Below, piece after piece: positions 1 through 64,000 of a stretch of DNA of 64,000 nucleotides. The notes under the pieces were generated by a model that made no database searches, was not told the origin of the DNA, and saw nothing but the letters and a program-made list of their open reading frames with translations. This DNA is from Bacillus sp. N1-1. Lineage in GTDB: Bacteria; Bacillota; Bacilli; Bacillales; Guptibacillaceae. Position numbers and translations under genes: made by a program. Position 1 is the stretch's first letter. Each line of letters starts with the position of its first letter. Location of the stretch: positions 4,030,001 through 4,094,000 of the forward strand of contig NZ_CP046564.1 of assembly GCF_009818105.1 (NCBI RefSeq), read 5' to 3'.

Positions 1-1512
1 CAAAATCTCACCTTCATGCCTTCTTGTGTAGGCATAAATTTGGTTATGGTCTTCAAGAATGAGGTCATACTGTCCGTAGACAAGAATCGGATTTTCCTTT
101 CGAAGACCAATCAATTCCTTATAATAATGGTAAACAGAATCAGGCTCATTTACAGCGGCATTCGCATTGATTTCTTTGTAATTCGGGTTTACTTTGATCC
201 ATGGATTTCCTGTTGTGAACCCAGCGTTTGGTGAGTCGTTCCACTGCATTGGTGTTCTTGCATTGTCTCGTCCTTTTTTGTAAATTGCCTGCATGATTTT
301 GTCTGGGTCTTCTTTATCCTGCTCCACTTTTTCTTCGTACATGTTTAACGTCTCGATGTCTTTGTACTCGTCAATGGAATCGAAATGGACGTTGGTCATC
401 CCAAGTTCTTCTCCTTGATAGATATAAGGTGTTCCCTGAAGCGTATGCAGGAAGGTTGCGAGCATTTTTGCTGACTCTACGCGATAAGTCGTGTCGTCCC
501 CAAATCGCGAGACCATTCTCGGCTGATCATGGTTGTTTAGATAGAGGCTGTTCCATCCTGCTCCCTCTAGTCCTTTCTGCCATTTTGTGAACGTATCCTT
601 CAAATCTTTTAGCTTAAGAGGCTGAACGTCCCACTTCCCATCACCTGAATCAAGATCTACATGTTCAAATTGGAAGACCATATTTAGCTCATTGCGGTCA
701 TCGGCAGTGTAATTTTGCGCTTCGGCTACGCCGACACCAGGCATTTCACCAACCGTCATGACATCATAATGAGAGAGAACCTTCTCATTCATCTCCTTCA
801 GGTATTCATGAATGCGCGGTCCATTCATGAAATAATCGCCTCCATGGACATAGCGTTTCACATTTGGATTTGGCGCATCTGGAAGCCCAGGGACTTTCGA
901 GATAAAATTAATCACATCCATGCGGAAGCCATCAATTCCTTTATCAAGCCACCACTTCATCATGTCATACACTTCTTGTCTTAACGCTGGGTTCTCCCAG
1001 TTTAAATCAGGCTGCTTTTTGCTGAATAAATGCAGGTAGTATTCATCTGACGTTTCATCATAATCCCAAGCAGAACCACTAAAAGCGGCTTCCCAGTTAT
1101 TTGGCTCCCTGCCTTCTTTCCCTTTTCTCCAAATGTAATAGTCTCTGTACGGATTGTCTTTTGATTTACGACTTTCTTCAAACCACTTGTGTTCATCAGA
1201 GGAATGATTTACGACGAGATCCATAATAAGCTTCATGCCTCGCGCATGAACTTCATGAAGCATTTCTTCCCAATCGCCCATCGTTCCAAATTCGTCCATG
1301 ATCGCACGGTAGTCACTAATATCATAGCCGTTATCGTCATTAGGTGATTGATAGACTGGAGATAGCCAGATGACATCGACTCCGAGGTCTTTCAAGTAGT
1401 CCAGCTTTTCCGTTATGCCTTTAATGTCACCAACACCATCGCCATTACTATCATTAAAACTTCGAGGATAAATTTGATAAACGACACTTTCTTTCCACCA
1501 TGTTTTCTCCAT
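1..1512 (-). CDS. GH13 alpha-glucosidase (oligo-1,6-glucosidase type), 3' end cut by window
   Basis: Cytoplasmic glycoside hydrolase family 13 enzyme that splits short alpha-glucosides (isomaltose, maltose-type oligomers) taken up by the ABC transporter encoded just upstream. The reading frame starts at an ATG at 1512 (MEKTWWKESVVYQIYPRSF, the classic GH13_31 opening) and stays open to base 1, giving 504 residues of the usual roughly 555. Visible catalytic motifs are GFRMDVINF with the nucleophile Asp near residue 199, VGEMPGV with the acid/base Glu near 255, and NHDQPR near 327. These positions match the family. The gene is last in the visible LacI-controlled operon, 30 bp after the MalG-type permease. 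Exact substrate preference (alpha-1,6 versus alpha-1,4) cannot be read from sequence alone. Confidence 0.93.
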   Translation of the reverse strand, partial: MEKTWWKESVVYQIYPRSFNDSNGDGVGDIKGITEKLDYLKDLGVDVIWLSPVYQSPNDDNGYDISDYRAIMDEFGTMGDWEEMLHEVHARGMKLIMDLVVNHSSDEHKWFEESRKSKDNPYRDYYIWRKGKEGREPNNWEAAFSGSAWDYDETSDEYYLHLFSKKQPDLNWENPALRQEVYDMMKWWLDKGIDGFRMDVINFISKVPGLPDAPNPNVKRYVHGGDYFMNGPRIHEYLKEMNEKVLSHYDVMTVGEMPGVGVAEAQNYTADDRNELNMVFQFEHVDLDSGDGKWDVQPLKLKDLKDTFTKWQKGLEGAGWNSLYLNNHDQPRMVSRFGDDTTYRVESAKMLATFLHTLQGTPYIYQGEELGMTNVHFDSIDEYKDIETLNMYEEKVEQDKEDPDKIMQAIYKKGRDNARTPMQWNDSPNAGFTTGNPWIKVNPNYKEINANAAVNEPDSVYHYYKELIGLRKENPILVYGQYDLILEDHNQIYAYTRRHEGEIL

Positions 1513-1541
1513 CTTTCAACACTCCTAACGTTTTATTCTCT

Positions 1542-2360
1542 CTATTTAATCGCGCCTTTCGTTACCCCACTAATCACCCATTTTTGTGCAAAGATGTACA
1601 CTAGAATCATTGGGGCAAGGGCCATGAGGTAAGAAGCAAAGGCAAGATTATAATCTGTACTAAACTGAGATTGGAAAATATATTGCACTAACGGTAACGT
1701 AGCTAGGTCCTGATCACTCAAAATAACGAGTGGAAGCATGAAATCATTCCATGCCCATAGGGTTGTTAAAATACCGACTGTTGCATTCATCGGTGCAAGT
1801 AGTGGGAAAATGACTTTCCAAAAGACTCCCCAGGTGCTCGCTCCGTCCATGATCGCAGCTTCTTCTAGCTCTTTTGGAATCGATTTAATATAGCCAACGT
1901 AGATAAAAACGTTAAATGCGAGTCCGTAGACGACATAGAGCATAATTAAGCCAACAAGATTATCAATTCCCCATGCACTTGTTTGTTTGACGATCGGGAG
2001 CATGATAATCGGAAAAGGAACGAACATCGCACTAACGAAATAGTAGAAGAGAAACTTATAAAACTTTTTATGCATATTCCGTGCAATCGCATAAGCGACC
2101 AACGAATTTGTTAGCAGTGTAAGAACCACAACAAATAACGTAATAAAAAGACTGTTTCCAAGAGCGTTAAAGAAATTGGTCAGTTCAATCGCGTCAGTAA
2201 AATTTTCAAAGCGCCATTCTTTCGGCAAAGCGAGAAATGAATTAGCTAATTCCTGCGGCGTTTTGAGGGCGATCGTTACAGTCAGGTACAATGGAAATAG
2301 AATGAGTAAGGATCCGAGAATCAATAATGACGTAATGAACCAATTGGCTTTCTTCCGCAT
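1542..2360 (-). CDS. Carbohydrate ABC transporter permease (MalG-type, CUT1)
   Basis: Inner subunit of a binding-protein-dependent sugar importer, 272 aa, with an N-terminal membrane segment (WFITSLLILGSLLILFPLYL) and about six membrane helices in total. The cytoplasmic EAA loop is visible as EAAIMDGASTWGVFWKVIFP around residues 165-185, the contact site for the ATPase. The start overlaps the stop of the MalF-type gene by 1 bp, so the two are translationally coupled. No ATPase gene is present, which is normal for CUT1 importers that share an MsmK/MsmX-type ATPase encoded elsewhere. The neighbouring alpha-glucosidase points to alpha-glucosides as substrate (inference). Confidence 0.93.
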   Translation of the reverse strand: MRKKANWFITSLLILGSLLILFPLYLTVTIALKTPQELANSFLALPKEWRFENFTDAIELTNFFNALGNSLFITLFVVVLTLLTNSLVAYAIARNMHKKFYKFLFYYFVSAMFVPFPIIMLPIVKQTSAWGIDNLVGLIMLYVVYGLAFNVFIYVGYIKSIPKELEEAAIMDGASTWGVFWKVIFPLLAPMNATVGILTTLWAWNDFMLPLVILSDQDLATLPLVQYIFQSQFSTDYNLAFASYLMALAPMILVYIFAQKWVISGVTKGAIK

Positions 2361-3229
2361 TACATTTCCACCTCTCTTTTCTGTAAGACCTTAATTTGAA
2401 ACACCGATACGGCAACGATGATGATAAAGTAAACAACAGCATTCGCAGACTGGTAAGCAAACTCTCCGCCTTCAAATCCACCACGGTAAATCAAGAGTGA
2501 GATAGATTCTGTTGACTGCCCGGGTCCACCTCCGGTTAAAGCAATAATATGATCGAACACCATCAGGAAGTTTTTCATCGCAAGAACCATGTTGATCGTA
2601 AAGAAGGTCGCGATAAGCGGGAACGTAATGCTCCAAAACTTTCTCCAGGCGTTAGCACCGTCGATACTTGCGGCTTCATACAAATCTTCAGGAATCGTTA
2701 CCAGACCAGCTAGATAGAGAATCGTGTTAAAGGCAACCGCCTGCCAAACCGCGACAATGACAATCCCGACCCAGGCAAGATCCTGATCACCCAGGATGTT
2801 TTGGGTTAAGGCGTTTATCCCTAAAGCCTCAGCAATCTCCGGAATAAAGTGGGCAAAAATAAAGTTAAATATGTAGCCAACAATTAAGATACTTAAAATA
2901 TTTGGCATAAAGTAAACGGCCCGAAGCGTTTTTTGAAATTTGATCTTAGCGTTTAACCCCATCGCAACGATCAGACTAATGATGTTAACAATGATGGTTG
3001 AAACCACGGCAAATTTAAATGTAAACAGATAGGCATGAAGGGCGCGATCGTCCTGGAACACATTGATGTAATTCTTCAATCCAACAAAATCAAAATCCCC
3101 ATACCCTCTCCAATTCGTAAAGCTATAATAAACACCTTGAAGTGCAGGATAAGTATGAAAAGTAAAAAAAAGCAACAGAGCTGGGACAGTCATGAAAATA
3201 AATGCGTTTTTCCGTTTATGCATGTTCAC
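2360..3229 (-). CDS. Carbohydrate ABC transporter permease (MalF-type, CUT1)
   Basis: Second membrane subunit of the same importer, 289 aa. It opens with a short positively charged stretch followed by a membrane helix (AFIFMTVPALLLFFTF) and carries the EAA loop EAASIDGANAWRKFWSITFP near residue 190. It pairs with the MalG-type permease to form the channel. A GC-rich stem-loop separates it from the upstream binding-protein gene and may set subunit stoichiometry. Length and architecture are standard for CUT1 permeases of this short type. Confidence 0.93.
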   Translation of the reverse strand: MNMHKRKNAFIFMTVPALLLFFTFHTYPALQGVYYSFTNWRGYGDFDFVGLKNYINVFQDDRALHAYLFTFKFAVVSTIIVNIISLIVAMGLNAKIKFQKTLRAVYFMPNILSILIVGYIFNFIFAHFIPEIAEALGINALTQNILGDQDLAWVGIVIVAVWQAVAFNTILYLAGLVTIPEDLYEAASIDGANAWRKFWSITFPLIATFFTINMVLAMKNFLMVFDHIIALTGGGPGQSTESISLLIYRGGFEGGEFAYQSANAVVYFIIIVAVSVFQIKVLQKREVEM

Positions 3230-3248
3230 CTCTCCTTTATGGTAAATG

Positions 3249-3271
3249 AAGGGGGCAAGCGATGCCCCCTT
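3249..3271 (-). promoter_or_regulatory. Intercistronic stem-loop between binding-protein and permease genes
   Basis: Perfect 8-bp inverted repeat AAGGGGGC / GCCCCCTT with a 7-nt loop, starting 4 bp after the binding-protein stop codon and ending 20 bp before the MalF-type start. It lacks a following T-run on the minus strand. A role as an RNA 3' stabiliser or partial terminator that favours the binding protein over the permeases is more likely than full termination (inference, as known for maltose operons). Confidence 0.6.
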
Positions 3272-3275
3272 TCAC

Positions 3276-4502
3276 TTATCGGTTCTGAACCTTTTTCCAC
3301 TCATCATCCATCTTTTTCAAAAATTCTTCCTTATTCTTGTTAATAAGGAAATCCTGAATTAAGTTCTCTGCTTGCATGCCTGCAGGGTAGTAATGATCGG
3401 GAAAGCTTGTAATCGAACCTTCCTCAAAATTCTCTTTGATCCCTTCCATAATCGGATCTTCCTGGAACACACCCTCAACAGCAGAAAATGCTGACTGATC
3501 ATCAATGTATTGCTGAGCATTTTCTTCATTTAACATGAATTCAACAAATTTCTTGGCTTCCTCTGACTTCTCAGTACCTTGATTAATCGCAAATACCACA
3601 TCCACACCAGAAACGAGTTTGTTCTCTTCAGGATTATTTGTAACTGGCATAGCAAACACGCCTAAGTTAATATCCGGGTTGGCTTTCTTGATTTCTGGAA
3701 TCGCCCAGTTTCCTTGGAGATACATCACACTTTCGCCTTTAGCAAAAGCCGTGTTCCCATCTCCGTAAGCAACGCCCATGTTGTCTTTATGACCATATTC
3801 TAAAAGTGTCAACATTTTATCCGCCACTTCGGGATAATCTTCTTGAAAACTCGCCTCGCCGCTGTTCACTTTCTTCGCAAATTCTTCAGGTTGAATGTTT
3901 GCAGCAAGAGAGTTCCAGGGAATCATTCCAGTCCAGGCGTCTTTCAATGTAAGATAAATTGGAATCTCACCCTCTGACTTTGCTTTTTCTAAAACGGCCG
4001 TGAACTCATCCCATGTCTTCGGAACTTCTAAACCGAGCTCTTCAAATTTATCTTTATTGTAGATGACAGCGTTTGCATTTGTTGCATATGGAATGCCATA
4101 CGTTCCGTCTTTCTCTTCCCCAACTAAACGATTGATCATATCCAAATAAGCAGGTTGGATGTTGCCGGTCATTTCTGTATCTGAGAAATCCATTAAAACG
4201 CCAGCACGTGCCATTTCACCGTAGGTAGCATTTCCGCCAATCGCCATGACAGCAGGGAGATCATCTTTCGTTAATCGGGATTTCAAAACCGTCTCTGCCT
4301 CAGGCGGGGCATTTAACTTAACGTCAATATCTGGATTTTCTTCTTCAAACTTTTTAATAAGGGTCTTATAGGTTTCTGTATTCTCAGATTTATTCGAGAA
4401 CACCTCAAGCGCATCGTCATCTCCACCACTGCAACCTGTTAAAAGCGCTGCCCCGAGTGCCATTGAAACAAAACCTGTAACCACTTTGCTAGAAAGTTTC
4501 AT
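3276..4502 (-). CDS. Extracellular sugar-binding lipoprotein of ABC transporter (MalE-type)
   Basis: Solute-binding protein, 408 aa. It starts with a lipoprotein signal peptide (MKLSSKVVTGFVSMALGAALLTGC) whose lipobox LLTGC predicts lipidation of Cys24 and anchoring outside the membrane. The mature part has the family 1 solute-binding fold signature, with FEEENPDIDVKL early and YGIPYATNANAVIYNKDKFEELG in the middle. It is the first structural gene of the operon, with a LacI-type operator 50 bp upstream of its start. It delivers sugar to the MalF/MalG-type permeases; an oligo-alpha-glucoside is the likely ligand given the GH13 gene. Confidence 0.93.
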   Translation of the reverse strand: MKLSSKVVTGFVSMALGAALLTGCSGGDDDALEVFSNKSENTETYKTLIKKFEEENPDIDVKLNAPPEAETVLKSRLTKDDLPAVMAIGGNATYGEMARAGVLMDFSDTEMTGNIQPAYLDMINRLVGEEKDGTYGIPYATNANAVIYNKDKFEELGLEVPKTWDEFTAVLEKAKSEGEIPIYLTLKDAWTGMIPWNSLAANIQPEEFAKKVNSGEASFQEDYPEVADKMLTLLEYGHKDNMGVAYGDGNTAFAKGESVMYLQGNWAIPEIKKANPDINLGVFAMPVTNNPEENKLVSGVDVVFAINQGTEKSEEAKKFVEFMLNEENAQQYIDDQSAFSAVEGVFQEDPIMEGIKENFEEGSITSFPDHYYPAGMQAENLIQDFLINKNKEEFLKKMDDEWKKVQNR

Positions 4503-4551
4503 CTTATTTCCTCCCTGGTTTTCATTTAATTTAATACGTTAATAAACTTAA

Positions 4552-4564
4552 GTAAACGTTTAAC
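4552..4564. promoter_or_regulatory. LacI-family operator upstream of the sugar-transport operon
   Basis: Palindrome TAAACGTTTA within AGTAAACGTTTAAC, with the central CG typical of LacI/GalR operators, lying between the regulator's stop and the binding-protein start. A near-identical palindrome precedes the regulator gene itself, so both are probably bound by the adjacent LacI-family protein. CcpA could also recognise such a site. Confidence 0.7.
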
Positions 4565-4566
4565 TA

Positions 4567-4604
4567 AATCCGTAAAAAAAATTAATTTATTTTTTTTACG
4601 GATT
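4567..4604 (-). terminator. AT-rich perfect inverted repeat across the lacI-family stop codon
   Basis: 15-bp perfect inverted repeat AATCCGTAAAAAAAA / TTTTTTTTACGGATT with an 8-nt loop. The loop contains the regulator's stop codon (TTA on the plus strand at 4582). As RNA it gives a stem ending in A/U pairs, so it could work as a weak terminator for the regulator transcript. The low GC content makes this uncertain. Confidence 0.45.
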
Positions 4605-5589
4605 CTCTCTCAATAATCCGATGAGGCATGATTCGACTTTCAACTGTTTTACCACTGGCAATCGACGAAAATAGCATTTCGGCTCCAACCTGACCCATCT
4701 CGTACAGAGGTTGAGCGACTGTTGTAAGTGGTGGAATAATCATTTGCGCAATCTTGATATTGTCATAGCCAATAACAGACAACTGATCAGGCACCTTAAT
4801 GCCGAGCTTATATGCGGCAGAAATGACGCCGACTGCTACATCATCACTACTCGCTATAATACCAGTAAGATCAGGAAATCGTGACAATAGAGGCTCCAAG
4901 TTATTAAAACCATCTTCATATGCAAATCCGTTTGTATAAATGATCTGCTCCTCGCTCGCACTTAATCCAAAATGCTGTAATGCTTCTAGAAAACCTTGTG
5001 CCCTTGGATAACCGGCAATCTTATCTTCTTTAGGACCGCTTATCATTCCAAGCTTCTTATGACCTTGATTGATCATGTATTGTGTAGCACTAAATACAGC
5101 AGATCGATCGTTAACCTTCACATATGGTAATTGAAACTCTAACGATTCAGTTGAAATCAGAACAACGGGTATCCCCATCTTTTTCATAATATCATCATAT
5201 TCTTTTGTCATCACTTCACTAACGTAAAGAATACCTTCCACTCTTTTTTCATTTAAAAGCTGCAAATATTTCTTTGTTCGCTTCCCGCTTGAATCCGTAT
5301 GACAGACGATCACACTGTGCCCAAGTTCATGGGCAATGTTCTCAATTCCATTCAAAATTTCTGAAGACAGCATACTTGATACATCAGGAAACAGGACACC
5401 GATCGTTTGCGTCTTCTTATTGATTAACCCTCTGGCAACTGCATTCGGTTGATACCCTAGCTCTTCAATGGCATCAAGAACTTTTTTCTTCGTCTTCGGA
5501 GAATACCCAGGCAAATCATTTAAAATCCTGGATACGGTAGCAATTGAAACATTTGCTTTTCTAGCGACATCTTTAATGGTAGAGGCCAT
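4582..5589 (-). CDS. LacI-family transcriptional regulator
   Basis: Repressor of 335 aa with the N-terminal LacI helix-turn-helix and hinge (TIKDVARKANVSIATVSRIL) followed by a periplasmic-binding-like effector domain (GVLFPDVSSMLSSEILNGIE; VIGYDNIKIAQMIIPPLTTV). It probably senses the sugar carried by the adjacent importer. A perfect 12-bp operator palindrome lies just upstream of its ribosome binding site, which suggests autoregulation, and a second one lies before the transport operon. The start is the ATG at 5589 with GAAGG 7 bp upstream. Confidence 0.94.
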   Translation of the reverse strand: MASTIKDVARKANVSIATVSRILNDLPGYSPKTKKKVLDAIEELGYQPNAVARGLINKKTQTIGVLFPDVSSMLSSEILNGIENIAHELGHSVIVCHTDSSGKRTKKYLQLLNEKRVEGILYVSEVMTKEYDDIMKKMGIPVVLISTESLEFQLPYVKVNDRSAVFSATQYMINQGHKKLGMISGPKEDKIAGYPRAQGFLEALQHFGLSASEEQIIYTNGFAYEDGFNNLEPLLSRFPDLTGIIASSDDVAVGVISAAYKLGIKVPDQLSVIGYDNIKIAQMIIPPLTTVAQPLYEMGQVGAEMLFSSIASGKTVESRIMPHRIIERESVKKIN

Positions 5590-5605
5590 GGCTTACCTTC
5601 TTTCA

Positions 5606-5617
5606 GTAAACGTTTAC
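5606..5617. promoter_or_regulatory. LacI-family operator, perfect palindrome
   Basis: GTAAACGTTTAC, a perfect 12-bp palindrome with central CG, placed directly upstream of the regulator's Shine-Dalgarno sequence. It has the same core as the site at 4552-4564. This arrangement fits negative autoregulation by the LacI-family protein. Confidence 0.72.
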
Positions 5618-5700
5618 GTAATATCTTAATAACATGATAACCTGTATTGAAAACCTTTTCAATTAATTTTTGATTTTTTTTAAAACATACCAGATAAAGT

Positions 5701-5738
5701 AGACTCCCGAAAACCATCAACATGATTTTCAGGAGTCT
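5701..5738 (-). terminator. Terminator-like hairpin downstream of galU
   Basis: Inverted repeat AGACTCC.GAAAA / TTTTC.GGAGTCT with one internal mismatch, located 9 bp past the galU stop on the minus strand. The T-run is interrupted (TACTTTATCT), so strength is uncertain. It separates galU from the LacI-family regulator. Confidence 0.55.
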
Positions 5739-5746
5739 CTAAATGG

Positions 5747-6637
5747 CTAAGACTGATAAGATAATTCCTTCTCCACAACACTCTTCAAATAAGCCATCAC
5801 TTCGCCCTGAAGATCTTCTCTCCCCAAAGCAAAATCAACCGTCGCCTTAATAAACCCAAATTTATCGCCAACATCATAACGATCGCCTTCAAATTCATGT
5901 GCAATAACAGCTTGTGAATCATTCAATACCTTAATCGCATCCGTCAATTGCACCTCGCCACCAGCACCAGTTGGTAACGGTTCAAGAATTTCAAAAATTT
6001 CAGGAGTTAGCACGTAGCGACCAAGAATCGCATAGTTAGACGGCGCCTCTTCCATTGAAGGTTTCTCCACAAACGTTTCAACGGGGATCACGCCTTCTTC
6101 CAACACGCCTTCTTTTGGCGCGATAATGCCATACTTTGAAACTTGGTCTTCAGCTACTTGTTGAACGCCAACAACCGAACTGTTGTAGCGATTGTAAACA
6201 TCCATCAACTGACCGATACATGGTACTTCAGAGCGAACGATATCGTCTCCTAATAGTACCGCAAAAGGCTCGTCACCGATGAAACTCTCCGCACAACCAA
6301 TCGCGTGACCAAGTCCTTTTGGCTCTTTCTGACGGATGTAATGAATGTTTGCTAGATTTGAGATCTTTTGGACTTCTTCCAACATCTCGTGTTTTTGCTT
6401 TTTCGTAAGTGTTTCTTCTAGTTCATATGATTTATCAAAATGATCTTCAATGGCGCGTTTTCCACGTCCGCTGACGATAATAATGTCTTCAATCCCCGCT
6501 CGCACTGCCTCTTCAACAATGTATTGAATTGTTGGCTTGTCCACGATTGGGAGCATTTCTTTCGGTTGAGCTTTCGTTGCTGGTAGGAATCTTGTTCCGA
6601 GGCCAGCAGCTGGGATAATCGCTTTTCTTACTTTCAT
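5747..6637 (-). CDS. galU: UTP--glucose-1-phosphate uridylyltransferase
   Basis: Makes UDP-glucose from UTP and glucose-1-phosphate in the cytoplasm (the B. subtilis orthologue is called gtaB). The 296-aa protein carries the signature [20 protein letters not shown] at residues 10-29, [13 protein letters not shown], and [14 protein letters not shown] downstream; length equals the family norm (about 292). UDP-glucose feeds the UDP-glucose dehydrogenase and UDP-xylose synthase encoded near 20-22 kb and can also glucosylate teichoic acid. It stands between the sugar importer operon and the teichoic-acid-type cluster, apparently as a single gene with a terminator-like hairpin behind it. Confidence 0.96.
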
Positions 6638-6742
6638 AAATAACTTCCTTTCTTGAGTCTAACCACTCTTTTAGCAATGCCTAACGGTTAATGAGTACAC
6701 ATTCTAATTCCAACTAGCAAATAGAGGTGAGTATTCATCATC

Positions 6743-8842
6743 TTATACTTCAAGCTTAAGTTGCCTGTTCAATTGCAAATCACTTCTGACTAACTCATTC
6801 AATCTTCTAAAATACTCCTTATAGTAACCAGATTCGTAATGTGAAGGATTATTCCCATAAGGATGAGCGTAATGACCGATAAATCCATCACTTGTTAAAT
6901 CGATCACCTTGATATTAGGGAGACGATTGATAAAGTAGTTGTTTAACTTATCCCAAAAAACGTTATTTCTTCGGATCAATTTTTGACGACTGTCTGAATA
7001 AGACTTAACATTCCCCTGTTCATCATAATACCTTGTCGTAAATTGCCCTTTGCTAAGAATGATTCTTTCTTCAGGAATAATCCTTAAGAGCTCCTCTATA
7101 AACCGGTCAACCGCAGATTTCCAAAGTTGAAAATAATCATGGTTGTTTTGATGATCGATCACCTTACTGTTACGCTGCAATTCAGAATACAGATTGGTTT
7201 GCCTCAATAACAAACTAGCACTAACATAAGAGTCATCACTTATGCGAAACACGTCTCTTGCTGCATCCGCTAGGAAGTCCAAGATCAGATATTCTGGTTT
7301 TGATTGAGATAAGTCCCTGATAAACGTTTTATTAAAGTCTCTCATGATCGGCAATTGTTCGCTCTTGTTCATATGTTTTAGATCATTAAGTTCAAGCGAC
7401 ACAGGATTTGACATTAAACTAATAATGGATGATTGAATGTGCGTAAATGTACATTGATAGAACCTTTTGTACTCCGGAATGAAATAAGGCTTTGATTCAA
7501 AGGCATTTCTACTAAAGCATGACCCAAGAACGGCAAGTCGTATGACATCATCTGAAAAGGTTGATTTATCGTTTTTGACATCTATTGAAATTTGATTTTT
7601 GTGGTTACGAGAGAAACTGGTTACCAATGGCTGTGCCTTTGGCTTCATTCTAACGATAGAATTCAATGGTAGAGAAGGGTCTCCAGAAACGAGTACATCT
7701 ACTTTCTCATTTTGGCCCATCTTTATTTCTAAAAACAGATCCCAACTCTGAAGTTCTTGTTGAATAGTAGAATCAATTATTTTAGAAAGATCAACTACTC
7801 CTTCAAAACCTTCTGACGTTAGTCTAAGGCTACTTTTCTCACCTTCAAAATACGTGAATTCATTTCCATAAGTAAACCGTTTTTTAGCAACCAATGACAG
7901 ACTTTCCTCACCCAATTTGGAAAGATCCAACTCCGGCGAATAAAGCTTACCTTTAAGGTTTAGAACTTGATCACTTAAAGAAAGTTCAACGACTTCAGCA
8001 ACAATGTTCTTTTTCCGGATCAATAGAGAGAAGGTTTTTTTCCCTGTAATATAAGGTTTCATTTTTAAGGCATTATTCGAATTCAACGTCTCGTAATGAT
8101 ACATAGTTTCAGCGGTATTTTTTGTTGAGTAAACTAGGGATTCCGCTGACTTTTGTCCGGTTATATACAATCTTATAAAGGCATCCCAAGCCTGTTCATT
8201 GTTTTCTAGTTCACCGTTAAACATATGGTTAACGTTAACTGTTTCACTACACCGTGTTCCTTGATATTTTAGGTGAAACACTTTCTCCTCATCATACTGA
8301 AAAAGATTCATTTGTTCCCTTCTCTTAAAAACTAATTGACATGTTAGTTTTTCAAAGAAATTTTCACTTAAATCATTTGATTGAAGTGAGATTTCAGGAG
8401 TCAATTCCCCATTTTTATAGTCAGCAGATTCCAAGTTTGCTTGAAGGTTGATCATCGTAATAAGGAAGCCCAAACCACCGTCACCCGCTCTATATGGTTT
8501 CGCTTTAAAAAGAGGATTAACTGTGAAGGGATGATAAACCGAATTCAATTGGTGGTCTATTTTCAATCGATAAGAATGACCACCATTATTGACATAAAAA
8601 TACCAAACTTGTCCTTCTTCCAACAGTTTCATATTTAATAATTTATCAATTTCGATTTCAAAGATGAAGTTCTCTTTATTGACTTTTAAAGAAAAATTTC
8701 TTTCATCTAAATATTCAATTGTATGTTCGATAACTCTTCGTTTAACACAAATGGTAGCATCTTCACTCAAATACTGATCGGACTGGCCCCATAAGGAAAT
8801 GATTCCATTGCGATAGTCAACTTTAGAGACCTTTACTTCCAA
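6743..8842 (-). CDS. DUF6270 (SGNH-like) protein with N-terminal accessory repeats, paralogue 1
   Basis: Protein of unknown function. The C-terminal third looks like DUF6270: VLGSCFSRNAF near residue 440, and DGFIGHYAHPYGNNPSHY near the C-terminus, a layout recalling SGNH esterases/acyltransferases (GSC for GDS; a late D..HP). Before it are two to three copies of a roughly 125-residue repeat with WDLF/WDAF and VKPY/MKPY-TG marks, also found in its neighbour and in the TagF-like polymerase. I chose a TTG start at 8842: it has AGAAAGGG 8 bp upstream, lies 25 bp after the previous stop and gives 699 aa against 698 for the paralogue. An ATG at 8911 lacks a ribosome site and overlaps the previous gene by 44 bp. 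No signal peptide or membrane helix is seen. A polymer-tailoring role is inferred from context. Confidence 0.78.
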   Translation of the reverse strand: MEVKVSKVDYRNGIISLWGQSDQYLSEDATICVKRRVIEHTIEYLDERNFSLKVNKENFIFEIEIDKLLNMKLLEEGQVWYFYVNNGGHSYRLKIDHQLNSVYHPFTVNPLFKAKPYRAGDGGLGFLITMINLQANLESADYKNGELTPEISLQSNDLSENFFEKLTCQLVFKRREQMNLFQYDEEKVFHLKYQGTRCSETVNVNHMFNGELENNEQAWDAFIRLYITGQKSAESLVYSTKNTAETMYHYETLNSNNALKMKPYITGKKTFSLLIRKKNIVAEVVELSLSDQVLNLKGKLYSPELDLSKLGEESLSLVAKKRFTYGNEFTYFEGEKSSLRLTSEGFEGVVDLSKIIDSTIQQELQSWDLFLEIKMGQNEKVDVLVSGDPSLPLNSIVRMKPKAQPLVTSFSRNHKNQISIDVKNDKSTFSDDVIRLAVLGSCFSRNAFESKPYFIPEYKRFYQCTFTHIQSSIISLMSNPVSLELNDLKHMNKSEQLPIMRDFNKTFIRDLSQSKPEYLILDFLADAARDVFRISDDSYVSASLLLRQTNLYSELQRNSKVIDHQNNHDYFQLWKSAVDRFIEELLRIIPEERIILSKGQFTTRYYDEQGNVKSYSDSRQKLIRRNNVFWDKLNNYFINRLPNIKVIDLTSDGFIGHYAHPYGNNPSHYESGYYKEYFRRLNELVRSDLQLNRQLKLEV

Positions 8843-8867
8843 TTCTAAAACCCTTTCTCTATTAAAC

Positions 8868-10964
8868 TTAAAGAACTCTTTCTCTTCTATTAAGAGTTTT
8901 ATTTCTTTCATTGTTATAGTCGACGAGGGCCATGTCGTTCAACCTACGCAAAAACTCTTTATAATAGCCGGATTGATAATGAGAATAGGAGCGTCCAAAA
9001 GGATGATCGCTATCTCCGATGAATTTCATATCCTTCATACTGATCACTTTACATCGAGGCATGCATTCGATGAAATAATTATTTAAACGATCCCAAAAAT
9101 AATTGTAGGCTTTTATCCTATTTTGATTTGAAAATTTCTTAATCGATCCATCTTTATCAACATAGGTAGAGGTGAAGCCGCCTAAGTTTAAAATTACGCG
9201 TTCCTCAGGAATAACCTCACGTAATTTCTTCGCAAAAAGTTTCATCGATTTTTCCCAGATCGAAAAGTATACGTCATTATTTTCATGAGTGACGACTTCA
9301 TAGTCCAAGAAGTTCTTGAAATATTTACTTTGTCTGAACGCCAAACTAGCACTTATATATTGTTCTTCCGATATCTTGATTACCTCTCGTGCTGCGTCAG
9401 CATACAAATCGATAATGACATAGTCAGGATTCAACTGAGTGATTTTCTCGAAAAAGTCTTTCTCGAAATCAGCTTCAAGAAACTTCTTGTTACTTTCATT
9501 CATGTCGTCTAGTTGATTTAAATCAATTGGAACTGGATTAGAAACTAAACTAATCAATGAAGAATGAAATTGAGTATAAGCACAGTTATAATACGTTTTA
9601 TATTCTGGATTAAAGTAAGCATTCGAGTTAAAAGCATTTCTACTAAAGCAAGATCCCAAAACGGCCACTTTTAGTTGATTCTCACTTGAGACATTGTCTA
9701 AGAAATAAAGAGACAAGTTTTGCTTTCCATTCACAAATGGTTTAAATTTCACCCTTGGGTTAGAGAACATTTCTTCATATCCAATTTTAAGTTGGTTTAT
9801 TTTCTTAGCATTTATCGGTAGATCTATTGCGTTTCCAGATATAGTGGCGACACGTAGAAAGAGATCCCATACATCCTTGTTATGAATAACCTCTTCTTCT
9901 AAAAGTTCAGAGACATCCGCTACCAAATCAAAATTTTGATTCGTAATAAGTAACTCCATTCCTTTTTCGAGGTTGTATGTTAATTCTTGACCAACAGTTT
10001 GACGTTTTTTTAATACGAAAGAAGAGTTAAATTCATCAAGCTTATCGAGATTGTAATTCGTTGCTTCAATATGTCCAGTTACCAATAGTCGATTTTCCTC
10101 AAAATAAATTTGCTCAATAGAAGGAGAAATATCAGCATATTTTATAATGAAAGCAAGTGTATCGTGTCCAGTCTTATAAGGTTTAACTCGATAGAGATCA
10201 TTTTTTTCAAACTGGTAGTAATTGAAATGAATGTTCTCCTTTTTATTTACTGGAAGGTCGAGTACTAAACCATCCGTATGTTTTAATTCTATAAATAAAT
10301 CCCAGATCACATTTTTGTTGAACGGATAGCCATCATAAAGATCATCTAACGAAAAGTGAAAAAGTAGTCTTCCTGCAGAAGCTGGTCCTATTGTTTTGGA
10401 TTCATAATACTCAAAGAGATGTTCTTGCTCTCTTTTTTTGGCTTTTAAGGTGACGATCTTATCCTTTAAGTCGTTATCTGTCATAGTTCCATTTATGTCA
10501 ACTTCGATCGAACATCGCCCATCTTTAAACGTAACGTCAGCGACTTCTGTAAAAAGATCATTTTGTAACACAAGCATAGAAAGGCCATTACGCCCATTTA
10601 CATAAGGCTTAACTTTAAATAGGTTATGTGAGAAAGGACGGTAGTCCACTTCTTTCAAGCCGGGTGCTGAGGTTGTCATTTTAGTCTCAAGGTATTCCCC
10701 ATCATGATGGATAAAGAAGTCCCAAATAACACCATCATGAATTTTTTTATGAACAAATATGTCGTTAATGCTTTCTTCTATTGAAAACGTAGTTCCATTC
10801 ATTACCGTGGTAAACCTATATTCTTCAGGATATTCTAGCCCCTGTTCAACTTCACGCCTTCTTAAACAGAGAGAAACGTTATGATCTTCAATGAGATGAT
10901 CAACTTCTCCCTTTACCCTTAACACGTCATCAAAATAGTCTACTCCCGTTATTAAAGCGTTCAA
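8868..10964 (-). CDS. DUF6270 (SGNH-like) protein with N-terminal accessory repeats, paralogue 2
   Basis: A 698-aa paralogue of the downstream gene. The N-terminal 420 residues hold about three copies of the shared repeat (VIWDFFIHHDGEYLE..FKVKPYVNGRNGLSML; VIWDLFIELKHTDG..YRVKPYKTGHDTLAF; DVWDLFLRVATISG..VKFKPFVNGKQNLSLY). The DUF6270-like domain starts with VAVLGSCFSRNAF near residue 436 and ends with GDSDHPFGRSYSHYQSGYYKEF. The start is TTG at 10964, with GAGGTGA 4 bp upstream. It lies in the same direction as the glycosyltransferase, TagF-like and TagD genes, with short gaps. It lacks a signal peptide, so it probably works at the cytoplasmic face. Catalytic activity is not proven. Confidence 0.8.
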   Translation of the reverse strand: MNALITGVDYFDDVLRVKGEVDHLIEDHNVSLCLRRREVEQGLEYPEEYRFTTVMNGTTFSIEESINDIFVHKKIHDGVIWDFFIHHDGEYLETKMTTSAPGLKEVDYRPFSHNLFKVKPYVNGRNGLSMLVLQNDLFTEVADVTFKDGRCSIEVDINGTMTDNDLKDKIVTLKAKKREQEHLFEYYESKTIGPASAGRLLFHFSLDDLYDGYPFNKNVIWDLFIELKHTDGLVLDLPVNKKENIHFNYYQFEKNDLYRVKPYKTGHDTLAFIIKYADISPSIEQIYFEENRLLVTGHIEATNYNLDKLDEFNSSFVLKKRQTVGQELTYNLEKGMELLITNQNFDLVADVSELLEEEVIHNKDVWDLFLRVATISGNAIDLPINAKKINQLKIGYEEMFSNPRVKFKPFVNGKQNLSLYFLDNVSSENQLKVAVLGSCFSRNAFNSNAYFNPEYKTYYNCAYTQFHSSLISLVSNPVPIDLNQLDDMNESNKKFLEADFEKDFFEKITQLNPDYVIIDLYADAAREVIKISEEQYISASLAFRQSKYFKNFLDYEVVTHENNDVYFSIWEKSMKLFAKKLREVIPEERVILNLGGFTSTYVDKDGSIKKFSNQNRIKAYNYFWDRLNNYFIECMPRCKVISMKDMKFIGDSDHPFGRSYSHYQSGYYKEFLRRLNDMALVDYNNERNKTLNRRERVL

Positions 10965-10995
10965 TTTGTCACCTCATTATTTAAATCATTTTCGT

Positions 10996-12159
10996 TTATT
11001 CAACGATAAGCTCATGAATTGTTTCTTTCCATTTCGTTCCGATTTCATCAATTTCATATCGTTTTACATTCTCCATGCCTTTTTCACTAAACTTTTCACG
11101 TAAATCTTTGTCTTCTATTAAACGAATCAGGGAATCGGCAAATGCTTCAATATTTCCGTTTTCAACGAGAATCCCATCTTCATTATGCTTAATGATTTCA
11201 CCTGGCCCTTTAGGGCAGTCAAAGCTAACCACCGGCACACCGCACTGCATCGCCTCAACAATAACCATTCCAAAACCTTCAAAACGAGAACTTAATGCAT
11301 AGATGGAAGATTTCATTAGTTCCACATCGATGTTAGGAGTGGATCCCATTAGGACTACGTGATTATATAATTCCTTTTCTTCAATAAGGTCTAGAAGATT
11401 TTGACGTTCTCTTCCTCCGCCAAAGATTTTCAATTTCCAATCTGGATGCTTCTCATTCACAATCTTAAAAGCTTCAATAAGTAAGTCGAAGCCCTTCTGA
11501 GGTACCAATCTTCCTGCAGCAATGATCGTTTTAGATTCTAATGGTGAGACACCACCTTGAAGCTTTGGAATCGAATTAGTCAGTTTTTTTACCTTCACAC
11601 TTCCAGAAGAAAGTAACTCTTTGTAGTCGGTTGTATCATCATCCGTTAAAGTTGCAAGATAATCTAAGCTTGCATAATGCTTTACGATCGAACGCTTTAA
11701 GCGCTCTGGATAAATCGCGTAATTCAGATGCTCCTGTCCAATGACTTTCACATCTTTCTTCACATATTTACTAGCAAATATGTTGAAACTTGGTCTTGTA
11801 CTTACAAGAATTCCAGAATCAATCGATTTAATGTAGTTATACATTTTTATATCTGTTAAAGCTGAAAAGAAATGGTGTCCTTCATCATCAGGATGAATTA
11901 ACCTACTTTTCATTTTCAATAACTTATTTGCTACCTTACTCTTTAGATCTAATTGATTTTTGGTACGATTCACAACATCGTGTAGAACAGTTACCTTGAT
12001 TCTAGGATCAATTTCAAAGAAAGGTATATTCCTGTGTCTAAATACACTAATGACTTCAATATCATAGCCGTTCTGCGCAAGATAATTTGTAACGTTAAGG
12101 ACGGTTCGAACCGTCCCACCCATTCCATATACATCAAATACAAGAAACCTTATCTTCAC
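10996..12159 (-). CDS. GT4 glycosyltransferase of the teichoic-acid-type cluster
   Basis: GT-B fold glycosyltransferase, 387 aa. It has the N-terminal glycine-rich FDVYGMGGTVRTVLNV loop and the C-terminal donor-site motifs AAGRLVPQKGFDLLIEAF and SRFEGFGMVIVEAMQCGVPVV with the conserved E-x7-E pair. It starts at GTG 12159 behind GGAGAAT. Its place between the TagF-like polymerase and the DUF6270 genes suggests glycosylation of the poly(glycerol-phosphate) chain (TagE-like role) or synthesis of a linkage sugar. The nucleotide-sugar donor cannot be deduced. Confidence 0.88.
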   Translation of the reverse strand: MKIRFLVFDVYGMGGTVRTVLNVTNYLAQNGYDIEVISVFRHRNIPFFEIDPRIKVTVLHDVVNRTKNQLDLKSKVANKLLKMKSRLIHPDDEGHHFFSALTDIKMYNYIKSIDSGILVSTRPSFNIFASKYVKKDVKVIGQEHLNYAIYPERLKRSIVKHYASLDYLATLTDDDTTDYKELLSSGSVKVKKLTNSIPKLQGGVSPLESKTIIAAGRLVPQKGFDLLIEAFKIVNEKHPDWKLKIFGGGRERQNLLDLIEEKELYNHVVLMGSTPNIDVELMKSSIYALSSRFEGFGMVIVEAMQCGVPVVSFDCPKGPGEIIKHNEDGILVENGNIEAFADSLIRLIEDKDLREKFSEKGMENVKRYEIDEIGTKWKETIHELIVE

Positions 12160-12183
12160 GAATCATTCTCCAATCTCTTCATT

Positions 12184-15057
12184 TCACCCTAATACCTCTT
12201 CAATTGTTCTTCTTGCAGCCTTTCCATCGTCAAGGTGACAAAACTTAGATGTGAAATCTTTGTATTTCTTCCGATATGTTTGCTGAATACGGTCTATATT
12301 ATCAATTGCATGGAACAACTTCTCTTCACTTATCACAATTGGACCAGGTGCTTCTTTTTGAAAATCAAAATAAAATCCTCTCACTTGAGTAGCATATCTT
12401 GGCATATCGTAAGCAAAGAAGATCATCGGTCGATTTAAGTTAGCGTAGTCGAACATAACAGAAGAGTAGTCCGTTATAAGAAGGTTAGAAATCAGATAGA
12501 GCTCTTGAATATCATCATAACTTGAAACATTATAGACAAAATCTTCATAGCCCTCTAACTGAATTCGCATGGCATCTCTATAGTGGAGCCTCACTAAAAG
12601 AACATATTCATTCCCAAACTTCTCTCTCATTCTCTCTAAATCAAATTTAAATTGGTAAGGTTGAAAATTAGCTCCATTATGGAATTCATAATCTCGCCAA
12701 GTTGGAGCATACAACATGACTTTTTTATCATCAGGAATGTTTAGCTTTTTCTTAATTGCCCGAAGTTTATCTTCTTTATTTCTTTTTAAAAGAACATCAT
12801 TACGAGGATAGCCAATGTCCAAGGTCGTTTTGTTAAAGGCAAAAGCTCTCTTCAAAATCGTAGACGTATAGTCATTTGGACCAATTAAATAATCCCAACG
12901 CTTATTTCTCTCAAGAAGTGCTGGAGAAGTGTTTTCTGCGTATGATTCAGAAGTTGGATCGATATCAAAACCAAGTTTCTTCAATGGTGTACCATGCCAG
13001 GTTTGAAGATGTACGGCTCCATTACGCTTTTCATAAAAATCTGGAAAGTTACCATTATTCACAAAAAACTTTCCGACCGCCATATAGTAATAATATTTCA
13101 GAGAATGCGGTCTTACTTTAATAGGATTACCAGGAATTTCAGTGTTCAGGTTATTAATCACCCAAACCGATTTGTAATTTTTCTTAGAATCGACTAGCTC
13201 CTCATAGATTGCTTTAGGATTGCATGAGTAGCTTTTACCGTGAAAACTCTGAAATACGATCACTTTATTGTTGATCGGTAATACTTTATTACATGCCTTA
13301 TAGAAGGGAAGTAAACTTTTATTTATCAACGTTTTCAATTTTGTACGTTGCTTCAAACGGTCTTCAAACGTCATGACCACTTTAGACGCATCCACATTCA
13401 TAGTAAATGGAATTAACGCATCATCGAAATTAAGGTGACACCGGATCAGGTCAAAGTTTATATCTCGGAGTAATTGCATCTTCTTGATTTTTTCTTCATG
13501 GTCAAGCTTTATTTTTGCGACAAATGCGTGTTCAAGCGTCGTCTTACCAGTCTTCTGTAATTCCCACTCCACAGGTAAATGATATTTCGCTCCATATTGA
13601 CCTTTTATTAAGATTGATCCTTCAAGGACTTTAGGCAATTCCTTATGCGGAGGTTGAATATTAAGTTTTCCAGTAATCAGTAAATCTGATTTTACAATTC
13701 TCACGTTATCAATTGATTTCGTTTGAATATAATCCCTTACTAGTATGGAAACTTCTTCATGTATGGTATAATAAGGTTTAATGACCTTAATATGTCTGTC
13801 GCGATTGATAAACGTTTGCTGTGGTAAGTTTACAAGTTTTTGTTTAGAACTAATATCATCTAAGCGAGAGACTAATTTTGACTTACATACATCTGAAATA
13901 AAGTATAAGTCCCAAATGCCATCGCTAAATAAGCCCTGACGATAGGACTCTTCAATATTGATCGTATAGGTGAATGTTCGATCCTCTACGCTGATTCCAT
14001 ATTCATGGCTTATGTCTGTACCTCTTTTTTCAAATCGAATGCATGCATGATTCGTATAGGCACTTGCATCTAAAGAGGTCATAACTTGACCATGCAAAGT
14101 AATTTCGCCATTTCTTGCGTATACGGCTCTTATTTCTGCCTGAAAATCTTCTCTGGTTACAAGAACCGAAAGCGTATTGTCTATCTGACCAACGTTCAAC
14201 ATCACTTTATTAACAATACCGGACGTATGAAATGTCGCTGAGTCATTGAATACTTTTGAAGCATCTACATTTAATGGCATAGATATGACTTTATCTTGAT
14301 ATTCCATTCTCATTGCAATTTCAAATGCTTCATCGTAATGTATGAGGAGATTATCCTTTTTAAAATCTAATTCAATTTCATATCCTGTCCAATCATACGT
14401 TCCATCAGGTTGACCGTAATGCTTCGATATATCAGGTCGATTCACATGTTTCGCTGGTAGCTCCAGTGTTGTACCGTTCTTACGAGTGAGCAGAATCGTT
14501 TTCTTAACCTCTTTACTCTCTGACACTTGCCAGGAAGGTACTAAGAAATAGCCACTTATTTTAAGAACGCCAAATGTATCTAGATTGACCGTTTCTGACA
14601 CAAGTTTGGCTGTACTTATATCAGATTTAAATGATAAATTTCCTTTTACAGTTGAATAGGGAATAAGGGACTTGTTTATTCTGTTGATATAAAGTGGCGG
14701 GTATTCGAGGGTATTTGTTAAACTGTTTTTAACTCTCAGAACCTTTTCTTTCCCTTGTAAATTAACATGAAAATAAGCATCCCAAATACCTGATGTTAGT
14801 TCATTTACGTTCCCAGTGATGTCCAAGCTAAACTGTATGAGATCGCTACTCTGTTGATCCAACTCACTGTCTACCTTGGTTGTTATACGTTTACGAGTTT
14901 GTCTTTCTATAAGAACGAATTTAAGTGGTTGAGTTGAAGCTTCTGCATCTATATCTAATTTTAATGTAACATCCAACTTCTGTTGATCGTATTCTAAGCC
15001 ATGTAAATAACACTTAAACTGCTCGCTTGGCTGCCATAATAAATTTAATAATCCCAT
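12184..15057 (-). CDS. TagF-like CDP-glycerol glycerophosphotransferase with long N-terminal repeat region
   Basis: The C-terminal portion (roughly residues 580-957) is the Glyphos_transf domain that adds glycerol-phosphate from CDP-glycerol to wall teichoic acid. Motifs are LQTWHGTPLKKLG (catalytic-type His), GYPRNDVLL, YAPTWRDYEF, LLVRLHYRD (second conserved His) and LLITDYSSVMFDYANL. The N-terminal 550 residues are unusual: repeats with IWDAYFHVN and IWDLYFIS plus IKPYYTIHEEVSILV, the module also found in the two DUF6270 proteins downstream. Typical TagF proteins are about 750 aa, so this 957-aa form is extended. The TagD gene upstream supplies CDP-glycerol. It acts as a membrane-associated cytoplasmic enzyme. 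Confidence 0.9.
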   Translation of the reverse strand: MGLLNLLWQPSEQFKCYLHGLEYDQQKLDVTLKLDIDAEASTQPLKFVLIERQTRKRITTKVDSELDQQSSDLIQFSLDITGNVNELTSGIWDAYFHVNLQGKEKVLRVKNSLTNTLEYPPLYINRINKSLIPYSTVKGNLSFKSDISTAKLVSETVNLDTFGVLKISGYFLVPSWQVSESKEVKKTILLTRKNGTTLELPAKHVNRPDISKHYGQPDGTYDWTGYEIELDFKKDNLLIHYDEAFEIAMRMEYQDKVISMPLNVDASKVFNDSATFHTSGIVNKVMLNVGQIDNTLSVLVTREDFQAEIRAVYARNGEITLHGQVMTSLDASAYTNHACIRFEKRGTDISHEYGISVEDRTFTYTINIEESYRQGLFSDGIWDLYFISDVCKSKLVSRLDDISSKQKLVNLPQQTFINRDRHIKVIKPYYTIHEEVSILVRDYIQTKSIDNVRIVKSDLLITGKLNIQPPHKELPKVLEGSILIKGQYGAKYHLPVEWELQKTGKTTLEHAFVAKIKLDHEEKIKKMQLLRDINFDLIRCHLNFDDALIPFTMNVDASKVVMTFEDRLKQRTKLKTLINKSLLPFYKACNKVLPINNKVIVFQSFHGKSYSCNPKAIYEELVDSKKNYKSVWVINNLNTEIPGNPIKVRPHSLKYYYYMAVGKFFVNNGNFPDFYEKRNGAVHLQTWHGTPLKKLGFDIDPTSESYAENTSPALLERNKRWDYLIGPNDYTSTILKRAFAFNKTTLDIGYPRNDVLLKRNKEDKLRAIKKKLNIPDDKKVMLYAPTWRDYEFHNGANFQPYQFKFDLERMREKFGNEYVLLVRLHYRDAMRIQLEGYEDFVYNVSSYDDIQELYLISNLLITDYSSVMFDYANLNRPMIFFAYDMPRYATQVRGFYFDFQKEAPGPIVISEEKLFHAIDNIDRIQQTYRKKYKDFTSKFCHLDDGKAARRTIEEVLG

Positions 15058-15106
15058 GTTACACCCCTAATAAATCATTGTTATCAAATCGTTCTATAAC
15101 TTTTCT

Positions 15107-15499
15107 CTACCTGACTGAAGCTAATTCTTTTTTCACTTGGGTAGTTGAAATTCCTGGAGTCCTTTCCAAATAAACGACTTCACATTTTTCTTTTAAAAAG
15201 TCAAACTCCCCTTCCCAATCGTCACCCATGACAAATAAATCGACATCGTACAAGTCAATATCACTCAACTTCTGCTCCCAATTTTCTTCCGCAATGACTT
15301 CATCCACATACCGAACGGCTTCAAGAATGTATTTACGATTTTCAAAACTATGAAAAGATTTCTTGTTTTTAAGTGCATTAAATTCATCAGAAGAAATCGC
15401 CACAATCAAATAATCTCCTAAATCCTTAGCTCTCTTCAGCAAATTAAGATGTCCCCAATGAAGTAAGTCAAAAGTACCATATGTGATTATTTTCTTCAT
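15107..15499 (-). CDS. tagD: Glycerol-3-phosphate cytidylyltransferase
   Basis: Makes CDP-glycerol from CTP and glycerol-3-phosphate, the donor for teichoic acid polymerases. The 130-aa protein matches the family length (129). It shows YGTFDLLHWGHLNLL with the nucleotidyltransferase HxGH motif at residues 14-17, and RTPGISTTQVK near the C-terminus. It is the first gene of the minus-strand teichoic-acid-type set, with GGAGGGG 5-6 bp before its ATG. Its product feeds the TagF-like enzyme encoded directly downstream. Confidence 0.95.
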   Translation of the reverse strand: MKKIITYGTFDLLHWGHLNLLKRAKDLGDYLIVAISSDEFNALKNKKSFHSFENRKYILEAVRYVDEVIAEENWEQKLSDIDLYDVDLFVMGDDWEGEFDFLKEKCEVVYLERTPGISTTQVKKELASVR

Positions 15500-15880
15500 A
15501 CAAACCCCTCCATTAACACGAATATATCTATTTAGATTAACACATCACAGAACTTTAGACCCACAAATATTTACAATTCCTAAACATTACCATTTCCAAT
15601 CCATCACTATAAAAGTGATCTATATGAAGATTACTTCTAGTACAAATCATTCGATCGTATCATGAATTTTATGAATTCCAAGCGATTATTTTTGAGGTGA
15701 CCAGAAGCGAAAATGCTTGATGTGCTGCGCTATATAGGAGAAACAATGATGAAGAAAATGGAACGGATTTTCCTACAATCGATAATTCTAATCTTGGGGA
15801 TGTTGTGTTGACAAGTTATGAAATATGAACAAAATGTTTGTAAATTTGATATGAATGGTGATGTGCCTAAAGACCTAGGG
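15500..15880. other. Intergenic region upstream of tagD, no supported gene
   Basis: Part of the 730-bp divergent gap between tagD and the plus-strand operon. It must hold the tagD promoter, but I see no clear -35/-10 pair. A 21-codon frame near 15748 encodes a signal-like stretch (RIFLQSIILILGMLC) and stops. A 38-codon frame follows and runs into the REP-like element. Together they might be remains of a small exported protein, but this is too weak to call a gene. Confidence 0.3.
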
Positions 15881-16043
15881 AATCACTGGGACGGTTCTGC
15901 TGATTCCTTTGCATACAAAACACAAATAAACTAGGTGAGTCAACCATAGTATGGTTAGCTCACCTAGTGTTTCTCTTAGTATTTATTGTTGTCTAAGTTT
16001 AGTTAAACTTTGAAGTGAATCACGAGAACCGTCCCCACGATTC
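15881..16043. repeat. REP-like inverted-repeat element, copy 1
   Basis: Left unit (GGGACGGTTCT then GCTGATTC, 15888-15906) and right unit on the opposite strand (GAATCACGAGAACCGTCCCC at 16017-16036) face each other. Between them is a strong hairpin, ACTAGGTGAG..CTCACCTAGT with an inner AACCAT/ATGGTT (15930-15968). The ends match copies 2-4 elsewhere in the window, whereas the cores differ. Confidence 0.75.
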
Positions 16044-16147
16044 TTGAAAACCTTGCTAAGGTTCGTTTCCTATCCTATGGAAAACTGGACATTTTCAAGT
16101 TTAATACAAATGGATATATGCATGATCCCTGAATCAATAAATAGAAT

Positions 16148-16176
16148 TTTCCAAACCTCTTAAAATAGGTTATACT
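16148..16176 (+). promoter_or_regulatory. Predicted sigma-A-type promoter of the beta-propeller operon
   Basis: TTTCCA (16148-16153), a 17-bp spacer and TATACT (16171-16176). The predicted start of transcription falls near 16183, so the SinR-like operator at 16186-16201 would overlap the initial transcribed region, a classic repression position. Confidence 0.5.
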
Positions 16177-16185
16177 AAACTTAAA

Positions 16186-16201
16186 GTTCTTTAAAAAGAA
16201 C
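16186..16201. promoter_or_regulatory. SinR-like operator O1 (beta-propeller operon)
   Basis: GTTCTTTAAAAAGAAC: two perfect inverted GTTCTTT half-sites separated by 2 bp. GTTCTYT is the known SinR half-site of B. subtilis. The site sits just after a predicted -10 box and 28 bp before the TTG start of the operon's first gene. Six further sites with the same 7-2-7 design lie in the eps-like cluster. Confidence 0.72.
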
Positions 16202-16228
16202 AAAACTTCAATATACGAAGGTGATTTC

Positions 16229-17950
16229 TTGGAAACCAACGATCGGTTAGTAAACTTCGGTATCATGTGTGACGCTGTTTCAATTGAACCTTGGCAATAT
16301 AAATGTATTATGAATCTCGTAAAGAGAAAGAACATACAATTGCGTGTTATTCTATTGACAGAAAACGAAGAAAAACAAGGGTCAAACCAGACCAAACCCT
16401 CAAATATCTTTGCTAAATTCAACAAGAAAAAGACTCAACAACTTAATATCATTGACCACTTTTCCGATGCTCAAGTCCTTCGATTAGCTGGAGATAACCT
16501 TTTCTTAGATGCTATGAAATTAGAAGGTTTTCAATTAGATTTTGTTCTTTATTTCGGTACAAAACAGGTTGATGAACGTTTATTAGAAGTGCCTAAATAC
16601 GGTTTTTGGTCCTTTCAGTACAACAACTCCGCAAACATAAATGATGACTCTTCCTTGTTTTGGAAAATGCATTTAAAAGATCAGCTCATTCCTATCTCAC
16701 TTATTAAGATCGGTTCGAATCAAAACGCTCACCTTGTATTAAAACATGGCACCTTTGGCGTTATAAAGGAGTCGCAGCGAGCGAATCAAGCAAACTATCA
16801 ATCTAGCATCGCTGAGTGGCCTTCATTAGTGTATAAAAGTCTGATGATTAATGGAATGCACGCTCTTCAACATGAAAAGAATGGATTGCGCAATATGAAT
16901 TATTCAACACCTACTATGTTAACAACCATTCATTTTAAATGCTCCCTCTTATTACAAATAGGTAAAAAGTTAAGAGATAAACTGTTTCTCTATGAATATT
17001 GGAACGTAGGAATCATTAACAAGCCTATTCATGAGCTTTTAAATAATAAACATCCAAAGATCGAATGGTTAAACGATCAAAAGGAAGTATTTTTTGCCGA
17101 TCCTTTTGGCTATGAAGACAAAAATGGGGTTCATCTTATTATGGAGGAGTTAGATCATAAAGTTGTAAAAGGATTTATTACGACGACTCATATTCAGCAG
17201 AGGACACCATCTGAAGCCGTTTATCATCACGGAGTCATCACTTCTGATAGCCATTTATCTTATCCTTTTATCCTTCAATACAAGGGTACAACCTATTGTA
17301 TTCCGGAAAATTCTGAGTCCAATAAAGTGATCTTGTATCAATTAAACCCTGATTCAAAAAGCTGGGTGAAAACGAAAGTGCTTTTAGAAAACTTCCCAGG
17401 AGTCGATTCTACCGTTATTTATTATCAAAATAAGTGGTGGCTATTTTGTACGAAAGCAGGCTCAACTCCACAAAGTGCTAATAACGAACTTCACATTTTT
17501 TATAGTGATGACTTATTTGGTGAGTGGATGCCACATATGCTTAATCCCGTTAAGGTTGATATTCGAGCGGCTAGACCAGCGGGCACGCCTTTCATTCGTC
17601 AAGGCGTTTTATACCGCCCCGCTCAGGATTGCTCAGAAACATATGGCGGAAAAGTAACGTTTAATCAAGTAATCAACCTTACTCCAACACAGTTTCAAGA
17701 AGAAATCGTTTCAGAACTTGAACCTGATCGCACTAGTTCATTCCCACATGGTTTACACACAGTTTCCTCTATCGGTGATTTAACGCTCATTGATGGGAAA
17801 CGAAAAGAATATCGATTTCATCATTTCATCAAGAAGCTCTATCGATTCAAACCTAGTAAACAACTCAACAAGAAGTCGCTCGCTATTGCTCCACAAGTTT
17901 TTTCTAGCAATTGGACGAATCGTAAAAACTCTTTGAAGCGAGTGAAATAA
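16229..17950 (+). CDS. GINT1-like beta-propeller protein with formyltransferase-like N-terminus
   Basis: The 573-aa protein has an N-terminal region (residues 1-180) resembling a formyltransferase-like Rossmann fold (FGIMCDAVSIEPWQYKCIMN; LPVPKYGFWSF-type passage near residue 127). Its C-terminal half is of the glucosamine inositolphosphorylceramide transferase 1 N-terminal family: EVFFADPFGYEDKNGVHLIM, SYPFILQYKGTTYCIPE, WWLFCTKAG and RPAGTPFIRQGVLYRPAQDC, the repeated blades of a five-bladed propeller. Bacterial members are found in surface-polysaccharide loci but lack a defined reaction. Start: TTG at 16229 behind GAAGGTGA. It is the first gene of a three-gene operon controlled by a SinR-like site, hence likely tied to exopolysaccharide. 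Confidence 0.75.
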   Translation: METNDRLVNFGIMCDAVSIEPWQYKCIMNLVKRKNIQLRVILLTENEEKQGSNQTKPSNIFAKFNKKKTQQLNIIDHFSDAQVLRLAGDNLFLDAMKLEGFQLDFVLYFGTKQVDERLLEVPKYGFWSFQYNNSANINDDSSLFWKMHLKDQLIPISLIKIGSNQNAHLVLKHGTFGVIKESQRANQANYQSSIAEWPSLVYKSLMINGMHALQHEKNGLRNMNYSTPTMLTTIHFKCSLLLQIGKKLRDKLFLYEYWNVGIINKPIHELLNNKHPKIEWLNDQKEVFFADPFGYEDKNGVHLIMEELDHKVVKGFITTTHIQQRTPSEAVYHHGVITSDSHLSYPFILQYKGTTYCIPENSESNKVILYQLNPDSKSWVKTKVLLENFPGVDSTVIYYQNKWWLFCTKAGSTPQSANNELHIFYSDDLFGEWMPHMLNPVKVDIRAARPAGTPFIRQGVLYRPAQDCSETYGGKVTFNQVINLTPTQFQEEIVSELEPDRTSSFPHGLHTVSSIGDLTLIDGKRKEYRFHHFIKKLYRFKPSKQLNKKSLAIAPQVFSSNWTNRKNSLKRVK

Positions 17951-17965
17951 GGTGGAGGGAACGTT

Positions 17966-18952
17966 ATGGAAAAAATAAGCATACGGTCATTGACAGAGGA
18001 AGACTTCCCATCCTTTCAGTTAATGTACTTGGAAATATTCAAAATGGAGATGTCATTCGATTTCTTCAAATGGAAATATATCGACAATCCAAATAACGTT
18101 GAAACAGCACTCTCTGTCTATGGGGCGTTCCATCAGAATGAATTAATTGGTGCAAGAGCTATTTTTTCATCGAGAGTTATCTACAATGGGGAACAATTTC
18201 TTGCAGCTCAAACTGGCGACACGATGGTCAAAGAAAACTGGAGAGGAAAAGGCGTGTTTAAACAGCTTAACCAAGCTGTACTAGATGATCTAACAGAAAA
18301 GGGATATAAACTCATTTTTAACTTTCCAAATGAAAATTCTGCACCAGGGAATCTTAAGTTGGGATGGAAGTTAGTTGACTATGGAACGAATCACTTCAAA
18401 ATCCATCCTTCTTTCTCTTTTGGAAAAAGGGAGAAAGGAAAAACCCTCACAAAAAAGGGGTATGTGGTTGAAACAACAGAACTTGATAATAAAAAAGTGA
18501 CTGACTTTATTTCCTCTACTTTGGATGGAACAATCTATCAAAACAGAGAAGCAAACTATTTACTTTGGAAATATGTCCAAAAGCCTGGAGAATCCTATTG
18601 GCCAATCGTTATTAAGCAAAAGGGTGAAATTGTCGCTCTCTTCATTTGCAAACCGTCTTCAATTAAATTCCTTAAGAAAACCCACATTGTCGATTATGTG
18701 ATTAAAGGTGGATTTAATTATACAGTCGCCCTCGATCTGGTCTCTTCATATCTTAATCGGAATGGAGTATCGATTATTCAAACCGTCGAATTTAGTGACC
18801 ATGCTTTTAAAAAGTCACTTCAGCGGAATCATTTTATGAAAAGAAAGCAAAAAGCCAACTTTATGGTTAGACTTCTCGATGATCAAATGAGTTCTCATTT
18901 CTACCAATCAAATCATTGGCATATTGCACTAGGAGATACAGATTTTATATAG
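17966..18952 (+). CDS. GNAT-family N-acetyltransferase
   Basis: A 328-aa protein with a complete GNAT fold in the first half. The acetyl-CoA loop reads QTGDTMVKENWRGKGVFKQL around residues 75-95 (R/Q-x-x-G-x-G/A type), followed by FPNENSAPGNLKLGW. The second half resembles Eis-like two-domain GNATs or a FemAB-type polysaccharide acyltransferase. It starts 16 bp after the upstream gene behind GGAGGG, so it is cotranscribed. It probably acetylates an amino sugar or precursor of the same surface polymer; the substrate is not deducible. Confidence 0.82.
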   Translation: MEKISIRSLTEEDFPSFQLMYLEIFKMEMSFDFFKWKYIDNPNNVETALSVYGAFHQNELIGARAIFSSRVIYNGEQFLAAQTGDTMVKENWRGKGVFKQLNQAVLDDLTEKGYKLIFNFPNENSAPGNLKLGWKLVDYGTNHFKIHPSFSFGKREKGKTLTKKGYVVETTELDNKKVTDFISSTLDGTIYQNREANYLLWKYVQKPGESYWPIVIKQKGEIVALFICKPSSIKFLKKTHIVDYVIKGGFNYTVALDLVSSYLNRNGVSIIQTVEFSDHAFKKSLQRNHFMKRKQKANFMVRLLDDQMSSHFYQSNHWHIALGDTDFI

Positions 18953-19035
18953 AATTATTATCTAGTAAGTCCGCAAATGAAGACTTCAAATTTATTCGGG
19001 AATGAACTCTCCCTCTATAAGGAGATAAACGCTAA

Positions 19036-20040
19036 ATGACGAACAGAGTAATCTCCATGATCGCAATGATCTTATCTTTAATTGCCATTACCTTATGCTT
19101 ATACGTTTGGATTAATGTTGAAGATAATGCCTTAACACAAGTGAACACTCAACCTTCAAACTCAGTAAGCAACGAGAATCCACAAGCACTTCTAATTTCA
19201 GATTTTGGAGCAGTTGGAGACGGAAAAACAGACGATTCAAAGGCAATCCAAGAGGCTATTGATTATGCACAGGAGAGTGCAGTGGGGAGTGTACACTTAA
19301 CCGGAAATCGAAACTATTTAATTAAATCCGGACTTACGCTAAAAGAAGGAACTGAATTAAAGCTTGATCGCAATTCAAAAATTCTAGTCGACGGAAACTT
19401 TAGAGTCGTTACTTTAGAAAAGAGCTCATCGATCAGCGGGGGTACAATTGAGGTTGTGAATCCCATCTTTCAGTCCGACGTTCTTTACCTTGATGGAAAA
19501 TATGAATATTACGGTATTTGGAACACAACGCAAGTCAATAATGTTCGTTTGATTAATTCATCGGGATCCTTAAAAGGGACGGCTCTATCCTTATTTGCTG
19601 GTGGCTCTTCTCATCAGATTACATTTGTGAATTTTGATACCATTGGCATTTCAGGGTTTGAAACAGGGCTGAAATTAGAGACAGTCGATCCTGGAGATGG
19701 GTCATACAGTTGGATTAACGGAAATACATTTGAGAATTTTTCAATGGAACAGTGCCTTACGTTTATTGAATTAATAGGGGATGTAACGGTACCAAATGAA
19801 TCTTCCGGAAATGTCTTTGAAAACCTTCAAATTCAACTCGGCACGAAAACTGAAAATGTATTAGTGGTCGATGGTTCAGCTAATACATTTGAAGGCGTCA
19901 TATGGGACACACAGCTTCTTAGTCAACAAGCTCCTGTTATTAGACTTTCTGAACAATCCAAAGGCAATCAAGTGATGACAAACCTTGAATCTAGCTATAT
20001 TGAAGACAATGGTATTCAAAATCAGGTGTCGCCTAAATGA
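19036..20040 (+). CDS. Membrane-anchored pectate-lyase-like beta-helix protein
   Basis: A 334-aa protein with an N-terminal membrane segment (VISMIAMILSLIAITLCLYVWI, residues 5-26) that works as a signal anchor. It is followed by the pectate lyase superfamily opening ISDFGAVGDGKTDDSKAIQEAI near residue 54 and many short beta-helix turns. Family members degrade or bind extracellular polysaccharide. It is the last gene of the operon, ending in a strong bidirectional terminator. It likely modifies, trims or holds the polymer made by the eps-like cluster (inference). Confidence 0.82.
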   Translation: MTNRVISMIAMILSLIAITLCLYVWINVEDNALTQVNTQPSNSVSNENPQALLISDFGAVGDGKTDDSKAIQEAIDYAQESAVGSVHLTGNRNYLIKSGLTLKEGTELKLDRNSKILVDGNFRVVTLEKSSSISGGTIEVVNPIFQSDVLYLDGKYEYYGIWNTTQVNNVRLINSSGSLKGTALSLFAGGSSHQITFVNFDTIGISGFETGLKLETVDPGDGSYSWINGNTFENFSMEQCLTFIELIGDVTVPNESSGNVFENLQIQLGTKTENVLVVDGSANTFEGVIWDTQLLSQQAPVIRLSEQSKGNQVMTNLESSYIEDNGIQNQVSPK

Positions 20041-20075
20041 AAGAAAGAGGAGCTGCTGCCAGCTCCTCTTTCTTT
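20040..20075. terminator. Bidirectional rho-independent terminator
   Basis: 15-bp perfect stem AAAGAAAGAGGAGCT / AGCTCCTCTTTCTTT with a 6-nt loop, lying between the convergent beta-helix gene and ugd. The A/T flanks provide a U-run in both directions, so it ends the plus-strand operon and the minus-strand eps-like operon. Confidence 0.9.
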
Positions 20076-20083
20076 TGCATTAA

Positions 20084-21496
20084 CTATAGTGATACGGTTT
20101 GAGGGCTTGGACTGACACGATGTTCTGTTGAAGTGCCTACGCCTTCATACCTATATCCATGAGCAGAAAGATTTAACTCTCTCAAAAAATTCCGTGTATC
20201 TAAAAGATAAGGATGACTCATCTGAGCAATTGTCAATTCCCAGTTAAGATACTTGTATTCTTCCCAATGTGTTAATAAAACCACGCCATCAGCTTGATCA
20301 AATACATCTTTCCCCGAAGCACAGTAGTCTACTTTCAAATCTCCATTAAGATTTTGGAACATCTTTGCACCTTGAGGATCATGAGCTTGAATTGTCGCTC
20401 CTTTTTCAATCAGCTTTTCGATAATATAAGAGGCTTGAGTATTTCGTGCATCATCGGTATTCGGTTTGAAAGTTAATCCTAGGATACCAATTTTTCGACC
20501 TTGCAACGATCCAAGCGCTCGTTCAACTTTATCCACACAATAGTGATGCATTTCTTTATTCGAGGCAATAGCAGATTTGACAATAGACAGCTCTTGATTC
20601 TCAACTTGACTCGTATAGAGAAATTCGGCTGTATCCTTTGGAAAACAACTGCCACTCCATCCACAGGAAACATCGAGAAATTTATCGCCAATTCTTGAAT
20701 CCATTCCCATCCCTTTGGCGACATCTAACGCATTCGCTCCTAGAGCATCACTTAATCTTGCAACTTCATTAATATAGCTGATCTTCACTGCTAGAAAAGC
20801 ATTTGAAGCGTATTTAATCATTTCCGCACTTCGAATATCTGTTTCATAATAGGTTGGCAAGGGAGTCAACTTTTTATCGCGAATATCTACTACAGAAGAA
20901 AGAATCCCATAATTTTCTCTCGCTACGATACTCGTATAAAGCTCTCTCATCATGTCGCTAGCTAACTGATTATCACTTCCAACTACCACTCGATCTGGAT
21001 AGAAAACATCTTCAACGGCATAGCCTTCTCTTAAAAACTCAGGATTACTCACAATCGCAAAATGCTCATTGTTCTTAAGTGTTGAGTACTCTTCAATGAT
21101 TGAGGCCACAAGATTGGTTGTGCCTACTGGAACTGTTGATTTATTTACAATGACTGTAAACTGAAAGGGATTTAGGTGCTTCGCAATCTTCTGAGCAGCT
21201 AGTTCAATGTAGGTTAAATCAACATTACCATTCTCTTTTGAAGGAGTGCCTACGCCAATAAAGACGATATCTGAATGTCTGACACTTGCATAAGAAGTTG
21301 ACGCAAATAATGTTTTTCCTATGGTCTTAGAAATTAATAGTTCAAGAACTGGTTCGTAAATTGGACTTCTACCACTGGTAAGGACCTCTACTTTCGCAGG
21401 ATCGATATCAATAATGGTAGTTTTATAACCTAATGCAGCAAAAGCAGTTCCTGTGACACTACCAACATACCCGGCACCGATACAAGTAATATTCAT
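20084..21496 (-). CDS. ugd: UDP-glucose 6-dehydrogenase
   Basis: Oxidises UDP-glucose to UDP-glucuronate with two NAD+. The 470-aa protein has the N-terminal dinucleotide site CIGAGYVGSVTGTAFA, VNKSTVPVGT, and the catalytic cysteine motif GWSGSCFPKDT near residue 283, followed by GLTFKPNTDDARNTQA. It overlaps the upstream UDP-xylose synthase gene by 4 bp (ATGA), so the pair is translationally coupled. With galU at 5.7 kb, the window encodes the route glucose-1-P to UDP-glucose to UDP-glucuronate to UDP-xylose. Confidence 0.95.
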   Translation of the reverse strand: MNITCIGAGYVGSVTGTAFAALGYKTTIIDIDPAKVEVLTSGRSPIYEPVLELLISKTIGKTLFASTSYASVRHSDIVFIGVGTPSKENGNVDLTYIELAAQKIAKHLNPFQFTVIVNKSTVPVGTTNLVASIIEEYSTLKNNEHFAIVSNPEFLREGYAVEDVFYPDRVVVGSDNQLASDMMRELYTSIVARENYGILSSVVDIRDKKLTPLPTYYETDIRSAEMIKYASNAFLAVKISYINEVARLSDALGANALDVAKGMGMDSRIGDKFLDVSCGWSGSCFPKDTAEFLYTSQVENQELSIVKSAIASNKEMHHYCVDKVERALGSLQGRKIGILGLTFKPNTDDARNTQASYIIEKLIEKGATIQAHDPQGAKMFQNLNGDLKVDYCASGKDVFDQADGVVLLTHWEEYKYLNWELTIAQMSHPYLLDTRNFLRELNLSAHGYRYEGVGTSTEHRVSPSPQTVSL

Positions 21497-22479
21497 AATT
21501 GAACAACCTTTTTAGTGACTTGCTCTTCTTTAAGCGAATAAGCTGCGATTGTTTTCATTAGGCCGTTTTCTAGAGAAGTGCGAGGCTCCCAGCCAATAAA
21601 CTTTTTCGCCTTATCAATAACCGGTCGTCTAACTTTCGGGTCGTCTTTCGGTAAAGAAGAAAAGGTAATCTCACTTGGTGAAGAAGTTAATTCCTTCACT
21701 AGCCTGGCTACTTCTAAAATCGTATATTCTTTCGGATTACCAAGATTAATAATTTCTCCAGCTGTTTGTTCGCTATTCATGACGAGAGTTAACGCCGTTA
21801 TCATATCATCCACATAGCAGAAAGATCTGGTCTGACTACCGTCTCCGTAGACTGTCAAATCTTGACCAGCTAGCGCTTGAGTGACAAAGTTTGAAATCAC
21901 TCGCCCATCATCATTTCGTAATCCAGCCGAATACGTATTAAACAGTCGAACCACTTTAGCTTGTACGTGATACTGATGGAAATATTCATAGCAGTAAACC
22001 TCACCGAGACGTTTTGATTCATCATAACAAGCTCTTGGCCCCCACGTATTTACATTTCCACGATAAGACTCGGGCTGAGGGTGAACAGTTGGATCCCCAT
22101 AGGCTTCACTTGTGCTAGTAAATAATAATGAAGCTTTTTCTCGCCTAGCTAAATCAAGCATATTTCGAGTACCATTTGTATTCACCGCAATCGTATCGAT
22201 CGGCGATTTTTGATAGAATCGTGGCGAGGCAGGTGAAGCTAAATGATAAACTTGATGGATCCCCTGCAATAGGTCATGTTCGATAAGAACCGGGTTTGTC
22301 ACATCAAATCGAAGTAGCGTAAATGCTGGATGATCTAATAGTGCTCTGACATTCTCTTCAGACCCTGTTGAAAAATTATCAATCCCAATCACTTCACAAC
22401 CACCTTGAATTAACTCATGAGCTAAATGCGATCCTAGGAATCCGGCTACTCCTGAAATAACGATCTTTTTCATGTTCAA
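21493..22479 (-). CDS. UDP-glucuronate decarboxylase (UDP-xylose synthase) family
   Basis: Extended SDR enzyme of 328 aa. It shows GVAGFLGSHLAHELI (NAD site), the UXS signature YHLASPASPRFYQKSPI, SEAYGDP, the catalytic YDESK, DDGRVISNFVTQAL and YGDGSQTRSFCYVDD. These features separate UDP-xylose synthases from 4-epimerases. It converts UDP-glucuronate to UDP-xylose in the cytoplasm. Coupled to ugd by a 4-bp overlap and 34 bp downstream of the 47-aa ORF, it belongs to a sub-operon preceded by a SinR-like site. UDP-4-keto-pentose as the end product cannot be excluded. Confidence 0.87.
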   Translation of the reverse strand: MNMKKIVISGVAGFLGSHLAHELIQGGCEVIGIDNFSTGSEENVRALLDHPAFTLLRFDVTNPVLIEHDLLQGIHQVYHLASPASPRFYQKSPIDTIAVNTNGTRNMLDLARREKASLLFTSTSEAYGDPTVHPQPESYRGNVNTWGPRACYDESKRLGEVYCYEYFHQYHVQAKVVRLFNTYSAGLRNDDGRVISNFVTQALAGQDLTVYGDGSQTRSFCYVDDMITALTLVMNSEQTAGEIINLGNPKEYTILEVARLVKELTSSPSEITFSSLPKDDPKVRRPVIDKAKKFIGWEPRTSLENGLMKTIAAYSLKEEQVTKKVVQL

Positions 22480-22513
22480 CCAATCCTTCCCTTTAATGCG
22501 AGAATTTGATTCA

Positions 22514-22657
22514 TTAACGTACTCTTTTTTGTAGGATTTCTCTTAACTCCGCAACGACTGTTTGGACCGTAGACTTTTCTTCATCACTTCCATCAAATTG
22601 ATGAACAATCGCAAGAATTTCTTTTGCTAGATGCTCTGATTCTGAATAACTACTCAT
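22514..22657 (-). CDS. Small ORF, 47-aa acidic helical protein of unknown function
   Basis: A 47-codon frame starting at ATG 22657, with GAGAGGTG 5 bp upstream and a stop at 22514. The product (starts MSSYSESEHLAKEILAIV, ends ELREILQKRVR) looks fully helical, with acidic and basic faces and no membrane segment. It sits between the SinR-like gene and the UDP-xylose synthase gene, with a SinR-like operator 19 bp before its start. No resemblance to SinI or Spo0E motifs is visible. A small regulator or antagonist role is possible from position only. Confidence 0.6.
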   Translation of the reverse strand: MSSYSESEHLAKEILAIVHQFDGSDEEKSTVQTVVAELREILQKRVR

Positions 22658-22675
22658 TGCACACCTCTCGAAATA

Positions 22676-22691
22676 ATTCTTTATAAAGAAC
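22676..22691. promoter_or_regulatory. SinR-like operator O2 (47-aa ORF, uxs, ugd)
   Basis: ATTCTTTATAAAGAAC: 7-2-7 palindrome differing from the consensus at one outer base. It lies between the SinR-like gene's stop and the small ORF. It could control an internal promoter for the small ORF and the UDP-sugar genes, or stop readthrough. Confidence 0.65.
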
Positions 22692-22708
22692 AACTGCGCA
22701 TAGCCTAT

Positions 22709-22918
22709 TTATTTCAGTGACGTGAGTGGACGTACAAATTGATCAATATCCACATCTAATGCGTTAGAGATTTGAATTAAGATTCGTAAGCTAGGGTTAT
22801 TGATTTTCCCCCGCTCGAGTACACTTAAGTATGACTTTGAGACACCTGATTTTTGTGAAAGTTCGTCAAGAGTCATTTCCTTCATTAATCTTAACTCTCT
22901 AATTTGTTTACAGTTCAT
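22709..22918 (-). CDS. SinR-like XRE-family DNA-binding protein, 69 aa
   Basis: A helix-turn-helix protein that is almost only the DNA-binding domain: IRELRLMKEMTLDELSQKSG, then recognition helix GVSKSYLSVLERGKINNPSL, then ALDVDIDQFV. The GV-KSYLS--ER--NPS pattern is that of SinR. SinR itself is about 111 aa; this protein lacks the C-terminal Sin multimerisation domain. Seven palindromic sites made of the SinR half-site lie in the window, so it is the best candidate regulator of the eps-like genes (inference). It is encoded within the cluster, between a glycosyltransferase gene and the 47-aa ORF. Confidence 0.88.
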   Translation of the reverse strand: MNCKQIRELRLMKEMTLDELSQKSGVSKSYLSVLERGKINNPSLRILIQISNALDVDIDQFVRPLTSLK

Positions 22919-22994
22919 TTATAATTTCTCCTTATAAACCACCTGATTTCATTTCATTAAGAAAACAGAAACATTTTAAAGGACTCAAATACAC

Positions 22995-24245
22995 CTACAC
23001 GACAGAGTAACTTTCTTTGACAGTTGCTTCTTCTATCATTTGATAAATTTCATTGTACGTATTTCTCCGATCAAATCTCTCTTCAGCGAGCTTCCTCGAG
23101 TTGTTCCCCATTTCATCACGAAGCTTCTCGTCACCATACATGAATTTAATTAATTCGGCTAAATGTCTATAATCTCCAGGAGAATAATTGAATCCAATTT
23201 TGTAGTTTTTGACGATTTCAATAAATTCCTCATTTAAACTACTATTTAGTATTGGTAGACCTGCAGATACAAAATCGCCAATCTTATTCGTAATACTTTG
23301 TTGTGCGCCTTTCACAATCGCATTTGCAGCAATATCTGACTGAGCAAGAATTGGAACCATTTCTTCATAAGTTAAATGACCAGTAAAATGAACTGGAGCA
23401 TCTAGTTTCTTTGCTAAGTCTTCAAATTTTTCTTGGAGTGGACCCGTTCCTGCTACTTTAAACACAATATTGTTCATGTCTTCTTTTTTGAGTAATGCCA
23501 CACTACGAATCACCGTTTCAATATCATAGCTATGACCAAGCATGCCAATATACGTAATCCAAAATTCATTCGGATCCTTTTTCACCGTATGTTGCTTGCA
23601 CTGATCGAAGAAGCCTAAATCTGCACCTAAAAATATAGGGGCATAACTTCTCGCTTGCTTATTCACTTTCTCGACTCGATCCACGTAGCTTTGGGAAACA
23701 GCCACAACATAGTCAGCCATATTGTAAATGTTGTTTGCATACACCGTAAGCGGATATAAAATCGCATCGACCATTTTGTCTGGTAATGGAAACACATTTT
23801 TAATCGACTCTGGCCAAATATCAATCACATCAATAATAAATGGAATCTCATTTCTGTTGGCATACTTCCCGACGACCGAAGTAGCATCCATAGGGGGATA
23901 CGTGCAGTAAATAACGTCAGGTTTCTCCTTAAGATTCTCTAAATACTGATGAAGCTGTTTTGACAAGTGGCGATGACTTCGAATCCTGTCGAGCCCGATG
24001 TTCTTTGTGTACCCGAGTTCATCCAACAAAACAATGTTATATGGGATCTCTAATGAGCGACTCGCTACATCGGTTTTATCACGAAAAGCCTTGTCATAAT
24101 GTTGAAAACTGCTCGTCACAAGAGTAACTTGATGCCCTCTCCTCCCTAACTTTTCAGCGATATACGTTAATCGATGAAAACCTTTTTCTCCTGGTAGAAC
24201 GGTAAAAGGCGTGACAAGAAGAATGTTTTTTCTTTTAATTGGCAT
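22995..24245 (-). CDS. GT4 glycosyltransferase of the eps-like cluster
   Basis: GT-B fold enzyme of 416 aa. Its N-terminus LLVTPFTVLPGEKGFHRLTYIAEKL resembles WbuB-like/capsule transferases with the IIDVIDIWPESI passage near residue 140. The C-terminal half has YIGMLGHSYDIETVIRSVAL and NKIGDFVSAGLPILNS in place of the usual E-x7-E donor segment. It adds a sugar to the undecaprenyl-linked repeat unit at the inner membrane face. It is cotranscribed with the EpsC-type gene 24 bp upstream. Donor and linkage are unknown. Confidence 0.88.
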   Translation of the reverse strand: MPIKRKNILLVTPFTVLPGEKGFHRLTYIAEKLGRRGHQVTLVTSSFQHYDKAFRDKTDVASRSLEIPYNIVLLDELGYTKNIGLDRIRSHRHLSKQLHQYLENLKEKPDVIYCTYPPMDATSVVGKYANRNEIPFIIDVIDIWPESIKNVFPLPDKMVDAILYPLTVYANNIYNMADYVVAVSQSYVDRVEKVNKQARSYAPIFLGADLGFFDQCKQHTVKKDPNEFWITYIGMLGHSYDIETVIRSVALLKKEDMNNIVFKVAGTGPLQEKFEDLAKKLDAPVHFTGHLTYEEMVPILAQSDIAANAIVKGAQQSITNKIGDFVSAGLPILNSSLNEEFIEIVKNYKIGFNYSPGDYRHLAELIKFMYGDEKLRDEMGNNSRKLAEERFDRRNTYNEIYQMIEEATVKESYSVV

Positions 24246-24269
24246 GTATGAACCTCCTCATATGAATCG

Positions 24270-26105
24270 TTAAATTAGGACTGGTTTGCTCTTCTCTACT
24301 GCAGGTAAGGTGTTAGTCATCGATAAGAGAAGCTCTCTTACCGCACTATCACTTAAGCTAAGACTGTCATCAATTTGACTAAGTAAGTCACTAATCGGAA
24401 CATCGATCGAATGCCCTACATATATTTTGGGATGAACTTGTTCCGTGTTCATTTCATGATCATTCAGGAGTTCTTCAAACATTTTTTCTCCTGGTCTCAT
24501 TCCTGAAAACTTAATTTCAATTTCGTTCTCCGTCAATCCGGATAATTTAATGAGATTTTTTGCAAGATCAACAATTTTCACTGGCTCACCCATATCAAGT
24601 ACGAAAACCTCACCGCCTTTTGCTAAAGCTGCTGCTTGTAGAACAAGCCTTGATGCTTCGGGAATGGTCATAAAGTATCGCTCCATATCTGGATGAGTTA
24701 CCGTGACGGGGCCGCCCTTTTTCACCTGTTCTTTAAATAGTGGAATAACGCTTCCTCGACTTCCAAGAACATTACCAAACCTTACTGCAACAAATCGAGT
24801 TTCACTCTTTTTATCGAGGTTTTGAACGACCATTTCCGCAATTCGCTTTGTGGCACCCATCACACTTGTTGGGTTCACCGCTTTATCAGTAGAAATCATT
24901 ACAAACGTTTCCACTTCTCCAAAAGCCGATGCTTCAGCGACGTTTTTCGTTCCAAAAATGTTATTTGCAACTGCTTCGGCAGGGTGTCTCTCCATAAGGG
25001 GCACATGCTTATGGGCAGCAGCATGAAAGACCACCCTTGGACGATAAGCGTTCATAATTGAAAACATACGCTTCCGATCTTTAATATCTGCGATTTCAGT
25101 TACGATTTCTATTTCATCTCCACAGGTGGTTTTAAGTTCTTTTTCAATGGTATAAATACTATTTTCGCCGTGACCAAGTAAAATCATCATAGCAGGATGG
25201 AATTGCGAGACCTGCCTACAAATTTCAGATCCGATCGAGCCTCCAGCACCTGTAATAAGAACGACACTTCCAGTCACCATAGTTTCAATGGAGTGTGTGT
25301 CTAGCTCAATGGGCTTTCTACCAAGCAAGTCATCTACCTGTACATCTCTGATTTCATTAACAGATACCTTGCCAGTAACAAGGTCTTCAAACATCGGGAT
25401 CATTTGCGTTTTAATGTTCGTTTTCTTACATTCCTGATAAATGCGATTTAACTGGTTTTTGCTTAGAGAAGGGATGGCAATGACAATTTTCTCGATCTTA
25501 AGACGCTCAACATTTTCTTGAAGTGACGCAATTCCTCCCACGACTGGAATACATAAAATGTCTAGCTGCTGTTTCCGTTTATCATCATCAATAAAAGCAA
25601 TCGGATTTAAATGGCAGTCGCTGTTTTGTTGAAGCTGTCTTGCGACAAGCGTTCCTGCTGACCCCGCTCCAATGATAAGCGTACGTTCATCCGTTTCTAC
25701 CTTGCTACTGCCCATTTGACGATCTCGGAACAACCTCCATGAAAAACGAGAAGCACTTATAAGGATCAACTGCATCATCCAAGTTGAAAGCAACACTCTT
25801 AGATAAATATCTTGCATAATAACGAACTGAAGAACTGAGGCTGTGATGACCGATAGTGTGACAGCCTTGAAAATAATGATCATCTCTCCTACACCCGCAA
25901 ACTCCCATGCCCTTTTGTACAATTTGTACCACTGCGCATAGAAGTGATGACTAACAACAAGTGTCATTGAAATAATGAATAGCGGGACCGTTAAAACAGG
26001 CGATATCGGAAAAAGAAAGATGGTTGTAAGATAAACTGATGAAAAAACGATTAATGAATCAAGAAGTGATAATGAATAAAACCTATTTTTGACACTCATC
26101 CTCAA
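24270..26105 (-). CDS. epsC: Membrane UDP-GlcNAc 4,6-dehydratase, EpsC/PglF/CapD type
   Basis: A 611-aa protein with about four N-terminal membrane helices (residues 10-110), a first Rossmann-type domain (TLIIGAGSAGTLVARQL), and the catalytic SDR domain with VLITGAGGSIGSEICRQ near residue 285 and the SVMGATK catalytic S-M-K motif near 420. These large dehydratases convert UDP-GlcNAc to the 4-keto-6-deoxy sugar, the first step to UDP-N,N'-diacetylbacillosamine. The adjacent aminotransferase and sugar transferase, and the acetyltransferase at 33.5 kb, complete that set. A SinR-like operator lies 37 bp upstream of its start. Confidence 0.93.
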   Translation of the reverse strand: MRMSVKNRFYSLSLLDSLIVFSSVYLTTIFLFPISPVLTVPLFIISMTLVVSHHFYAQWYKLYKRAWEFAGVGEMIIIFKAVTLSVITASVLQFVIMQDIYLRVLLSTWMMQLILISASRFSWRLFRDRQMGSSKVETDERTLIIGAGSAGTLVARQLQQNSDCHLNPIAFIDDDKRKQQLDILCIPVVGGIASLQENVERLKIEKIVIAIPSLSKNQLNRIYQECKKTNIKTQMIPMFEDLVTGKVSVNEIRDVQVDDLLGRKPIELDTHSIETMVTGSVVLITGAGGSIGSEICRQVSQFHPAMMILLGHGENSIYTIEKELKTTCGDEIEIVTEIADIKDRKRMFSIMNAYRPRVVFHAAAHKHVPLMERHPAEAVANNIFGTKNVAEASAFGEVETFVMISTDKAVNPTSVMGATKRIAEMVVQNLDKKSETRFVAVRFGNVLGSRGSVIPLFKEQVKKGGPVTVTHPDMERYFMTIPEASRLVLQAAALAKGGEVFVLDMGEPVKIVDLAKNLIKLSGLTENEIEIKFSGMRPGEKMFEELLNDHEMNTEQVHPKIYVGHSIDVPISDLLSQIDDSLSLSDSAVRELLLSMTNTLPAVEKSKPVLI

Positions 26106-26141
26106 ACAACTCCTTTCATTCCTAAGGAAAACATCAATTTT

Positions 26142-26157
26142 GTTCCTAATAAAGAAC
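26142..26157. promoter_or_regulatory. SinR-like operator O3 (upstream of epsC-type gene)
   Basis: GTTCCTAATAAAGAAC: a perfect AAAGAAC half-site and a GTTCCTA half-site 2 bp apart, in the 78-bp gap between the aminotransferase and dehydratase genes. Confidence 0.6.
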
Positions 26158-26183
26158 GACAGATGGTAATAGATTCAACACAA

Positions 26184-27359
26184 TTACTTAGTAGCTAGCG
26201 TTGGTCTCTTCACCTCTACTGCATCCTTCATAACTTGAATCACTCTCATTTGCTCCTCTACCGTCATTCCCGTACCAGAAGGGAGGCAGATGCCTTTTCT
26301 AAACAAATCTTCCGAAATGCTCGTCCCATCAGCCACTTGATAAAAATCGCACTCTTTAAACAAAGGTTGTAGGTGCAGAGGTTTCCAAACAGGTCTTGCT
26401 TCAATATTCTCTAGCTCAAGTGCTTCAATCACTTTCCATGGTGGTAAGCCAATCTTTTCTTCTTCAATAGTAAGCGTGGTTAACCATCGGTTGTGTCTAC
26501 TTCCCTCATACTCTTTCATAAATGATAAGCCGTCCAGGTAACCAAGTTCTTCTTCATAGGTTCGGAAAATGCTTCTTTTCTTTTGCACTCGATTTTCAAT
26601 CGCTTCAAGCTGTGCAACTCCTATACCAGCCAAAAGATTACTCATCCGATAGTTATAGCCCTTCTCACTATGCTGATAGTGCAAAGCTTGATCTCTTGCC
26701 TGGGTTGATAAAAATCTGGCTTTTTCGATGCTTTTAACGTCGTTTGAGACAAGCATACCTCCACCCGACGTGGTAATGATTTTATTCCCATTGAAAGAAA
26801 ACACCCCATAGTTTCCAAAACTACCGCTCATTTTCCCTTTATAGGTCGAACCTAGTGATTCTGCTGCATCCTCTACCACAGGAACGTCATATTCCTTGCA
26901 GATACTTAAGAGTTCATCCATCTTAGCACTTTGTCCATATAAATTAACCACAATAACTGCTTTAGGTAGCTTTCCGATAAAAGCAGCCTTTTTAAGTGCT
27001 TTTCGAAGAGATTGTGGGCACATGTTCCAGGTGTCTGGCTCTGAATCGATAAAAACAGGCTTTGCTCCTTCATATAATATTGGATTCGCACTGGCTACAA
27101 ACGTAAGTGAGGAGCAAAATACGATATCACCTACAGTGATTCCAATGAGTCGAAGTGCTAGATGAATAGCCGCAGTTCCGGAATTGACGGCAAGAGCTTT
27201 TTTTACATGAATGTATTTTTCGATATCCGCTTCAAATCGATCCACATGTGGACCAAGCGGGGCGATCCAATTAGACGCAAACGCTTGTTTCAAATACGTT
27301 TGTTCATTTCCTGTCATGTGCGGGGGTGATAGATAGATTCTCTTTTGTGCTAGTTTCAT
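26184..27359 (-). CDS. epsN: DegT/DnrJ-family PLP aminotransferase, EpsN/PglE type
   Basis: A 391-aa pyridoxal-phosphate enzyme that aminates a 4-keto sugar nucleotide. Motifs: LALRLIGITVGDIVFCSSLT, PVVEDAAESLGSTYKGKMSG, and the PLP lysine in SFNGNKIITTSGGGM near residue 193. I use the ATG at 27359, preceded by GGAGG at 6 bp spacing; an upstream frame to 27416 would overlap the previous gene by 41 bp without a better ribosome site. Together with the dehydratase downstream it makes UDP-4-amino-4,6-dideoxy-GlcNAc, a bacillosamine precursor (family knowledge). Confidence 0.93.
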   Translation of the reverse strand: MKLAQKRIYLSPPHMTGNEQTYLKQAFASNWIAPLGPHVDRFEADIEKYIHVKKALAVNSGTAAIHLALRLIGITVGDIVFCSSLTFVASANPILYEGAKPVFIDSEPDTWNMCPQSLRKALKKAAFIGKLPKAVIVVNLYGQSAKMDELLSICKEYDVPVVEDAAESLGSTYKGKMSGSFGNYGVFSFNGNKIITTSGGGMLVSNDVKSIEKARFLSTQARDQALHYQHSEKGYNYRMSNLLAGIGVAQLEAIENRVQKKRSIFRTYEEELGYLDGLSFMKEYEGSRHNRWLTTLTIEEEKIGLPPWKVIEALELENIEARPVWKPLHLQPLFKECDFYQVADGTSISEDLFRKGICLPSGTGMTVEEQMRVIQVMKDAVEVKRPTLATK

Positions 27360-27375
27360 AAAAACCTCCACTCTC

Positions 27376-27999
27376 TTACTTATTGTAAGACGTAACTGTC
27401 TTCCCCTGCCTTTCAATATCTAGATCCAACATCATCTCTCGTTGAACTTCGACCATGCCTTCTCGTTTAAACACTTTCAAAATCGTCTTTCCTATAATAA
27501 TCAGATCCAGCTTCATCGACCTTTTCTTCACATACTCTACATCGTAAGCAAGCTTTCGATCCCATGTTAAACGATTTCTTCCAGAAATCTGTGCAAGTCC
27601 AGTTATTCCTGGTTTAACTGAATGACGACTGTTTTCTTCTGACGTGTAATAAGGTAGATAATGAACGAGAAGAGGTCGAGGTCCGACAAGGCTCATATCT
27701 CCCCTAATGACGTTCCATAATTGAGGAAGCTCGTCAATACTCGTCTTTCGAATAAACCTTCCAAATTTCGTAATGCGTTTGGAATCTGGTAATAGATTTC
27801 CTCTATCATCTTTCGTGTCCGACATTGATCGAAACTTATAAACGGTAAATACGTTGCACTGATAGCCAATTCGTTCTTGCTTGAATAATACGGGGGAACC
27901 ATATTTTACTTTCACGAGCAAAGCTGTCGAACCCCAGATCGGAGATAGAAGCAACAAGCCTGTTATACTGACGACAAGATCTAGCAACCGTTTCATCAT
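27376..27999 (-). CDS. epsL: Undecaprenyl-phosphate sugar-1-phosphate transferase, EpsL/PglC type
   Basis: Initiating phosphoglycosyl transferase of 207 aa. It has one N-terminal reentrant membrane helix (LLDLVVSITGLLLLSPIW), FKQERIGYQ, VYKFRSM, the catalytic Asp-Glu in TSIDELPQLWNV, and SLVGPRPLLVHYLPYY and RHSVKPGITGLAQISGRN. It loads the first sugar phosphate onto undecaprenyl phosphate at the inner membrane. The small PglC-like size and the nearby EpsC/EpsN/EpsM genes suggest N,N'-diacetylbacillosamine-1-P as substrate. Two adjacent ATGs exist; the second (27996) has better spacing from AGGAGG. Confidence 0.93.
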   Translation of the reverse strand: MMKRLLDLVVSITGLLLLSPIWGSTALLVKVKYGSPVLFKQERIGYQCNVFTVYKFRSMSDTKDDRGNLLPDSKRITKFGRFIRKTSIDELPQLWNVIRGDMSLVGPRPLLVHYLPYYTSEENSRHSVKPGITGLAQISGRNRLTWDRKLAYDVEYVKKRSMKLDLIIIGKTILKVFKREGMVEVQREMMLDLDIERQGKTVTSYNK

Positions 28000-28013
28000 A
28001 TCCTCCTTCCGTC

Positions 28014-28029
28014 ATTCTTAATAACGAAC
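28014..28029. promoter_or_regulatory. Degenerate SinR-like operator O4 (upstream of sugar transferase)
   Basis: ATTCTTAATAACGAAC keeps the 7-2-7 layout with three differences from the consensus, in the 38-bp gap before the EpsL-type gene. It is weaker than the other sites and could be chance. Confidence 0.35.
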
Positions 28030-28037
28030 ATCCATGT

Positions 28038-29087
28038 CTATAAACACTTCAGATACTCTTCTAGCGTATGATCAATCATCTTATTTACTGTAAAATTTTC
28101 CTCTACTCGTTTACGCCCATTATGAACAAAGTTCTCTGAAAGATGGCGATGTAACGTCATCGTTACGATTTTCTCACAATAGGCTTCTACTTGATGATCA
28201 GGAATTAAATACCCTGTTTCCTCATGCTGAATCGCTTCTTTTATCCCACCTCGATCAATTGAAATAACCGGGGTTCCTACAGCCATAGCCTCAAGTATAA
28301 CCATTGGGAATACCTCAGTATGTGAGGTAAGGAGCAGCAAGTCCATTTCCTTAATAAATCTTTCTGGTTGATTGACCGCTCCGACCATTTTTACTTTATG
28401 AGAAAGGCCGAGTGATGAGATCTTATTCACTATCTTCTCATTCTCTGGTCCTTCTCCGGCAATATGGAAAGTAAGCGATGACATTTCTTTTAATTTGTTC
28501 GCAATTTCCAGAAATAGTGTGTGATTTTTCTCTTCCGACAATCTCGCAAGGATCCCTACATGAAAGGCTTCACTTTTCTCTTTCGTTTGGAAGCGAAACT
28601 GTTCCAAATCTACCCCGTTATAGATCGTTTGAATTTTGTTAGCCTGTACACCTAGTGAAATGAGCTTATCTTTCTCATACTGACTAACAGCTATAATTTG
28701 ATCAATAAACCGATTCATTAAATAAACAAACAGTGGCCCTTTCGATTCCAGAACGGTTTGATTGTGTTTCGTATAGATAATCTTGAAAGGGATTCGGCTC
28801 GTTCTTTTAATGGCGATCGCATAGAGAGCCATGCGTAAGCTATTTGCGTGAATGACATTAATTTTTTGTTTAATGATTGTGCTTTTTATTTTTCTTATAT
28901 TATCTAGATGGTTTTTCCGACTAATTTCTGTGTAGTTTTGTTTGTGCTTTAATTTACTTACAAGATCGCCCGTGGCAGCGGCTGTATAAATGTGCAAATC
29001 AGGATGAGCTAGCGTATTTTCTAATTTACAAAAGTAACTTTCAGCTCCTCCTGTCACTAACTTATCCGTCATCATAAGAACATTCAT
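28038..29087 (-). CDS. GT4 glycosyltransferase of the eps-like cluster
   Basis: GT-B enzyme of 349 aa. It starts NVLMMTDKLVTGGAESYFCKLE, with the glycine-rich acceptor loop, and has VGILARLSEEKNHTLFLEIA, HIAGEGPENEKI and TSHTEVFPMVILEAMAVGTPVI with the E-x7-E donor motif. It resembles EpsF-type transferases. Its start overlaps the Wzy-like gene by 4 bp, so translation is coupled. It extends the repeat unit on the lipid carrier; sugar and linkage are unknown. Confidence 0.9.
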   Translation of the reverse strand: MNVLMMTDKLVTGGAESYFCKLENTLAHPDLHIYTAAATGDLVSKLKHKQNYTEISRKNHLDNIRKIKSTIIKQKINVIHANSLRMALYAIAIKRTSRIPFKIIYTKHNQTVLESKGPLFVYLMNRFIDQIIAVSQYEKDKLISLGVQANKIQTIYNGVDLEQFRFQTKEKSEAFHVGILARLSEEKNHTLFLEIANKLKEMSSLTFHIAGEGPENEKIVNKISSLGLSHKVKMVGAVNQPERFIKEMDLLLLTSHTEVFPMVILEAMAVGTPVISIDRGGIKEAIQHEETGYLIPDHQVEAYCEKIVTMTLHRHLSENFVHNGRKRVEENFTVNKMIDHTLEEYLKCL

Positions 29088-30358
29088 TGGATGGGATCAC
29101 TTCCTTTCATCATAGTATGTAGCACTGGTTTATGCCCTTTCGTTAGACATAAGGCTTCACGCTTACTTTCTTTCTGATCAGCATATAAATAAGAAGACAA
29201 GATCGCTAAGTAGAGAAAGAACATATCATTAATAATGAGCGATAAGGATAGCATCTGGAGCATAAACCCTATGAATGTTAAAAAGAGATAAGGCTTTCGA
29301 CGGTACATCTTGCTTTCAACTAGTTGAAACACGAGTAGAAACGCAAAGATTAAATAAAAGAACAAGCCAATTAGCCCAGATTCCGATAGAATATCAAGGA
29401 ACGTATTGTGAACATAGTGACTATCACCGAAGAAATAGAAATTGTAATCAGGATAATTAAAAGCACCTATTCCAAAAATCTGATGAGTCGAAAAGAATTC
29501 CCACGCACGAGCCCAGAGATCAAACCTGCCGCTCCCTCCGTCCTGTGAAAAATCTTCGACACGTGATTCCAAAATGCCATAGAAGTCAAATTTCAATTGG
29601 ACAATCGCTAGATAAGCTAGAATCGATAGCATAACAACGGAACCAAGTAAGAGCTTTGCCTGCTGTAATGGACGGTTCATCAAGAGGTAAAGAAGAAATA
29701 CAACCACCATTGCTAGCAAGCCACCTCTTGAGAAGGTTAGCAAACTTGTCATGATAGAAAGTAGTAAACCGACTTTATGCCACCACCTCTTGCCATTACA
29801 TAGAAAATACGTAAAGAAAATCGTGTTATAAAAAATATAAAAGTTCGGATCTTGTAGAACGCCTATTAAACGCGGATAATCTCGATCGAAGAGGACTCCG
29901 TAAGAGATGACCCCATCTCCCTCAAAAGAAAAGTGATGTTGTTTCAAACCAATCACATATAACCCTAAACTAATGAGGTTAAATAATATCCCAGATATGC
30001 CGAGTGCTTTCTCAATTAATTTTTGACTAGATCCACTCAAGATGTCTTTAATCACAATGTAACAAGCCAAATATAAGATGACGCCAAGTAAAATCCGTAG
30101 ACTTGAAATGGCGTGAAGAGAGAATGCCCCTGAATACACATAAGCAAAGTAGAAAAGGAAAAGAAACACTTCAAATAATTGAAATGACCGAAACCGAAAG
30201 CTACTAAGGTGAAAGACGATAAACAGGATACAGAACAGCATATAGGGTTTTAATGCAAAGCCAAAATAAAGATTGTATTTCCCCATCGTAACGAGTAAGA
30301 AAAGCAGGCTTAGCATAACGAGCGAAACACGTGGTCGCAGGTTATTTTGATTATCCAT
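29084..30358 (-). CDS. O-antigen ligase/Wzy-like polysaccharide polymerase
   Basis: A polytopic membrane protein of 424 aa with about ten to twelve hydrophobic helices. It carries the Wzy/WaaL-type periplasmic region GSGRFDLWARAWEFFSTHQIFGIG, then DSHYVHNTFLDILSESG near residue 300, the typical signature of the O-antigen ligase superfamily. It polymerises flipped repeat units outside the membrane. It overlaps the flippase gene by 8 bp and the glycosyltransferase gene by 4 bp. In this context polymerase is more likely than ligase. Confidence 0.87.
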   Translation of the reverse strand: MDNQNNLRPRVSLVMLSLLFLLVTMGKYNLYFGFALKPYMLFCILFIVFHLSSFRFRSFQLFEVFLFLFYFAYVYSGAFSLHAISSLRILLGVILYLACYIVIKDILSGSSQKLIEKALGISGILFNLISLGLYVIGLKQHHFSFEGDGVISYGVLFDRDYPRLIGVLQDPNFYIFYNTIFFTYFLCNGKRWWHKVGLLLSIMTSLLTFSRGGLLAMVVVFLLYLLMNRPLQQAKLLLGSVVMLSILAYLAIVQLKFDFYGILESRVEDFSQDGGSGRFDLWARAWEFFSTHQIFGIGAFNYPDYNFYFFGDSHYVHNTFLDILSESGLIGLFFYLIFAFLLVFQLVESKMYRRKPYLFLTFIGFMLQMLSLSLIINDMFFLYLAILSSYLYADQKESKREALCLTKGHKPVLHTMMKGSDPIQ

Positions 30359-31808
30359 GCTTCACTTCCTTTGCTGCTTGCCGTTTCATCAATTGTTTAC
30401 CCCTTACTTGCTCTATTATTTTTCTTGATAGGTCCTTATCTAGCAGCACCAGACCTATCAATATGAAGAATCCGATCAGTGTTGCCACAATTGGCATCGC
30501 TGAAAGTAGTTTATTTATAATCAGTAAAGAACAAAGAAACAAACTCGCATATGGGACAACTGCTTTTTTCAGAAGCGTGACACGCTTTGGTGTGCAACTA
30601 ATATAGCCAATAAAAGAAATCGTTTCTAACAGTAACCCTGCATATGCCGCTCCTAAAATACCATACCCTCGACTTAGTACGATATAAAGAACGCCCCCAC
30701 AAACTAAGGCAACACCCTGGACAATTGTTCGTTTATACTGCATTGCCTGGGTTGTTAATCCATCAGCAAGAGCAATATTCATCGATTGCAGGGCTAACAT
30801 AATCGCTAATACTTTCAATGGTTCGGATGCAGGAAGCCAGCTTGGTCCAAATAGTAACTCTACGATGATGTCAGATAAGAAAAACAGTGGGAAAGCCATC
30901 ATCATCCCCATGATACTCATCATCTTGATTTGCATCACATTTAACCTGGTGTGCGCCTTGATATTGCCTTCATGAAATTGCCGATACATAACAGGGTAAT
31001 AAGCACCTGCAATGACAAAAGGAACTTGCTGTAGCGCTTGTGGAATACGGTACGCTACTGCAAACAACCCTACCTGTGCTAAAGAAATGGTTTGTTCAAG
31101 AAGGATTGGACCCAATTGAGGCGTTAATACAAATAGAAATCCAGCAATCGTAAACGGCCATATTTCTTTTAAAAGACCTTTATGAAATGAACTTCGGAAA
31201 ACAAACGTCATATTCTTCCAAACGAGGTAGAGCGCAAACAGTCCAGCTATTAAATAAGAGCATCCATATAACGTATAGATGAATACGGGGTTAATTGAGA
31301 ATAGCATTCCTAATAAAACAACTGAAACAAGTAAGATGGAAGAAGTGATCCGAATGAGACCCGTTAAATGCATCTTCTCAATGACTTGAAAATAAGCCGT
31401 TCCAATGCTTTGCAGTGTTAACCCACTCACCATTGGAATTAATAAGTAATACGCTGCTTGCACCAATTCAGGATGATCAGAATAAAACAGGTGAATAATC
31501 CCAAAACCAATGATCAAGGTACCTCCTAAAAGGAGAAGCCTTAGTTTTAAATAAGATGTGATGACCACTGGGATATTTGCAATATTTGCTGACCCTTCTC
31601 GTACGACGATGCGACTTAAACCAGCATCCGTAAAATAGCCCATGATCATGGCGAAAGCAAGTACAACGCTAAACAAACCGTAATGATAGGACTCAAGATA
31701 GGAAGCAAGAACGATAAGGGATATAGCATTTAAACCACTTGCAAAAACAGTGCTATAAAACAGATGAAGGATATTTTTTATAATTGAATTTCGTTTAACA
31801 GTTCCCAT
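30351..31808 (-). CDS. Oligosaccharide flippase (Wzx/EpsK type)
   Basis: Polytopic membrane protein of 485 aa with twelve to fourteen helices, of the polysaccharide biosynthesis (MATE/MVF) superfamily. The N-terminal segment NILHLFYSTVFASGLNAISLIVLA and GYFTDAGLSRIVVREGS are typical for Wzx proteins. It flips undecaprenyl-linked repeat units to the outer face. It lies between the BY-kinase-like gene (27 bp upstream) and the polymerase gene (8-bp overlap), the usual order of Wzx/Wzy-dependent pathways. Confidence 0.92.
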   Translation of the reverse strand: MGTVKRNSIIKNILHLFYSTVFASGLNAISLIVLASYLESYHYGLFSVVLAFAMIMGYFTDAGLSRIVVREGSANIANIPVVITSYLKLRLLLLGGTLIIGFGIIHLFYSDHPELVQAAYYLLIPMVSGLTLQSIGTAYFQVIEKMHLTGLIRITSSILLVSVVLLGMLFSINPVFIYTLYGCSYLIAGLFALYLVWKNMTFVFRSSFHKGLLKEIWPFTIAGFLFVLTPQLGPILLEQTISLAQVGLFAVAYRIPQALQQVPFVIAGAYYPVMYRQFHEGNIKAHTRLNVMQIKMMSIMGMMMAFPLFFLSDIIVELLFGPSWLPASEPLKVLAIMLALQSMNIALADGLTTQAMQYKRTIVQGVALVCGGVLYIVLSRGYGILGAAYAGLLLETISFIGYISCTPKRVTLLKKAVVPYASLFLCSLLIINKLLSAMPIVATLIGFFILIGLVLLDKDLSRKIIEQVRGKQLMKRQAAKEVKHG

Positions 31809-31835
31809 CAGGATTCACCCTATGCGTAACAAAAT

Positions 31836-32453
31836 TTATGTTTTTTGATAAATCACGCCAACGATCGGTTTGTCAGCTTTCTTATATGCTTCAACAATGT
31901 GCTTTATTTCTTCCATCTTATCTTTCTTTTCCTTCACCATCAGAAGAGCACCGTCACATGTCGTTAATAAGATGGAAAGTGGAGGTGAGTGCGGCGGCGT
32001 TTGGATAAGAACAAGATCATACATCGTTCGCCATTTGGTTAACTCTTTTTCGTAGTTCTTTGAAAGTCTACGACCAGCTACCTCTCCTTCTGATCCCGCT
32101 GCTAATAATGAAAGTCCCTCTACTCCTGTTTGTCTCGTTAACTGCTCTGATGGAATCCCTCTCAATAGAAGATCGGCTAATCCCGTCTGAGATGGCATTC
32201 GAAACCACTCATGTACGGTAGGACATTCGAAATCACTATCAACAAGCAGGACATTTTTCCCCCGATCCGCCATTGCTTTGGCTACTTCACTCGTTACGAT
32301 CGATCGACTTCTTTCCTTTCCAGGTGAGGTAACCATCAGTATGAGGGACTGTCGCGTTAGCGTTTGCTCGATTTTTGAACAGAGCGCATCCATCTGACTA
32401 TGAAAATGCTTATTCTTTTGGATTGATTCAGTTACTAGTGTTTGATTGGGCAT
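31836..32453 (-). CDS. BY-kinase-like (EpsB/CapB) protein with degenerate active site
   Basis: A 205-aa homologue of bacterial tyrosine kinases that work with Wzz-like modulators. It starts at ATG 32453, with AGGAGGT 7 bp upstream. The fold is recognisable: MVTSPGKERSRS (P-loop region), VLLVDSDFECPTVHEWF (Walker A'), GLADLLLRG, LSLLAAGS, YDLVLIQTPP (Walker B). However, the P-loop normally reads PGEGKST: here the Gly-Lys is Ser-Arg. The Walker B aspartate (IDTPP) is Gln, and no tyrosine cluster ends the protein (YQKT). It is probably a pseudo-kinase that still pairs with the Wzz-like partner, whose gene overlaps it by 26 bp. Confidence 0.88.
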   Translation of the reverse strand: MPNQTLVTESIQKNKHFHSQMDALCSKIEQTLTRQSLILMVTSPGKERSRSIVTSEVAKAMADRGKNVLLVDSDFECPTVHEWFRMPSQTGLADLLLRGIPSEQLTRQTGVEGLSLLAAGSEGEVAGRRLSKNYEKELTKWRTMYDLVLIQTPPHSPPLSILLTTCDGALLMVKEKKDKMEEIKHIVEAYKKADKPIVGVIYQKT

Positions 32454-33174
32454 GAATCTTACCTCCTTTCTTATTGAATACCTCACGCTTTCGACGCATC
32501 TTCCTATTCAAACGTGCGTATTTTTTATCATTTAACGTTAGCTCACCAATAACAGGTAATCCAAGTGACCATTCAATCTCTTTCGCATCCTGTAACGTAT
32601 CATCAAAGTAGTCACGTAGCATCGCTAAACCAATCCCTACAAGTAGTCCAACCGTTAACCCAATTGCCATGTTGAGTGTTGAACTCCCAACTTCCTTAGA
32701 TCCACTATCGTTCTTACTTAACACTTCGACATCGCGTATGTTTAACAATTCACCCATTTTGTCAACAGATGCCGTAGCCGTTGCTTGGGCAATTAATTTG
32801 GCTCTGTCTGGATCCAAGTCTTGGACTGAAATGGTGATAATTTGTGAATTCTGGCTATTGGTAACGGCTATACTCTCTGAAAGGTCTTCCTCTGTCACCT
32901 TCATATCGCGCTTGACCTGATCAAAAACGACGGAGCTACTAATCAAGTCCATCGAAGAAGCCATTAAGCGACTCACTCTCTGCGTATCCGCTACCGTCTC
33001 TTCATCATTTAACGAACCAATAAAGATAAACTCCTGCGCTTCATAAGTCGGTTCAATAAAATAAAGCGTTGCTACAGCCGAAATTCCAAAAAACACAATG
33101 GCTGTTACCAGGATAGTTAGAAATCTTTTTTTCATAATCGACAAAAATCGTTTTAAATCCATTCTCTCGTCCAT
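32428..33174 (-). CDS. Wzz-like chain-length/kinase-modulator protein (EpsA/CapA type)
   Basis: A 248-aa polysaccharide co-polymerase. N-terminal membrane helix (FLTILVTAIVFFGISAVATLYF), extracellular domain, then a second helix (MAIGLTVGLLVGIGLAML, near residue 180) and a basic cytoplasmic tail (LNRKMRRKREVFNKKGG). It controls polymer length and normally activates the partner BY-kinase. Start chosen at ATG 33174 with GGAGGTAACG directly before it; a GTG at 33186 overlaps that ribosome site. It is the first gene of the eps-like operon, behind three SinR-like operators. Confidence 0.92.
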   Translation of the reverse strand: MDERMDLKRFLSIMKKRFLTILVTAIVFFGISAVATLYFIEPTYEAQEFIFIGSLNDEETVADTQRVSRLMASSMDLISSSVVFDQVKRDMKVTEEDLSESIAVTNSQNSQIITISVQDLDPDRAKLIAQATATASVDKMGELLNIRDVEVLSKNDSGSKEVGSSTLNMAIGLTVGLLVGIGLAMLRDYFDDTLQDAKEIEWSLGLPVIGELTLNDKKYARLNRKMRRKREVFNKKGGKIHAQSNTSN

Positions 33175-33221
33175 CGTTACCTCCACAACAATAGAATTTC
33201 AATTAGTAAATCCCCTTGAAT

Positions 33222-33237
33222 GTTCACTATAAAGAAC
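33222..33237. promoter_or_regulatory. SinR-like operator O5 (eps promoter region)
   Basis: GTTCACTATAAAGAAC, 48 bp upstream of the Wzz-like start: one exact AAAGAAC half-site and one with two changes, 2-bp spacer. It is the nearest of three sites in this 298-bp promoter region. Confidence 0.65.
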
Positions 33238-33297
33238 ACATCTGCAGACACGCTATTTTTATCAGCTATCCCCTGGTGAGTCACTTGAGCCCCTTTT

Positions 33298-33313
33298 GTT
33301 CTTTTTAAAGAAT
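33298..33313. promoter_or_regulatory. SinR-like operator O6 (eps promoter region)
   Basis: GTTCTTTTTAAAGAAT: exact GTTCTTT half-site and AAAGAAT, 2-bp spacer, 124 bp upstream of the Wzz-like start. Its centre lies 76 bp from that of O5. Confidence 0.68.
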
Positions 33314-33432
33314 GTACTTAAATAGTAAATCTTTATCAATTGATTGAAAACCGTTAAATACCACCAAAAAGAACCCTTTCGACACGATTTTCTACGTATC
33401 CCTAACGATATCACGTTTTCTCTTACATTTGC

Positions 33433-33448
33433 GTTCATTATATAGAAC
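33433..33448. promoter_or_regulatory. SinR-like operator O7 (eps promoter region)
   Basis: GTTCATTATATAGAAC: palindrome with one change in each half-site, 2-bp spacer, close to the 3' end of the acetyltransferase gene. Three spaced sites would allow cooperative or looped repression of the eps promoter. Confidence 0.6.
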
Positions 33449-33472
33449 AAAATTGTAACTAGAGACACAAGA

Positions 33473-34096
33473 CTATGTAACTACTCTAGCAGGTGTGCCG
33501 TACGCTTTTTGACCATCAAGAATTTCACGAGTAACGGTCGATCCTGCTCCTATGATACACCAGCTCCCGACGGTACATGATGGAACAATAACTGTTCCTG
33601 CTCCAATATGGGTTCCTTCACCAATCGTGACGTTCCCCGTTAAGGTTGAACCTGGCGAGATGTGAGCATAATCCCCTATTACATTATCATGTTCTACAAT
33701 CGAACCCGTATTAAGAATCGCATGGGAGCCAATGGTACTATCAGCCTGTACAACACTTCTTGCCATTATAACTGTTCCAAGCCCTATGCTAGCTTTAGGA
33801 CTAACAATGGCTGATTCATGAATCAACGTAATGTATCGTTCTTTTGGTAGAGCTAACTTATGTACAACACTTTTACGTGATTCATTATCGCCTATTCCGA
33901 TGATGAAGAAAGTATCTCCTTCAAGTGATAACTCCATTCCATAGCGGATTGGTCCATACGAAACACCATTTCGTATCGTTACTTCTTCATAACGATCGTC
34001 CAGAATCGCTACTAGCTTCAACTCCTTACTCATTAAAACAATATCCTGAATGACTTTACTATGCCCACCATGCCCAATGATGACAATTTTCTTCAT
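33473..34096 (-). CDS. epsM: Sugar acetyltransferase, NeuD/PglD/EpsM type
   Basis: Hexapeptide-repeat acetyltransferase of 207 aa. It has an N-terminal Rossmann-like UDP-sugar domain (KKIVIIGHGGHSKVIQDIV) and a left-handed beta-helix with the catalytic histidine in NTGSIVEHDNVIGDYAHISPG near residue 137 and repeats such as IGEGTHIGAGTVI. PglD-type enzymes N-acetylate UDP-4-amino sugars, the last step to UDP-N,N'-diacetylbacillosamine. It is separated from the main eps-like operon by the operator region but completes the dehydratase, aminotransferase and transferase set there. Confidence 0.92.
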   Translation of the reverse strand: MKKIVIIGHGGHSKVIQDIVLMSKELKLVAILDDRYEEVTIRNGVSYGPIRYGMELSLEGDTFFIIGIGDNESRKSVVHKLALPKERYITLIHESAIVSPKASIGLGTVIMARSVVQADSTIGSHAILNTGSIVEHDNVIGDYAHISPGSTLTGNVTIGEGTHIGAGTVIVPSCTVGSWCIIGAGSTVTREILDGQKAYGTPARVVT

Positions 34097-34170
34097 TTTT
34101 CTCCCCCCATATCTATCAATTCGTCTTGGGATAAAGAATTCCTACACACTTCTACAGAATTAAAAGAAAA

Positions 34171-34187
34171 CCAATCAAATTGATTGG
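34171..34187 (-). terminator. Terminator of the DUF4038 gene
   Basis: Palindrome CCAATCAAATTGATTGG followed on the minus strand by TTTTCTTTT, 7 bp past the DUF4038 gene's stop. Short stem but a good U-run. Confidence 0.65.
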
Positions 34188-34194
34188 CTTCTGA

Positions 34195-36321
34195 TTAAGG
34201 AGTAGGAAAATTCTTTGTAGCATCATCCAGCATGAGCACCCAATCGTTCCTTCTTCCAGATGTAGGCGCTGTAAATGTTCGAACACCGGTAGTGGCAAAT
34301 GATCCAGCAGATGTTGTCGTACCATTCCTCGGATTAAACCAGTATGCTTTCGCGGTTCCGCCACTCACTTTGTCCATCTTAACGGCAATCGATCCGCCAT
34401 ATGGAGAATAAACAAAGACATATGAACCGTCTGCAGCACGTGTCGCCACCTGGTAAGCACCTCCTTGCTGATTCGTTGAGAGAATCCCCTGATCCGGTAC
34501 ACGCTCTAATAGTGGTCTGCTTACCATCAACCTCTTAAGATACGCCATCTGCATGGCCCCAGGACTATCGAGCGCATCAAACCAGTTTGTATTGGCACCG
34601 ATCCATGGTGGATAGAGGGATTGGACATACATTTGCCAGATATCATTATGACCATAAGTAATTCCAAAAGCACCTGAAAACAACGCCCAGTATTGTGCCT
34701 GTCTGACATCAAAATCCGTTAGTCGAGGATTACTCGTGTTAAAGTTATTCGGAATATCTTCGTAGCGGTTCTCTGCATCAAGCGTTGGCTTTGGAGGTGT
34801 TAACTGCCAATCTCTTAAAATAGGTTGATAGTTAGGAGAGTCAAAAACTTGATTCGTTTGGTTTGAGTTAAAGTTAATCATCGGTATACCGTTAGCTAAC
34901 GTAGTAGTATGCAAATATTTCGAGGACTGAGAACGAGGATGGTATGTTCTTAAGAAACGTCCTCCATCTCCGTCCACAATACCCTGGGCCATTGTTTGAT
35001 AAATGGAAATGTAATCAAAAGACCCCGGTACAGCAGGATCACCATCTCCACCAAGCATCCATATGATATTGTCCTTGTCTTTGTAACGTTTCCCTAAGAA
35101 ATTCCCGTGAAAATAAGCTTTGTTTTTCGCTTCTTGTAGCCCCTGATTATTTGTAGCAGGATTGAACATCGGATTTGGAAATCCTCTTGACTCCCCCTCA
35201 AGCTCAGCACTTCCCCACATCGTAAGCATGACGATGTAAATGCCTTTTTCCTTCGCTTTATCAACAATCCAGTCCACATGCTGATAATACGCTTCATTCG
35301 GTTGGTAGAGATTATTATTTAAAATCGCTTTATTCCCGTAGATGTTAGGAGCCGTATTGAATCGTTCAAACTGCGTGACGACAACTGCCTGTACAGCATT
35401 AAAGCCTTTTTGTTTTCGATTATCCAAATAGCGCTCTGCCTGCTCTCGAGTTGTTCTTCCAAATAACTCCCATGCTGTATCCGCCATATAGAAAAAGGGT
35501 GTGCCATCTTCATGAATTAAATAATGTCCGTTACTGCTTACTTTTAAATCGCCATGACGAAAGGGCTCTATTTCAGTTGGGGGATCGGGAGGATCAGGAT
35601 TAGTTGATCCTGTAGTGGTGAGCATTGGGTTGCGGAACACAAACGTCCCAGTCGAGGTGCCGTTGGATAAACCAATCCGAAGACTTCTTGTGCTACTTTT
35701 GGTGGTGAACTCCCCGCTCGAGGATCCTGTTAAAAATCCTTCTGTACCTGATTGGTTTCGTTCGAAGATAAAAACCGTTCCGTTATTAAGGTTTTCTACG
35801 CTAAAACGATACAATTGATTCGCGGTTACCGGAAATACAAGATCATAGACTCGCCACGGAGCATCTGCCTGAATCGTAATTTGATCCTGTCCCGTGACCG
35901 AAATTTGCTGCGGGCTATTATTGACCCACATGCCGTCGCTTAGGTCTGGTAGTAAGTCCTGTTCAGCGCCTACTTGTTCTAAGAAAGGATTGCGAAACAC
36001 AAACGCTCCAGAAGTTAGCGTGCCATTTGATAACCCAATCCGCAAACTATCGGTCGTCCCTTTCGTCGTAAACGTCTCGTTCGATCCACCACTCAAATAC
36101 GTTTCAACACCATTGCTTCTTTCAAATATAAAAACAGTCCCATTGCTCGATCGATCAATGGAAAAAGAATACTCTGTATTTCCCTGAACGGGTACAACGA
36201 TGTCACATACGTGCCACTGAGCAACGGCGGAAATCGTAATTTCGTTGACACCAGAATTCTGGATTTGCGCAGTACTATGTTTGATCCACTGACTGCTTGA
36301 AAGACTCGGTAATAGATTCAT
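34195..36321 (-). CDS. DUF4038 glycosidase-like protein with duplicated N-terminal domain, no signal peptide
   Basis: 708 aa in four parts. Residues 1-120 and 121-245 are two copies of a beta-sandwich-like domain (LPSLSSSQWIKH..FIFERSNG..RIGLSNGTLTSGAFVFRNP; LPDLSDGMWVNN..FIFERNQSG..RIGLSNGTSTGTFVFRNP). A PDPPDPPTE linker follows. The DUF4038 (apiosidase-like) TIM-barrel region is next (ADTAWELFGRTTREQAERYL; MWGSAELEG; GGDGDP), and a C-terminal DUF5060/collagen-binding-like domain (YVFVYSPYGGSIAVKM). Start ATG 36321 behind AAGGAGA is well supported, yet no signal peptide is present, odd for a polysaccharide-active enzyme. Substrate unknown; it may act on the neighbouring polymer. Confidence 0.85.
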   Translation of the reverse strand: MNLLPSLSSSQWIKHSTAQIQNSGVNEITISAVAQWHVCDIVVPVQGNTEYSFSIDRSSNGTVFIFERSNGVETYLSGGSNETFTTKGTTDSLRIGLSNGTLTSGAFVFRNPFLEQVGAEQDLLPDLSDGMWVNNSPQQISVTGQDQITIQADAPWRVYDLVFPVTANQLYRFSVENLNNGTVFIFERNQSGTEGFLTGSSSGEFTTKSSTRSLRIGLSNGTSTGTFVFRNPMLTTTGSTNPDPPDPPTEIEPFRHGDLKVSSNGHYLIHEDGTPFFYMADTAWELFGRTTREQAERYLDNRKQKGFNAVQAVVVTQFERFNTAPNIYGNKAILNNNLYQPNEAYYQHVDWIVDKAKEKGIYIVMLTMWGSAELEGESRGFPNPMFNPATNNQGLQEAKNKAYFHGNFLGKRYKDKDNIIWMLGGDGDPAVPGSFDYISIYQTMAQGIVDGDGGRFLRTYHPRSQSSKYLHTTTLANGIPMINFNSNQTNQVFDSPNYQPILRDWQLTPPKPTLDAENRYEDIPNNFNTSNPRLTDFDVRQAQYWALFSGAFGITYGHNDIWQMYVQSLYPPWIGANTNWFDALDSPGAMQMAYLKRLMVSRPLLERVPDQGILSTNQQGGAYQVATRAADGSYVFVYSPYGGSIAVKMDKVSGGTAKAYWFNPRNGTTTSAGSFATTGVRTFTAPTSGRRNDWVLMLDDATKNFPTP

Positions 36322-36422
36322 TGCTTGTCTCCTTTCCTTGTTTGCTCTATCTTATGTGAAAGTAGGGAAAGAGGAAGGTGCAGGAGTCTAAACAGCTATG
36401 GATATATAACACTAAATTAGTA

Positions 36423-36457
36423 AAAATCCTCTAGTTGCTACAACTCTAGAGGATTTT
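36423..36457. terminator. Terminator-like hairpin
   Basis: 12-bp perfect stem AAAATCCTCTAG / CTAGAGGATTTT with an 11-nt loop. A/T ends on both sides let it work in either direction. It lies in the 500-bp gap between the DUF4038 and kinase-like genes; the rest of that gap holds REP-like copy 2 and no gene. Confidence 0.75.
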
Positions 36458-36659
36458 GATAAATATGCAGTTAATAGTAGGTAAGCAAACGTTTGTTTAA
36501 ATTCAAAAGTTTGTAATTAATATTCGAATACTAGGTGATTTTTCCCGAGTCCCGAGTATTAAATAGGTACAGCACTCGTTAAACTTTGGGTGAATTACAA
36601 AAATCCTTCCCAATGGTAAGAATCATGAATTTCTGATCGTATTTTGTCTAAGGTATAGT

Positions 36660-36806
36660 GGGGACGGTTCTGCTGATTCACACCCATAAACAAAAAGAGC
36701 CCAGGCAAACTAACCATTTTATAATCAGTTTCCTGGGTTTCTTTTTGAAAGGTATTTGTGGAAACTTTATTTGGAAATGAATCACGAGAACCGTCCCCAT
36801 GATTCA
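36660..36806. repeat. REP-like inverted-repeat element, copy 2
   Basis: Left unit GGGGACGGTTCTGCTGATTC (36660-36679) and opposed right unit GAATCACGAGAACCGTCCCC (36779-36798). The core hairpin is AAAAAGAGCCCAGG / CCTGGGTTTCTTTTT (36692-36746), unrelated in sequence to the core of copy 1. Further ATGATTCA repeats follow to 36819. It lies 16 bp from the end of the kinase-like gene. Confidence 0.78.
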
Positions 36807-36821
36807 TCATGATTCATGAAA

Positions 36822-38138
36822 CTACATAAAACAAATCTGAACACCTGCAACAAATGAGTCCCCTAATCCTATAGTATATTTAGGCTTATCGATATACTTT
36901 GTTGGAACTATTATTGTCTCACTAGCATAATTACTCTCAGCAACTATTTTTTTATTGTACATTCCTATTTTGCTAAGTGGAAGCTCTAACAGTTTTGATA
37001 TCTGTTTCTTAGTTCCATAAGAACCAACCATAGCTTTTGTAGTTGCAAGCATATTTCCGTAAATAAGACCGTTTTCGATATCAACTTCAAGCTTATCTCC
37101 TACATACATAGAATAATCTTTTGTATGTACAATTACACCTTGATTAATTTTGAAATTCTCTTTAATATATTTTATCCCTTCTACACAAGAAATGATGTTA
37201 TCAACGTTAATAGGGAAGTTATACATCGCAAGTATATGGGCTAATTCTTCTTCATTCATACAGACAATATCCACTTCTGAATATATGGTTTCCATACAAA
37301 ACTTCTTTATATTATTCGAGTGGTAATGTGCGTCTTCAAAGAATACAACTCCTGATTCATTAATAGCCTTATATTTTTTTATATGTCGTTTTACAAACTC
37401 TAACCGTTCCTGTAAAACCTCTTTATCTTTAATGGCATTGAAACTAGAGAGTACATTACTACTGATATCTTTTGCATTTCTCTCAATATAATTAAAATAT
37501 GGTTTTGAGAAAGGGACTGTTTCGTTAACAGTAATTTTTGTAAGGATTAGGCGATTTGATACTGGTATGACTAACTCTTGATCTAATAAGCGAATAACAT
37601 CACCTTTTTTAAATTGTATAATGTAATGTATTTCTTGTTTAGCTTTTGATGTCACTTGGTTCGTATGAATTAAATCCTCATTTGAAGACACTGTATAAAT
37701 GTGTGGTGAGTAAAGAATATTACAAACTTCTTTTGAATCATCAGTCAGATGAATAATTGAAGGACATCCAATAGCCTCTAATGCCATTGCCGCTTGTGTT
37801 GCAGTCCCTCCCATACCATATTTTGTTGAGAAAAATTTATCAATGATTTCGGTTTCTTCTATATCAACCTCACCACCAATTCCCTTTCCACAAAAATAAA
37901 CGATAGTACAAATAAACTCCTGTACCGTCTTAATTACCTTTGAAGCTTTCATTGTACTTAAGTCGTCTCCTTGCATGTATTCATCCAGGAGCTTATTTAA
38001 AATATCTATTTGAAACTCACATATAATATCTAAATTACTTGTATATCCCATTGCTGGCATTTTCCCACTTGATTTACGTCTGTTTATGTTTTCATCCATT
38101 TTCTCAAAAAGTTCGGTATACTTATCTTCCATTTTCAT
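36822..38138 (-). CDS. ADP-dependent phosphofructokinase/glucokinase-family protein
   Basis: A 438-aa ribokinase-superfamily protein most like the ADP-dependent PFK/GK family: MGYTSNLDIICEF at the N-terminus, YGMGGTATQAAMALEAIG near residue 125, FFEDAHYHSN, CMNEEELAHIL, and the C-terminal catalytic TIGLGDSFVAG with Asp as base. The start is ATG 38138, with GAGGGGTG 6 bp upstream. It is cotranscribed with the ABC permeases upstream, so it likely phosphorylates the imported sugar or a derived ketose phosphate for cleavage by the class II aldolases. Phosphoryl donor and substrate are not proven. Confidence 0.72.
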   Translation of the reverse strand: MKMEDKYTELFEKMDENINRRKSSGKMPAMGYTSNLDIICEFQIDILNKLLDEYMQGDDLSTMKASKVIKTVQEFICTIVYFCGKGIGGEVDIEETEIIDKFFSTKYGMGGTATQAAMALEAIGCPSIIHLTDDSKEVCNILYSPHIYTVSSNEDLIHTNQVTSKAKQEIHYIIQFKKGDVIRLLDQELVIPVSNRLILTKITVNETVPFSKPYFNYIERNAKDISSNVLSSFNAIKDKEVLQERLEFVKRHIKKYKAINESGVVFFEDAHYHSNNIKKFCMETIYSEVDIVCMNEEELAHILAMYNFPINVDNIISCVEGIKYIKENFKINQGVIVHTKDYSMYVGDKLEVDIENGLIYGNMLATTKAMVGSYGTKKQISKLLELPLSKIGMYNKKIVAESNYASETIIVPTKYIDKPKYTIGLGDSFVAGVQICFM

Positions 38139-38238
38139 TAATACACCCCTCAATATGTTATGGATATTTTTAAACTCTAATTTAGGGCTTATTAAATAGC
38201 GAAAAAAGCACAAGCGCTCATATAGTCTTTATTATTAT

Positions 38239-39075
38239 CTAGTTTTTAACTGAGCCAGATGTCATCCCTGCAATAAAATATTTTTGGAAGATTAGAAATA
38301 AGATTAAGATGGGTAATGATCCTAGTATGCTCATAGCTAACATTTGATTCCACTCATAAGCATGCTGACCCATTAATAAGCTAATTCCTACTGGGACCGT
38401 ACGGAACTCGTCTGTTTTAGTTAAAGCTAAGGCAAATAAATATTCATTCCACGCCAACATAAAGGTATACATTCCTACAGAAACTAAGCCTGGAAGCGAT
38501 ACTGGAATCAAAATAGACCAAAGTGCTCTAAGTCTAGACCCACCATCAATCATGACTGCTTCATCTAAATCTTTTGGTAAAGTATTAAGATATCCAGTCA
38601 TCATTAAGACTGCATATGGTATTGTAAATAAAAGATAAGTTAATATTAATGCACCGTAGGAGTTATACAAATTAAGTGCTACAATCAAACTTAAATATGG
38701 TATTAATAAAGTAATAGGCGGTACTGCTTGAACACTTATAATAATTGTATTAATCACTTTTTTACCTGGATAATTAAACCTACTGAAGCTATACGCAGCT
38801 AGCAAACTTATAATTAAAGTCAATATTACTACCACAAAAGCAATTAAATAGCTATTAATGAAAAATCTAATTTTTGTTGGATCACTAAGAATCTCTACGT
38901 AAGCCTCAAATGTGAAATTTTTAGAAATCCATGTTGGTGGCCATCCAAAGATTTCTGAATTTGGCTTAAAGGAATTTAAAAGCATCCACAAAATTGGAAA
39001 ACCAGAAAAGGTTGCTCCTACAGTTAATATAGCGATAGCTAATACTTTCATATACCACTTTTTTTCTCCAACCAT
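38239..39075 (-). CDS. Carbohydrate ABC transporter permease (MalG-type), second importer
   Basis: 278-aa CUT1 permease with N-terminal helix (VLAIAILTVGATFSGFPILWML) and EAA loop EAVMIDGGSRLRALWSILIP near residue 190. It starts 6 bp after the MalF-type gene. Part of an importer with the binding protein at 40.1 kb; no ATPase gene is nearby. Substrate probably a sugar or polyol handled by the adjacent kinase, aldolases and isomerase. Confidence 0.93.
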   Translation of the reverse strand: MVGEKKWYMKVLAIAILTVGATFSGFPILWMLLNSFKPNSEIFGWPPTWISKNFTFEAYVEILSDPTKIRFFINSYLIAFVVVILTLIISLLAAYSFSRFNYPGKKVINTIIISVQAVPPITLLIPYLSLIVALNLYNSYGALILTYLLFTIPYAVLMMTGYLNTLPKDLDEAVMIDGGSRLRALWSILIPVSLPGLVSVGMYTFMLAWNEYLFALALTKTDEFRTVPVGISLLMGQHAYEWNQMLAMSILGSLPILILFLIFQKYFIAGMTSGSVKN

Positions 39076-39081
39076 CTTATC

Positions 39082-40008
39082 TCATCCCTCCCTTTGATGT
39101 CGCACATAAAAGATCGCTACTACTGTGCTTATGACTAGTAAAATTACTGCGCTAGTTGAAGCCAAAGAATATTGATACTGACTAAATCCTTGCTTATAAA
39201 TAAACGTACTAAGGATCTCTGTCGCATCTATTGGTCCTCCACCAGTGGTCATCCAAATAAGTGCGAACTGTTGTATTGTCCATACAAAATCTAACAATAT
39301 TAAACTAATTAATATTGGTTTTAACTGAGGAATGGTAATTTGGAAGAAACTCTGTATGCTGTTTGCGCCATCAATTGCAGCAGCCTCATAAAGTTCTGAT
39401 TGTATTCCTTGAAGTCCAGCTAGAACACTTATCATAAAGAAAGGATAGCCCGCCCAAATATTGATCATTGTTACTGAAAATAACGCCCAATCTCTTGAGG
39501 CTAACCATTCTATGTGGGTACTAGTTAAATTTGATTCTACTAATATATAGTTAATAAAACCGTTTGGGTTTAATAACATCATCCATAGGACGGCTATAAC
39601 AGATGCTGTGAACATCCAGGGTAAAGAGAACATTACTCTAAATAATGCTTTGGTTTTTGAACCGAGATATTTTGTGTTTAACACCATTGCAAATGTTATA
39701 CCTAAAATCATATGTACAATTATGCTACCACCAACAAAGATAGTGGTATTCTTTACTGCTACCAAAAATGATTTATTCGTTAATAATTCTTTAAAATTTT
39801 CAAAACCTACAAATTCGGGATTTTTATTAATAATTACATTATCATAAAAAGAATAGCGTATAACCAAGAAGATAGGTATAACTAACAATACTACCATTAA
39901 TATAACTACAGGTATAAGGTATACATATGGCTCAATTATTTTCTTAAATTGAGCTTTTCTATTATACTGCAACTTTTTTATCGTTCTAGTTTCAGTTTCA
40001 GTTTTCAC
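39082..40008 (-). CDS. Carbohydrate ABC transporter permease (MalF-type), second importer
   Basis: 308-aa CUT1 permease with a basic N-terminus, first helix (YLIPVVILMVVLLVIPIFLVI) and EAA loop EAAAIDGANSIQSFFQITIP near residue 215. Pairs with the MalG-type subunit directly downstream. A stem-loop lies between it and the binding-protein gene upstream. Confidence 0.93.
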   Translation of the reverse strand: MKTETETRTIKKLQYNRKAQFKKIIEPYVYLIPVVILMVVLLVIPIFLVIRYSFYDNVIINKNPEFVGFENFKELLTNKSFLVAVKNTTIFVGGSIIVHMILGITFAMVLNTKYLGSKTKALFRVMFSLPWMFTASVIAVLWMMLLNPNGFINYILVESNLTSTHIEWLASRDWALFSVTMINIWAGYPFFMISVLAGLQGIQSELYEAAAIDGANSIQSFFQITIPQLKPILISLILLDFVWTIQQFALIWMTTGGGPIDATEILSTFIYKQGFSQYQYSLASTSAVILLVISTVVAIFYVRHQREG

Positions 40009-40033
40009 CTACCATTACCACCCTTCTTAAAAA

Positions 40034-40058
40034 GGGATGCATGTCAAACATACATCCC
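40034..40058 (-). promoter_or_regulatory. Intercistronic stem-loop after second binding-protein gene
   Basis: GGGATG-ATGT / ACAT-CATCCC with a single mismatch and a 3-nt loop, between the binding-protein stop and the MalF-type start. Same placement as the hairpins at 3249-3271 and 49873-49897. Confidence 0.55.
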
Positions 40059-40076
40059 GTTGATTTAACCAAGTTA

Positions 40077-41375
40077 TTATTTAAATGCTTCTTCCCACTT
40101 TTTCTGCGTTTCTGCTAACATATCAGCTGTTGAACTTGTATCTCCATCTAAGTAAAGTTGTAGTTGTTCATCAAAGGTTCTCATTAACTCTTCTGAAGTA
40201 GGAAGTCCAGTAAATTCGTTGATCGCATAAGAGTCTTGATAGAGTTCATAAGCTTTTAAAAACAATTCATCTGCATCTGAATAATCAGGTTCTGCTTTTG
40301 TGTTTCCGGGGAAGGCGTTTGCATAAACAGCAATTTTCGCATTTACTTCAGGACTCATTAGATACTCAACAAACTTCATAGCCTCTGCTTTATGTTCGCT
40401 ATTCTCTGAAATTCCAATGCCCCAATTCGCTACGTCCATGCCGCGTTTTCCGCTATAACCATCTTTAACTGGTATTGGAATAAAATCAACGTTTAAGTTG
40501 GGCGCTCCTTTTTTAATCGTCGTTAAGTGAGCTAGTGAATCAGTCATAAATGCTACACGACCATTTGTAAATTCTTCTACCATGGACGCTTCTTTCATAG
40601 CATATGCACCTGGAGCTACAACACCGGAATCAAATAATTCTTTTACAAATTCTACAGTAGCCGTTAAGTCTGGATTATTTGTCAAAGCTGGCTTTCCCTC
40701 GTTTAACATCGAACCACCAGAAGCCCATAACCAACTCATAAAATTGTTCTGAATACCACTTGGAGATTCAGTAGATAGCGGAATAGCCCATCCGGCCTTC
40801 CCTGTTGAATCATTAATTTCTTTAGTTACTTTAATAAATTCCGACCAGTTTTCAGGTACTTCCTCAATACCAGCCTCTTCTAAAATATCTAAATTCACAT
40901 ACATCGGATATGCAAAATTTGCCACAGGGATCATATAGGTATTTCCATCTACCTTAATTTGATCTGATAGTTGACTATCATCATATCCATCGGCTTCCAT
41001 TAATTCTGTTAAATTTGCAATTGAGCCTTGCTTAGCAAAATCATATACCCAAGCGCCATCAAGACCAACAACATCTGCCATTGTTCCTGACGCTGCACCA
41101 GCTGCAATTTGTGTTTTTGTATCAGCATATGGATTACTTAAGAGTTCCACATTTATGCCCGTGTCAGCAGTGAATTCGTCGACGATTTCCTGAAGAACCC
41201 CATTCGGAAGTTCTACTCCCCACCACTGTTGGAACTCCAAAGTAATCTCTTCCCCAGAAGAGGAGGTTGTCTCATTTTGCCCTGCACATCCTCCAAGTGT
41301 AAGCAAAATCACCATCAATAAAATTGCTAGACTACCTTTATTAAGCGCTTTCAAATTATTATATAAATTTGACAT
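40077..41375 (-). CDS. Extracellular sugar-binding lipoprotein of second ABC importer
   Basis: 432-aa family 1 solute-binding protein with a lipoprotein signal ending in LLTLGGC (lipidated Cys near residue 29) followed by an acidic/serine linker. Mature motifs: FQQWWGVELPNGVLQEIVDEF and KAGWAIPLSTESPSGIQNN. Start taken at ATG 41375; an upstream TTG at 41393 overlaps the GGGAGG ribosome site. First gene of the operon that continues with two permeases and the kinase-like gene. Confidence 0.92.
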   Translation of the reverse strand: MSNLYNNLKALNKGSLAILLMVILLTLGGCAGQNETTSSSGEEITLEFQQWWGVELPNGVLQEIVDEFTADTGINVELLSNPYADTKTQIAAGAASGTMADVVGLDGAWVYDFAKQGSIANLTELMEADGYDDSQLSDQIKVDGNTYMIPVANFAYPMYVNLDILEEAGIEEVPENWSEFIKVTKEINDSTGKAGWAIPLSTESPSGIQNNFMSWLWASGGSMLNEGKPALTNNPDLTATVEFVKELFDSGVVAPGAYAMKEASMVEEFTNGRVAFMTDSLAHLTTIKKGAPNLNVDFIPIPVKDGYSGKRGMDVANWGIGISENSEHKAEAMKFVEYLMSPEVNAKIAVYANAFPGNTKAEPDYSDADELFLKAYELYQDSYAINEFTGLPTSEELMRTFDEQLQLYLDGDTSSTADMLAETQKKWEEAFK

Positions 41376-41524
41376 TTTACATAAACCTCCCAATTATTTT
41401 GTTCTAGTGAAATACGTTAGGTAGATTTGGCAAATAATCTAGAAGTTATTTATTATGTGTGTGGTGGAAACGATTCTTACTTGTAGCCAAGGCGCTAAGA
41501 ATAGGGGATTTTTCATAATCAAAC

Positions 41525-42403
41525 TTATAATTGCGTTAATTGATATAAGTTAGCCTTACCTGCGGAACCGAACAAATGCATCTTATTCGTAATAGTCTCC
41601 ATAGCCGCTCTGGTTGAACTTGGAAAAAGCGCATCCGGCTCGTAACTATTAGGATTGTTATCCAAAGTTTTGCGAAGTTCTGTAAAAAAAGCCCGCTTCA
41701 TTTCACTGGAGAGATTAATCTTTCCAATACCGTACTTGGTAGATTCCCGGATATCCTCTTCAGAATTATCGGAACCTCCATGCAAGACAAGCGGAACATT
41801 CACCTTTTCTTTAATTTGGGACAAACGATCAATCTGGAGCTTAGGTCTCTTTGACTTTGGATATATTCCATGAGAAGTGCCAATTGCAATGGCAAGCGTA
41901 TCTACATTCGTGCGTTCCACAAAGTCTTTCGCCTGGTCAGGATCCGTGTACAAAATTTCCTCGCTACTACCTTCTGAACTTGTGCCTGTATTTCCGATAG
42001 TTCCAAGTTCTCCTTCGACGGAAACATTTTGCGCGTGAGCAATTTTTACGGCAGCTCTAGTTATCTCTACATTCTCCTCATAAGGTAAATGTGATCCATC
42101 TATCATAATAGATGTAAATCCATTCCGAATAGCTCTAACAACATCATCAATATCCCGACCGTGATCAAGGTGTATTACGATCGGTACACTAGCACGTTGC
42201 GAAGCTTGAATACAATATGCGGCAAACTCGTCTCCCATGAGATCAATTTCATTTGGATGAATTTGAAGGATGGCAGGGGAGTTTTCTCTTTCTGCCGACT
42301 GAATTACAGCTTTTATAAATTCGCTATTGGCAATATTGAAGGACCCTACTGCAAACTTTTCTCTATACGCTACTCTAAGTAATTTTTCCATTGTCGTCAG
42401 CAT
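41525..42403 (-). CDS. Class II ketose-bisphosphate aldolase, copy 1
   Basis: 292-aa zinc aldolase of the FbaA/GatY/KbaY/IolJ family. It splits a ketose-1,6-bisphosphate (fructose or tagatose type) or ketose-1-phosphate. Zinc and substrate motifs: HLDHGRDIDDVVRAI (His pair near 82-85), MIDGSHLPYEENVEITR, EGELGTIGNTG, GTSHGIYP and LVLHGGSDN. Start ATG 42403 behind GAAGGTG. It lies divergently from the DeoR-type gene and resembles the aldolase at 43.7 kb over its full length. Which ketose it cleaves cannot be told from sequence. Confidence 0.92.
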   Translation of the reverse strand: MLTTMEKLLRVAYREKFAVGSFNIANSEFIKAVIQSAERENSPAILQIHPNEIDLMGDEFAAYCIQASQRASVPIVIHLDHGRDIDDVVRAIRNGFTSIMIDGSHLPYEENVEITRAAVKIAHAQNVSVEGELGTIGNTGTSSEGSSEEILYTDPDQAKDFVERTNVDTLAIAIGTSHGIYPKSKRPKLQIDRLSQIKEKVNVPLVLHGGSDNSEEDIRESTKYGIGKINLSSEMKRAFFTELRKTLDNNPNSYEPDALFPSSTRAAMETITNKMHLFGSAGKANLYQLTQL

Positions 42404-42547
42404 ATTTGCACCTTCTCCACTATAATTTTGTACAGGTTGTTATGAGTAACTTTCTCTGATTCCGCCTCCATTCCCCCTCCCTACTACGTCTTGTTTTTAT
42501 AATTCAAGATTAAACGCACGATGTTTTTTTGTCAATAAAAAATATTC

Positions 42548-42614
42548 AAAATAAACAAAAAATAAACAATATTCATTTTTATTTTGTTTGTTTTTTGTTT
42601 ATTTTGTTTATTTT
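42548..42614. promoter_or_regulatory. DeoR-type operator array, five copies of AAAATAAACA
   Basis: Two direct copies at 42548 and 42559 (11 bp apart) face three inverted copies TGTTTATTTT at 42585 (one mismatch), 42596 and 42605. The array lies in the 290-bp divergent region between aldolase copy 1 and the DeoR-type gene. It is the obvious binding region for that regulator. Confidence 0.7.
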
Positions 42615-42650
42615 CCTTGATTTATTCGTTTAAATCTTATATAAATAGAG

Positions 42651-42665
42651 ATGTAAACGTAAACA
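42651..42665 (+). promoter_or_regulatory. Candidate cre (CcpA) site
   Basis: ATGTAAACGTAAACA fits the relaxed cre consensus WTGNAANCGNWNNCW at every fixed position, 29 bp before the DeoR-type start. Carbon catabolite repression is plausible. Confidence 0.5.
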
Positions 42666-42693
42666 TAAAACGAACAATGAATGGGAGATAAAC

Positions 42694-43446
42694 ATGACTA
42701 CTGAAGCACGCCAAAAAAAAATTACTGAATTAATAATAAAAAGAGGTAGCCTATCCGTTCAGGATTTGGTCGACGAATTTCAAGTATCAGACATGACCAT
42801 TAGAAGAGATTTGAACAAATTAGAACAAAGTGGGATATTCGAGAGGTATCATGGGGGGATTCGTTATGTGAAGGACGAATCGCCCGTACTACGTGAGGCA
42901 AAATATAGAGACGAAAAGAAAAAAATTGCTACCCATTGTTTGGATCTTATATCCTCCAATGATACGATTTTTCTAGATTCTGGGACTACAGCTAATTATA
43001 TTGCAACTGGATTGGCTGAATCGTTGCTTGAGAATGTTACTGTCCTCACGAACTCTCTCACTACATCCTACCCCCTCCGGTATGCGAAGAATATATCTTT
43101 ATTTATGGCTGGCGGGGAGTTCCTCCAAAACTGCCAAGCTTTCTTTGGAAGCGAGGCAAGATCATTCTTTGATAGTTTATACGTTAATAAAGCGTTTATT
43201 GGGACTAGTGGTGTGACCGAAGAAGGCTTTAGTGTATTCCACTTTTCCGACGCTGAAATTAAACAAACTATGATTAAGTCCAGCAAGGTATCTTACCTTA
43301 TAGCCGATGCATCCAAGTTTGGTAAACGCTCTATGAATCTTTATGCCCCCCTCGAAAGCGTCGATAGAATCGTAACAGATGATAGCTTATCAGACTACTG
43401 GGTATCCCTAGTTCAAAACAAGGGTGTAAAAATGACTCGAGTTTAA
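42694..43446 (+). CDS. DeoR-family transcriptional regulator
   Basis: 250-aa repressor with an N-terminal winged helix-turn-helix (RQKKITELIIKRGSLSVQDL; FQVSDMTIRRDLNKLEQSG) and the DeoR C-terminal sensor domain (FLDSGTTANYIATGL; GTSGVTEEGFSVF; DASKFGKRSM), related to sugar-phosphate isomerases. It likely senses a phosphorylated sugar intermediate and controls both aldolase genes and perhaps the ABC importer. Upstream is an array of AAAATAAACA repeats. Confidence 0.94.
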   Translation: MTTEARQKKITELIIKRGSLSVQDLVDEFQVSDMTIRRDLNKLEQSGIFERYHGGIRYVKDESPVLREAKYRDEKKKIATHCLDLISSNDTIFLDSGTTANYIATGLAESLLENVTVLTNSLTTSYPLRYAKNISLFMAGGEFLQNCQAFFGSEARSFFDSLYVNKAFIGTSGVTEEGFSVFHFSDAEIKQTMIKSSKVSYLIADASKFGKRSMNLYAPLESVDRIVTDDSLSDYWVSLVQNKGVKMTRV

Positions 43447-43700
43447 TTAAAAATGTAGGAAATTTTGCTATTAGATCGAAAGTCTGAATATTTCGTTACA
43501 TGAACTTAAAGTCTAATCGATTTTATATAAACTGCAGAGAAATAAAAACATCATGGAAGCTAAACACCCAATCCTAAGGATCGAGGCTCTTAAATAGAGA
43601 GGTGGTGATGCATTTTAGTACCTTGACTCGTTTTCAGTAATTAAGTGGTAAACCTAGTCAAACCTATTCATAAATTTTCTAAAAGGGAGAGATTATCTTT

Positions 43701-44615
43701 ATGTTAATTACAATGAAAGAATTATTGACTGTTGCCAAAGAAAATCAATTTGCAGTAGGAGCGTTTAATGTTGCAGATAGTACATTTCTAAGAGCTGTTG
43801 TTGAAGAGGCTGAACAATTAAATTCTCCAGCTATCATTGCCATACATCCTTCTGAACATGAATTTTTAACAGATGAATTTTTCTCTTATGTTAAACACCG
43901 TGTATATGAAAGCAAAGTTCCATTTGTGCTACACCTAGATCATGGTAGTTCCATGGAAGAAGTATTAAGAGCCATTCGCTGTGGATTTACTTCAGTAATG
44001 ATCGATGGGTCTTTGCTTCCATATGAGGAAAATGTCAGTATAACTAAGAAAGTCGTTGAAATAGCTCATGCTGTTGGCATTTCAGTAGAAGGTGAGTTAG
44101 GAACAATTGGAAGTACAGGAAATTCAGTAGAAGGTGGCGTCTCCAAGATTGTATATGCTGATCCTGCTGAAGCAAAAGATTTTGCTGATAGAACTGGGGT
44201 TGATACATTAGCAGTGGCCATTGGTACTGCACATGGTATTTATCCCAAAAATATTAAACCAGAATTACAAATGGATATTCTTGAGGAAATTAACACCCTT
44301 GTTGATATTCCCCTAGTATTACATGGAGGTTCATCTAATCCAGATAGTGAAATTGCTCAATCAATCAAATTCGGAGTCGGTAAGATCAATATATCTAGCG
44401 ATATGAAGTATGCGTATTATAAAAAAGCGCGTGAAATTTTAAACTCTACTGAATACTGGGATCCGAATGTGATCTACCCGGACTGTATTCTAGAAGCTCG
44501 TAAGGTAATCAACCATAAAATGCACCTATTTAACTCTGTAGGCAAAGCAAATCTATATACCAAGGCATTAAAACCTAAAAGAAGGGAAAAGACAGAAGCT
44601 AGTAGCTTATATTAA
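43701..44615 (+). CDS. Class II ketose-bisphosphate aldolase, copy 2
   Basis: 304-aa paralogue of the aldolase at 41.5 kb; the two align end to end and share HLDHG, MIDGS-LPYEENV, EGELGTIG-TG, GT-HGIYP and LVLHGGS. Start ATG 43701 behind GGGAGAG. It lies 254 bp downstream of the DeoR-type gene and upstream of the lyxose-isomerase family gene, all on the plus strand. Two aldolases in one locus may split different epimers or replace one another under different controls (inference). Confidence 0.92.
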   Translation: MLITMKELLTVAKENQFAVGAFNVADSTFLRAVVEEAEQLNSPAIIAIHPSEHEFLTDEFFSYVKHRVYESKVPFVLHLDHGSSMEEVLRAIRCGFTSVMIDGSLLPYEENVSITKKVVEIAHAVGISVEGELGTIGSTGNSVEGGVSKIVYADPAEAKDFADRTGVDTLAVAIGTAHGIYPKNIKPELQMDILEEINTLVDIPLVLHGGSSNPDSEIAQSIKFGVGKINISSDMKYAYYKKAREILNSTEYWDPNVIYPDCILEARKVINHKMHLFNSVGKANLYTKALKPKRREKTEASSLY

Positions 44616-44706
44616 TCTTTTCTACCCCTAATCCCTCCACAACTAGAAATTTCACAATGCAAATTCAACCAAAATTAAGTTGAGAATTGGCTTACATCCC
44701 CAATAA

Positions 44707-45258
<552 letters not shown>

Positions 45259-45328
45259 TGAGATTTGGAAGAGATAGAATGATTGAAACGTGATAAAGAT
45301 ATAGAATGGAGCTATGCTAATAGCCTGC

Positions 45329-45358
45329 CTACCTTCTTATTAAAGGGGGTAGTTTTTT
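45329..45358 (+). terminator. Terminator after isomerase copy 1
   Basis: Stem CTACC..GGTAG with loop and adjacent A/G-rich pairing, followed by TTTTTT, 70 bp after the isomerase stop. Confidence 0.6.
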
Positions 45359-45362
45359 CTTT

Positions 45363-45494
45363 GAATCGCGGGGACGGTTCTGCTGATTCTCATTTGTTCC
45401 ACTAGTATCCATGATTTATTTTATTGATTTGCTTATCGAGTTTATTTGTATATGGCTAATTAGGAGTGAATCATGAGAACCGTTCCCGTAATTC
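45363..45494. repeat. REP-like inverted-repeat element, copy 3
   Basis: Left unit GGGGACGGTTCTGCTGATTC (45370-45389) and opposed right unit GAATCATGAGAACCGTTCCC (45468-45487). The core of about 78 bp has no strong hairpin, unlike copies 1 and 2. It lies between the convergent isomerase and xylulokinase genes. Confidence 0.75.
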
Positions 45495-45549
45495 CAACTG
45501 GTTAATCTTTAAAATGAATAAAGTGGCGCACCTCTTTAATACTAAATTA

Positions 45550-47052
45550 CTACACCGACCGAAATCTCTCCAACCCCTCACTCAACCCCTTCGTATATTC
45601 ATAAACTTCTTGATAAAGCGGATACAATTCCCTGTACATTTCAACGTTTTGAGATACTGGCATATAGGATTCTTCGTAAGAGATGAAGACGCGAGAGCAT
45701 TCTTCGAGGGAGCTATACCATCCACAGCCATATGCTGCTAGTATGGCTGCTCCGAGGGCTGGTCCTTGTTCGTGAGAGAGGGTAATGATCTTCGTTTCGA
45801 AGATATCCGCCTGCATCTGAAGCCACTCTTTATTTTTTGCTCCGCCTCCAATGGAGATGACGGTGTCAATGTGATCGTTGTTTTGCTTTAAGATCTCGAG
45901 CGCTTCTTTTAAAGAAAAAGTAACTCCTTCGATCAGAGCACGAACAAAATGTTTTCTCGTATGACTTCCATCCACCCCTATGAAACTAGCTCTAATTGAA
46001 GCGTCTGCATGCGGTGTTCGTTCTCCTACTAGATAGGGAGAAAATAACAAACCATTCGATCCAGGAGGGATTTCATCCAGTCCATCTAGTAGAGAAGAGA
46101 ATGATTCGTTGCTTGCGAAAACGTCACGAAACCAGCTTAGGCTATACCCTGCTGATAAGGTAACGCCCATGCTATAATAAGCATCTTTTTTTCCATGATT
46201 AAAATAATGCACCTTACCTTTGTAATCATGTGAGCCTGTTGATTCATAAGTAAGGATGACGCCTGACGTTCCTAAACTGCAAAGCGTTTTTCCTTCTGAT
46301 AAGATGCCTGCGCCAATTGCGCCGCACGCGTTATCAGCTCCTCCAGCAAACACTTTCGTGGAAATGGAGAGTCCTGTTTCCATGGAGAAGTCCTCCGAAA
46401 TTTGACCTGCGAAGTCAAAGGATTCCATTAGTGGAGGACATAATGCTGGATTGATTTCTAGAGCGTCACACATTTCATGACTCCATTCTTTCTTCTCTAT
46501 ATCCAATAATAGTGTGCCTGCTGCATCTGTATAATCCATTCCGATGTGACCTGTCAGGCGGTACCGAAGATAGTCCTTCGGGAGGAGGAAGCGATGTGAT
46601 TTCTCATAGAGGTCTGATTCATTTTCCTTTACCCATAGTATCTTTGGCAACGTGAAGCCTTCTAACGCCTGGTTTTTCGTAATAGACAGAAGCCGATCTT
46701 TCCCGATTACCTCTTCAATCTCCCTACATTGGTGTGTTGTTCGCGTATCATTCCATAAAATCGCATTTCTAAGCACTTGATTCTCTTCGTCTAGAAGAAC
46801 CAAACCATGCATTTGGCCTGAAAAGCTAATTCCTTCAATGTCCTCTACTCTACCATTAAAGTTCTGAAGCAAATCGATGATGATTTCTTTTGTTTTACTG
46901 TACCAAAGCTCTACGTCCTGCTCGCTATAGCTAGATTTCTCATTAATTAATGGATAGTCTTTGGATGAGGAGTAATGCACAATCCCCCCTCGATCGACTA
47001 GAATGGCTTTTACTGCGCTTGAACCTAGGTCAATTCCTATTACATATTTCAT
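45550..47052 (-). CDS. xylB: Xylulokinase
   Basis: 500-aa FGGY-family kinase that phosphorylates D-xylulose to D-xylulose-5-phosphate. N-terminal ATPase motif VIGIDLGSSAVKAILVD, then EGISFSGQMHGLVLLD, LWNDTRT, the metal/substrate region DAAGTLLLDIEKKEW and GGADNACGAIG, and the C-terminal SIGGGAKNKEWLQMQADI. Length is typical. With the lyxose-isomerase family gene at 52.7 kb it could form D-lyxose to D-xylulose to xylulose-5-P. It is divergent from the AraC-type regulator gene, which probably controls it. Confidence 0.93.
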   Translation of the reverse strand: MKYVIGIDLGSSAVKAILVDRGGIVHYSSSKDYPLINEKSSYSEQDVELWYSKTKEIIIDLLQNFNGRVEDIEGISFSGQMHGLVLLDEENQVLRNAILWNDTRTTHQCREIEEVIGKDRLLSITKNQALEGFTLPKILWVKENESDLYEKSHRFLLPKDYLRYRLTGHIGMDYTDAAGTLLLDIEKKEWSHEMCDALEINPALCPPLMESFDFAGQISEDFSMETGLSISTKVFAGGADNACGAIGAGILSEGKTLCSLGTSGVILTYESTGSHDYKGKVHYFNHGKKDAYYSMGVTLSAGYSLSWFRDVFASNESFSSLLDGLDEIPPGSNGLLFSPYLVGERTPHADASIRASFIGVDGSHTRKHFVRALIEGVTFSLKEALEILKQNNDHIDTVISIGGGAKNKEWLQMQADIFETKIITLSHEQGPALGAAILAAYGCGWYSSLEECSRVFISYEESYMPVSQNVEMYRELYPLYQEVYEYTKGLSEGLERFRSV

Positions 47053-47170
47053 TAATAGCCTCCTATAGTTAAGAAATGTGACTTATTTACTATTTCCTCC
47101 GAAAAAAATGCATAAGTATGATAAAATTCTAATAAATTATCAACTTTATACTGAATAAGAGGTGATGAAA

Positions 47171-48058
47171 GTGCTACGTGATGATCAGCTTAATGTTTTT
47201 TGGATGTCTCGCATCGACTATGAAAAGAATACTGGCGTAAAAAGCCATTTTCACGATGATTTGTATCAATTTATCTATCTAATTGATGGTGAAGGAACGA
47301 TGCAAATTAATGATGAAGTCTTTGACTTACTTCCGAAGCATGCTTACTTCATCTCAAAAGGCGATAAGCATCGTTTCTATTTTACTAGTCACTCTTCTAC
47401 TATCGACCTTAAATTCGATGTGATCAGTCAAGCATTACAAGGACTATTTCATAATGAGAAGTTTCCGACCCCTTATTTCATGGGCGAATCTCCTAAACTG
47501 AAAGAATTGTTTAAACTATCGATCCGTAATATACAAAAATCTACTCCTATCATTCCCTATCGGATTGATGTTGGTTTTAAAGATATTCTACTAGCTATCC
47601 TACAGGATAAAAATGAATTATTAGAAAAAGATTCTCGACCCTCTTCTTCATTTAATAGAGAGCCTCATCCAGACTTCCCAGTTATTGAATACATGCTAGA
47701 ACATTTGGATTCTAGAATAACACTTGAAGACATTGCGAAACACTTTAACTTTCACCCACACTATATTATTGATCTCTTTCGGAAGAAATTTAATACAACT
47801 CCAATGAAGCTTCTACAGGAGTTGCGAATTGAGAAGTCAAAAGAATACTTAGAGTTTAGCAACTACACGGTAACTGAAATAGCAGCATTCGTTGGTTTAT
47901 CAGCACCTTATTTCTCGAGGTTATTTCAATCGAGAGAAGATCTTTCCCCAACAGAATACAGAGAACAGGCTTTAACTGTCGTCGGGAAGCACATTATTCT
48001 TGAAGAGGAATTTTCTCCTACGTTACAAAAACAACCTAAAATCACAAGAGATATTTAA
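47171..48058 (+). CDS. AraC-family transcriptional regulator with cupin sensor
   Basis: 295-aa regulator with an N-terminal cupin-like sugar-binding domain (VKSHFHDDLYQFIYLIDGEG) and a C-terminal double helix-turn-helix (ITLEDIAKHFNFHPHYIIDLFRKKF-type first motif; VTEIAAFVGLSAPYFSRLFQ second motif, then SPTEYREQ). Start is probably GTG 47171, 6 bp behind GAGGTG; nearer GTG/ATG codons overlap that site. It lies divergent from xylB and convergent with the TRAP genes, an apt controller for this module. Confidence 0.92.
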   Translation: MLRDDQLNVFWMSRIDYEKNTGVKSHFHDDLYQFIYLIDGEGTMQINDEVFDLLPKHAYFISKGDKHRFYFTSHSSTIDLKFDVISQALQGLFHNEKFPTPYFMGESPKLKELFKLSIRNIQKSTPIIPYRIDVGFKDILLAILQDKNELLEKDSRPSSSFNREPHPDFPVIEYMLEHLDSRITLEDIAKHFNFHPHYIIDLFRKKFNTTPMKLLQELRIEKSKEYLEFSNYTVTEIAAFVGLSAPYFSRLFQSREDLSPTEYREQALTVVGKHIILEEEFSPTLQKQPKITRDI

Positions 48059-48065
48059 TACACTA

Positions 48066-49346
48066 TTATTGAAATAAACTCGGTATATACAAGGTCAACT
48101 GTGGAATAAAAGCAACAACGATTAAAATTGCAATCATGCTTAAGTAGAATGGCAGCAATGCCTTAATGGCGCTTTCCATTGGGATTTTAGCGATCGCGCT
48201 ACCGATAAATAAAGCTCCTCCAACTGGCGGGGTTACGAGTCCAATCGCCATACAAATCATCATCACAATACCATAATGAATGGGATCCATGCCGATGCTT
48301 GTTGCAATTGGTAACAGAATCGGTGTTGTGATGAGTATGATTGGTGCAACATCAAGGATCGAACCAAGCAGTAGTAGAATGAAAATGAGTATAAAAGTAA
48401 TCAGAATTGGGTTACTCGTAAGACTCAGTAAATTCTCCGAGATGAGCGTTGGAACCCGTAATACAGCAAGCAGCCACGCAAAGCCGCTTGAAGTAGCGAT
48501 CAAGAATAGAACTAACGCTAGTGTTTTAAACGTACGTTTTAATACGGGAATAATTTCAGATATTGGTACATCTTTATTGAAAACAAAGCTAACGCCAAAA
48601 GCATACATAACAGCAATCGCAGCAGATTCTGTAACTGTAAAAATCCCGCTCATAATTCCACCGATAATAATGACCCCTGTCATTAACCCAGGTATGCTTC
48701 CCTTCGTTGCAACGAGAATTTCTTTAAACGAAGATGGCTTCTCTGCAGGGTAATTTCTTTTCACTGCAATAACATACGCTGTAATCATTAACCCAAGACC
48801 TAATATGATTCCTGGAATGATTCCTCCAAGAAATAGAGAGCTGATCGAAAGGCCTCCCCCAGCTGCTAATGCATAAATGATCATATTATGGCTTGGTGGA
48901 ATAACAATTCCCTGTGTTGCCGACGTGACAGTAACTGCCACTGAGTAGTCAGCGTCATATCCTTTGTTCTTCATCATCGGAATCATCACTGAGCCTGTTG
49001 AAGATGTATCAGCTAAAGCGGATCCAGAGATCCCACCAAAAAGCATGCTGGAACTGACATTCACCATTCCTAACCCACCTCTAAATCTACCAACTATGAC
49101 ATCAGATAATCGAATCAACTTTTGAGAAATTCCACCAGTATTCATAATTTCTCCTGCTAGAATAAAGAACGGAATCGCTAATAATGGGAAACTATTCACT
49201 CCAGCGACCATTCGTTGAGCGAGAATTGATAGAGGAATATCAAGAAGGAAAGCAACGACTATAGATGTTAGTCCCATCGCTAAAGCAACTGGTACGCCAA
49301 TGACTAGAAAAACTAAAAACGAAATAATTAACGTGGCTATAATCAT
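48066..49346 (-). CDS. dctM: TRAP transporter large permease (DctM)
   Basis: 426-aa polytopic protein with twelve or so helices, FLVFLVIGVPVALAMGLTSI at the start and the family features FPLLAIPFFILAGEIMNTGGIS, FGGISGSALADTSSTGSV and VIPPSHNMIIYALAAG. It is the channel subunit of a sodium- or proton-driven importer of carboxylates or sugar acids. Start ATG 49346 behind GGAGG, overlapping the small permease stop by 4 bp; a longer frame to 49385 has no better site. Confidence 0.94.
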   Translation of the reverse strand: MIIATLIISFLVFLVIGVPVALAMGLTSIVVAFLLDIPLSILAQRMVAGVNSFPLLAIPFFILAGEIMNTGGISQKLIRLSDVIVGRFRGGLGMVNVSSSMLFGGISGSALADTSSTGSVMIPMMKNKGYDADYSVAVTVTSATQGIVIPPSHNMIIYALAAGGGLSISSLFLGGIIPGIILGLGLMITAYVIAVKRNYPAEKPSSFKEILVATKGSIPGLMTGVIIIGGIMSGIFTVTESAAIAVMYAFGVSFVFNKDVPISEIIPVLKRTFKTLALVLFLIATSSGFAWLLAVLRVPTLISENLLSLTSNPILITFILIFILLLLGSILDVAPIILITTPILLPIATSIGMDPIHYGIVMMICMAIGLVTPPVGGALFIGSAIAKIPMESAIKALLPFYLSMIAILIVVAFIPQLTLYIPSLFQ

Positions 49347-49834
49347 GTTTCCTCCACCCCATTTTCCTCGGTGTACCCCCTCCATACTCCCACAAACTCG
49401 AACAATAAATATAGAATAATTAATGCTCCAGCTACTGGTACGACAACGTAAAGTACAGCGGAAGGAATACCTATTCCTGGAATGCTTGAGCCTAACATTT
49501 CATAGGAGAACTTACTTCCTTCAATAAACATAAATAAACCAAATACTATGGCTAGTAGTCTTTGAACAACATGTAAACCACTTTTGAGTTTAGCAGGCAA
49601 TTTATCTTCAAAAATGGTGATACGGATATGACTATGATCTTGAAAACCAATGGCGATGCCAAGAAAACCTATCCATACCATTAGCAAGAGTGACATCGGT
49701 TGAATCCATGTAGGCGTGTAATTGAACCCAAACCTTGAAATAACCTGGTAACTAATAATGATAGCCATTAAGCCAATCATGATGAGAACAAATGATTCCG
49801 TTATCTTTCTAATCGAAATCAGTATCTTATTCAT
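49343..49834 (-). CDS. dctQ: TRAP transporter small permease (DctQ)
   Basis: 163-aa protein with four membrane helices (FVLIMIGLMAIIISYQVISRF; PMSLLLMVWIGFLGIAIGF; LLAIVFGLFMFIEG; AVLYVVVPVAGALIILYLLF), typical of the DctQ subunit that supports DctM. It lies between the binding-protein gene and dctM, with a stem-loop upstream. Confidence 0.92.
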   Translation of the reverse strand: MNKILISIRKITESFVLIMIGLMAIIISYQVISRFGFNYTPTWIQPMSLLLMVWIGFLGIAIGFQDHSHIRITIFEDKLPAKLKSGLHVVQRLLAIVFGLFMFIEGSKFSYEMLGSSIPGIGIPSAVLYVVVPVAGALIILYLLFEFVGVWRGYTEENGVEET

Positions 49835-49872
49835 GACATCATTCCCTCCCTCAGGTCGTCCATTTTAATGAG

Positions 49873-49897
49873 GCAAAGAGCAAACGTTGCTCTTTGC
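49873..49897 (-). promoter_or_regulatory. Intercistronic stem-loop after TRAP binding-protein gene
   Basis: 11-bp stem GCAAAGAGCAA / TTGCTCTTTGC with a 3-nt loop between dctP and dctQ. Third case in the window of a hairpin directly after a solute-binding-protein gene. Confidence 0.6.
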
Positions 49898-49904
49898 TCA
49901 CCTT

Positions 49905-50939
49905 TTATTTTGCGTCTTCGATCGATTGGAATAAATCACCGTATGTTGATTCATAGTCTTCATAAAGAGGTTCGACTTTCTCTTTGAATGCAGCACGTTC
50001 TTCGTCAGATAGCTCCACAACGTTATTTCCAGCTTCCTTTACACGATCCATTGCCGTTTGGGAATATTCGTCATATTCTTCTAGCTGTGTTTCTTCTGAT
50101 TCCATTGCCGCTTCCTTGATGATCCCTTGATCTTCTTCTGAGAGCTTGTCCCAAGATTGCTTACTCATGAATAATACTCCAGGAATCCGCAGGTGCTCAG
50201 AAAGGGTAAAGTTTTTAGCAACTTCGAAATGTCCGTCTGCGACATATGTGCTCACATTGTTTTCTCCACCTTCGATTACACCCATTTGTAAAGCACTGTA
50301 TACTTCTGAAGCTGCAAGTGGCGTAGGAGAGGTTCCTAGTTTCTTGAAAGCATCAATTAGAATATCATTTTGCATGACACGAATTTTTTTACCTTCTACA
50401 TCCTCAACTGCTTCGATTGGATCAGTGGAATAGAAACTACGTGCACCTGCATCGTAGAAAGCTAGTCCAATAAGGTCAGATTTCTCTAAATCCGAGAACA
50501 ATTCATCCTTAAGTGAAGAATCTAACGCGTTCCACATATGCTCTCTACTATCAAAAAGGAATGGGAAGCTAAAAACTCCAAGGCTATCTGCGAACTGAGT
50601 CAATGGGCCAGCATTTGCACGCCCAATATCGATAATTCCTACCTGAGTTTGTTCAATTGTTGTTGTTTCATCACCAAGTTGACCACCCGTGTAGACTTCT
50701 ACTTTAATCCTGCCATCCGAAAGCTCCTCTACACGTTCAGCGAACTCTTTCTCTGCAATGGAATCGGGGTATTCATCTACTTGCGGCTCAGAGAGCTTTA
50801 AGACAATCTGATCACCCGTTTTGGCAGCGCTCTCATTTCCTGCATTGCTTGTCGTTCCTTCCGAAGAACAACCTGTGATACTGACAGCCATGACTAAAGC
50901 AGATACGAATACAGTTAGCTTCCCACTTAATTTCTTCAA
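49905..50939 (-). CDS. dctP: TRAP transporter solute-binding protein (DctP)
   Basis: 344-aa lipoprotein with signal MKKLSGKLTVFVSALVMAVS and lipobox SITGC. The mature part shows the DctP-type signature VEVYTGGQLGDETTTIEQTQVG and the ligand region GKKIRVMQNDILIDAFKKLG with the conserved Arg that binds a carboxylate. It delivers a carboxylate-bearing ligand, perhaps a sugar acid, to DctQ/DctM. Nearby isomerase, kinase and dehydrogenase genes suggest a pentose-derived substrate (inference). Confidence 0.94.
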   Translation of the reverse strand: MKKLSGKLTVFVSALVMAVSITGCSSEGTTSNAGNESAAKTGDQIVLKLSEPQVDEYPDSIAEKEFAERVEELSDGRIKVEVYTGGQLGDETTTIEQTQVGIIDIGRANAGPLTQFADSLGVFSFPFLFDSREHMWNALDSSLKDELFSDLEKSDLIGLAFYDAGARSFYSTDPIEAVEDVEGKKIRVMQNDILIDAFKKLGTSPTPLAASEVYSALQMGVIEGGENNVSTYVADGHFEVAKNFTLSEHLRIPGVLFMSKQSWDKLSEEDQGIIKEAAMESEETQLEEYDEYSQTAMDRVKEAGNNVVELSDEERAAFKEKVEPLYEDYESTYGDLFQSIEDAK

Positions 50940-50957
50940 ATTTCCCAGCCCCTCACT

Positions 50958-51377
50958 TTATAATTGATTTTGAATCGCTTGTATACGTTGCTCATATTCA
51001 GCTTCACTTAATCGCTTTTTTTTCTGAGGAGCGTTTACGAACGCTCCTCCCCACTCTTCTCCATTTTCATATTTAGGTACAATATGAAAATGGAGGTGAG
51101 ATACTAGATCACCATAAATCGCATAGTTAAGCTTCGAAGAATGAAACGTATTCTGCAAAGCTTTCGCCGCATTCGCTACATCTTCCATAAACCTTTCACG
51201 TTCTATAGAGCTTAACTCAAACAATTCTCGCTTATGATCGTTGAATGCTAGTATACTTCTTCCTATATGCGTCTGATCTTTATTAAGGTAGAATGTTGAA
51301 GTTGATAAATCAGCTATTGGCATCATCAAGTTAGTTAGTCGACTGTCTTTTTCACAGTAAAAACAAGAGTCAGTCAT
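50958..51377 (-). CDS. HIT-family hydrolase
   Basis: 139-aa histidine-triad protein with the signature HLHFHIVPKYENGEEWGG and an N-terminal CFYCEKDSR zinc-like pair. HIT proteins hydrolyse nucleoside phosphoramidates and similar compounds. Start at ATG 51377, overlapping the dehydrogenase stop by 8 bp (coupled translation); an upstream TTG at 51401 is less likely. Its presence inside a TRAP/sugar operon is uncommon but seen in other operons; its role there is unknown. Confidence 0.88.
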   Translation of the reverse strand: MTDSCFYCEKDSRLTNLMMPIADLSTSTFYLNKDQTHIGRSILAFNDHKRELFELSSIERERFMEDVANAAKALQNTFHSSKLNYAIYGDLVSHLHFHIVPKYENGEEWGGAFVNAPQKKKRLSEAEYEQRIQAIQNQL

Positions 51378-52413
51378 GATCCGCGTCCCATTCGCAATCA
51401 ATCATAACGTGTATCGTGTCACCGCGGTGGTTGTTTCTCGTTTTAAACGCTTCGTCGACTTGAGACAGAGGGAAGGTGTGGGTAATTGTTTCCTTCGTAT
51501 TGACAAGCCCATCCATCACTAGTTTTAGCCCTTCATCAAAATAACGACGATTGTCTATATCACGCTTTGGCTCAGTGGATAAAATATCAAGTCGCTTCTT
51601 ATGAACTTTAAAGAAGTCAACGGGCTCATGACAGGTACCAATGCAACCGTACATCACAATCCTTCCATTTTGGGCAGCCGCATCGATTGCATCTACCATT
51701 CCTGATCCTTCAAGTAAGCAAGGAATAACAACATCAAATCCTTCAGGAAAATCTTCCCCCACTACATCCATCGTTTTGGAATCTGCAGACGGCATTTTAT
51801 ACGTATGAGTCGCTCCATATTTCTTTGCAAGCTTTAGTTTTTCATCAAATAAATCCGTTACTATTAAATTCTTTGGACTATAGAGTTTAATCACTTGAGT
51901 TAGCGCTAGCCCACTTACCCCTTGCCCCATAATGAGAACATTTTTATTTGGTGAGATATCTGCATTTTCAGCTGCTGATAGTAAAGCCGGTACTACTTCG
52001 ATCAATGATCCTTCGACTAGTGGTAGCTCTTTAGGAAGAACCTTTACCGAGAAAGGACTGCAACATACGTACTCTGCGAATGCTCCCCAGATATAACGAA
52101 GTGCGACATGGTCACCTTCTTGCAATCCAAGAACATTCTCTCCCACTTTATCAATTACACCAGCTACTTCGTGTCCCAATCGTGTTGGATATGAAATAAA
52201 TTCAGGTTCCCGTGCCCCGCGGTAAACTTCTACATCACTCCCACAAATCCCAACCCATTTCACCTTGATTCGAACTTCTCCTTCAGCAGGCTCAGGAATT
52301 GCAGCTCGCTTAATTTCAATTTTCTCTATATCTGAAAGCACCGCACACATTTGCGTACCTTCACCACCGTGATCCACTAATTGCATTGGAGGAACTGTCA
52401 TTTTACTTACCAT
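51370..52413 (-). CDS. Zinc-type sugar/polyol dehydrogenase (MDR family)
   Basis: 347-aa medium-chain dehydrogenase. Catalytic zinc motif GICGSDVEVYRGAREPEF and GHEVAGVIDKVGENVLGLQEGD, then a Rossmann domain with VLIMGQGVSGLALTQVI. The usual four-cysteine structural-zinc loop is missing: the region reads YIWGAFAEYVCC. It resembles sorbitol/threonine/galactitol-phosphate dehydrogenases and probably oxidises a polyol or sugar acid brought by the TRAP transporter. First gene of the operon, starting at ATG 52413 behind GGGAGAG. Confidence 0.88.
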   Translation of the reverse strand: MVSKMTVPPMQLVDHGGEGTQMCAVLSDIEKIEIKRAAIPEPAEGEVRIKVKWVGICGSDVEVYRGAREPEFISYPTRLGHEVAGVIDKVGENVLGLQEGDHVALRYIWGAFAEYVCCSPFSVKVLPKELPLVEGSLIEVVPALLSAAENADISPNKNVLIMGQGVSGLALTQVIKLYSPKNLIVTDLFDEKLKLAKKYGATHTYKMPSADSKTMDVVGEDFPEGFDVVIPCLLEGSGMVDAIDAAAQNGRIVMYGCIGTCHEPVDFFKVHKKRLDILSTEPKRDIDNRRYFDEGLKLVMDGLVNTKETITHTFPLSQVDEAFKTRNNHRGDTIHVMIDCEWDADHD

Positions 52414-52442
52414 ACTTCATCTCTCCCTTTCCGAAATCGTAT

Positions 52443-52456
52443 TGTAAACACTTACA
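52443..52456 (-). promoter_or_regulatory. Candidate cre (CcpA) site upstream of dehydrogenase operon
   Basis: TGTAAACACTTACA differs at one base (the central G) from the cre consensus. Located 30 bp upstream of the dehydrogenase start. Confidence 0.4.
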
Positions 52457-52702
52457 TTTACTATTTCAAATATAGATGATGGGCAAATGTATTCATATAG
52501 AGAGAACTCAAATGAATTTAACCAAAATTCAGATACATTAACAACAACCTAATATTGGAAGGGTTCCAGCCTATTCAAAGTAATACCAATTAACCATGTA
52601 TATCTGAGTATTAGACAAGAGGATACTCATAATTGTCATAGAAAAAAGAGAGCTACTAGATTATGCTACAGGGAACACCATTATTAATTTAGGAGGGATT
52701 AC

Positions 52703-53245
52703 ATGATTTCACGTGAAGAATACAATAAAATAAAAAAGGAAACGCTAGCTTATTTTCAAAAAGCAAACATAACTTTAACGGATAACGAAGTCGATCGCAT
52801 TGAGGTGGCCGATTTCGGACTCAATCGTATACGAGAATTCGGCTTGCAATTAATTGAATATGTTAATACAGAACGCTGCTGCGCAAAGGACCTTGTACTA
52901 CTTCCGAATCAAACGTGTCCTGAACATTTACATCCTCCTGTAGGAGATTCACCAGGGAAAGAAGAAACGTTCAGGTGTCGTTTTGGAACCGTTTACTTAT
53001 ATGTACCAGGACCAGCAACACCTGCACCTAAAACATTGATCCCAGTTGACAAGCAAAATGCTTTTACGGTTTGGAATGAAATAACCCTAATTGAGGGAGA
53101 GCAATACACACTAGAGCCAAATACTCTCCACTGGTTTCAAGCAGGGAATGAAGGAGCCATCATTTCTGAATTCTCAACAAAAAGCACGGATGAAAATGAT
53201 ATTTTCTCAGATGAAGAGATTAAAAGAATTCCGGTGGTGGAATAA
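52703..53245 (+). CDS. D-lyxose/D-mannose isomerase family protein, copy 2
   Basis: 180-aa cupin-type isomerase, paralogue of the gene at 44.7 kb. Metal-site motifs: ERCCAKDLVLLPNQTCPEHL (residues near 60), HPPVGDSPGKEETFRCRFG, and [18 protein letters not shown]. Start ATG 52703 behind AGGAGG. Divergent from the dehydrogenase operon and on the same side of the locus as xylulokinase, so D-lyxose to D-xylulose conversion is a sound guess. Confidence 0.88.
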   Translation: MISREEYNKIKKETLAYFQKANITLTDNEVDRIEVADFGLNRIREFGLQLIEYVNTERCCAKDLVLLPNQTCPEHLHPPVGDSPGKEETFRCRFGTVYLYVPGPATPAPKTLIPVDKQNAFTVWNEITLIEGEQYTLEPNTLHWFQAGNEGAIISEFSTKSTDENDIFSDEEIKRIPVVE

Positions 53246-53405
53246 AGTGGTTATTTGTGCCAATGACTTGTGAAAAAAGCATGACCTTCATAGATAAGCT
53301 TATTGTAGGCACCCCTTATAGGTAACAAAGCTTAGAAGCAATTTTAGAGATTTATATTTTCTTTTATCTTTATTCTTTCTTAAGAAATTGAAAGATTCAC
53401 CCGTC

Positions 53406-53514
53406 TGTGACGGTTCTACTAGTTCATTTTAAAATACAAAAAACCAGTTGAACTATAATGCATATTAGTTCAACTGGTTTTTTCTAAGAATCACGGGGAC
53501 GGTTCTCATGATTC
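53406..53514. repeat. REP-like element, copy 4, with 18-bp core stem
   Basis: Degenerate left unit (GACGGTTCTACTAGTTC, 53409-53425), core hairpin AAAAAACCAGTTGAACTA / TAGTTCAACTGGTTTTTT with a 10-nt loop (53438-53486), and a right unit GGGGACGGTTCTCATGATTC (53495-53514) in the same orientation as the left one, unlike copies 1-3. The core alone would work as a terminator for the isomerase gene. Confidence 0.72.
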
Positions 53515-53545
53515 ATCACCTGTTATTGAATACATACTTAATAAT

Positions 53546-53660
53546 TCAAGCCCTATAAATCAATGTCTGTGAAACTCCCAATATCCTCGCCATCTGCCTT
53601 TGTGATAACCTCTCAACACCTTTCAATAAGTAGTGCTCAGATCCATGATTGGCTTTTAGA
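53546..53660 (-). pseudogene. C-terminal remnant of a Y1-type (REP-associated) transposase
   Basis: A frame of about 37 codons ending in TGA at 53546 reads LKANHGSEHYLLKGVERLSQ then RQMARILGVSQTLIYRA. The LSQRQ-ARILGVS-TLI part is a helix-turn-helix like the C-terminus of Bacillota REP-associated tyrosine transposases. An in-frame stop lies directly upstream, and no catalytic domain remains. It ends 32 bp from a REP-like unit, as expected for this transposase class. A fragment of another HTH protein is possible. Confidence 0.5.
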
Positions 53661-53754
53661 AGCTAGAATGTAAGGATTGTGGATGAATGGGAGTGGAGTG
53701 TAGACGTCAAGTTGAATTTTACACTTTTTGCTCGTTTCCTTTTTACACTTCTGC

Positions 53755-54065
53755 TTAAAAAATGCTCTTTCGATTTTTCATCCGGTGACTTTCCTCTTCT
53801 TCACCACCATGAAGCACTTCCACACGATGAAGTAAGCGATCTAAAATCGCTGTGGTGATACCTTGGTCTCCGATTAAATTGCCCCATTCATCTGGACTCT
53901 TATTTGATGTCAGGATAATCGAACTTCGTTCGTATAAATGATTAATTAAATGAAAGAATAGGTTTGCTTCTCTTTGGTCCATGGCCATATACATTAAATC
54001 ATCGATGATCACTAGGTCGGCATTTCTAATTCTCTTAAGCTGAACTTTAGATTTGTTCAGGTATC
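53755..54065 (-). pseudogene. IS21-family istB remnant
   Basis: C-terminal part of an IstB-type ATPase helper: KVQLKRIRNADLVIIDDLMY (Walker B), DQREANLFFHLINHLYERSS, ILTSNKSPDEWG, GDQGITTAILDRLLHRVEVL and MKNRKSIF at the end. Only about 100 of some 250 codons remain; the 5' part and the istA transposase gene are absent. It marks the junction between the sugar-use modules and the AT-rich polysaccharide cluster. Confidence 0.85.
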
Positions 54066-54270
54066 CCTTGCCAGAAATCCGCCGAAGAACTCAGAAGGAT
54101 AATCCTAGGCTCTTGAATCACGCAAACTTTTGACATCCTACCACTTTTCAAAACGATAGAAATCAATGAATATTTATAGATTCAAAAGTTAATACTTAAT
54201 GAAATTTAAAAATAAATTTGTATTTACCTATATATTCATAAGTGCTAAAACCGCACAATAATACTAATAT

Positions 54271-55527
54271 TTATGTAGTTTTATTCCCTCTTATAAAACT
54301 ACTGTATATAGCTAAAATAATAATAAACACAAACCCCGTTTGTAAATAATGGAATGGAATGGATGATAGCATAAATATTAAATATGGTGTAATTACACCT
54401 ATATATATATGACTAATTATGACTTCATTGATTCTTTTCCCAAAAATTTTTGTTAAAGGTAAAAATATATTATATAAAAGAAATAGTAGGTATAAACAAA
54501 GTCCTATTAAGCCATTTCTAAAAATGATTAAAATATAATTATTATCAAAACTATCCATTATTGCTTTTCCCGGGCCATTTCCTAATAGTGGATGTAACTT
54601 AAAGTAAACTATAGCTGTCTCCCAAGCATCCACCCTCGTAGTAAAGTTTAGCTGTATATTTTCTATATCCCTGAATCTTTTAAAAGACTCCATAATGTAT
54701 GGATAAATAAAAGAAATTGTTATTAAAGATATGAGTAATGCTGCAATTAGTAATTTAATTTTGATTCTTAGTTTAATAATATTATTACTAACAAATAGTG
54801 TAAGTAATAATATAACTGCTAAACTGACAATTAAAGAAATCACACCTGTTCTAGACCCTGTATAAAGTAATAAAATGGTTAATATAATCGTCATAAATAA
54901 GAAGTATTTTTTTTTATGATAAATCAATAATGTAAAGAAAATATTAATAAGTACATTCAAGAACAGCGCATTGTAATTCGGATTGTAAAAAGTACCAACT
55001 ATTCTCTGACTTGTTGAATTTATGCCTCTGGATTTTCCATAATCATAAATATACTGAAGCACATTTCTGAAATCCAGCAAATTGGTTAATTCCAACAATG
55101 AGAATGCAATAATTATCCAAATTACAAAATTCAATATTTTGATATACTTTTTTGAATAACCTGAATGAAATATATCTAGATTATATACAGTGATAAAGAG
55201 GAGCAGATATGTAAATGGTCTATAAATTTCAAATGCGTCTTGAATAATTACTTGATTATAAAAAATCGAAAAAAATAAACTGATTAACTCTATAAAGAAA
55301 ATAAAGAGTAAAAATAATACATTAATATCCTTTGGTATAATTTTGTCTTTTACATTTATAAAAACAAAGGCTACTACTAGTAATGAAATGAAATCAATCA
55401 ACCTCATGCCAAAACTAGGACCTAGCAATAGCGTGGGTGACGGACGTAATATGACAAACAATATTAGCAAAATACCTAATTTGTTTTGAAAACTAGTATT
55501 TCTTTTTTCATCGTTTTGAACCTTCAT
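54271..55527 (-). CDS. O-antigen ligase/Wzy-like polymerase, second polysaccharide cluster
   Basis: 418-aa polytopic membrane protein with about eleven helices and the ligase/polymerase signature TTRVDAWETAIVYFKLHPLLGNGPGKA near residue 300. The central RIVGTFYNPNYNALFLNVLI is also typical. Last gene of the AT-rich cluster; likely polymerises its repeat units. Codon use is much richer in A/T than in the eps-like cluster. Confidence 0.85.
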   Translation of the reverse strand: MKVQNDEKRNTSFQNKLGILLILFVILRPSPTLLLGPSFGMRLIDFISLLVVAFVFINVKDKIIPKDINVLFLLFIFFIELISLFFSIFYNQVIIQDAFEIYRPFTYLLLFITVYNLDIFHSGYSKKYIKILNFVIWIIIAFSLLELTNLLDFRNVLQYIYDYGKSRGINSTSQRIVGTFYNPNYNALFLNVLINIFFTLLIYHKKKYFLFMTIILTILLLYTGSRTGVISLIVSLAVILLLTLFVSNNIIKLRIKIKLLIAALLISLITISFIYPYIMESFKRFRDIENIQLNFTTRVDAWETAIVYFKLHPLLGNGPGKAIMDSFDNNYILIIFRNGLIGLCLYLLFLLYNIFLPLTKIFGKRINEVIISHIYIGVITPYLIFMLSSIPFHYLQTGFVFIIILAIYSSFIRGNKTT

Positions 55528-55545
55528 ACAGAACCACCATTCACT

Positions 55546-56529
55546 CTATTTCACTTTTAATAAATTAAATTCAACATTTCTACCGATAAACAAACCTTTT
55601 GTAATCGAATAAAACATTATTTTACTAATGAGGAATTTTTTTGGGTTGTACGCAAAAATACAAATAAATAAAGAAATGAGTTGAACTAAAAATGTCACTC
55701 CAAGAAAGAATCCACTTAGACTAAACATTGAAATTAATAAAGTAAATACAGAAATCACATCACATAACCAGGGTACTAAAAACTGCATAATAGGTTTGTG
55801 ATGTAACAAGACGTCAAAATTTCTATTTATCAAACTTTCCTTAATTACCTGTCCGATACCACTACTTCTCTTAGAAAATAACGCCTTTATTTTAATTTTA
55901 TTATTACTTTTTCTGTCATAATGATCTATCATATCTACGTTAATTTCTTTAACGAAGTAGCCATTACTTAACAATCTAATATACAATTCTGGTTCTTCTG
56001 ATGCAATTAAATGTCCGCTATACCCACCTACTTTTTTAATAACACTACTTTTTGCTAAAAGAGCTCCTCCAAAGTGAGTGGCTTTCTTTTCAACATTAGT
56101 CTTATAAACATTTTTGTTAATAACATTATTACCATTTCCATTTTTCACAATATCATTTCTTATACCTATTATTCCTCCGATATGCTTTTTAACAAATAAT
56201 TTTGGAATTGCTATCTCTATAAACCCCGAATGTAATACCATATCAGCATCTAAAAAAAGAATGTATTTTCCACAGCTTTTTTCGCAGCCTATATTCCTAG
56301 CCAAAGAAGCTGTGTAGAAATTAGAATTGATTATTTTGTAAATGCTAAAATTTTTGAATTCAAATTCACTAGCGATTTTAATAGTATTGTCCTTTGAATT
56401 TGAATCAACAAAAATCACTTCATAATTATAGGTTGTATTTTTCATTGCAGATTCTATTGATTCTAAACATCTTCCTATATTTTGTTCTTCATTTTTACCG
56501 ATAATTACAATTGATAATTCAATATTCAT
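55546..56529 (-). CDS. GT2 glycosyltransferase
   Basis: 327-aa GT-A fold transferase: ELSIVIIGKNEEQNIGRCLESI at the N-terminus, VIFVDSNSKDNTIKIA, and the metal-binding LFLDADMVLHSGFIEI (DxD near residue 98). The C-terminal part has membrane-associated helices. Start taken at ATG 56529 because the family begins close to this point; an ATG at 56547 overlaps the previous gene by 14 bp. Neither has a strong ribosome site. Sugar donor unknown. Confidence 0.88.
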   Translation of the reverse strand: MNIELSIVIIGKNEEQNIGRCLESIESAMKNTTYNYEVIFVDSNSKDNTIKIASEFEFKNFSIYKIINSNFYTASLARNIGCEKSCGKYILFLDADMVLHSGFIEIAIPKLFVKKHIGGIIGIRNDIVKNGNGNNVINKNVYKTNVEKKATHFGGALLAKSSVIKKVGGYSGHLIASEEPELYIRLLSNGYFVKEINVDMIDHYDRKSNNKIKIKALFSKRSSGIGQVIKESLINRNFDVLLHHKPIMQFLVPWLCDVISVFTLLISMFSLSGFFLGVTFLVQLISLFICIFAYNPKKFLISKIMFYSITKGLFIGRNVEFNLLKVK

Positions 56530-56533
56530 AAAT

Positions 56534-57748
56534 TCACATACTTTCATTCTGATCTATCATCTTTAATACTTGTTTAATATGTATATCCCAAGTGAATTTT
56601 TTCTCTACCACTTTTCTAGATCTTTCTTTCATAGCAATCATTTTCTTCTTATCATTAAAATACTGAATAATAATATTAGTTAATTCAAAGGTGCTATCAT
56701 TAATAAGGTATCCTGTAATATTATGTTCTATAATTTCTGATGAAGCAGTTATTATTTTTGGTGCATCTTCTTTCAGCCCTACACATGGAACTCCTGAAGC
56801 TAATGCTTCTAAAAAAACATGGCCAAAACCCTCATAAGTGCTTGCTAACACAAAAAGGTCCGCAATTTTATAGAAGATCTCCACATCATCTCTATTTCCA
56901 AAAAAAACAACATTTTCTTCTAAGTCTTTTTCTGAAACTAATTTTTTAAGTTCATTTAATAGAGGGCCATCCCCCACAATATACAACATTATATTTTGAT
57001 CTTTTACTTTATCGAGCGATTCTATTATTAATTTAGTGTTTTTTTCTGAAGTAAGTCTAGAAACCGTTAGTACAATATCTTTGTTAACGTCTTTTGTTCT
57101 ACCTATTAAATTTAATATTTCTTCTTTTTCTCGGATTGATTTAAGAGGCGTGAATTTTCTCATATTAATACCAGGTGGAATTACTTTTATTCTATTACTT
57201 GTTAAGTTAAAATGATTTTCTATTTCCAACTTTTTTGACTGACTTAAAACACAGATAGCAATATTACTTTCTAATATTTTTTTCTCAATATATTCAATTT
57301 GAGGAATGATGGCTTTATAATATATTTTTCGATACTGATTAACTTGGTCTAAATTAATTTTTTGTAGTTTTGAAGCTATTAATGGCATTAAGAAGGCAGA
57401 TCTACTTGGGTTTATCTTTGAACATACATATGCAAAATAAAAATGTCGACTTATATAATAATTTTCTCTATTCTTTATAATTCTTCTTAAACCCTTATTT
57501 AATTTGAAAACTACATAAAAAGGATAAATTAAATAAAAAAATTTTCCTATTCCGTGTACGTTAATTCTTGATACATTAACATCGTATATTTTTTCTTGCT
57601 TAGGTAGTTTTTGTCCTGAAGTTGTTGTAACAATTTCTACTTCATGTTTTGTATTTGCTTTTATAGTAGCCGCTACATTCTTCATATAGCTTACCAACCC
57701 ACCTATATTTGGTAAATACGAATTAGATAACAAAAAAATTTTTTTCAC
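56534..57748 (-). CDS. GT4 glycosyltransferase
   Basis: 404-aa GT-B fold enzyme with LLSNSYLPNIGGLVSYMKNVAA at the N-terminus, VIPPGINMRKFTPL, TVSRLTSEKNTKLIIESL and STYEGFGHVFLEALASGVPCVG (E-x7-E). It adds a sugar to the repeat unit of the second polysaccharide. Sits 23 bp downstream of the unknown toroid-like gene in one minus-strand operon. Confidence 0.9.
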   Translation of the reverse strand: MKKIFLLSNSYLPNIGGLVSYMKNVAATIKANTKHEVEIVTTTSGQKLPKQEKIYDVNVSRINVHGIGKFFYLIYPFYVVFKLNKGLRRIIKNRENYYISRHFYFAYVCSKINPSRSAFLMPLIASKLQKINLDQVNQYRKIYYKAIIPQIEYIEKKILESNIAICVLSQSKKLEIENHFNLTSNRIKVIPPGINMRKFTPLKSIREKEEILNLIGRTKDVNKDIVLTVSRLTSEKNTKLIIESLDKVKDQNIMLYIVGDGPLLNELKKLVSEKDLEENVVFFGNRDDVEIFYKIADLFVLASTYEGFGHVFLEALASGVPCVGLKEDAPKIITASSEIIEHNITGYLINDSTFELTNIIIQYFNDKKKMIAMKERSRKVVEKKFTWDIHIKQVLKMIDQNESM

Positions 57749-57771
57749 GTTTTATTTATCTCCTTATAATT

Positions 57772-58953
57772 CTACTTTAATATAGATACAAGCTTTGCAA
57801 AAAATAATTTCCTTTTAGTAATTGTGTGGTTCTCTTTGCCTCTAAAGCCGTTTGATCTAATTAACTTATAGTTCCTTTCACAAATTTTAAAGAGATCTTC
57901 AGAAAAACCTTCTTTCAACATGTATCTCGATAAAGAGTGTATTACCCATGCATCTGATCTAGGATAAAATCTTTTATCAAATGGTTTGCCACCTTTTAAA
58001 ATAATTGGGTTAAAGTATTCACCATTCCATGAAAATTCAAGTATATTGTTTTTGATCTTTTCTACCTTATGCATAATATCTTTATTATCAATAAATTCAG
58101 ACGCTTCCACTAAACCCTTAAGAACAGATGCGTAACCCCATATATCGACTTTATCTGTCATCTTATCCCCCTTTATAACATATGGAATCCACCCTTCATT
58201 ATCTATTGAATTCAATAGATATGTAGTTACTCTATTTATTATTTCCAAATTTTTTTTATTTGGATAATTACATTGTGCTACACAATGATATCTTAACTGC
58301 TGAGCTATATGAAAATTATCCACTTTGTCCTTTGCAATATTATTTGTGTAGCTGCTACTTTCCCTATGAAAGTATCTCCAGTAACTTCCCTTTTCTGCCT
58401 CTTCAAGTTCAGAATGCATAAAATTTATCATCCCATCTAAAACTTCTACAACCTGAGGATTTAAATCAATTAATTCAGAAATAGCTCCAATAGTAAATGA
58501 TACTCCATTAGTTATATGTACTTCCTTATAAGTCAATGGTGCATAAGGAATCACATAAAAATCGCCCTTATATCGATAGCTGTGTTCTATCACCCAAGAA
58601 GTTGCCTTCTCGATCGCTTCCTCAAAAGACTTATCTCCCGTTACCTTTTGATATTTAACTAAAGCATATAGTGATAATATTTCAGGAGTAGTAGACTCTT
58701 TCATTGTTTTTTTACTTAAATTATTGCCAAAAATAAAATTATACCCGATATCAAACCCTCCATCGGGATTTTGGTTTTCACTAATCATTTTCGCAATTAC
58801 TTTAGCTTCGACAAACCAGGCTTCTTCTAAAGTTAAATTATACATATCAAGACAAAACAGCAAACTTTCATACAGTGTTTGAGAACTAAGTATGTTATTA
58901 CCTGGACTATTAACAAAATGTAAAACTTGATTTTTCACTCTACTTTTTAGCAT
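57772..58953 (-). CDS. Unknown protein, likely alpha/alpha-toroid fold
   Basis: 393 aa, not recognised as a named enzyme. Repeats with the marks MISENQNPDGGFDIGY, GAISELIDLN, NSIDNEGWIPYVIKG and DIWGYASVLKGLVEA suggest pairs of helices as in terpenoid cyclase/prenyltransferase or six-hairpin glycosidase toroids. The QNPDGGF and DNEGW stretches recall QW-type motifs. No signal peptide is evident. Start at ATG 58953 behind AAGGGG; a longer frame to 59052 overlaps the acetyltransferase gene. Placed between an acetyltransferase and a glycosyltransferase gene, so it likely serves the same polymer. Confidence 0.7.
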   Translation of the reverse strand: MLKSRVKNQVLHFVNSPGNNILSSQTLYESLLFCLDMYNLTLEEAWFVEAKVIAKMISENQNPDGGFDIGYNFIFGNNLSKKTMKESTTPEILSLYALVKYQKVTGDKSFEEAIEKATSWVIEHSYRYKGDFYVIPYAPLTYKEVHITNGVSFTIGAISELIDLNPQVVEVLDGMINFMHSELEEAEKGSYWRYFHRESSSYTNNIAKDKVDNFHIAQQLRYHCVAQCNYPNKKNLEIINRVTTYLLNSIDNEGWIPYVIKGDKMTDKVDIWGYASVLKGLVEASEFIDNKDIMHKVEKIKNNILEFSWNGEYFNPIILKGGKPFDKRFYPRSDAWVIHSLSRYMLKEGFSEDLFKICERNYKLIRSNGFRGKENHTITKRKLFFAKLVSILK

Positions 58954-58964
58954 GTTTATACCCC

Positions 58965-59477
58965 TTATTTTAATATTTTTTTCGCTGGAACTCCTCCAAA
59001 TATTGAAGACTCCTCCTCTTCTATTCTTCCTACACCACCAGCTGCAACACATGAACCTTCAGGAATATTAGAGCCAGCTAACAAAACCACATGAGCAGCT
59101 AGCCAACAGCCCTTACCAATCTTAACAGGTGATTTAGAGTGTTCCCCAAATCGAAAACTTCCGTTGATTTTCGTATGATTCCCAGAAGAAATACATACAT
59201 ATGGTCCTACAATGACCTCATCATCTATTTTAATATTTCCCATTGCGTTAATCCAGGATCCAAAACCTATATAAACATTATCACCAATTTCAATATTGCG
59301 AGGGTTTAGTATATTTACACTCTTAGAAATTTGTAAATTTTGACCAGCTTTTCTTATGAAAAGTTTATATACTGATCCTCTAATTTTGTTTCCGAATTGA
59401 GAATCCGGTAAAAAATTAACCATTGCTACTAAAGTATAGTAAAGTAATAAGTATACTTCTTTGAAAATTTTTTTCAT
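58965..59477 (-). CDS. Hexapeptide-repeat O-acetyltransferase (WbbJ/maltose-acetyltransferase type)
   Basis: 170-aa left-handed beta-helix protein: LNPRNIEIGDNVYIGFGSWI, IDDEVIVGPYVCISSGNHTK (catalytic His near 101), KIGKGCWLAAHVVLLAGSNI and GGVPAKKILK at the C-terminus. Family members acetylate sugar hydroxyls. An N-terminal hydrophobic stretch may associate it with the membrane. Five bp from the flippase gene, in operon. Confidence 0.9.
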   Translation of the reverse strand: MKKIFKEVYLLLYYTLVAMVNFLPDSQFGNKIRGSVYKLFIRKAGQNLQISKSVNILNPRNIEIGDNVYIGFGSWINAMGNIKIDDEVIVGPYVCISSGNHTKINGSFRFGEHSKSPVKIGKGCWLAAHVVLLAGSNIPEGSCVAAGGVGRIEEEESSIFGGVPAKKILK

Positions 59478-59481
59478 TATG

Positions 59482-60897
59482 CTAACCTCTCAACTTATTA
59501 AATTGGTTTTTATATTTTTTGTATATAAAAATTAATAAAATTAAAAACATGATTACTTTTACATAAAAGGTAAAGTCTTTTACTATTAAACTTAGTAACG
59601 AACCAAATATCAAATAATAATAATAAACAGGCAAAGGGTTAGTAATGTTATTAAATTCTGGTTTTATTTTTTTGAATAAATAAACTTGCCCAATAATACT
59701 TCCTGATACTTTTCCTATAACAAATGCATACACTCCAAATTTATTAATAAGCAGGGACATAACAATTAATTGACCCAGCGTTGTCACAACACTATTGTAA
59801 AATAATACATTTGTTTTACCTATTGCATTAAATAGATTATTGAATACCAATGTTGGAGCGCTAACTAATTGACCAATAGCTAATATTATTAATAAATACG
59901 AATAGGAAGTTACGTTAAAAAAATCTAAAATTTCGTTACTGAATGAAACTACTAATATTGTTAATAAAAAAACTACTAATATGTTATTTTTTAATGTACG
60001 GCGATATTGGTCTAGAAATAAAGTATTTTCTTGGAGATACAACAACTTGGTAAAACTCGGTAAATTAGACGTATTCACTATCCTGGGTATTATCTTTATT
60101 AACATTGTAATTTTAATGCATATGAAATATATCCCTAACATTCTTTGATCAAATACACTGGTTATTATCAATTGGTCTGCTTTGTCATAAATTAGAACCA
60201 AAAATGATGTCAATAAAGTAAAAGATATATAACTCCAAAACCCTTCTGGCAAGTATAATTTACCTACTATTGTGATTCCATATTTTTTTATATACTCTTT
60301 AATCAATATGAAATCCAAAATAATTAATACTATTAATGTAACAAATAGAAAAACGATTCTATAGGTTAATAATGAAGTAAAAAATAAAATTATTATTGTA
60401 ATGATTAAGCCTCTAATAATTGGAAATGCTTTTTCGAATATAGCTGCCTTTTTAATTTGGAGGCTTCCTCTTAAATGTCCATTCAAAACTCCGAATATTA
60501 GCGCAAAAAAACCTAAAGTTATAAACCCTATTAATTCATTATGAGTTATTTTTAATAAAGTTATAAAATAATTTTCAAAAATCAATACATTTGCTACCAC
60601 TATTATATAAAATAAAATACATATCAAAAAAAATGTATTAATAAAACTGGATATATACTTCTCTTTTATACTAGGTATCAATCTAGATAAACTAGTTTGT
60701 GAATTCATTGTAAATATAGACATTATAAACAAGAAAAACATTTCAATTAACGCAAAAAAACCAGCCATTTCTAATGAAAAATTACTAATTAACTTAATTT
60801 CTAATAATGATATAGGGATGCTTATTATTGTCACAATAAAAGACCACTTAATCCCATTGGCAGTGTCAGTTATAACTTTATTACCTGATATCTCCAT
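59482..60897 (-). CDS. Oligosaccharide flippase (Wzx type), second cluster
   Basis: 471-aa membrane protein with twelve to fourteen helices, N-terminal segment ANGIKWSFIVTIISIPISLLE and internal DKADQLIITSVFDQRMLGIY, typical of the polysaccharide flippase family. First gene of a minus-strand operon that runs to 54.3 kb. The ribosome-like AGGAG lies 14 bp before its ATG, a long spacing. Confidence 0.88.
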   Translation of the reverse strand: MEISGNKVITDTANGIKWSFIVTIISIPISLLEIKLISNFSLEMAGFFALIEMFFLFIMSIFTMNSQTSLSRLIPSIKEKYISSFINTFFLICILFYIIVVANVLIFENYFITLLKITHNELIGFITLGFFALIFGVLNGHLRGSLQIKKAAIFEKAFPIIRGLIITIIILFFTSLLTYRIVFLFVTLIVLIILDFILIKEYIKKYGITIVGKLYLPEGFWSYISFTLLTSFLVLIYDKADQLIITSVFDQRMLGIYFICIKITMLIKIIPRIVNTSNLPSFTKLLYLQENTLFLDQYRRTLKNNILVVFLLTILVVSFSNEILDFFNVTSYSYLLIILAIGQLVSAPTLVFNNLFNAIGKTNVLFYNSVVTTLGQLIVMSLLINKFGVYAFVIGKVSGSIIGQVYLFKKIKPEFNNITNPLPVYYYYLIFGSLLSLIVKDFTFYVKVIMFLILLIFIYKKYKNQFNKLRG

Positions 60898-61483
60898 TAA
60901 ATTATATATTTTCTCCTTTGTAAAAGCATATCACTTCTTAAAACGTACGGTTTTCAAATAAAATACAGCTATTAACTTTTCTCTTCCTTTGATATCTACT
61001 AAAATCCTTTTCTATAATAAAAGTATGACCAAATATCCTCAAAAATTTAAAGAGCCACAATTACCATTGCATCAGCTGAAACTATAAATTCATACTATAT
61101 TAATTTAATAACAAATCCTTCGGTGTTATTAACGGAAAGATTGTTCATTTTTAAAAGTATGTTTTTTAATTCCTAGAATAATTAGTTTTGGTAAATAATA
61201 TGGAAATTAGTTTTATGAATAAATTCTTTTTGAAATAGGTTCTACCTGTTATTACTAGATAAACAATGGCTTTATTAACAAATAGTATTCTTTGATAACT
61301 TTAAAATAGCACAAGATACTTTTCATTAAAAAATGTTCTAGTGTCTTTAATCAATAACTGAAGTTGAATAATCACATATAACCATCTTTTTTAAATACTG
61401 GCCATTTATAATAGATTTATATTTACTTATTATATGTAATCTAATAGAAAAAAATTAACATGCTACCCCTTCATTCTCAATAA
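60898..61483. other. AT-rich intergenic region, no gene seen
   Basis: 586 bp, very AT-rich, between the TviC-type gene and the flippase gene. No reading frame, tRNA or repeat of note is visible. It should hold the promoter of the flippase operon, but many -10-like boxes make any single choice unsafe. I see no clear terminator for the upstream epimerase gene. Confidence 0.6.
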
Positions 61484-62473
61484 TTAGAAGTTATCGCTCG
61501 TTAAATCCATTTTATACCAATCAATAGCGTGTTTAATTCCCTCACTAAATGCCCAGTTTGGTCTATAGTTTAAATTTTCTTTTGCAAGGTTAATATCAGC
61601 ATTACTATGCTTAATGTCACCTTTTCTTTCTTCCGCAAATATAGGCGTTATATCTTTTTCTAATGCCTTACACAATCCTTCATATATATCAATCAGATAC
61701 TCTCTTCCACCATAAGCAATATTATATCCCTGCCCGGCTACTTCATGAGATGCATTACAAGCCTTCAAATTGGCTTCAATAACATTCTCAATATAAGTAA
61801 AATCTCTGCTCTGCTTACCATCACCATTTATTGTCGGCTGTTCACCAGCTAATAACTGCTTAATAAATTTTGGGATAACTGCCGCATATGCCCCATCAGG
61901 ATCCTGCCTTCTACCAAACACATTAAAATAGCGAAGACCATACGTATCTAAGCCATACAACTTGGTATATAGTTTCCCGTATTCCTCATTCACTTTTTTC
62001 GTTAGCGCATATGGTGATAATACATTCCCTTCTCTACCTTCCTTTTTAGGTAAAGTAGGCTCATCCCCGTATATCGATGAACTAGAGGCATACACAAACT
62101 TCTTCACACCATTTTGTCTAGCAGCTTCCATCATATTTAATGTACCTTTAATATTAATGTCTTCATAAAGTAAAGGCATTTCAATACTTCTAGGTACACT
62201 TCCCCACGCGGCTTGATGGAGCACAAAATCTATTCCTTCACATGCTTTTTCACAAATGCTTAAATCACGGATGTCACCTTCAACAAACTCATAATTAGGA
62301 TTATTTATAAACTCATCTACGTTTTCTCTTTTACCAGTGGAGAGGTTATCAAGCCCTCTTACCTCATATCCTAATTTCAGAATTGCTTCTGCAAGATTTG
62401 AACCAATAAATCCAGCAACACCAGTTATTAAAAATTTACTTCCTTCTGGAAAAACTATATTTTCGTACCCCAT
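61484..62473 (-). CDS. tviC: UDP-N-acetylglucosaminuronate/UDP-GlcNAc 4-epimerase, TviC/WbpP type
   Basis: 329-aa extended SDR. NAD site LITGVAGFIGSNLAEAIL, VLHQAAWGSVPRSI, SSSIYGDEPTLPK, the catalytic YALTK, and RYFNVFGRRQDPDGAYAAVI, the hallmark of WbpP/TviC epimerases. With the dehydrogenase encoded just upstream it would make UDP-GalNAcA, a capsule sugar as in Vi antigen. Start ATG 62473 behind GGAGG; a longer frame to 62500 overlaps the dehydrogenase gene. Confidence 0.92.
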   Translation of the reverse strand: MGYENIVFPEGSKFLITGVAGFIGSNLAEAILKLGYEVRGLDNLSTGKRENVDEFINNPNYEFVEGDIRDLSICEKACEGIDFVLHQAAWGSVPRSIEMPLLYEDINIKGTLNMMEAARQNGVKKFVYASSSSIYGDEPTLPKKEGREGNVLSPYALTKKVNEEYGKLYTKLYGLDTYGLRYFNVFGRRQDPDGAYAAVIPKFIKQLLAGEQPTINGDGKQSRDFTYIENVIEANLKACNASHEVAGQGYNIAYGGREYLIDIYEGLCKALEKDITPIFAEERKGDIKHSNADINLAKENLNYRPNWAFSEGIKHAIDWYKMDLTSDNF

Positions 62474-62474
62474 T

Positions 62475-63857
62475 CTATAACCTCCAATATGCAAAGCCAT
62501 TGTTCTCTGCTTCTTCGCGATTAAAAATTCCTTTTAAGTCAACTAACACTTTATTGTTATTATCCACCTCTAATTCAATTTCAGATGAAGCAGCTACCTC
62601 ATTCATGGATTCTGAAACGTATTCTTCATTAGAGTTATACATTCTATTAACATCATCTAGCTTTATTTGTTTAAATTCTTCATGAGGAACTGCGAAAATA
62701 ACCGCATCAACTCCATTAATCTCTTCTGCATTACTAGGATTTATTTTATATTCGTTCCACAAGTCTTCTTTATCTGCTGCCGGATCAACAACTTTCACTT
62801 CTACTCCATACTCTTCTAGTTCATTAATAATATCTACTACCTTAGTATTTCTTACATCCGGGCAATTTTCTTTGAATGTAACACCAAAGATAGCAACCGT
62901 TGAGCCTTTAATTTGTTTATTGGCTTTAATCATTTTCTTCACAGTATTTTCAGCAACATACTTACCCATATCGTCATTTATTTTTCTGCCTGAAAGAATA
63001 ATTTGCGAATCGTAACCAAGTTGCTCCGCTTTATAGGTTAAATAGTAAGGATCCACTCCAATACAATGTCCACCAACAAGGCCAGGAGAGAATTTCAAGA
63101 AGTTCCATTTAGTTCCAGAAGCTCTTAGTACTGCATTCGTATCTATATCCATCTTGTTAAAAATGATAGAAAGCTCATTCATAAATGCAATATTAATATC
63201 ACGCTGAGCATTTTCAATTACCTTAGCAGCTTCTGCCACTTTGATACTTTCAGCTCTATGTACTCCAGCATCAACAACTAATTCGTATACTTTTGCAACA
63301 GTATCTAATGTTTCAGCATCCATTCCTGATACAACTTTAATAATTGTTTCAAGTCTGTGTTCTTTATCTCCTGGATTTATTCTTTCAGGAGAGTATCCTA
63401 CTTTAAAATCAATCCCACACTTCAATCCAGATTCTTTTTCTAGAATTGGTATGCACGTATCTTCCGTAACACCTGGATAGACAGTTGATTCAAATACTAC
63501 GATAGATCCTTTAGTTAAATTTCTTCCTAAAGTTCTTGTGGCAGATTCCACAGGTGTTAAATCAGGAGTACGATCAGTTTTCACAGGCGTTGGGACTGCA
63601 ACGATATGAAATTTGGCTTCTTTAAGTCTTTCTTCATCCGAAGTGAAATCAACAGAAGTATTCTTAATAACTTCATTTCCAACTTCTTTAGTGGGATCTA
63701 TTCCACTTTTATAAGCATTAATTTTACTTTCATTCACATCAAAACCTAGGACATTAATTTTCTTTGCAAATGCTACTGCTATCGGCATCCCAACATAACC
63801 TAGACCAATTAATGAGATCTTTTCCTCTTTATTTACAATACTTTCATATAGGTTCAT
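62475..63857 (-). CDS. tviB: UDP-N-acetylglucosamine 6-dehydrogenase, TviB/WbpA type
   Basis: 460-aa nucleotide-sugar dehydrogenase: ISLIGLGYVGMPIAVAFAKK at the N-terminus, VFESTVYPGVTEDTCIPILE, GYSPERINPGDKEHRLETI, the catalytic Cys in PGLVGGHCIGVDPYYLT, and FGVTFKENCPDVRNTKV. The YSPERINPGD and TVYPGVTE motifs mark the TviB branch rather than UDP-glucose dehydrogenase. It oxidises UDP-GlcNAc to the uronic acid. Start ATG 63857 behind AAGGAGAAC; the frame extends upstream into the previous gene without better support. Confidence 0.93.
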   Translation of the reverse strand: MNLYESIVNKEEKISLIGLGYVGMPIAVAFAKKINVLGFDVNESKINAYKSGIDPTKEVGNEVIKNTSVDFTSDEERLKEAKFHIVAVPTPVKTDRTPDLTPVESATRTLGRNLTKGSIVVFESTVYPGVTEDTCIPILEKESGLKCGIDFKVGYSPERINPGDKEHRLETIIKVVSGMDAETLDTVAKVYELVVDAGVHRAESIKVAEAAKVIENAQRDINIAFMNELSIIFNKMDIDTNAVLRASGTKWNFLKFSPGLVGGHCIGVDPYYLTYKAEQLGYDSQIILSGRKINDDMGKYVAENTVKKMIKANKQIKGSTVAIFGVTFKENCPDVRNTKVVDIINELEEYGVEVKVVDPAADKEDLWNEYKINPSNAEEINGVDAVIFAVPHEEFKQIKLDDVNRMYNSNEEYVSESMNEVAASSEIELEVDNNNKVLVDLKGIFNREEAENNGFAYWRL

Positions 63858-63858
63858 T

Positions 63859-64000
63859 TTAGTTCTCCTTTTTAATAGCTTTATCCATTTCTTCTTTATA
63901 CGCATTTATAACAATAGACCTAGTAAATTCTTTTTCCATTTTTTTTCGACCCGCTATCCCCATTGCTTTTTTTTCATCATAAGGTAAGTTAATAAATTTA
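63859..64000 (-). CDS. GT4 glycosyltransferase, C-terminal end only (cut by window)
   Basis: The last 46 codons of a gene that enters from beyond the right edge: LPYDEKKAMGIAGRKKMEKE then FTRSIVINAYKEEMDKAI, ending in TAA at 63859. The LP-EK--MG-AGRK--EKEF--S-V---Y pattern is the normal tail of GT4 glycosyltransferases. Stop and TviB-type start are separated by 1 bp, so the genes form an operon. Confidence 0.7.
   Translation of the reverse strand, partial: KFINLPYDEKKAMGIAGRKKMEKEFTRSIVINAYKEEMDKAIKKEN

Follow-up and report, generated by a model that had tools for sequence, protein, structure and literature searches.

SinR-type operators at polysaccharide gene clusters of Bacillus sp. N1-1 and the predicted SinR/SinI switch behind them

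A 16-base inverted repeat recurs in an eps-like polysaccharide gene cluster of Bacillus sp. N1-1 and in an operon of opposite orientation beside it. Which protein reads these repeats, and how far does its control reach? The cluster lies within the 64,000-nucleotide stretch of DNA analysed here (the window), in which we identified the following genes.

16229..17950, plus strand: GINT1_N-domain protein (PF24793; domain match), 573 aa
17966..18952, plus strand: GNAT acetyltransferase, 328 aa
19036..20040, plus strand: pectate-lyase-like beta-helix protein, 334 aa
20084..21496, minus strand: UDP-glucose/GDP-mannose dehydrogenase family protein, 470 aa
21493..22479, minus strand: NAD-dependent sugar epimerase/decarboxylase, 328 aa (74% identical protein in locus L156), which we take to be UXS-like
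22514..22657, minus strand: 47-aa ORF, flanked by operator 22676 and the UXS-like gene
22709..22918, minus strand: 69-aa HTH-only SinR-like protein, without a SinI domain
22995..24245, minus strand: glycosyltransferase family 4 protein
24270..26105, minus strand: EpsC-like nucleotide-sugar dehydratase/epimerase, 611 aa
26184..27416, minus strand: EpsN-like aminotransferase
27376..27999, minus strand: EpsL-like phosphoglycosyltransferase (by inspection)
28038..29087, minus strand: glycosyltransferase (by inspection)
29084..30358, minus strand: Wzy-like polymerase (by inspection)
30351..31808, minus strand: Wzx-like flippase (by inspection)
31836..32486, minus strand: EpsB/Wzc-like tyrosine kinase (profile match below the family cut-off)
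32428..33186, minus strand: EpsA/Wzz-like chain-length protein, opening the eps-like operon

All seven 16-base sites of the original prediction were found at their positions (no strand assigned):

16186..16201: SinR-type operator GTTCTTTAAAAAGAAC, at -43 from the GINT1-like start and 9 bp past a predicted -10
22676..22691: SinR-type operator ATTCTTTATAAAGAAC, 18 bp before the 47-aa ORF
26142..26157: SinR-type operator before the EpsC-like gene, at -52 from its start
28014..28029: weak SinR-type operator with three mismatches, about 14 bp upstream of the phosphoglycosyltransferase gene
33222..33237: SinR-type operator, at -51 from the EpsA/Wzz-like start
33298..33313: SinR-type operator, at -127 from the EpsA/Wzz-like start, overlapping a predicted -10
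33433..33448: SinR-type operator, at -262 from the EpsA/Wzz-like start and 3 bp past a predicted -10

Relative to the consensus GTTCTTTATAAAGAAC, sites 16186 and 22676 have one mismatch, sites 26142, 33222, 33298 and 33433 have two, and site 28014 has three. The GTTCTYT half-site is that of the B. subtilis SinR dyad, as had been claimed, and so is the 7-2-7 layout of the inverted repeat. GTTC is almost invariant at 11 sites of this genome and 87 of others, all selected at two or fewer mismatches to the consensus. Scanning the window with up to three mismatches gave nine matches, compared with a mean of 1.02 in 100 shuffles (largest 4). Gaps between genes make up 9.6% of the window, yet seven of the nine matches fall there (binomial p 2.3e-6), with the 69-aa gene and all ORFs of 120 aa or more counted as coding. 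Shorter ORFs over three sites were taken as spurious (16075-16425, 116 aa, over 16186; 33262-33468, 68 aa, over 33298 and 33433). The two further matches, 30677 and 52026, have three mismatches each and lie within ORFs. The sites were expected in gaps just upstream of cluster genes. This holds overall, except that site 22676 is downstream of the stop of the 69-aa gene, before the 47-aa ORF.

Three promoter-like sequences, each a consensus match only, were identified by the sites:

16148..16176, plus strand: TTTCCA-17-TATACT, by operator 16186
33311..33339, minus strand: TTGATA-17-TACATT
33452..33481, minus strand: GTTACA-18-TACAAT

Thus, three window sites fall on the -10/start region of consensus-predicted promoters, and operators are present at the similarly predicted promoter of the eps-like operon, as is typical of a SinR regulon. 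At 87 sites of other loci, a predicted -10 ends within -12..+6 of the site in 24 cases (7.1 expected). The same overlap occurs at 3 of the 11 sites of this genome (1.1 expected), a count of just three matches. The promoter scan overall gave fewer matches than shuffled sequence (31 vs 52). Control at several promoters is supported, as is inclusion of the GINT1-like/GNAT/beta-helix operon: a site lies just past its predicted -10, and in both further genomes where the GINT1-like gene was found (loci L185 and L186), it lies within the eps operon. The GINT1-like protein may have a sugar-transfer or polymer-modifying role. Relatives of the beta-helix protein adjoin eps genes in L185 and L180.

The whole-genome scan proposed as a check of the original prediction gave 24 matches at up to two mismatches (6 for a reversed control), and these concentrate at polysaccharide genes: 12 are within 77 kb that holds three polysaccharide clusters. 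Clusters B and C, outside the window, have SinR-type sites of their own. In cluster B the site is between LytR- and CpsB-like genes, and none was found directly upstream of Wzz. Of the 12 cluster sites, 4107107 lies close to where a 362-aa ORF ends, and 4122893 falls in a 54-aa ORF. Elsewhere, no clear connection with matrix genes was seen for site 1579242 or for site 3113633, which is flanked by fxsA- and pyk-like genes, and the strict pattern GTTCTN6AGAAC shows no genome-wide excess (18 vs 18 in the control). Outside the clusters the highest score belongs to site 3347182 (one mismatch), which was considered as an operator and rejected; it is inside a 477-aa ORF and was read as coding sequence. 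The same 16 bases were found in genomes G002 and G004.

The motif exceeds its reversed control in all 14 genomes of the genus (this one and 13 congeners; 252 vs 64 matches). Across 49 genomes from the order, this excess tracks proteins with SinI domains (median 6 vs 1.5; Mann-Whitney p 0.002), and the 18 genomes without a SinI domain have a small, not significant excess (106 vs 91). Several SinI-domain genomes have no excess (e.g., G041, G042, G043, G045, G053, G054). Because the scan gave sites beyond the window cluster, the claim of a local regulon was abandoned: sites also occur at clusters B and C, at the promoter of SinR2 (below), and throughout the genus.

We also searched eps loci of other genomes that were chosen by protein, not by motif, although these are partly non-independent, with several from one family. 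A site is present within -400..+60 of 10/11 Wzz genes, compared with 0/11 for the reversed control and 8/245 other long ORFs at the same loci. Locus L029 was omitted from this set as it is from the same genome as L169. Motif-chosen loci (L172-L184) were counted apart; the gap-bias analysis pooled both groups and L029. The EpsC site is not general (3/10 EpsC genes of protein-chosen loci at up to two mismatches, 5/10 at up to three). EpsN/EpsC intergenic sites were also identified in L180 and L186, and in L156 the site falls within EpsC, 40 bp into the ORF as predicted. Sites with three mismatches are at or just 5' of the phosphoglycosyltransferase gene in L180 and L182.

Could the matches be palindromes that arise by chance in AT-rich DNA, or else RNA hairpins? 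Of the 24 genomic matches, about 8 fall within long ORFs at a distance from the clusters, which is near the control count of 6. This explanation is contradicted by the enrichment, the gap bias and the recurrence before Wzz genes across families, and we give it almost no weight. The 16-base sites are very probably SinR binding sites that switch several polysaccharide clusters together, as judged from sequence.

We identified two close SinR homologues, both with SinI-type domains and both keeping the SinR recognition helix: SinR (111 aa, G000:4205978) and SinR2 (113 aa, G000:4207145). SinI is also encoded, so the genome has the combination of SinI and a SinR with a SinI-type domain that is expected of a SinR regulon. 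A dyad, GTTCTGTTTACAGAAC, scored as a three-mismatch match to the consensus, is 55 bp upstream of SinR2; no site was found upstream of SinR. Residue 33 of the recognition helix, discussed as a specificity position in the available text on B. subtilis SinR (PMC3163267), is Ser in both proteins, as in B. subtilis. Another DNA-binding protein (SlrR-like or another XRE protein) might read the dyads instead, given that the genome encodes further XRE proteins and that relatives carry additional SinR-like genes at their eps loci. Half-site and spacing match SinR, however, and both homologues retain its recognition helix, which makes another reader improbable.

The original prediction named the 69-aa protein as the regulator. 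It has a SinR-type HTH (best NCBIfam match SlrR, over the HTH part only and far under the cut-off) and lacks the C-terminal SinI-type oligomerisation domain (PF08671). A short form occupies the matching place of a syntenic cassette from a different family, where operators are also present. This could be taken to indicate that the 69-aa protein acts as the principal repressor, specific to this cluster. The assignment was not supported, as the genome encodes two SinI-domain SinRs and the 13 congeners, all of which have operators, gave no orthologue, only 40-47% matches in longer frames. Residue 33 is Val rather than the Ser of both SinRs and B. subtilis SinR, the gene itself lacks an operator between -400 and +60 relative to its start, and SinR(1-69) of B. 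subtilis alone is described as a monomer in solution in the available text of PMC3163267. We consider a main repressor role for this protein improbable, and it is likelier that SinR and SinR2 read the operators.

In a tree of 62 columns, with weak inner support and a long-branch warning for its row, the 69-aa protein forms a side clade apart from canonical SinR; the tree was built without fragments, congener sequences that are nearly identical, and a small number of XRE proteins, and it takes in a G293 protein. The survey of the order scored at most 15 candidates per genome, so misses are possible. A truncated SinR pseudogene was considered and rejected, given the short form in the syntenic cassette and the absence of a SinI-domain remnant in three frames past the stop (read by eye). 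From its position, the gene is probably transcribed with the eps-like operon. Being inside the operon and without a SinI-type domain, the protein is expected to be produced while the operon is active and not to respond to SinI. The same two features would suit a putative competitor: by sitting on the operators without repressing, it would exert a positive feedback that helps to keep eps genes on, with the SinR part left intact. Negative feedback fits equally well, and we regard the competitor role as rather unlikely. Short SinR proteins in eps cassettes were not found in titles and abstract openings searched with a few terms, with most subscription journals outside the search.

RNA family scans (16 sources in one set, 7 of 20 in another) identified a c-di-GMP-I riboswitch (RF01051) upstream of sinI in 14/14 genus members. 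Its CCTCCAG and AGGNGG stretches are invariant and the leader overlaps the SD. As sinI is 3' of this riboswitch, c-di-GMP probably sets SinI output.

We propose that SinR and/or SinR2 would hold the eps-like operon, internal eps genes, the UXS-like gene and the GINT1-like operon off by binding the GTTCTYT inverted repeats that cover their promoters. Sequestration of SinR by SinI would release them together with the two adjacent polysaccharide clusters, and c-di-GMP, via the riboswitch, would favour the synthesis of SinI and, through it, of matrix. Most likely, the 69-aa protein would feed back on some operators beyond the reach of SinI. Taken as a whole, this reading (operators of a SinR/SinI switch, a riboswitch-fed sinI and 69-aa feedback) appears likely from the sequence data. 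More tentatively, SinR relatives that consist of the HTH alone, as naturally occurring equivalents of SinR(1-69), might be a recurrent Bacillales regulator type beyond SinI, encoded convergent to sinR or in a transferable eps cassette and imposing on SinR operators a second threshold that acts locally, with c-di-GMP joining the circuit via the sinI riboswitch; we consider this possible but doubtful. Such short relatives (with eps cassettes, beside sinR) would add a putative layer of control that could explain the separate tuning of one cluster.

A c-di-GMP riboswitch upstream of sinI was already predicted in Bacillus methanolicus, according to the available text of PMC4342826. RF01051 precedes sinI in both cases, whereas here the arrangement is placed in a whole genus (14/14), has a leader that overlaps the SD and is beside mapped SinR-type operators. 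The 69-aa protein equals the SinR(1-69) laboratory construct of B. subtilis in length and domain content (PMC3163267, available text). Unlike the construct, it is a natural gene product with Val at residue 33, in a side clade to canonical SinR.

Two hallmarks of the B. subtilis system are missing. The TasA family (PF12389) has no match in the genome, and thus the second target, tapA-sipW-tasA, was not identified. The epsC RNA (EAR) was not found in the three clusters (window, L037, L038), and is present in L159, L162 and L164. SinR targets vary between species (PMC3909190, available text), and we take the absence of TasA as a difference in content rather than mechanism. The likeness to SinR/SinI-epsA-O of B. 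subtilis is in the half-site, the 7-2-7 repeat, several sites at the eps promoter, and the presence of SinR and SinI; the available text of PMC3163267 describes the same dyad in a SinR oligonucleotide, with GTTCTYT, 7-2-7 spacing and several eps-promoter sites. In contrast to B. subtilis, there are two SinR proteins here, and sites also precede internal eps genes and the GINT1-like operon and occur at two more polysaccharide clusters. The operator map of a biofilm-type regulon is thereby extended beyond B. subtilis to three polysaccharide clusters, the GINT1-like operon and perhaps a pilus of the Tad type (a search with a few terms, most subscription journals outside it, gave no item combining SinR and Flp pilin). 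The type of control is known, but it would be used more widely here than in the textbook species.

A motif scan of the window found nine matches to the 16-bp 7-2-7 dyad, versus about one in shuffled sequence. The seven sites of the original prediction (starting at 16186, 22676, 26142, 28014, 33222, 33298 and 33433) are all present as described, which confirms that observation. Seven of the nine matches are placed in gene gaps, as proposed for the seven sites, although gaps are less than one tenth of the sequence. The genome is a single contig of 4.497 Mb, of which the window spans 4030001-4094000.

Gene layout around the sites, in window coordinates (labels Wzx, Wzy and UXS assigned by inspection)
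16229-20040, plus strand: operon of GINT1_N protein, GNAT acetyltransferase and beta-helix protein
up to 33186 (EpsA/Wzz-like gene), minus strand: UGDH, UXS-like enzyme, 47-aa ORF, 69-aa protein and Wzx/Wzy-type eps-like operon, in this order
22514-22657, minus strand: the 47-aa ORF, flanked by operator 22676 on one side and the UXS-like gene on the other

The reading of these sites as SinR operators is very likely right. For B. subtilis SinR, the half-site is GTTCTYT and the target is an inverted repeat of two half-sites, TTTGTTCTCTAAAGAGAACTTA, bound with a Kd of 300 nM, an affinity about tenfold above that for a single or tandem site (PMC3163267). The sites share the 16-base 7-2-7 layout of that operator, and both half-site and inverted repeat agree with the SinR type originally proposed. 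GTTC is the most constant part among 11 intergenic sites of this genome and 87 of others, all selected at ≤2 mismatches.

The 69-aa protein (window 22709-22918, minus strand), proposed as the regulator, is probably not the main reader. Two proteins combine a SinR-type HTH with a SinI-type domain, SinR (111 aa, at 4205978) and SinR2 (113 aa, at 4207145); the recognition helix is KSYLSSIER in both and KSYLSVLER in the 69-aa protein. PMC3163267 discusses residue 33, which is Ser in SinR and Lys in SlrR, as a specificity position. Operators are present in all 13 other genomes of the genus, where the 69-aa query (E ≤1e-10) found only 40-47% matches in frames of at least 111 aa, and zero matches in two of the 13. 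Because the operators persist there without a match of the 69-aa type, and both SinRs keep the helix, sequence comparison makes the two SinRs the likelier readers. SinI-domain ORFs were identified at 4205769, 4206734 and 2195342. The last, a 70-aa frame away from the sinIR locus, is presumably SlrA-like, by position only.

The positions of the sites are compatible with repressor action. Three of them, 16186, 33298 and 33433, coincide with the -10/start region of correctly oriented 9-of-12 promoter matches. The promoter scan yielded fewer matches overall (31) than shuffles (52), and alone is therefore weak evidence. At the 87 sites in other genomes, 24 promoter matches have their -10 end at -12 to +6 of the site versus 7.1 expected, and at the 11 own sites 3 versus 1.1; expectations come from neighbouring offsets, and overlapping matches make a few sites count twice. 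Matches within the site itself (24 versus 6.0) were excluded because the dyad resembles a -10.

The proposed inclusion of the GINT1-like operon in the regulon gains support from site 16186 on its predicted promoter and from gene placement elsewhere. The 573-aa GINT1-like protein was found in three of 81 genomes, including this one, and the two other genes are inside a Wzz-Wzc-Wzx-Wzy operon with SinR-type sites before Wzz. This placement supports a link to polysaccharide synthesis independently of the motif. In those two genomes no site was found within -400 to +60 of the GINT1-like start.

The regulon is wider than the local one first proposed. At ≤2 mismatches the genome contains 24 sites, versus six for the reversed control pattern. 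Half of them are outside 4046186-4122908; of the 12 inside, six are in the eps-like cluster of the window (cluster A) and six at clusters B and C. Clusters B and C are in loci L037 and L038 (4094001-4128000), immediately beyond the right edge of the window; one of them carries Rml and mannose-guanylyltransferase-like genes, as labelled by inspection.

Polysaccharide clusters right of the window, in genome coordinates
4094-4102 kb: cluster B, Wzz/Wzc
4104-4123 kb: cluster C, Wzz/Wzc

The genome-wide scan, suggested earlier as a check, placed 12 of 24 sites at polysaccharide clusters, and ten of the other 12 within ORFs as called. Among the cluster sites, 4107107 falls in the last part of a 362-aa ORF, before the gene that follows, and a 54-aa ORF contains 4122893; two site-bearing ORFs outside the clusters (63 and 52 aa) may be spurious. 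Two non-cluster sites are intergenic. No clear link to matrix genes was seen among the neighbours of 3113633. The other, 1450452 (L041:2453), precedes by 150 bp a 54-aa ORF whose Pfam match to Flp pilin is sub-threshold and whose neighbours are named Tad-like by inspection; the 16 bases of this site recur identically in genomes G002 and G003 (a sequence match only). The dyad at 3286885 (L046), within a 52-aa ORF as called, is 189 bp before a peptidoglycan-binding/3D-domain protein, possibly a target of autolysin type. SinR2 is preceded by two weaker dyads, 4206890 and 4207074, each with 3 mismatches. The strict pattern GTTCTN6AGAAC showed no genome-wide enrichment (18 versus 18 in the control); the excess comes from the longer, AT-rich form of the dyad and from where the sites lie.

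Sites exceed the control in all 14 genomes of the genus (summed, 252 versus 64). In loci of other genomes selected by protein rather than motif, which are not fully independent because several come from one family, sites at ≤2 mismatches accompany 10/11 Wzz genes, 9/12 genes nearest to the 69-aa reference and 11/27 nearest to SinR, versus 0 in these groups for the reversed control; other long ORFs have 8/245. EpsC genes have 3/10 (5/10 at ≤3 mismatches); even so, L180 and L186 again have a site close to the start of EpsC, and L156 has one that falls 40 bp within the called ORF. In a comparison of 49 genomes from the order, the median motif excess is 6 with a SinI-domain protein (31 genomes) versus 1.5 without (18; p 0.002), a loose relation with several exceptions on both sides.

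The 69-aa protein is an HTH_3 protein without SinI domain, and in this resembles the SinR(1-69) fragment, a monomer in solution with crystal packing like 434 Cro (PMC3163267). It may act in negative feedback, compete with SinR or have a different target. Judged by this protein, relatives are mostly Bacillaceae. It has matches (E ≤1e-12) in 35 of 397 genomes of the order, including its own, in a short (69-95 aa) and a longer (106-144 aa) group. Of 13 short matches elsewhere, 12 adjoin sinR convergently (11 as called, L166 judged from coordinates), and one (G293) occupies the same place in a syntenic cassette, Wzc to UGDH, with 47-74% identity. In a tree of 62 columns, with weak inner support and a long-branch warning, the 69-aa protein groups with that of G293 at 99/97, and both fall in a side clade separate from canonical SinR. 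Four Halobacillus loci, found separately, all have sites (≤3 mismatches) directly upstream of an HTH-only relative, called in three (72-87 aa) and an uncalled frame in L034.

The convergent arrangement spans several genera (L157-L165, L167, L168 and, by coordinates, L166). Directly upstream of the SinR-like gene (106 aa in L171), eight loci (L158, L159, L160, L162, L163, L164, L167, L171) have a 102-149 aa ORF that looks PilZ-like by eye, with no Pfam match above cut-off in the four scanned (L158, L159, L163, L171). Longer SinR-like genes (114-121 aa) occur in congeners (L178:6647-7012, L174 near 15720, L070), in L174 and L178 adjoining an apiosidase-like gene in a region with SinR-type sites; PF08671 had no match in the three longer genes scanned (L178, L068, L070).

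A c-di-GMP-I riboswitch (RF01051) directly precedes sinI in 14/14 genomes of the genus: here, and in all 13 congener loci (L096-L108).

Riboswitch before sinI
L039:2625-2723 (genome 4205624-4205722), plus strand: c-di-GMP-I riboswitch

It also precedes sinI in L029 and L031 and sinI-sinR in L157; it was not found before sinI in L030, nor in five further sinR loci scanned (L158, L159, L161, L162, L164). All 14 sequences share, without variation, CCTCCAG in the 5' flank, CTGG at the 3' flank and the AGGNGG of the SD, and the overlap of anti-SD and SD is conserved. In the unbound fold the SD is paired with CCTCC; at a z-score of -0.49, this fold is not unusually stable. The arrangement suggests that c-di-GMP would free the SD, and SinI would rise. 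A putative c-di-GMP riboswitch upstream of sinI has already been reported in B. methanolicus (PMC4342826), and in B. thuringiensis sinI is described as raised when c-di-GMP is high (PMC7793685).

The kind of control described here is already known. What makes this a variant worth testing is how broad its target set is, together with the additional short relative of SinR and a sinI riboswitch present throughout the genus.
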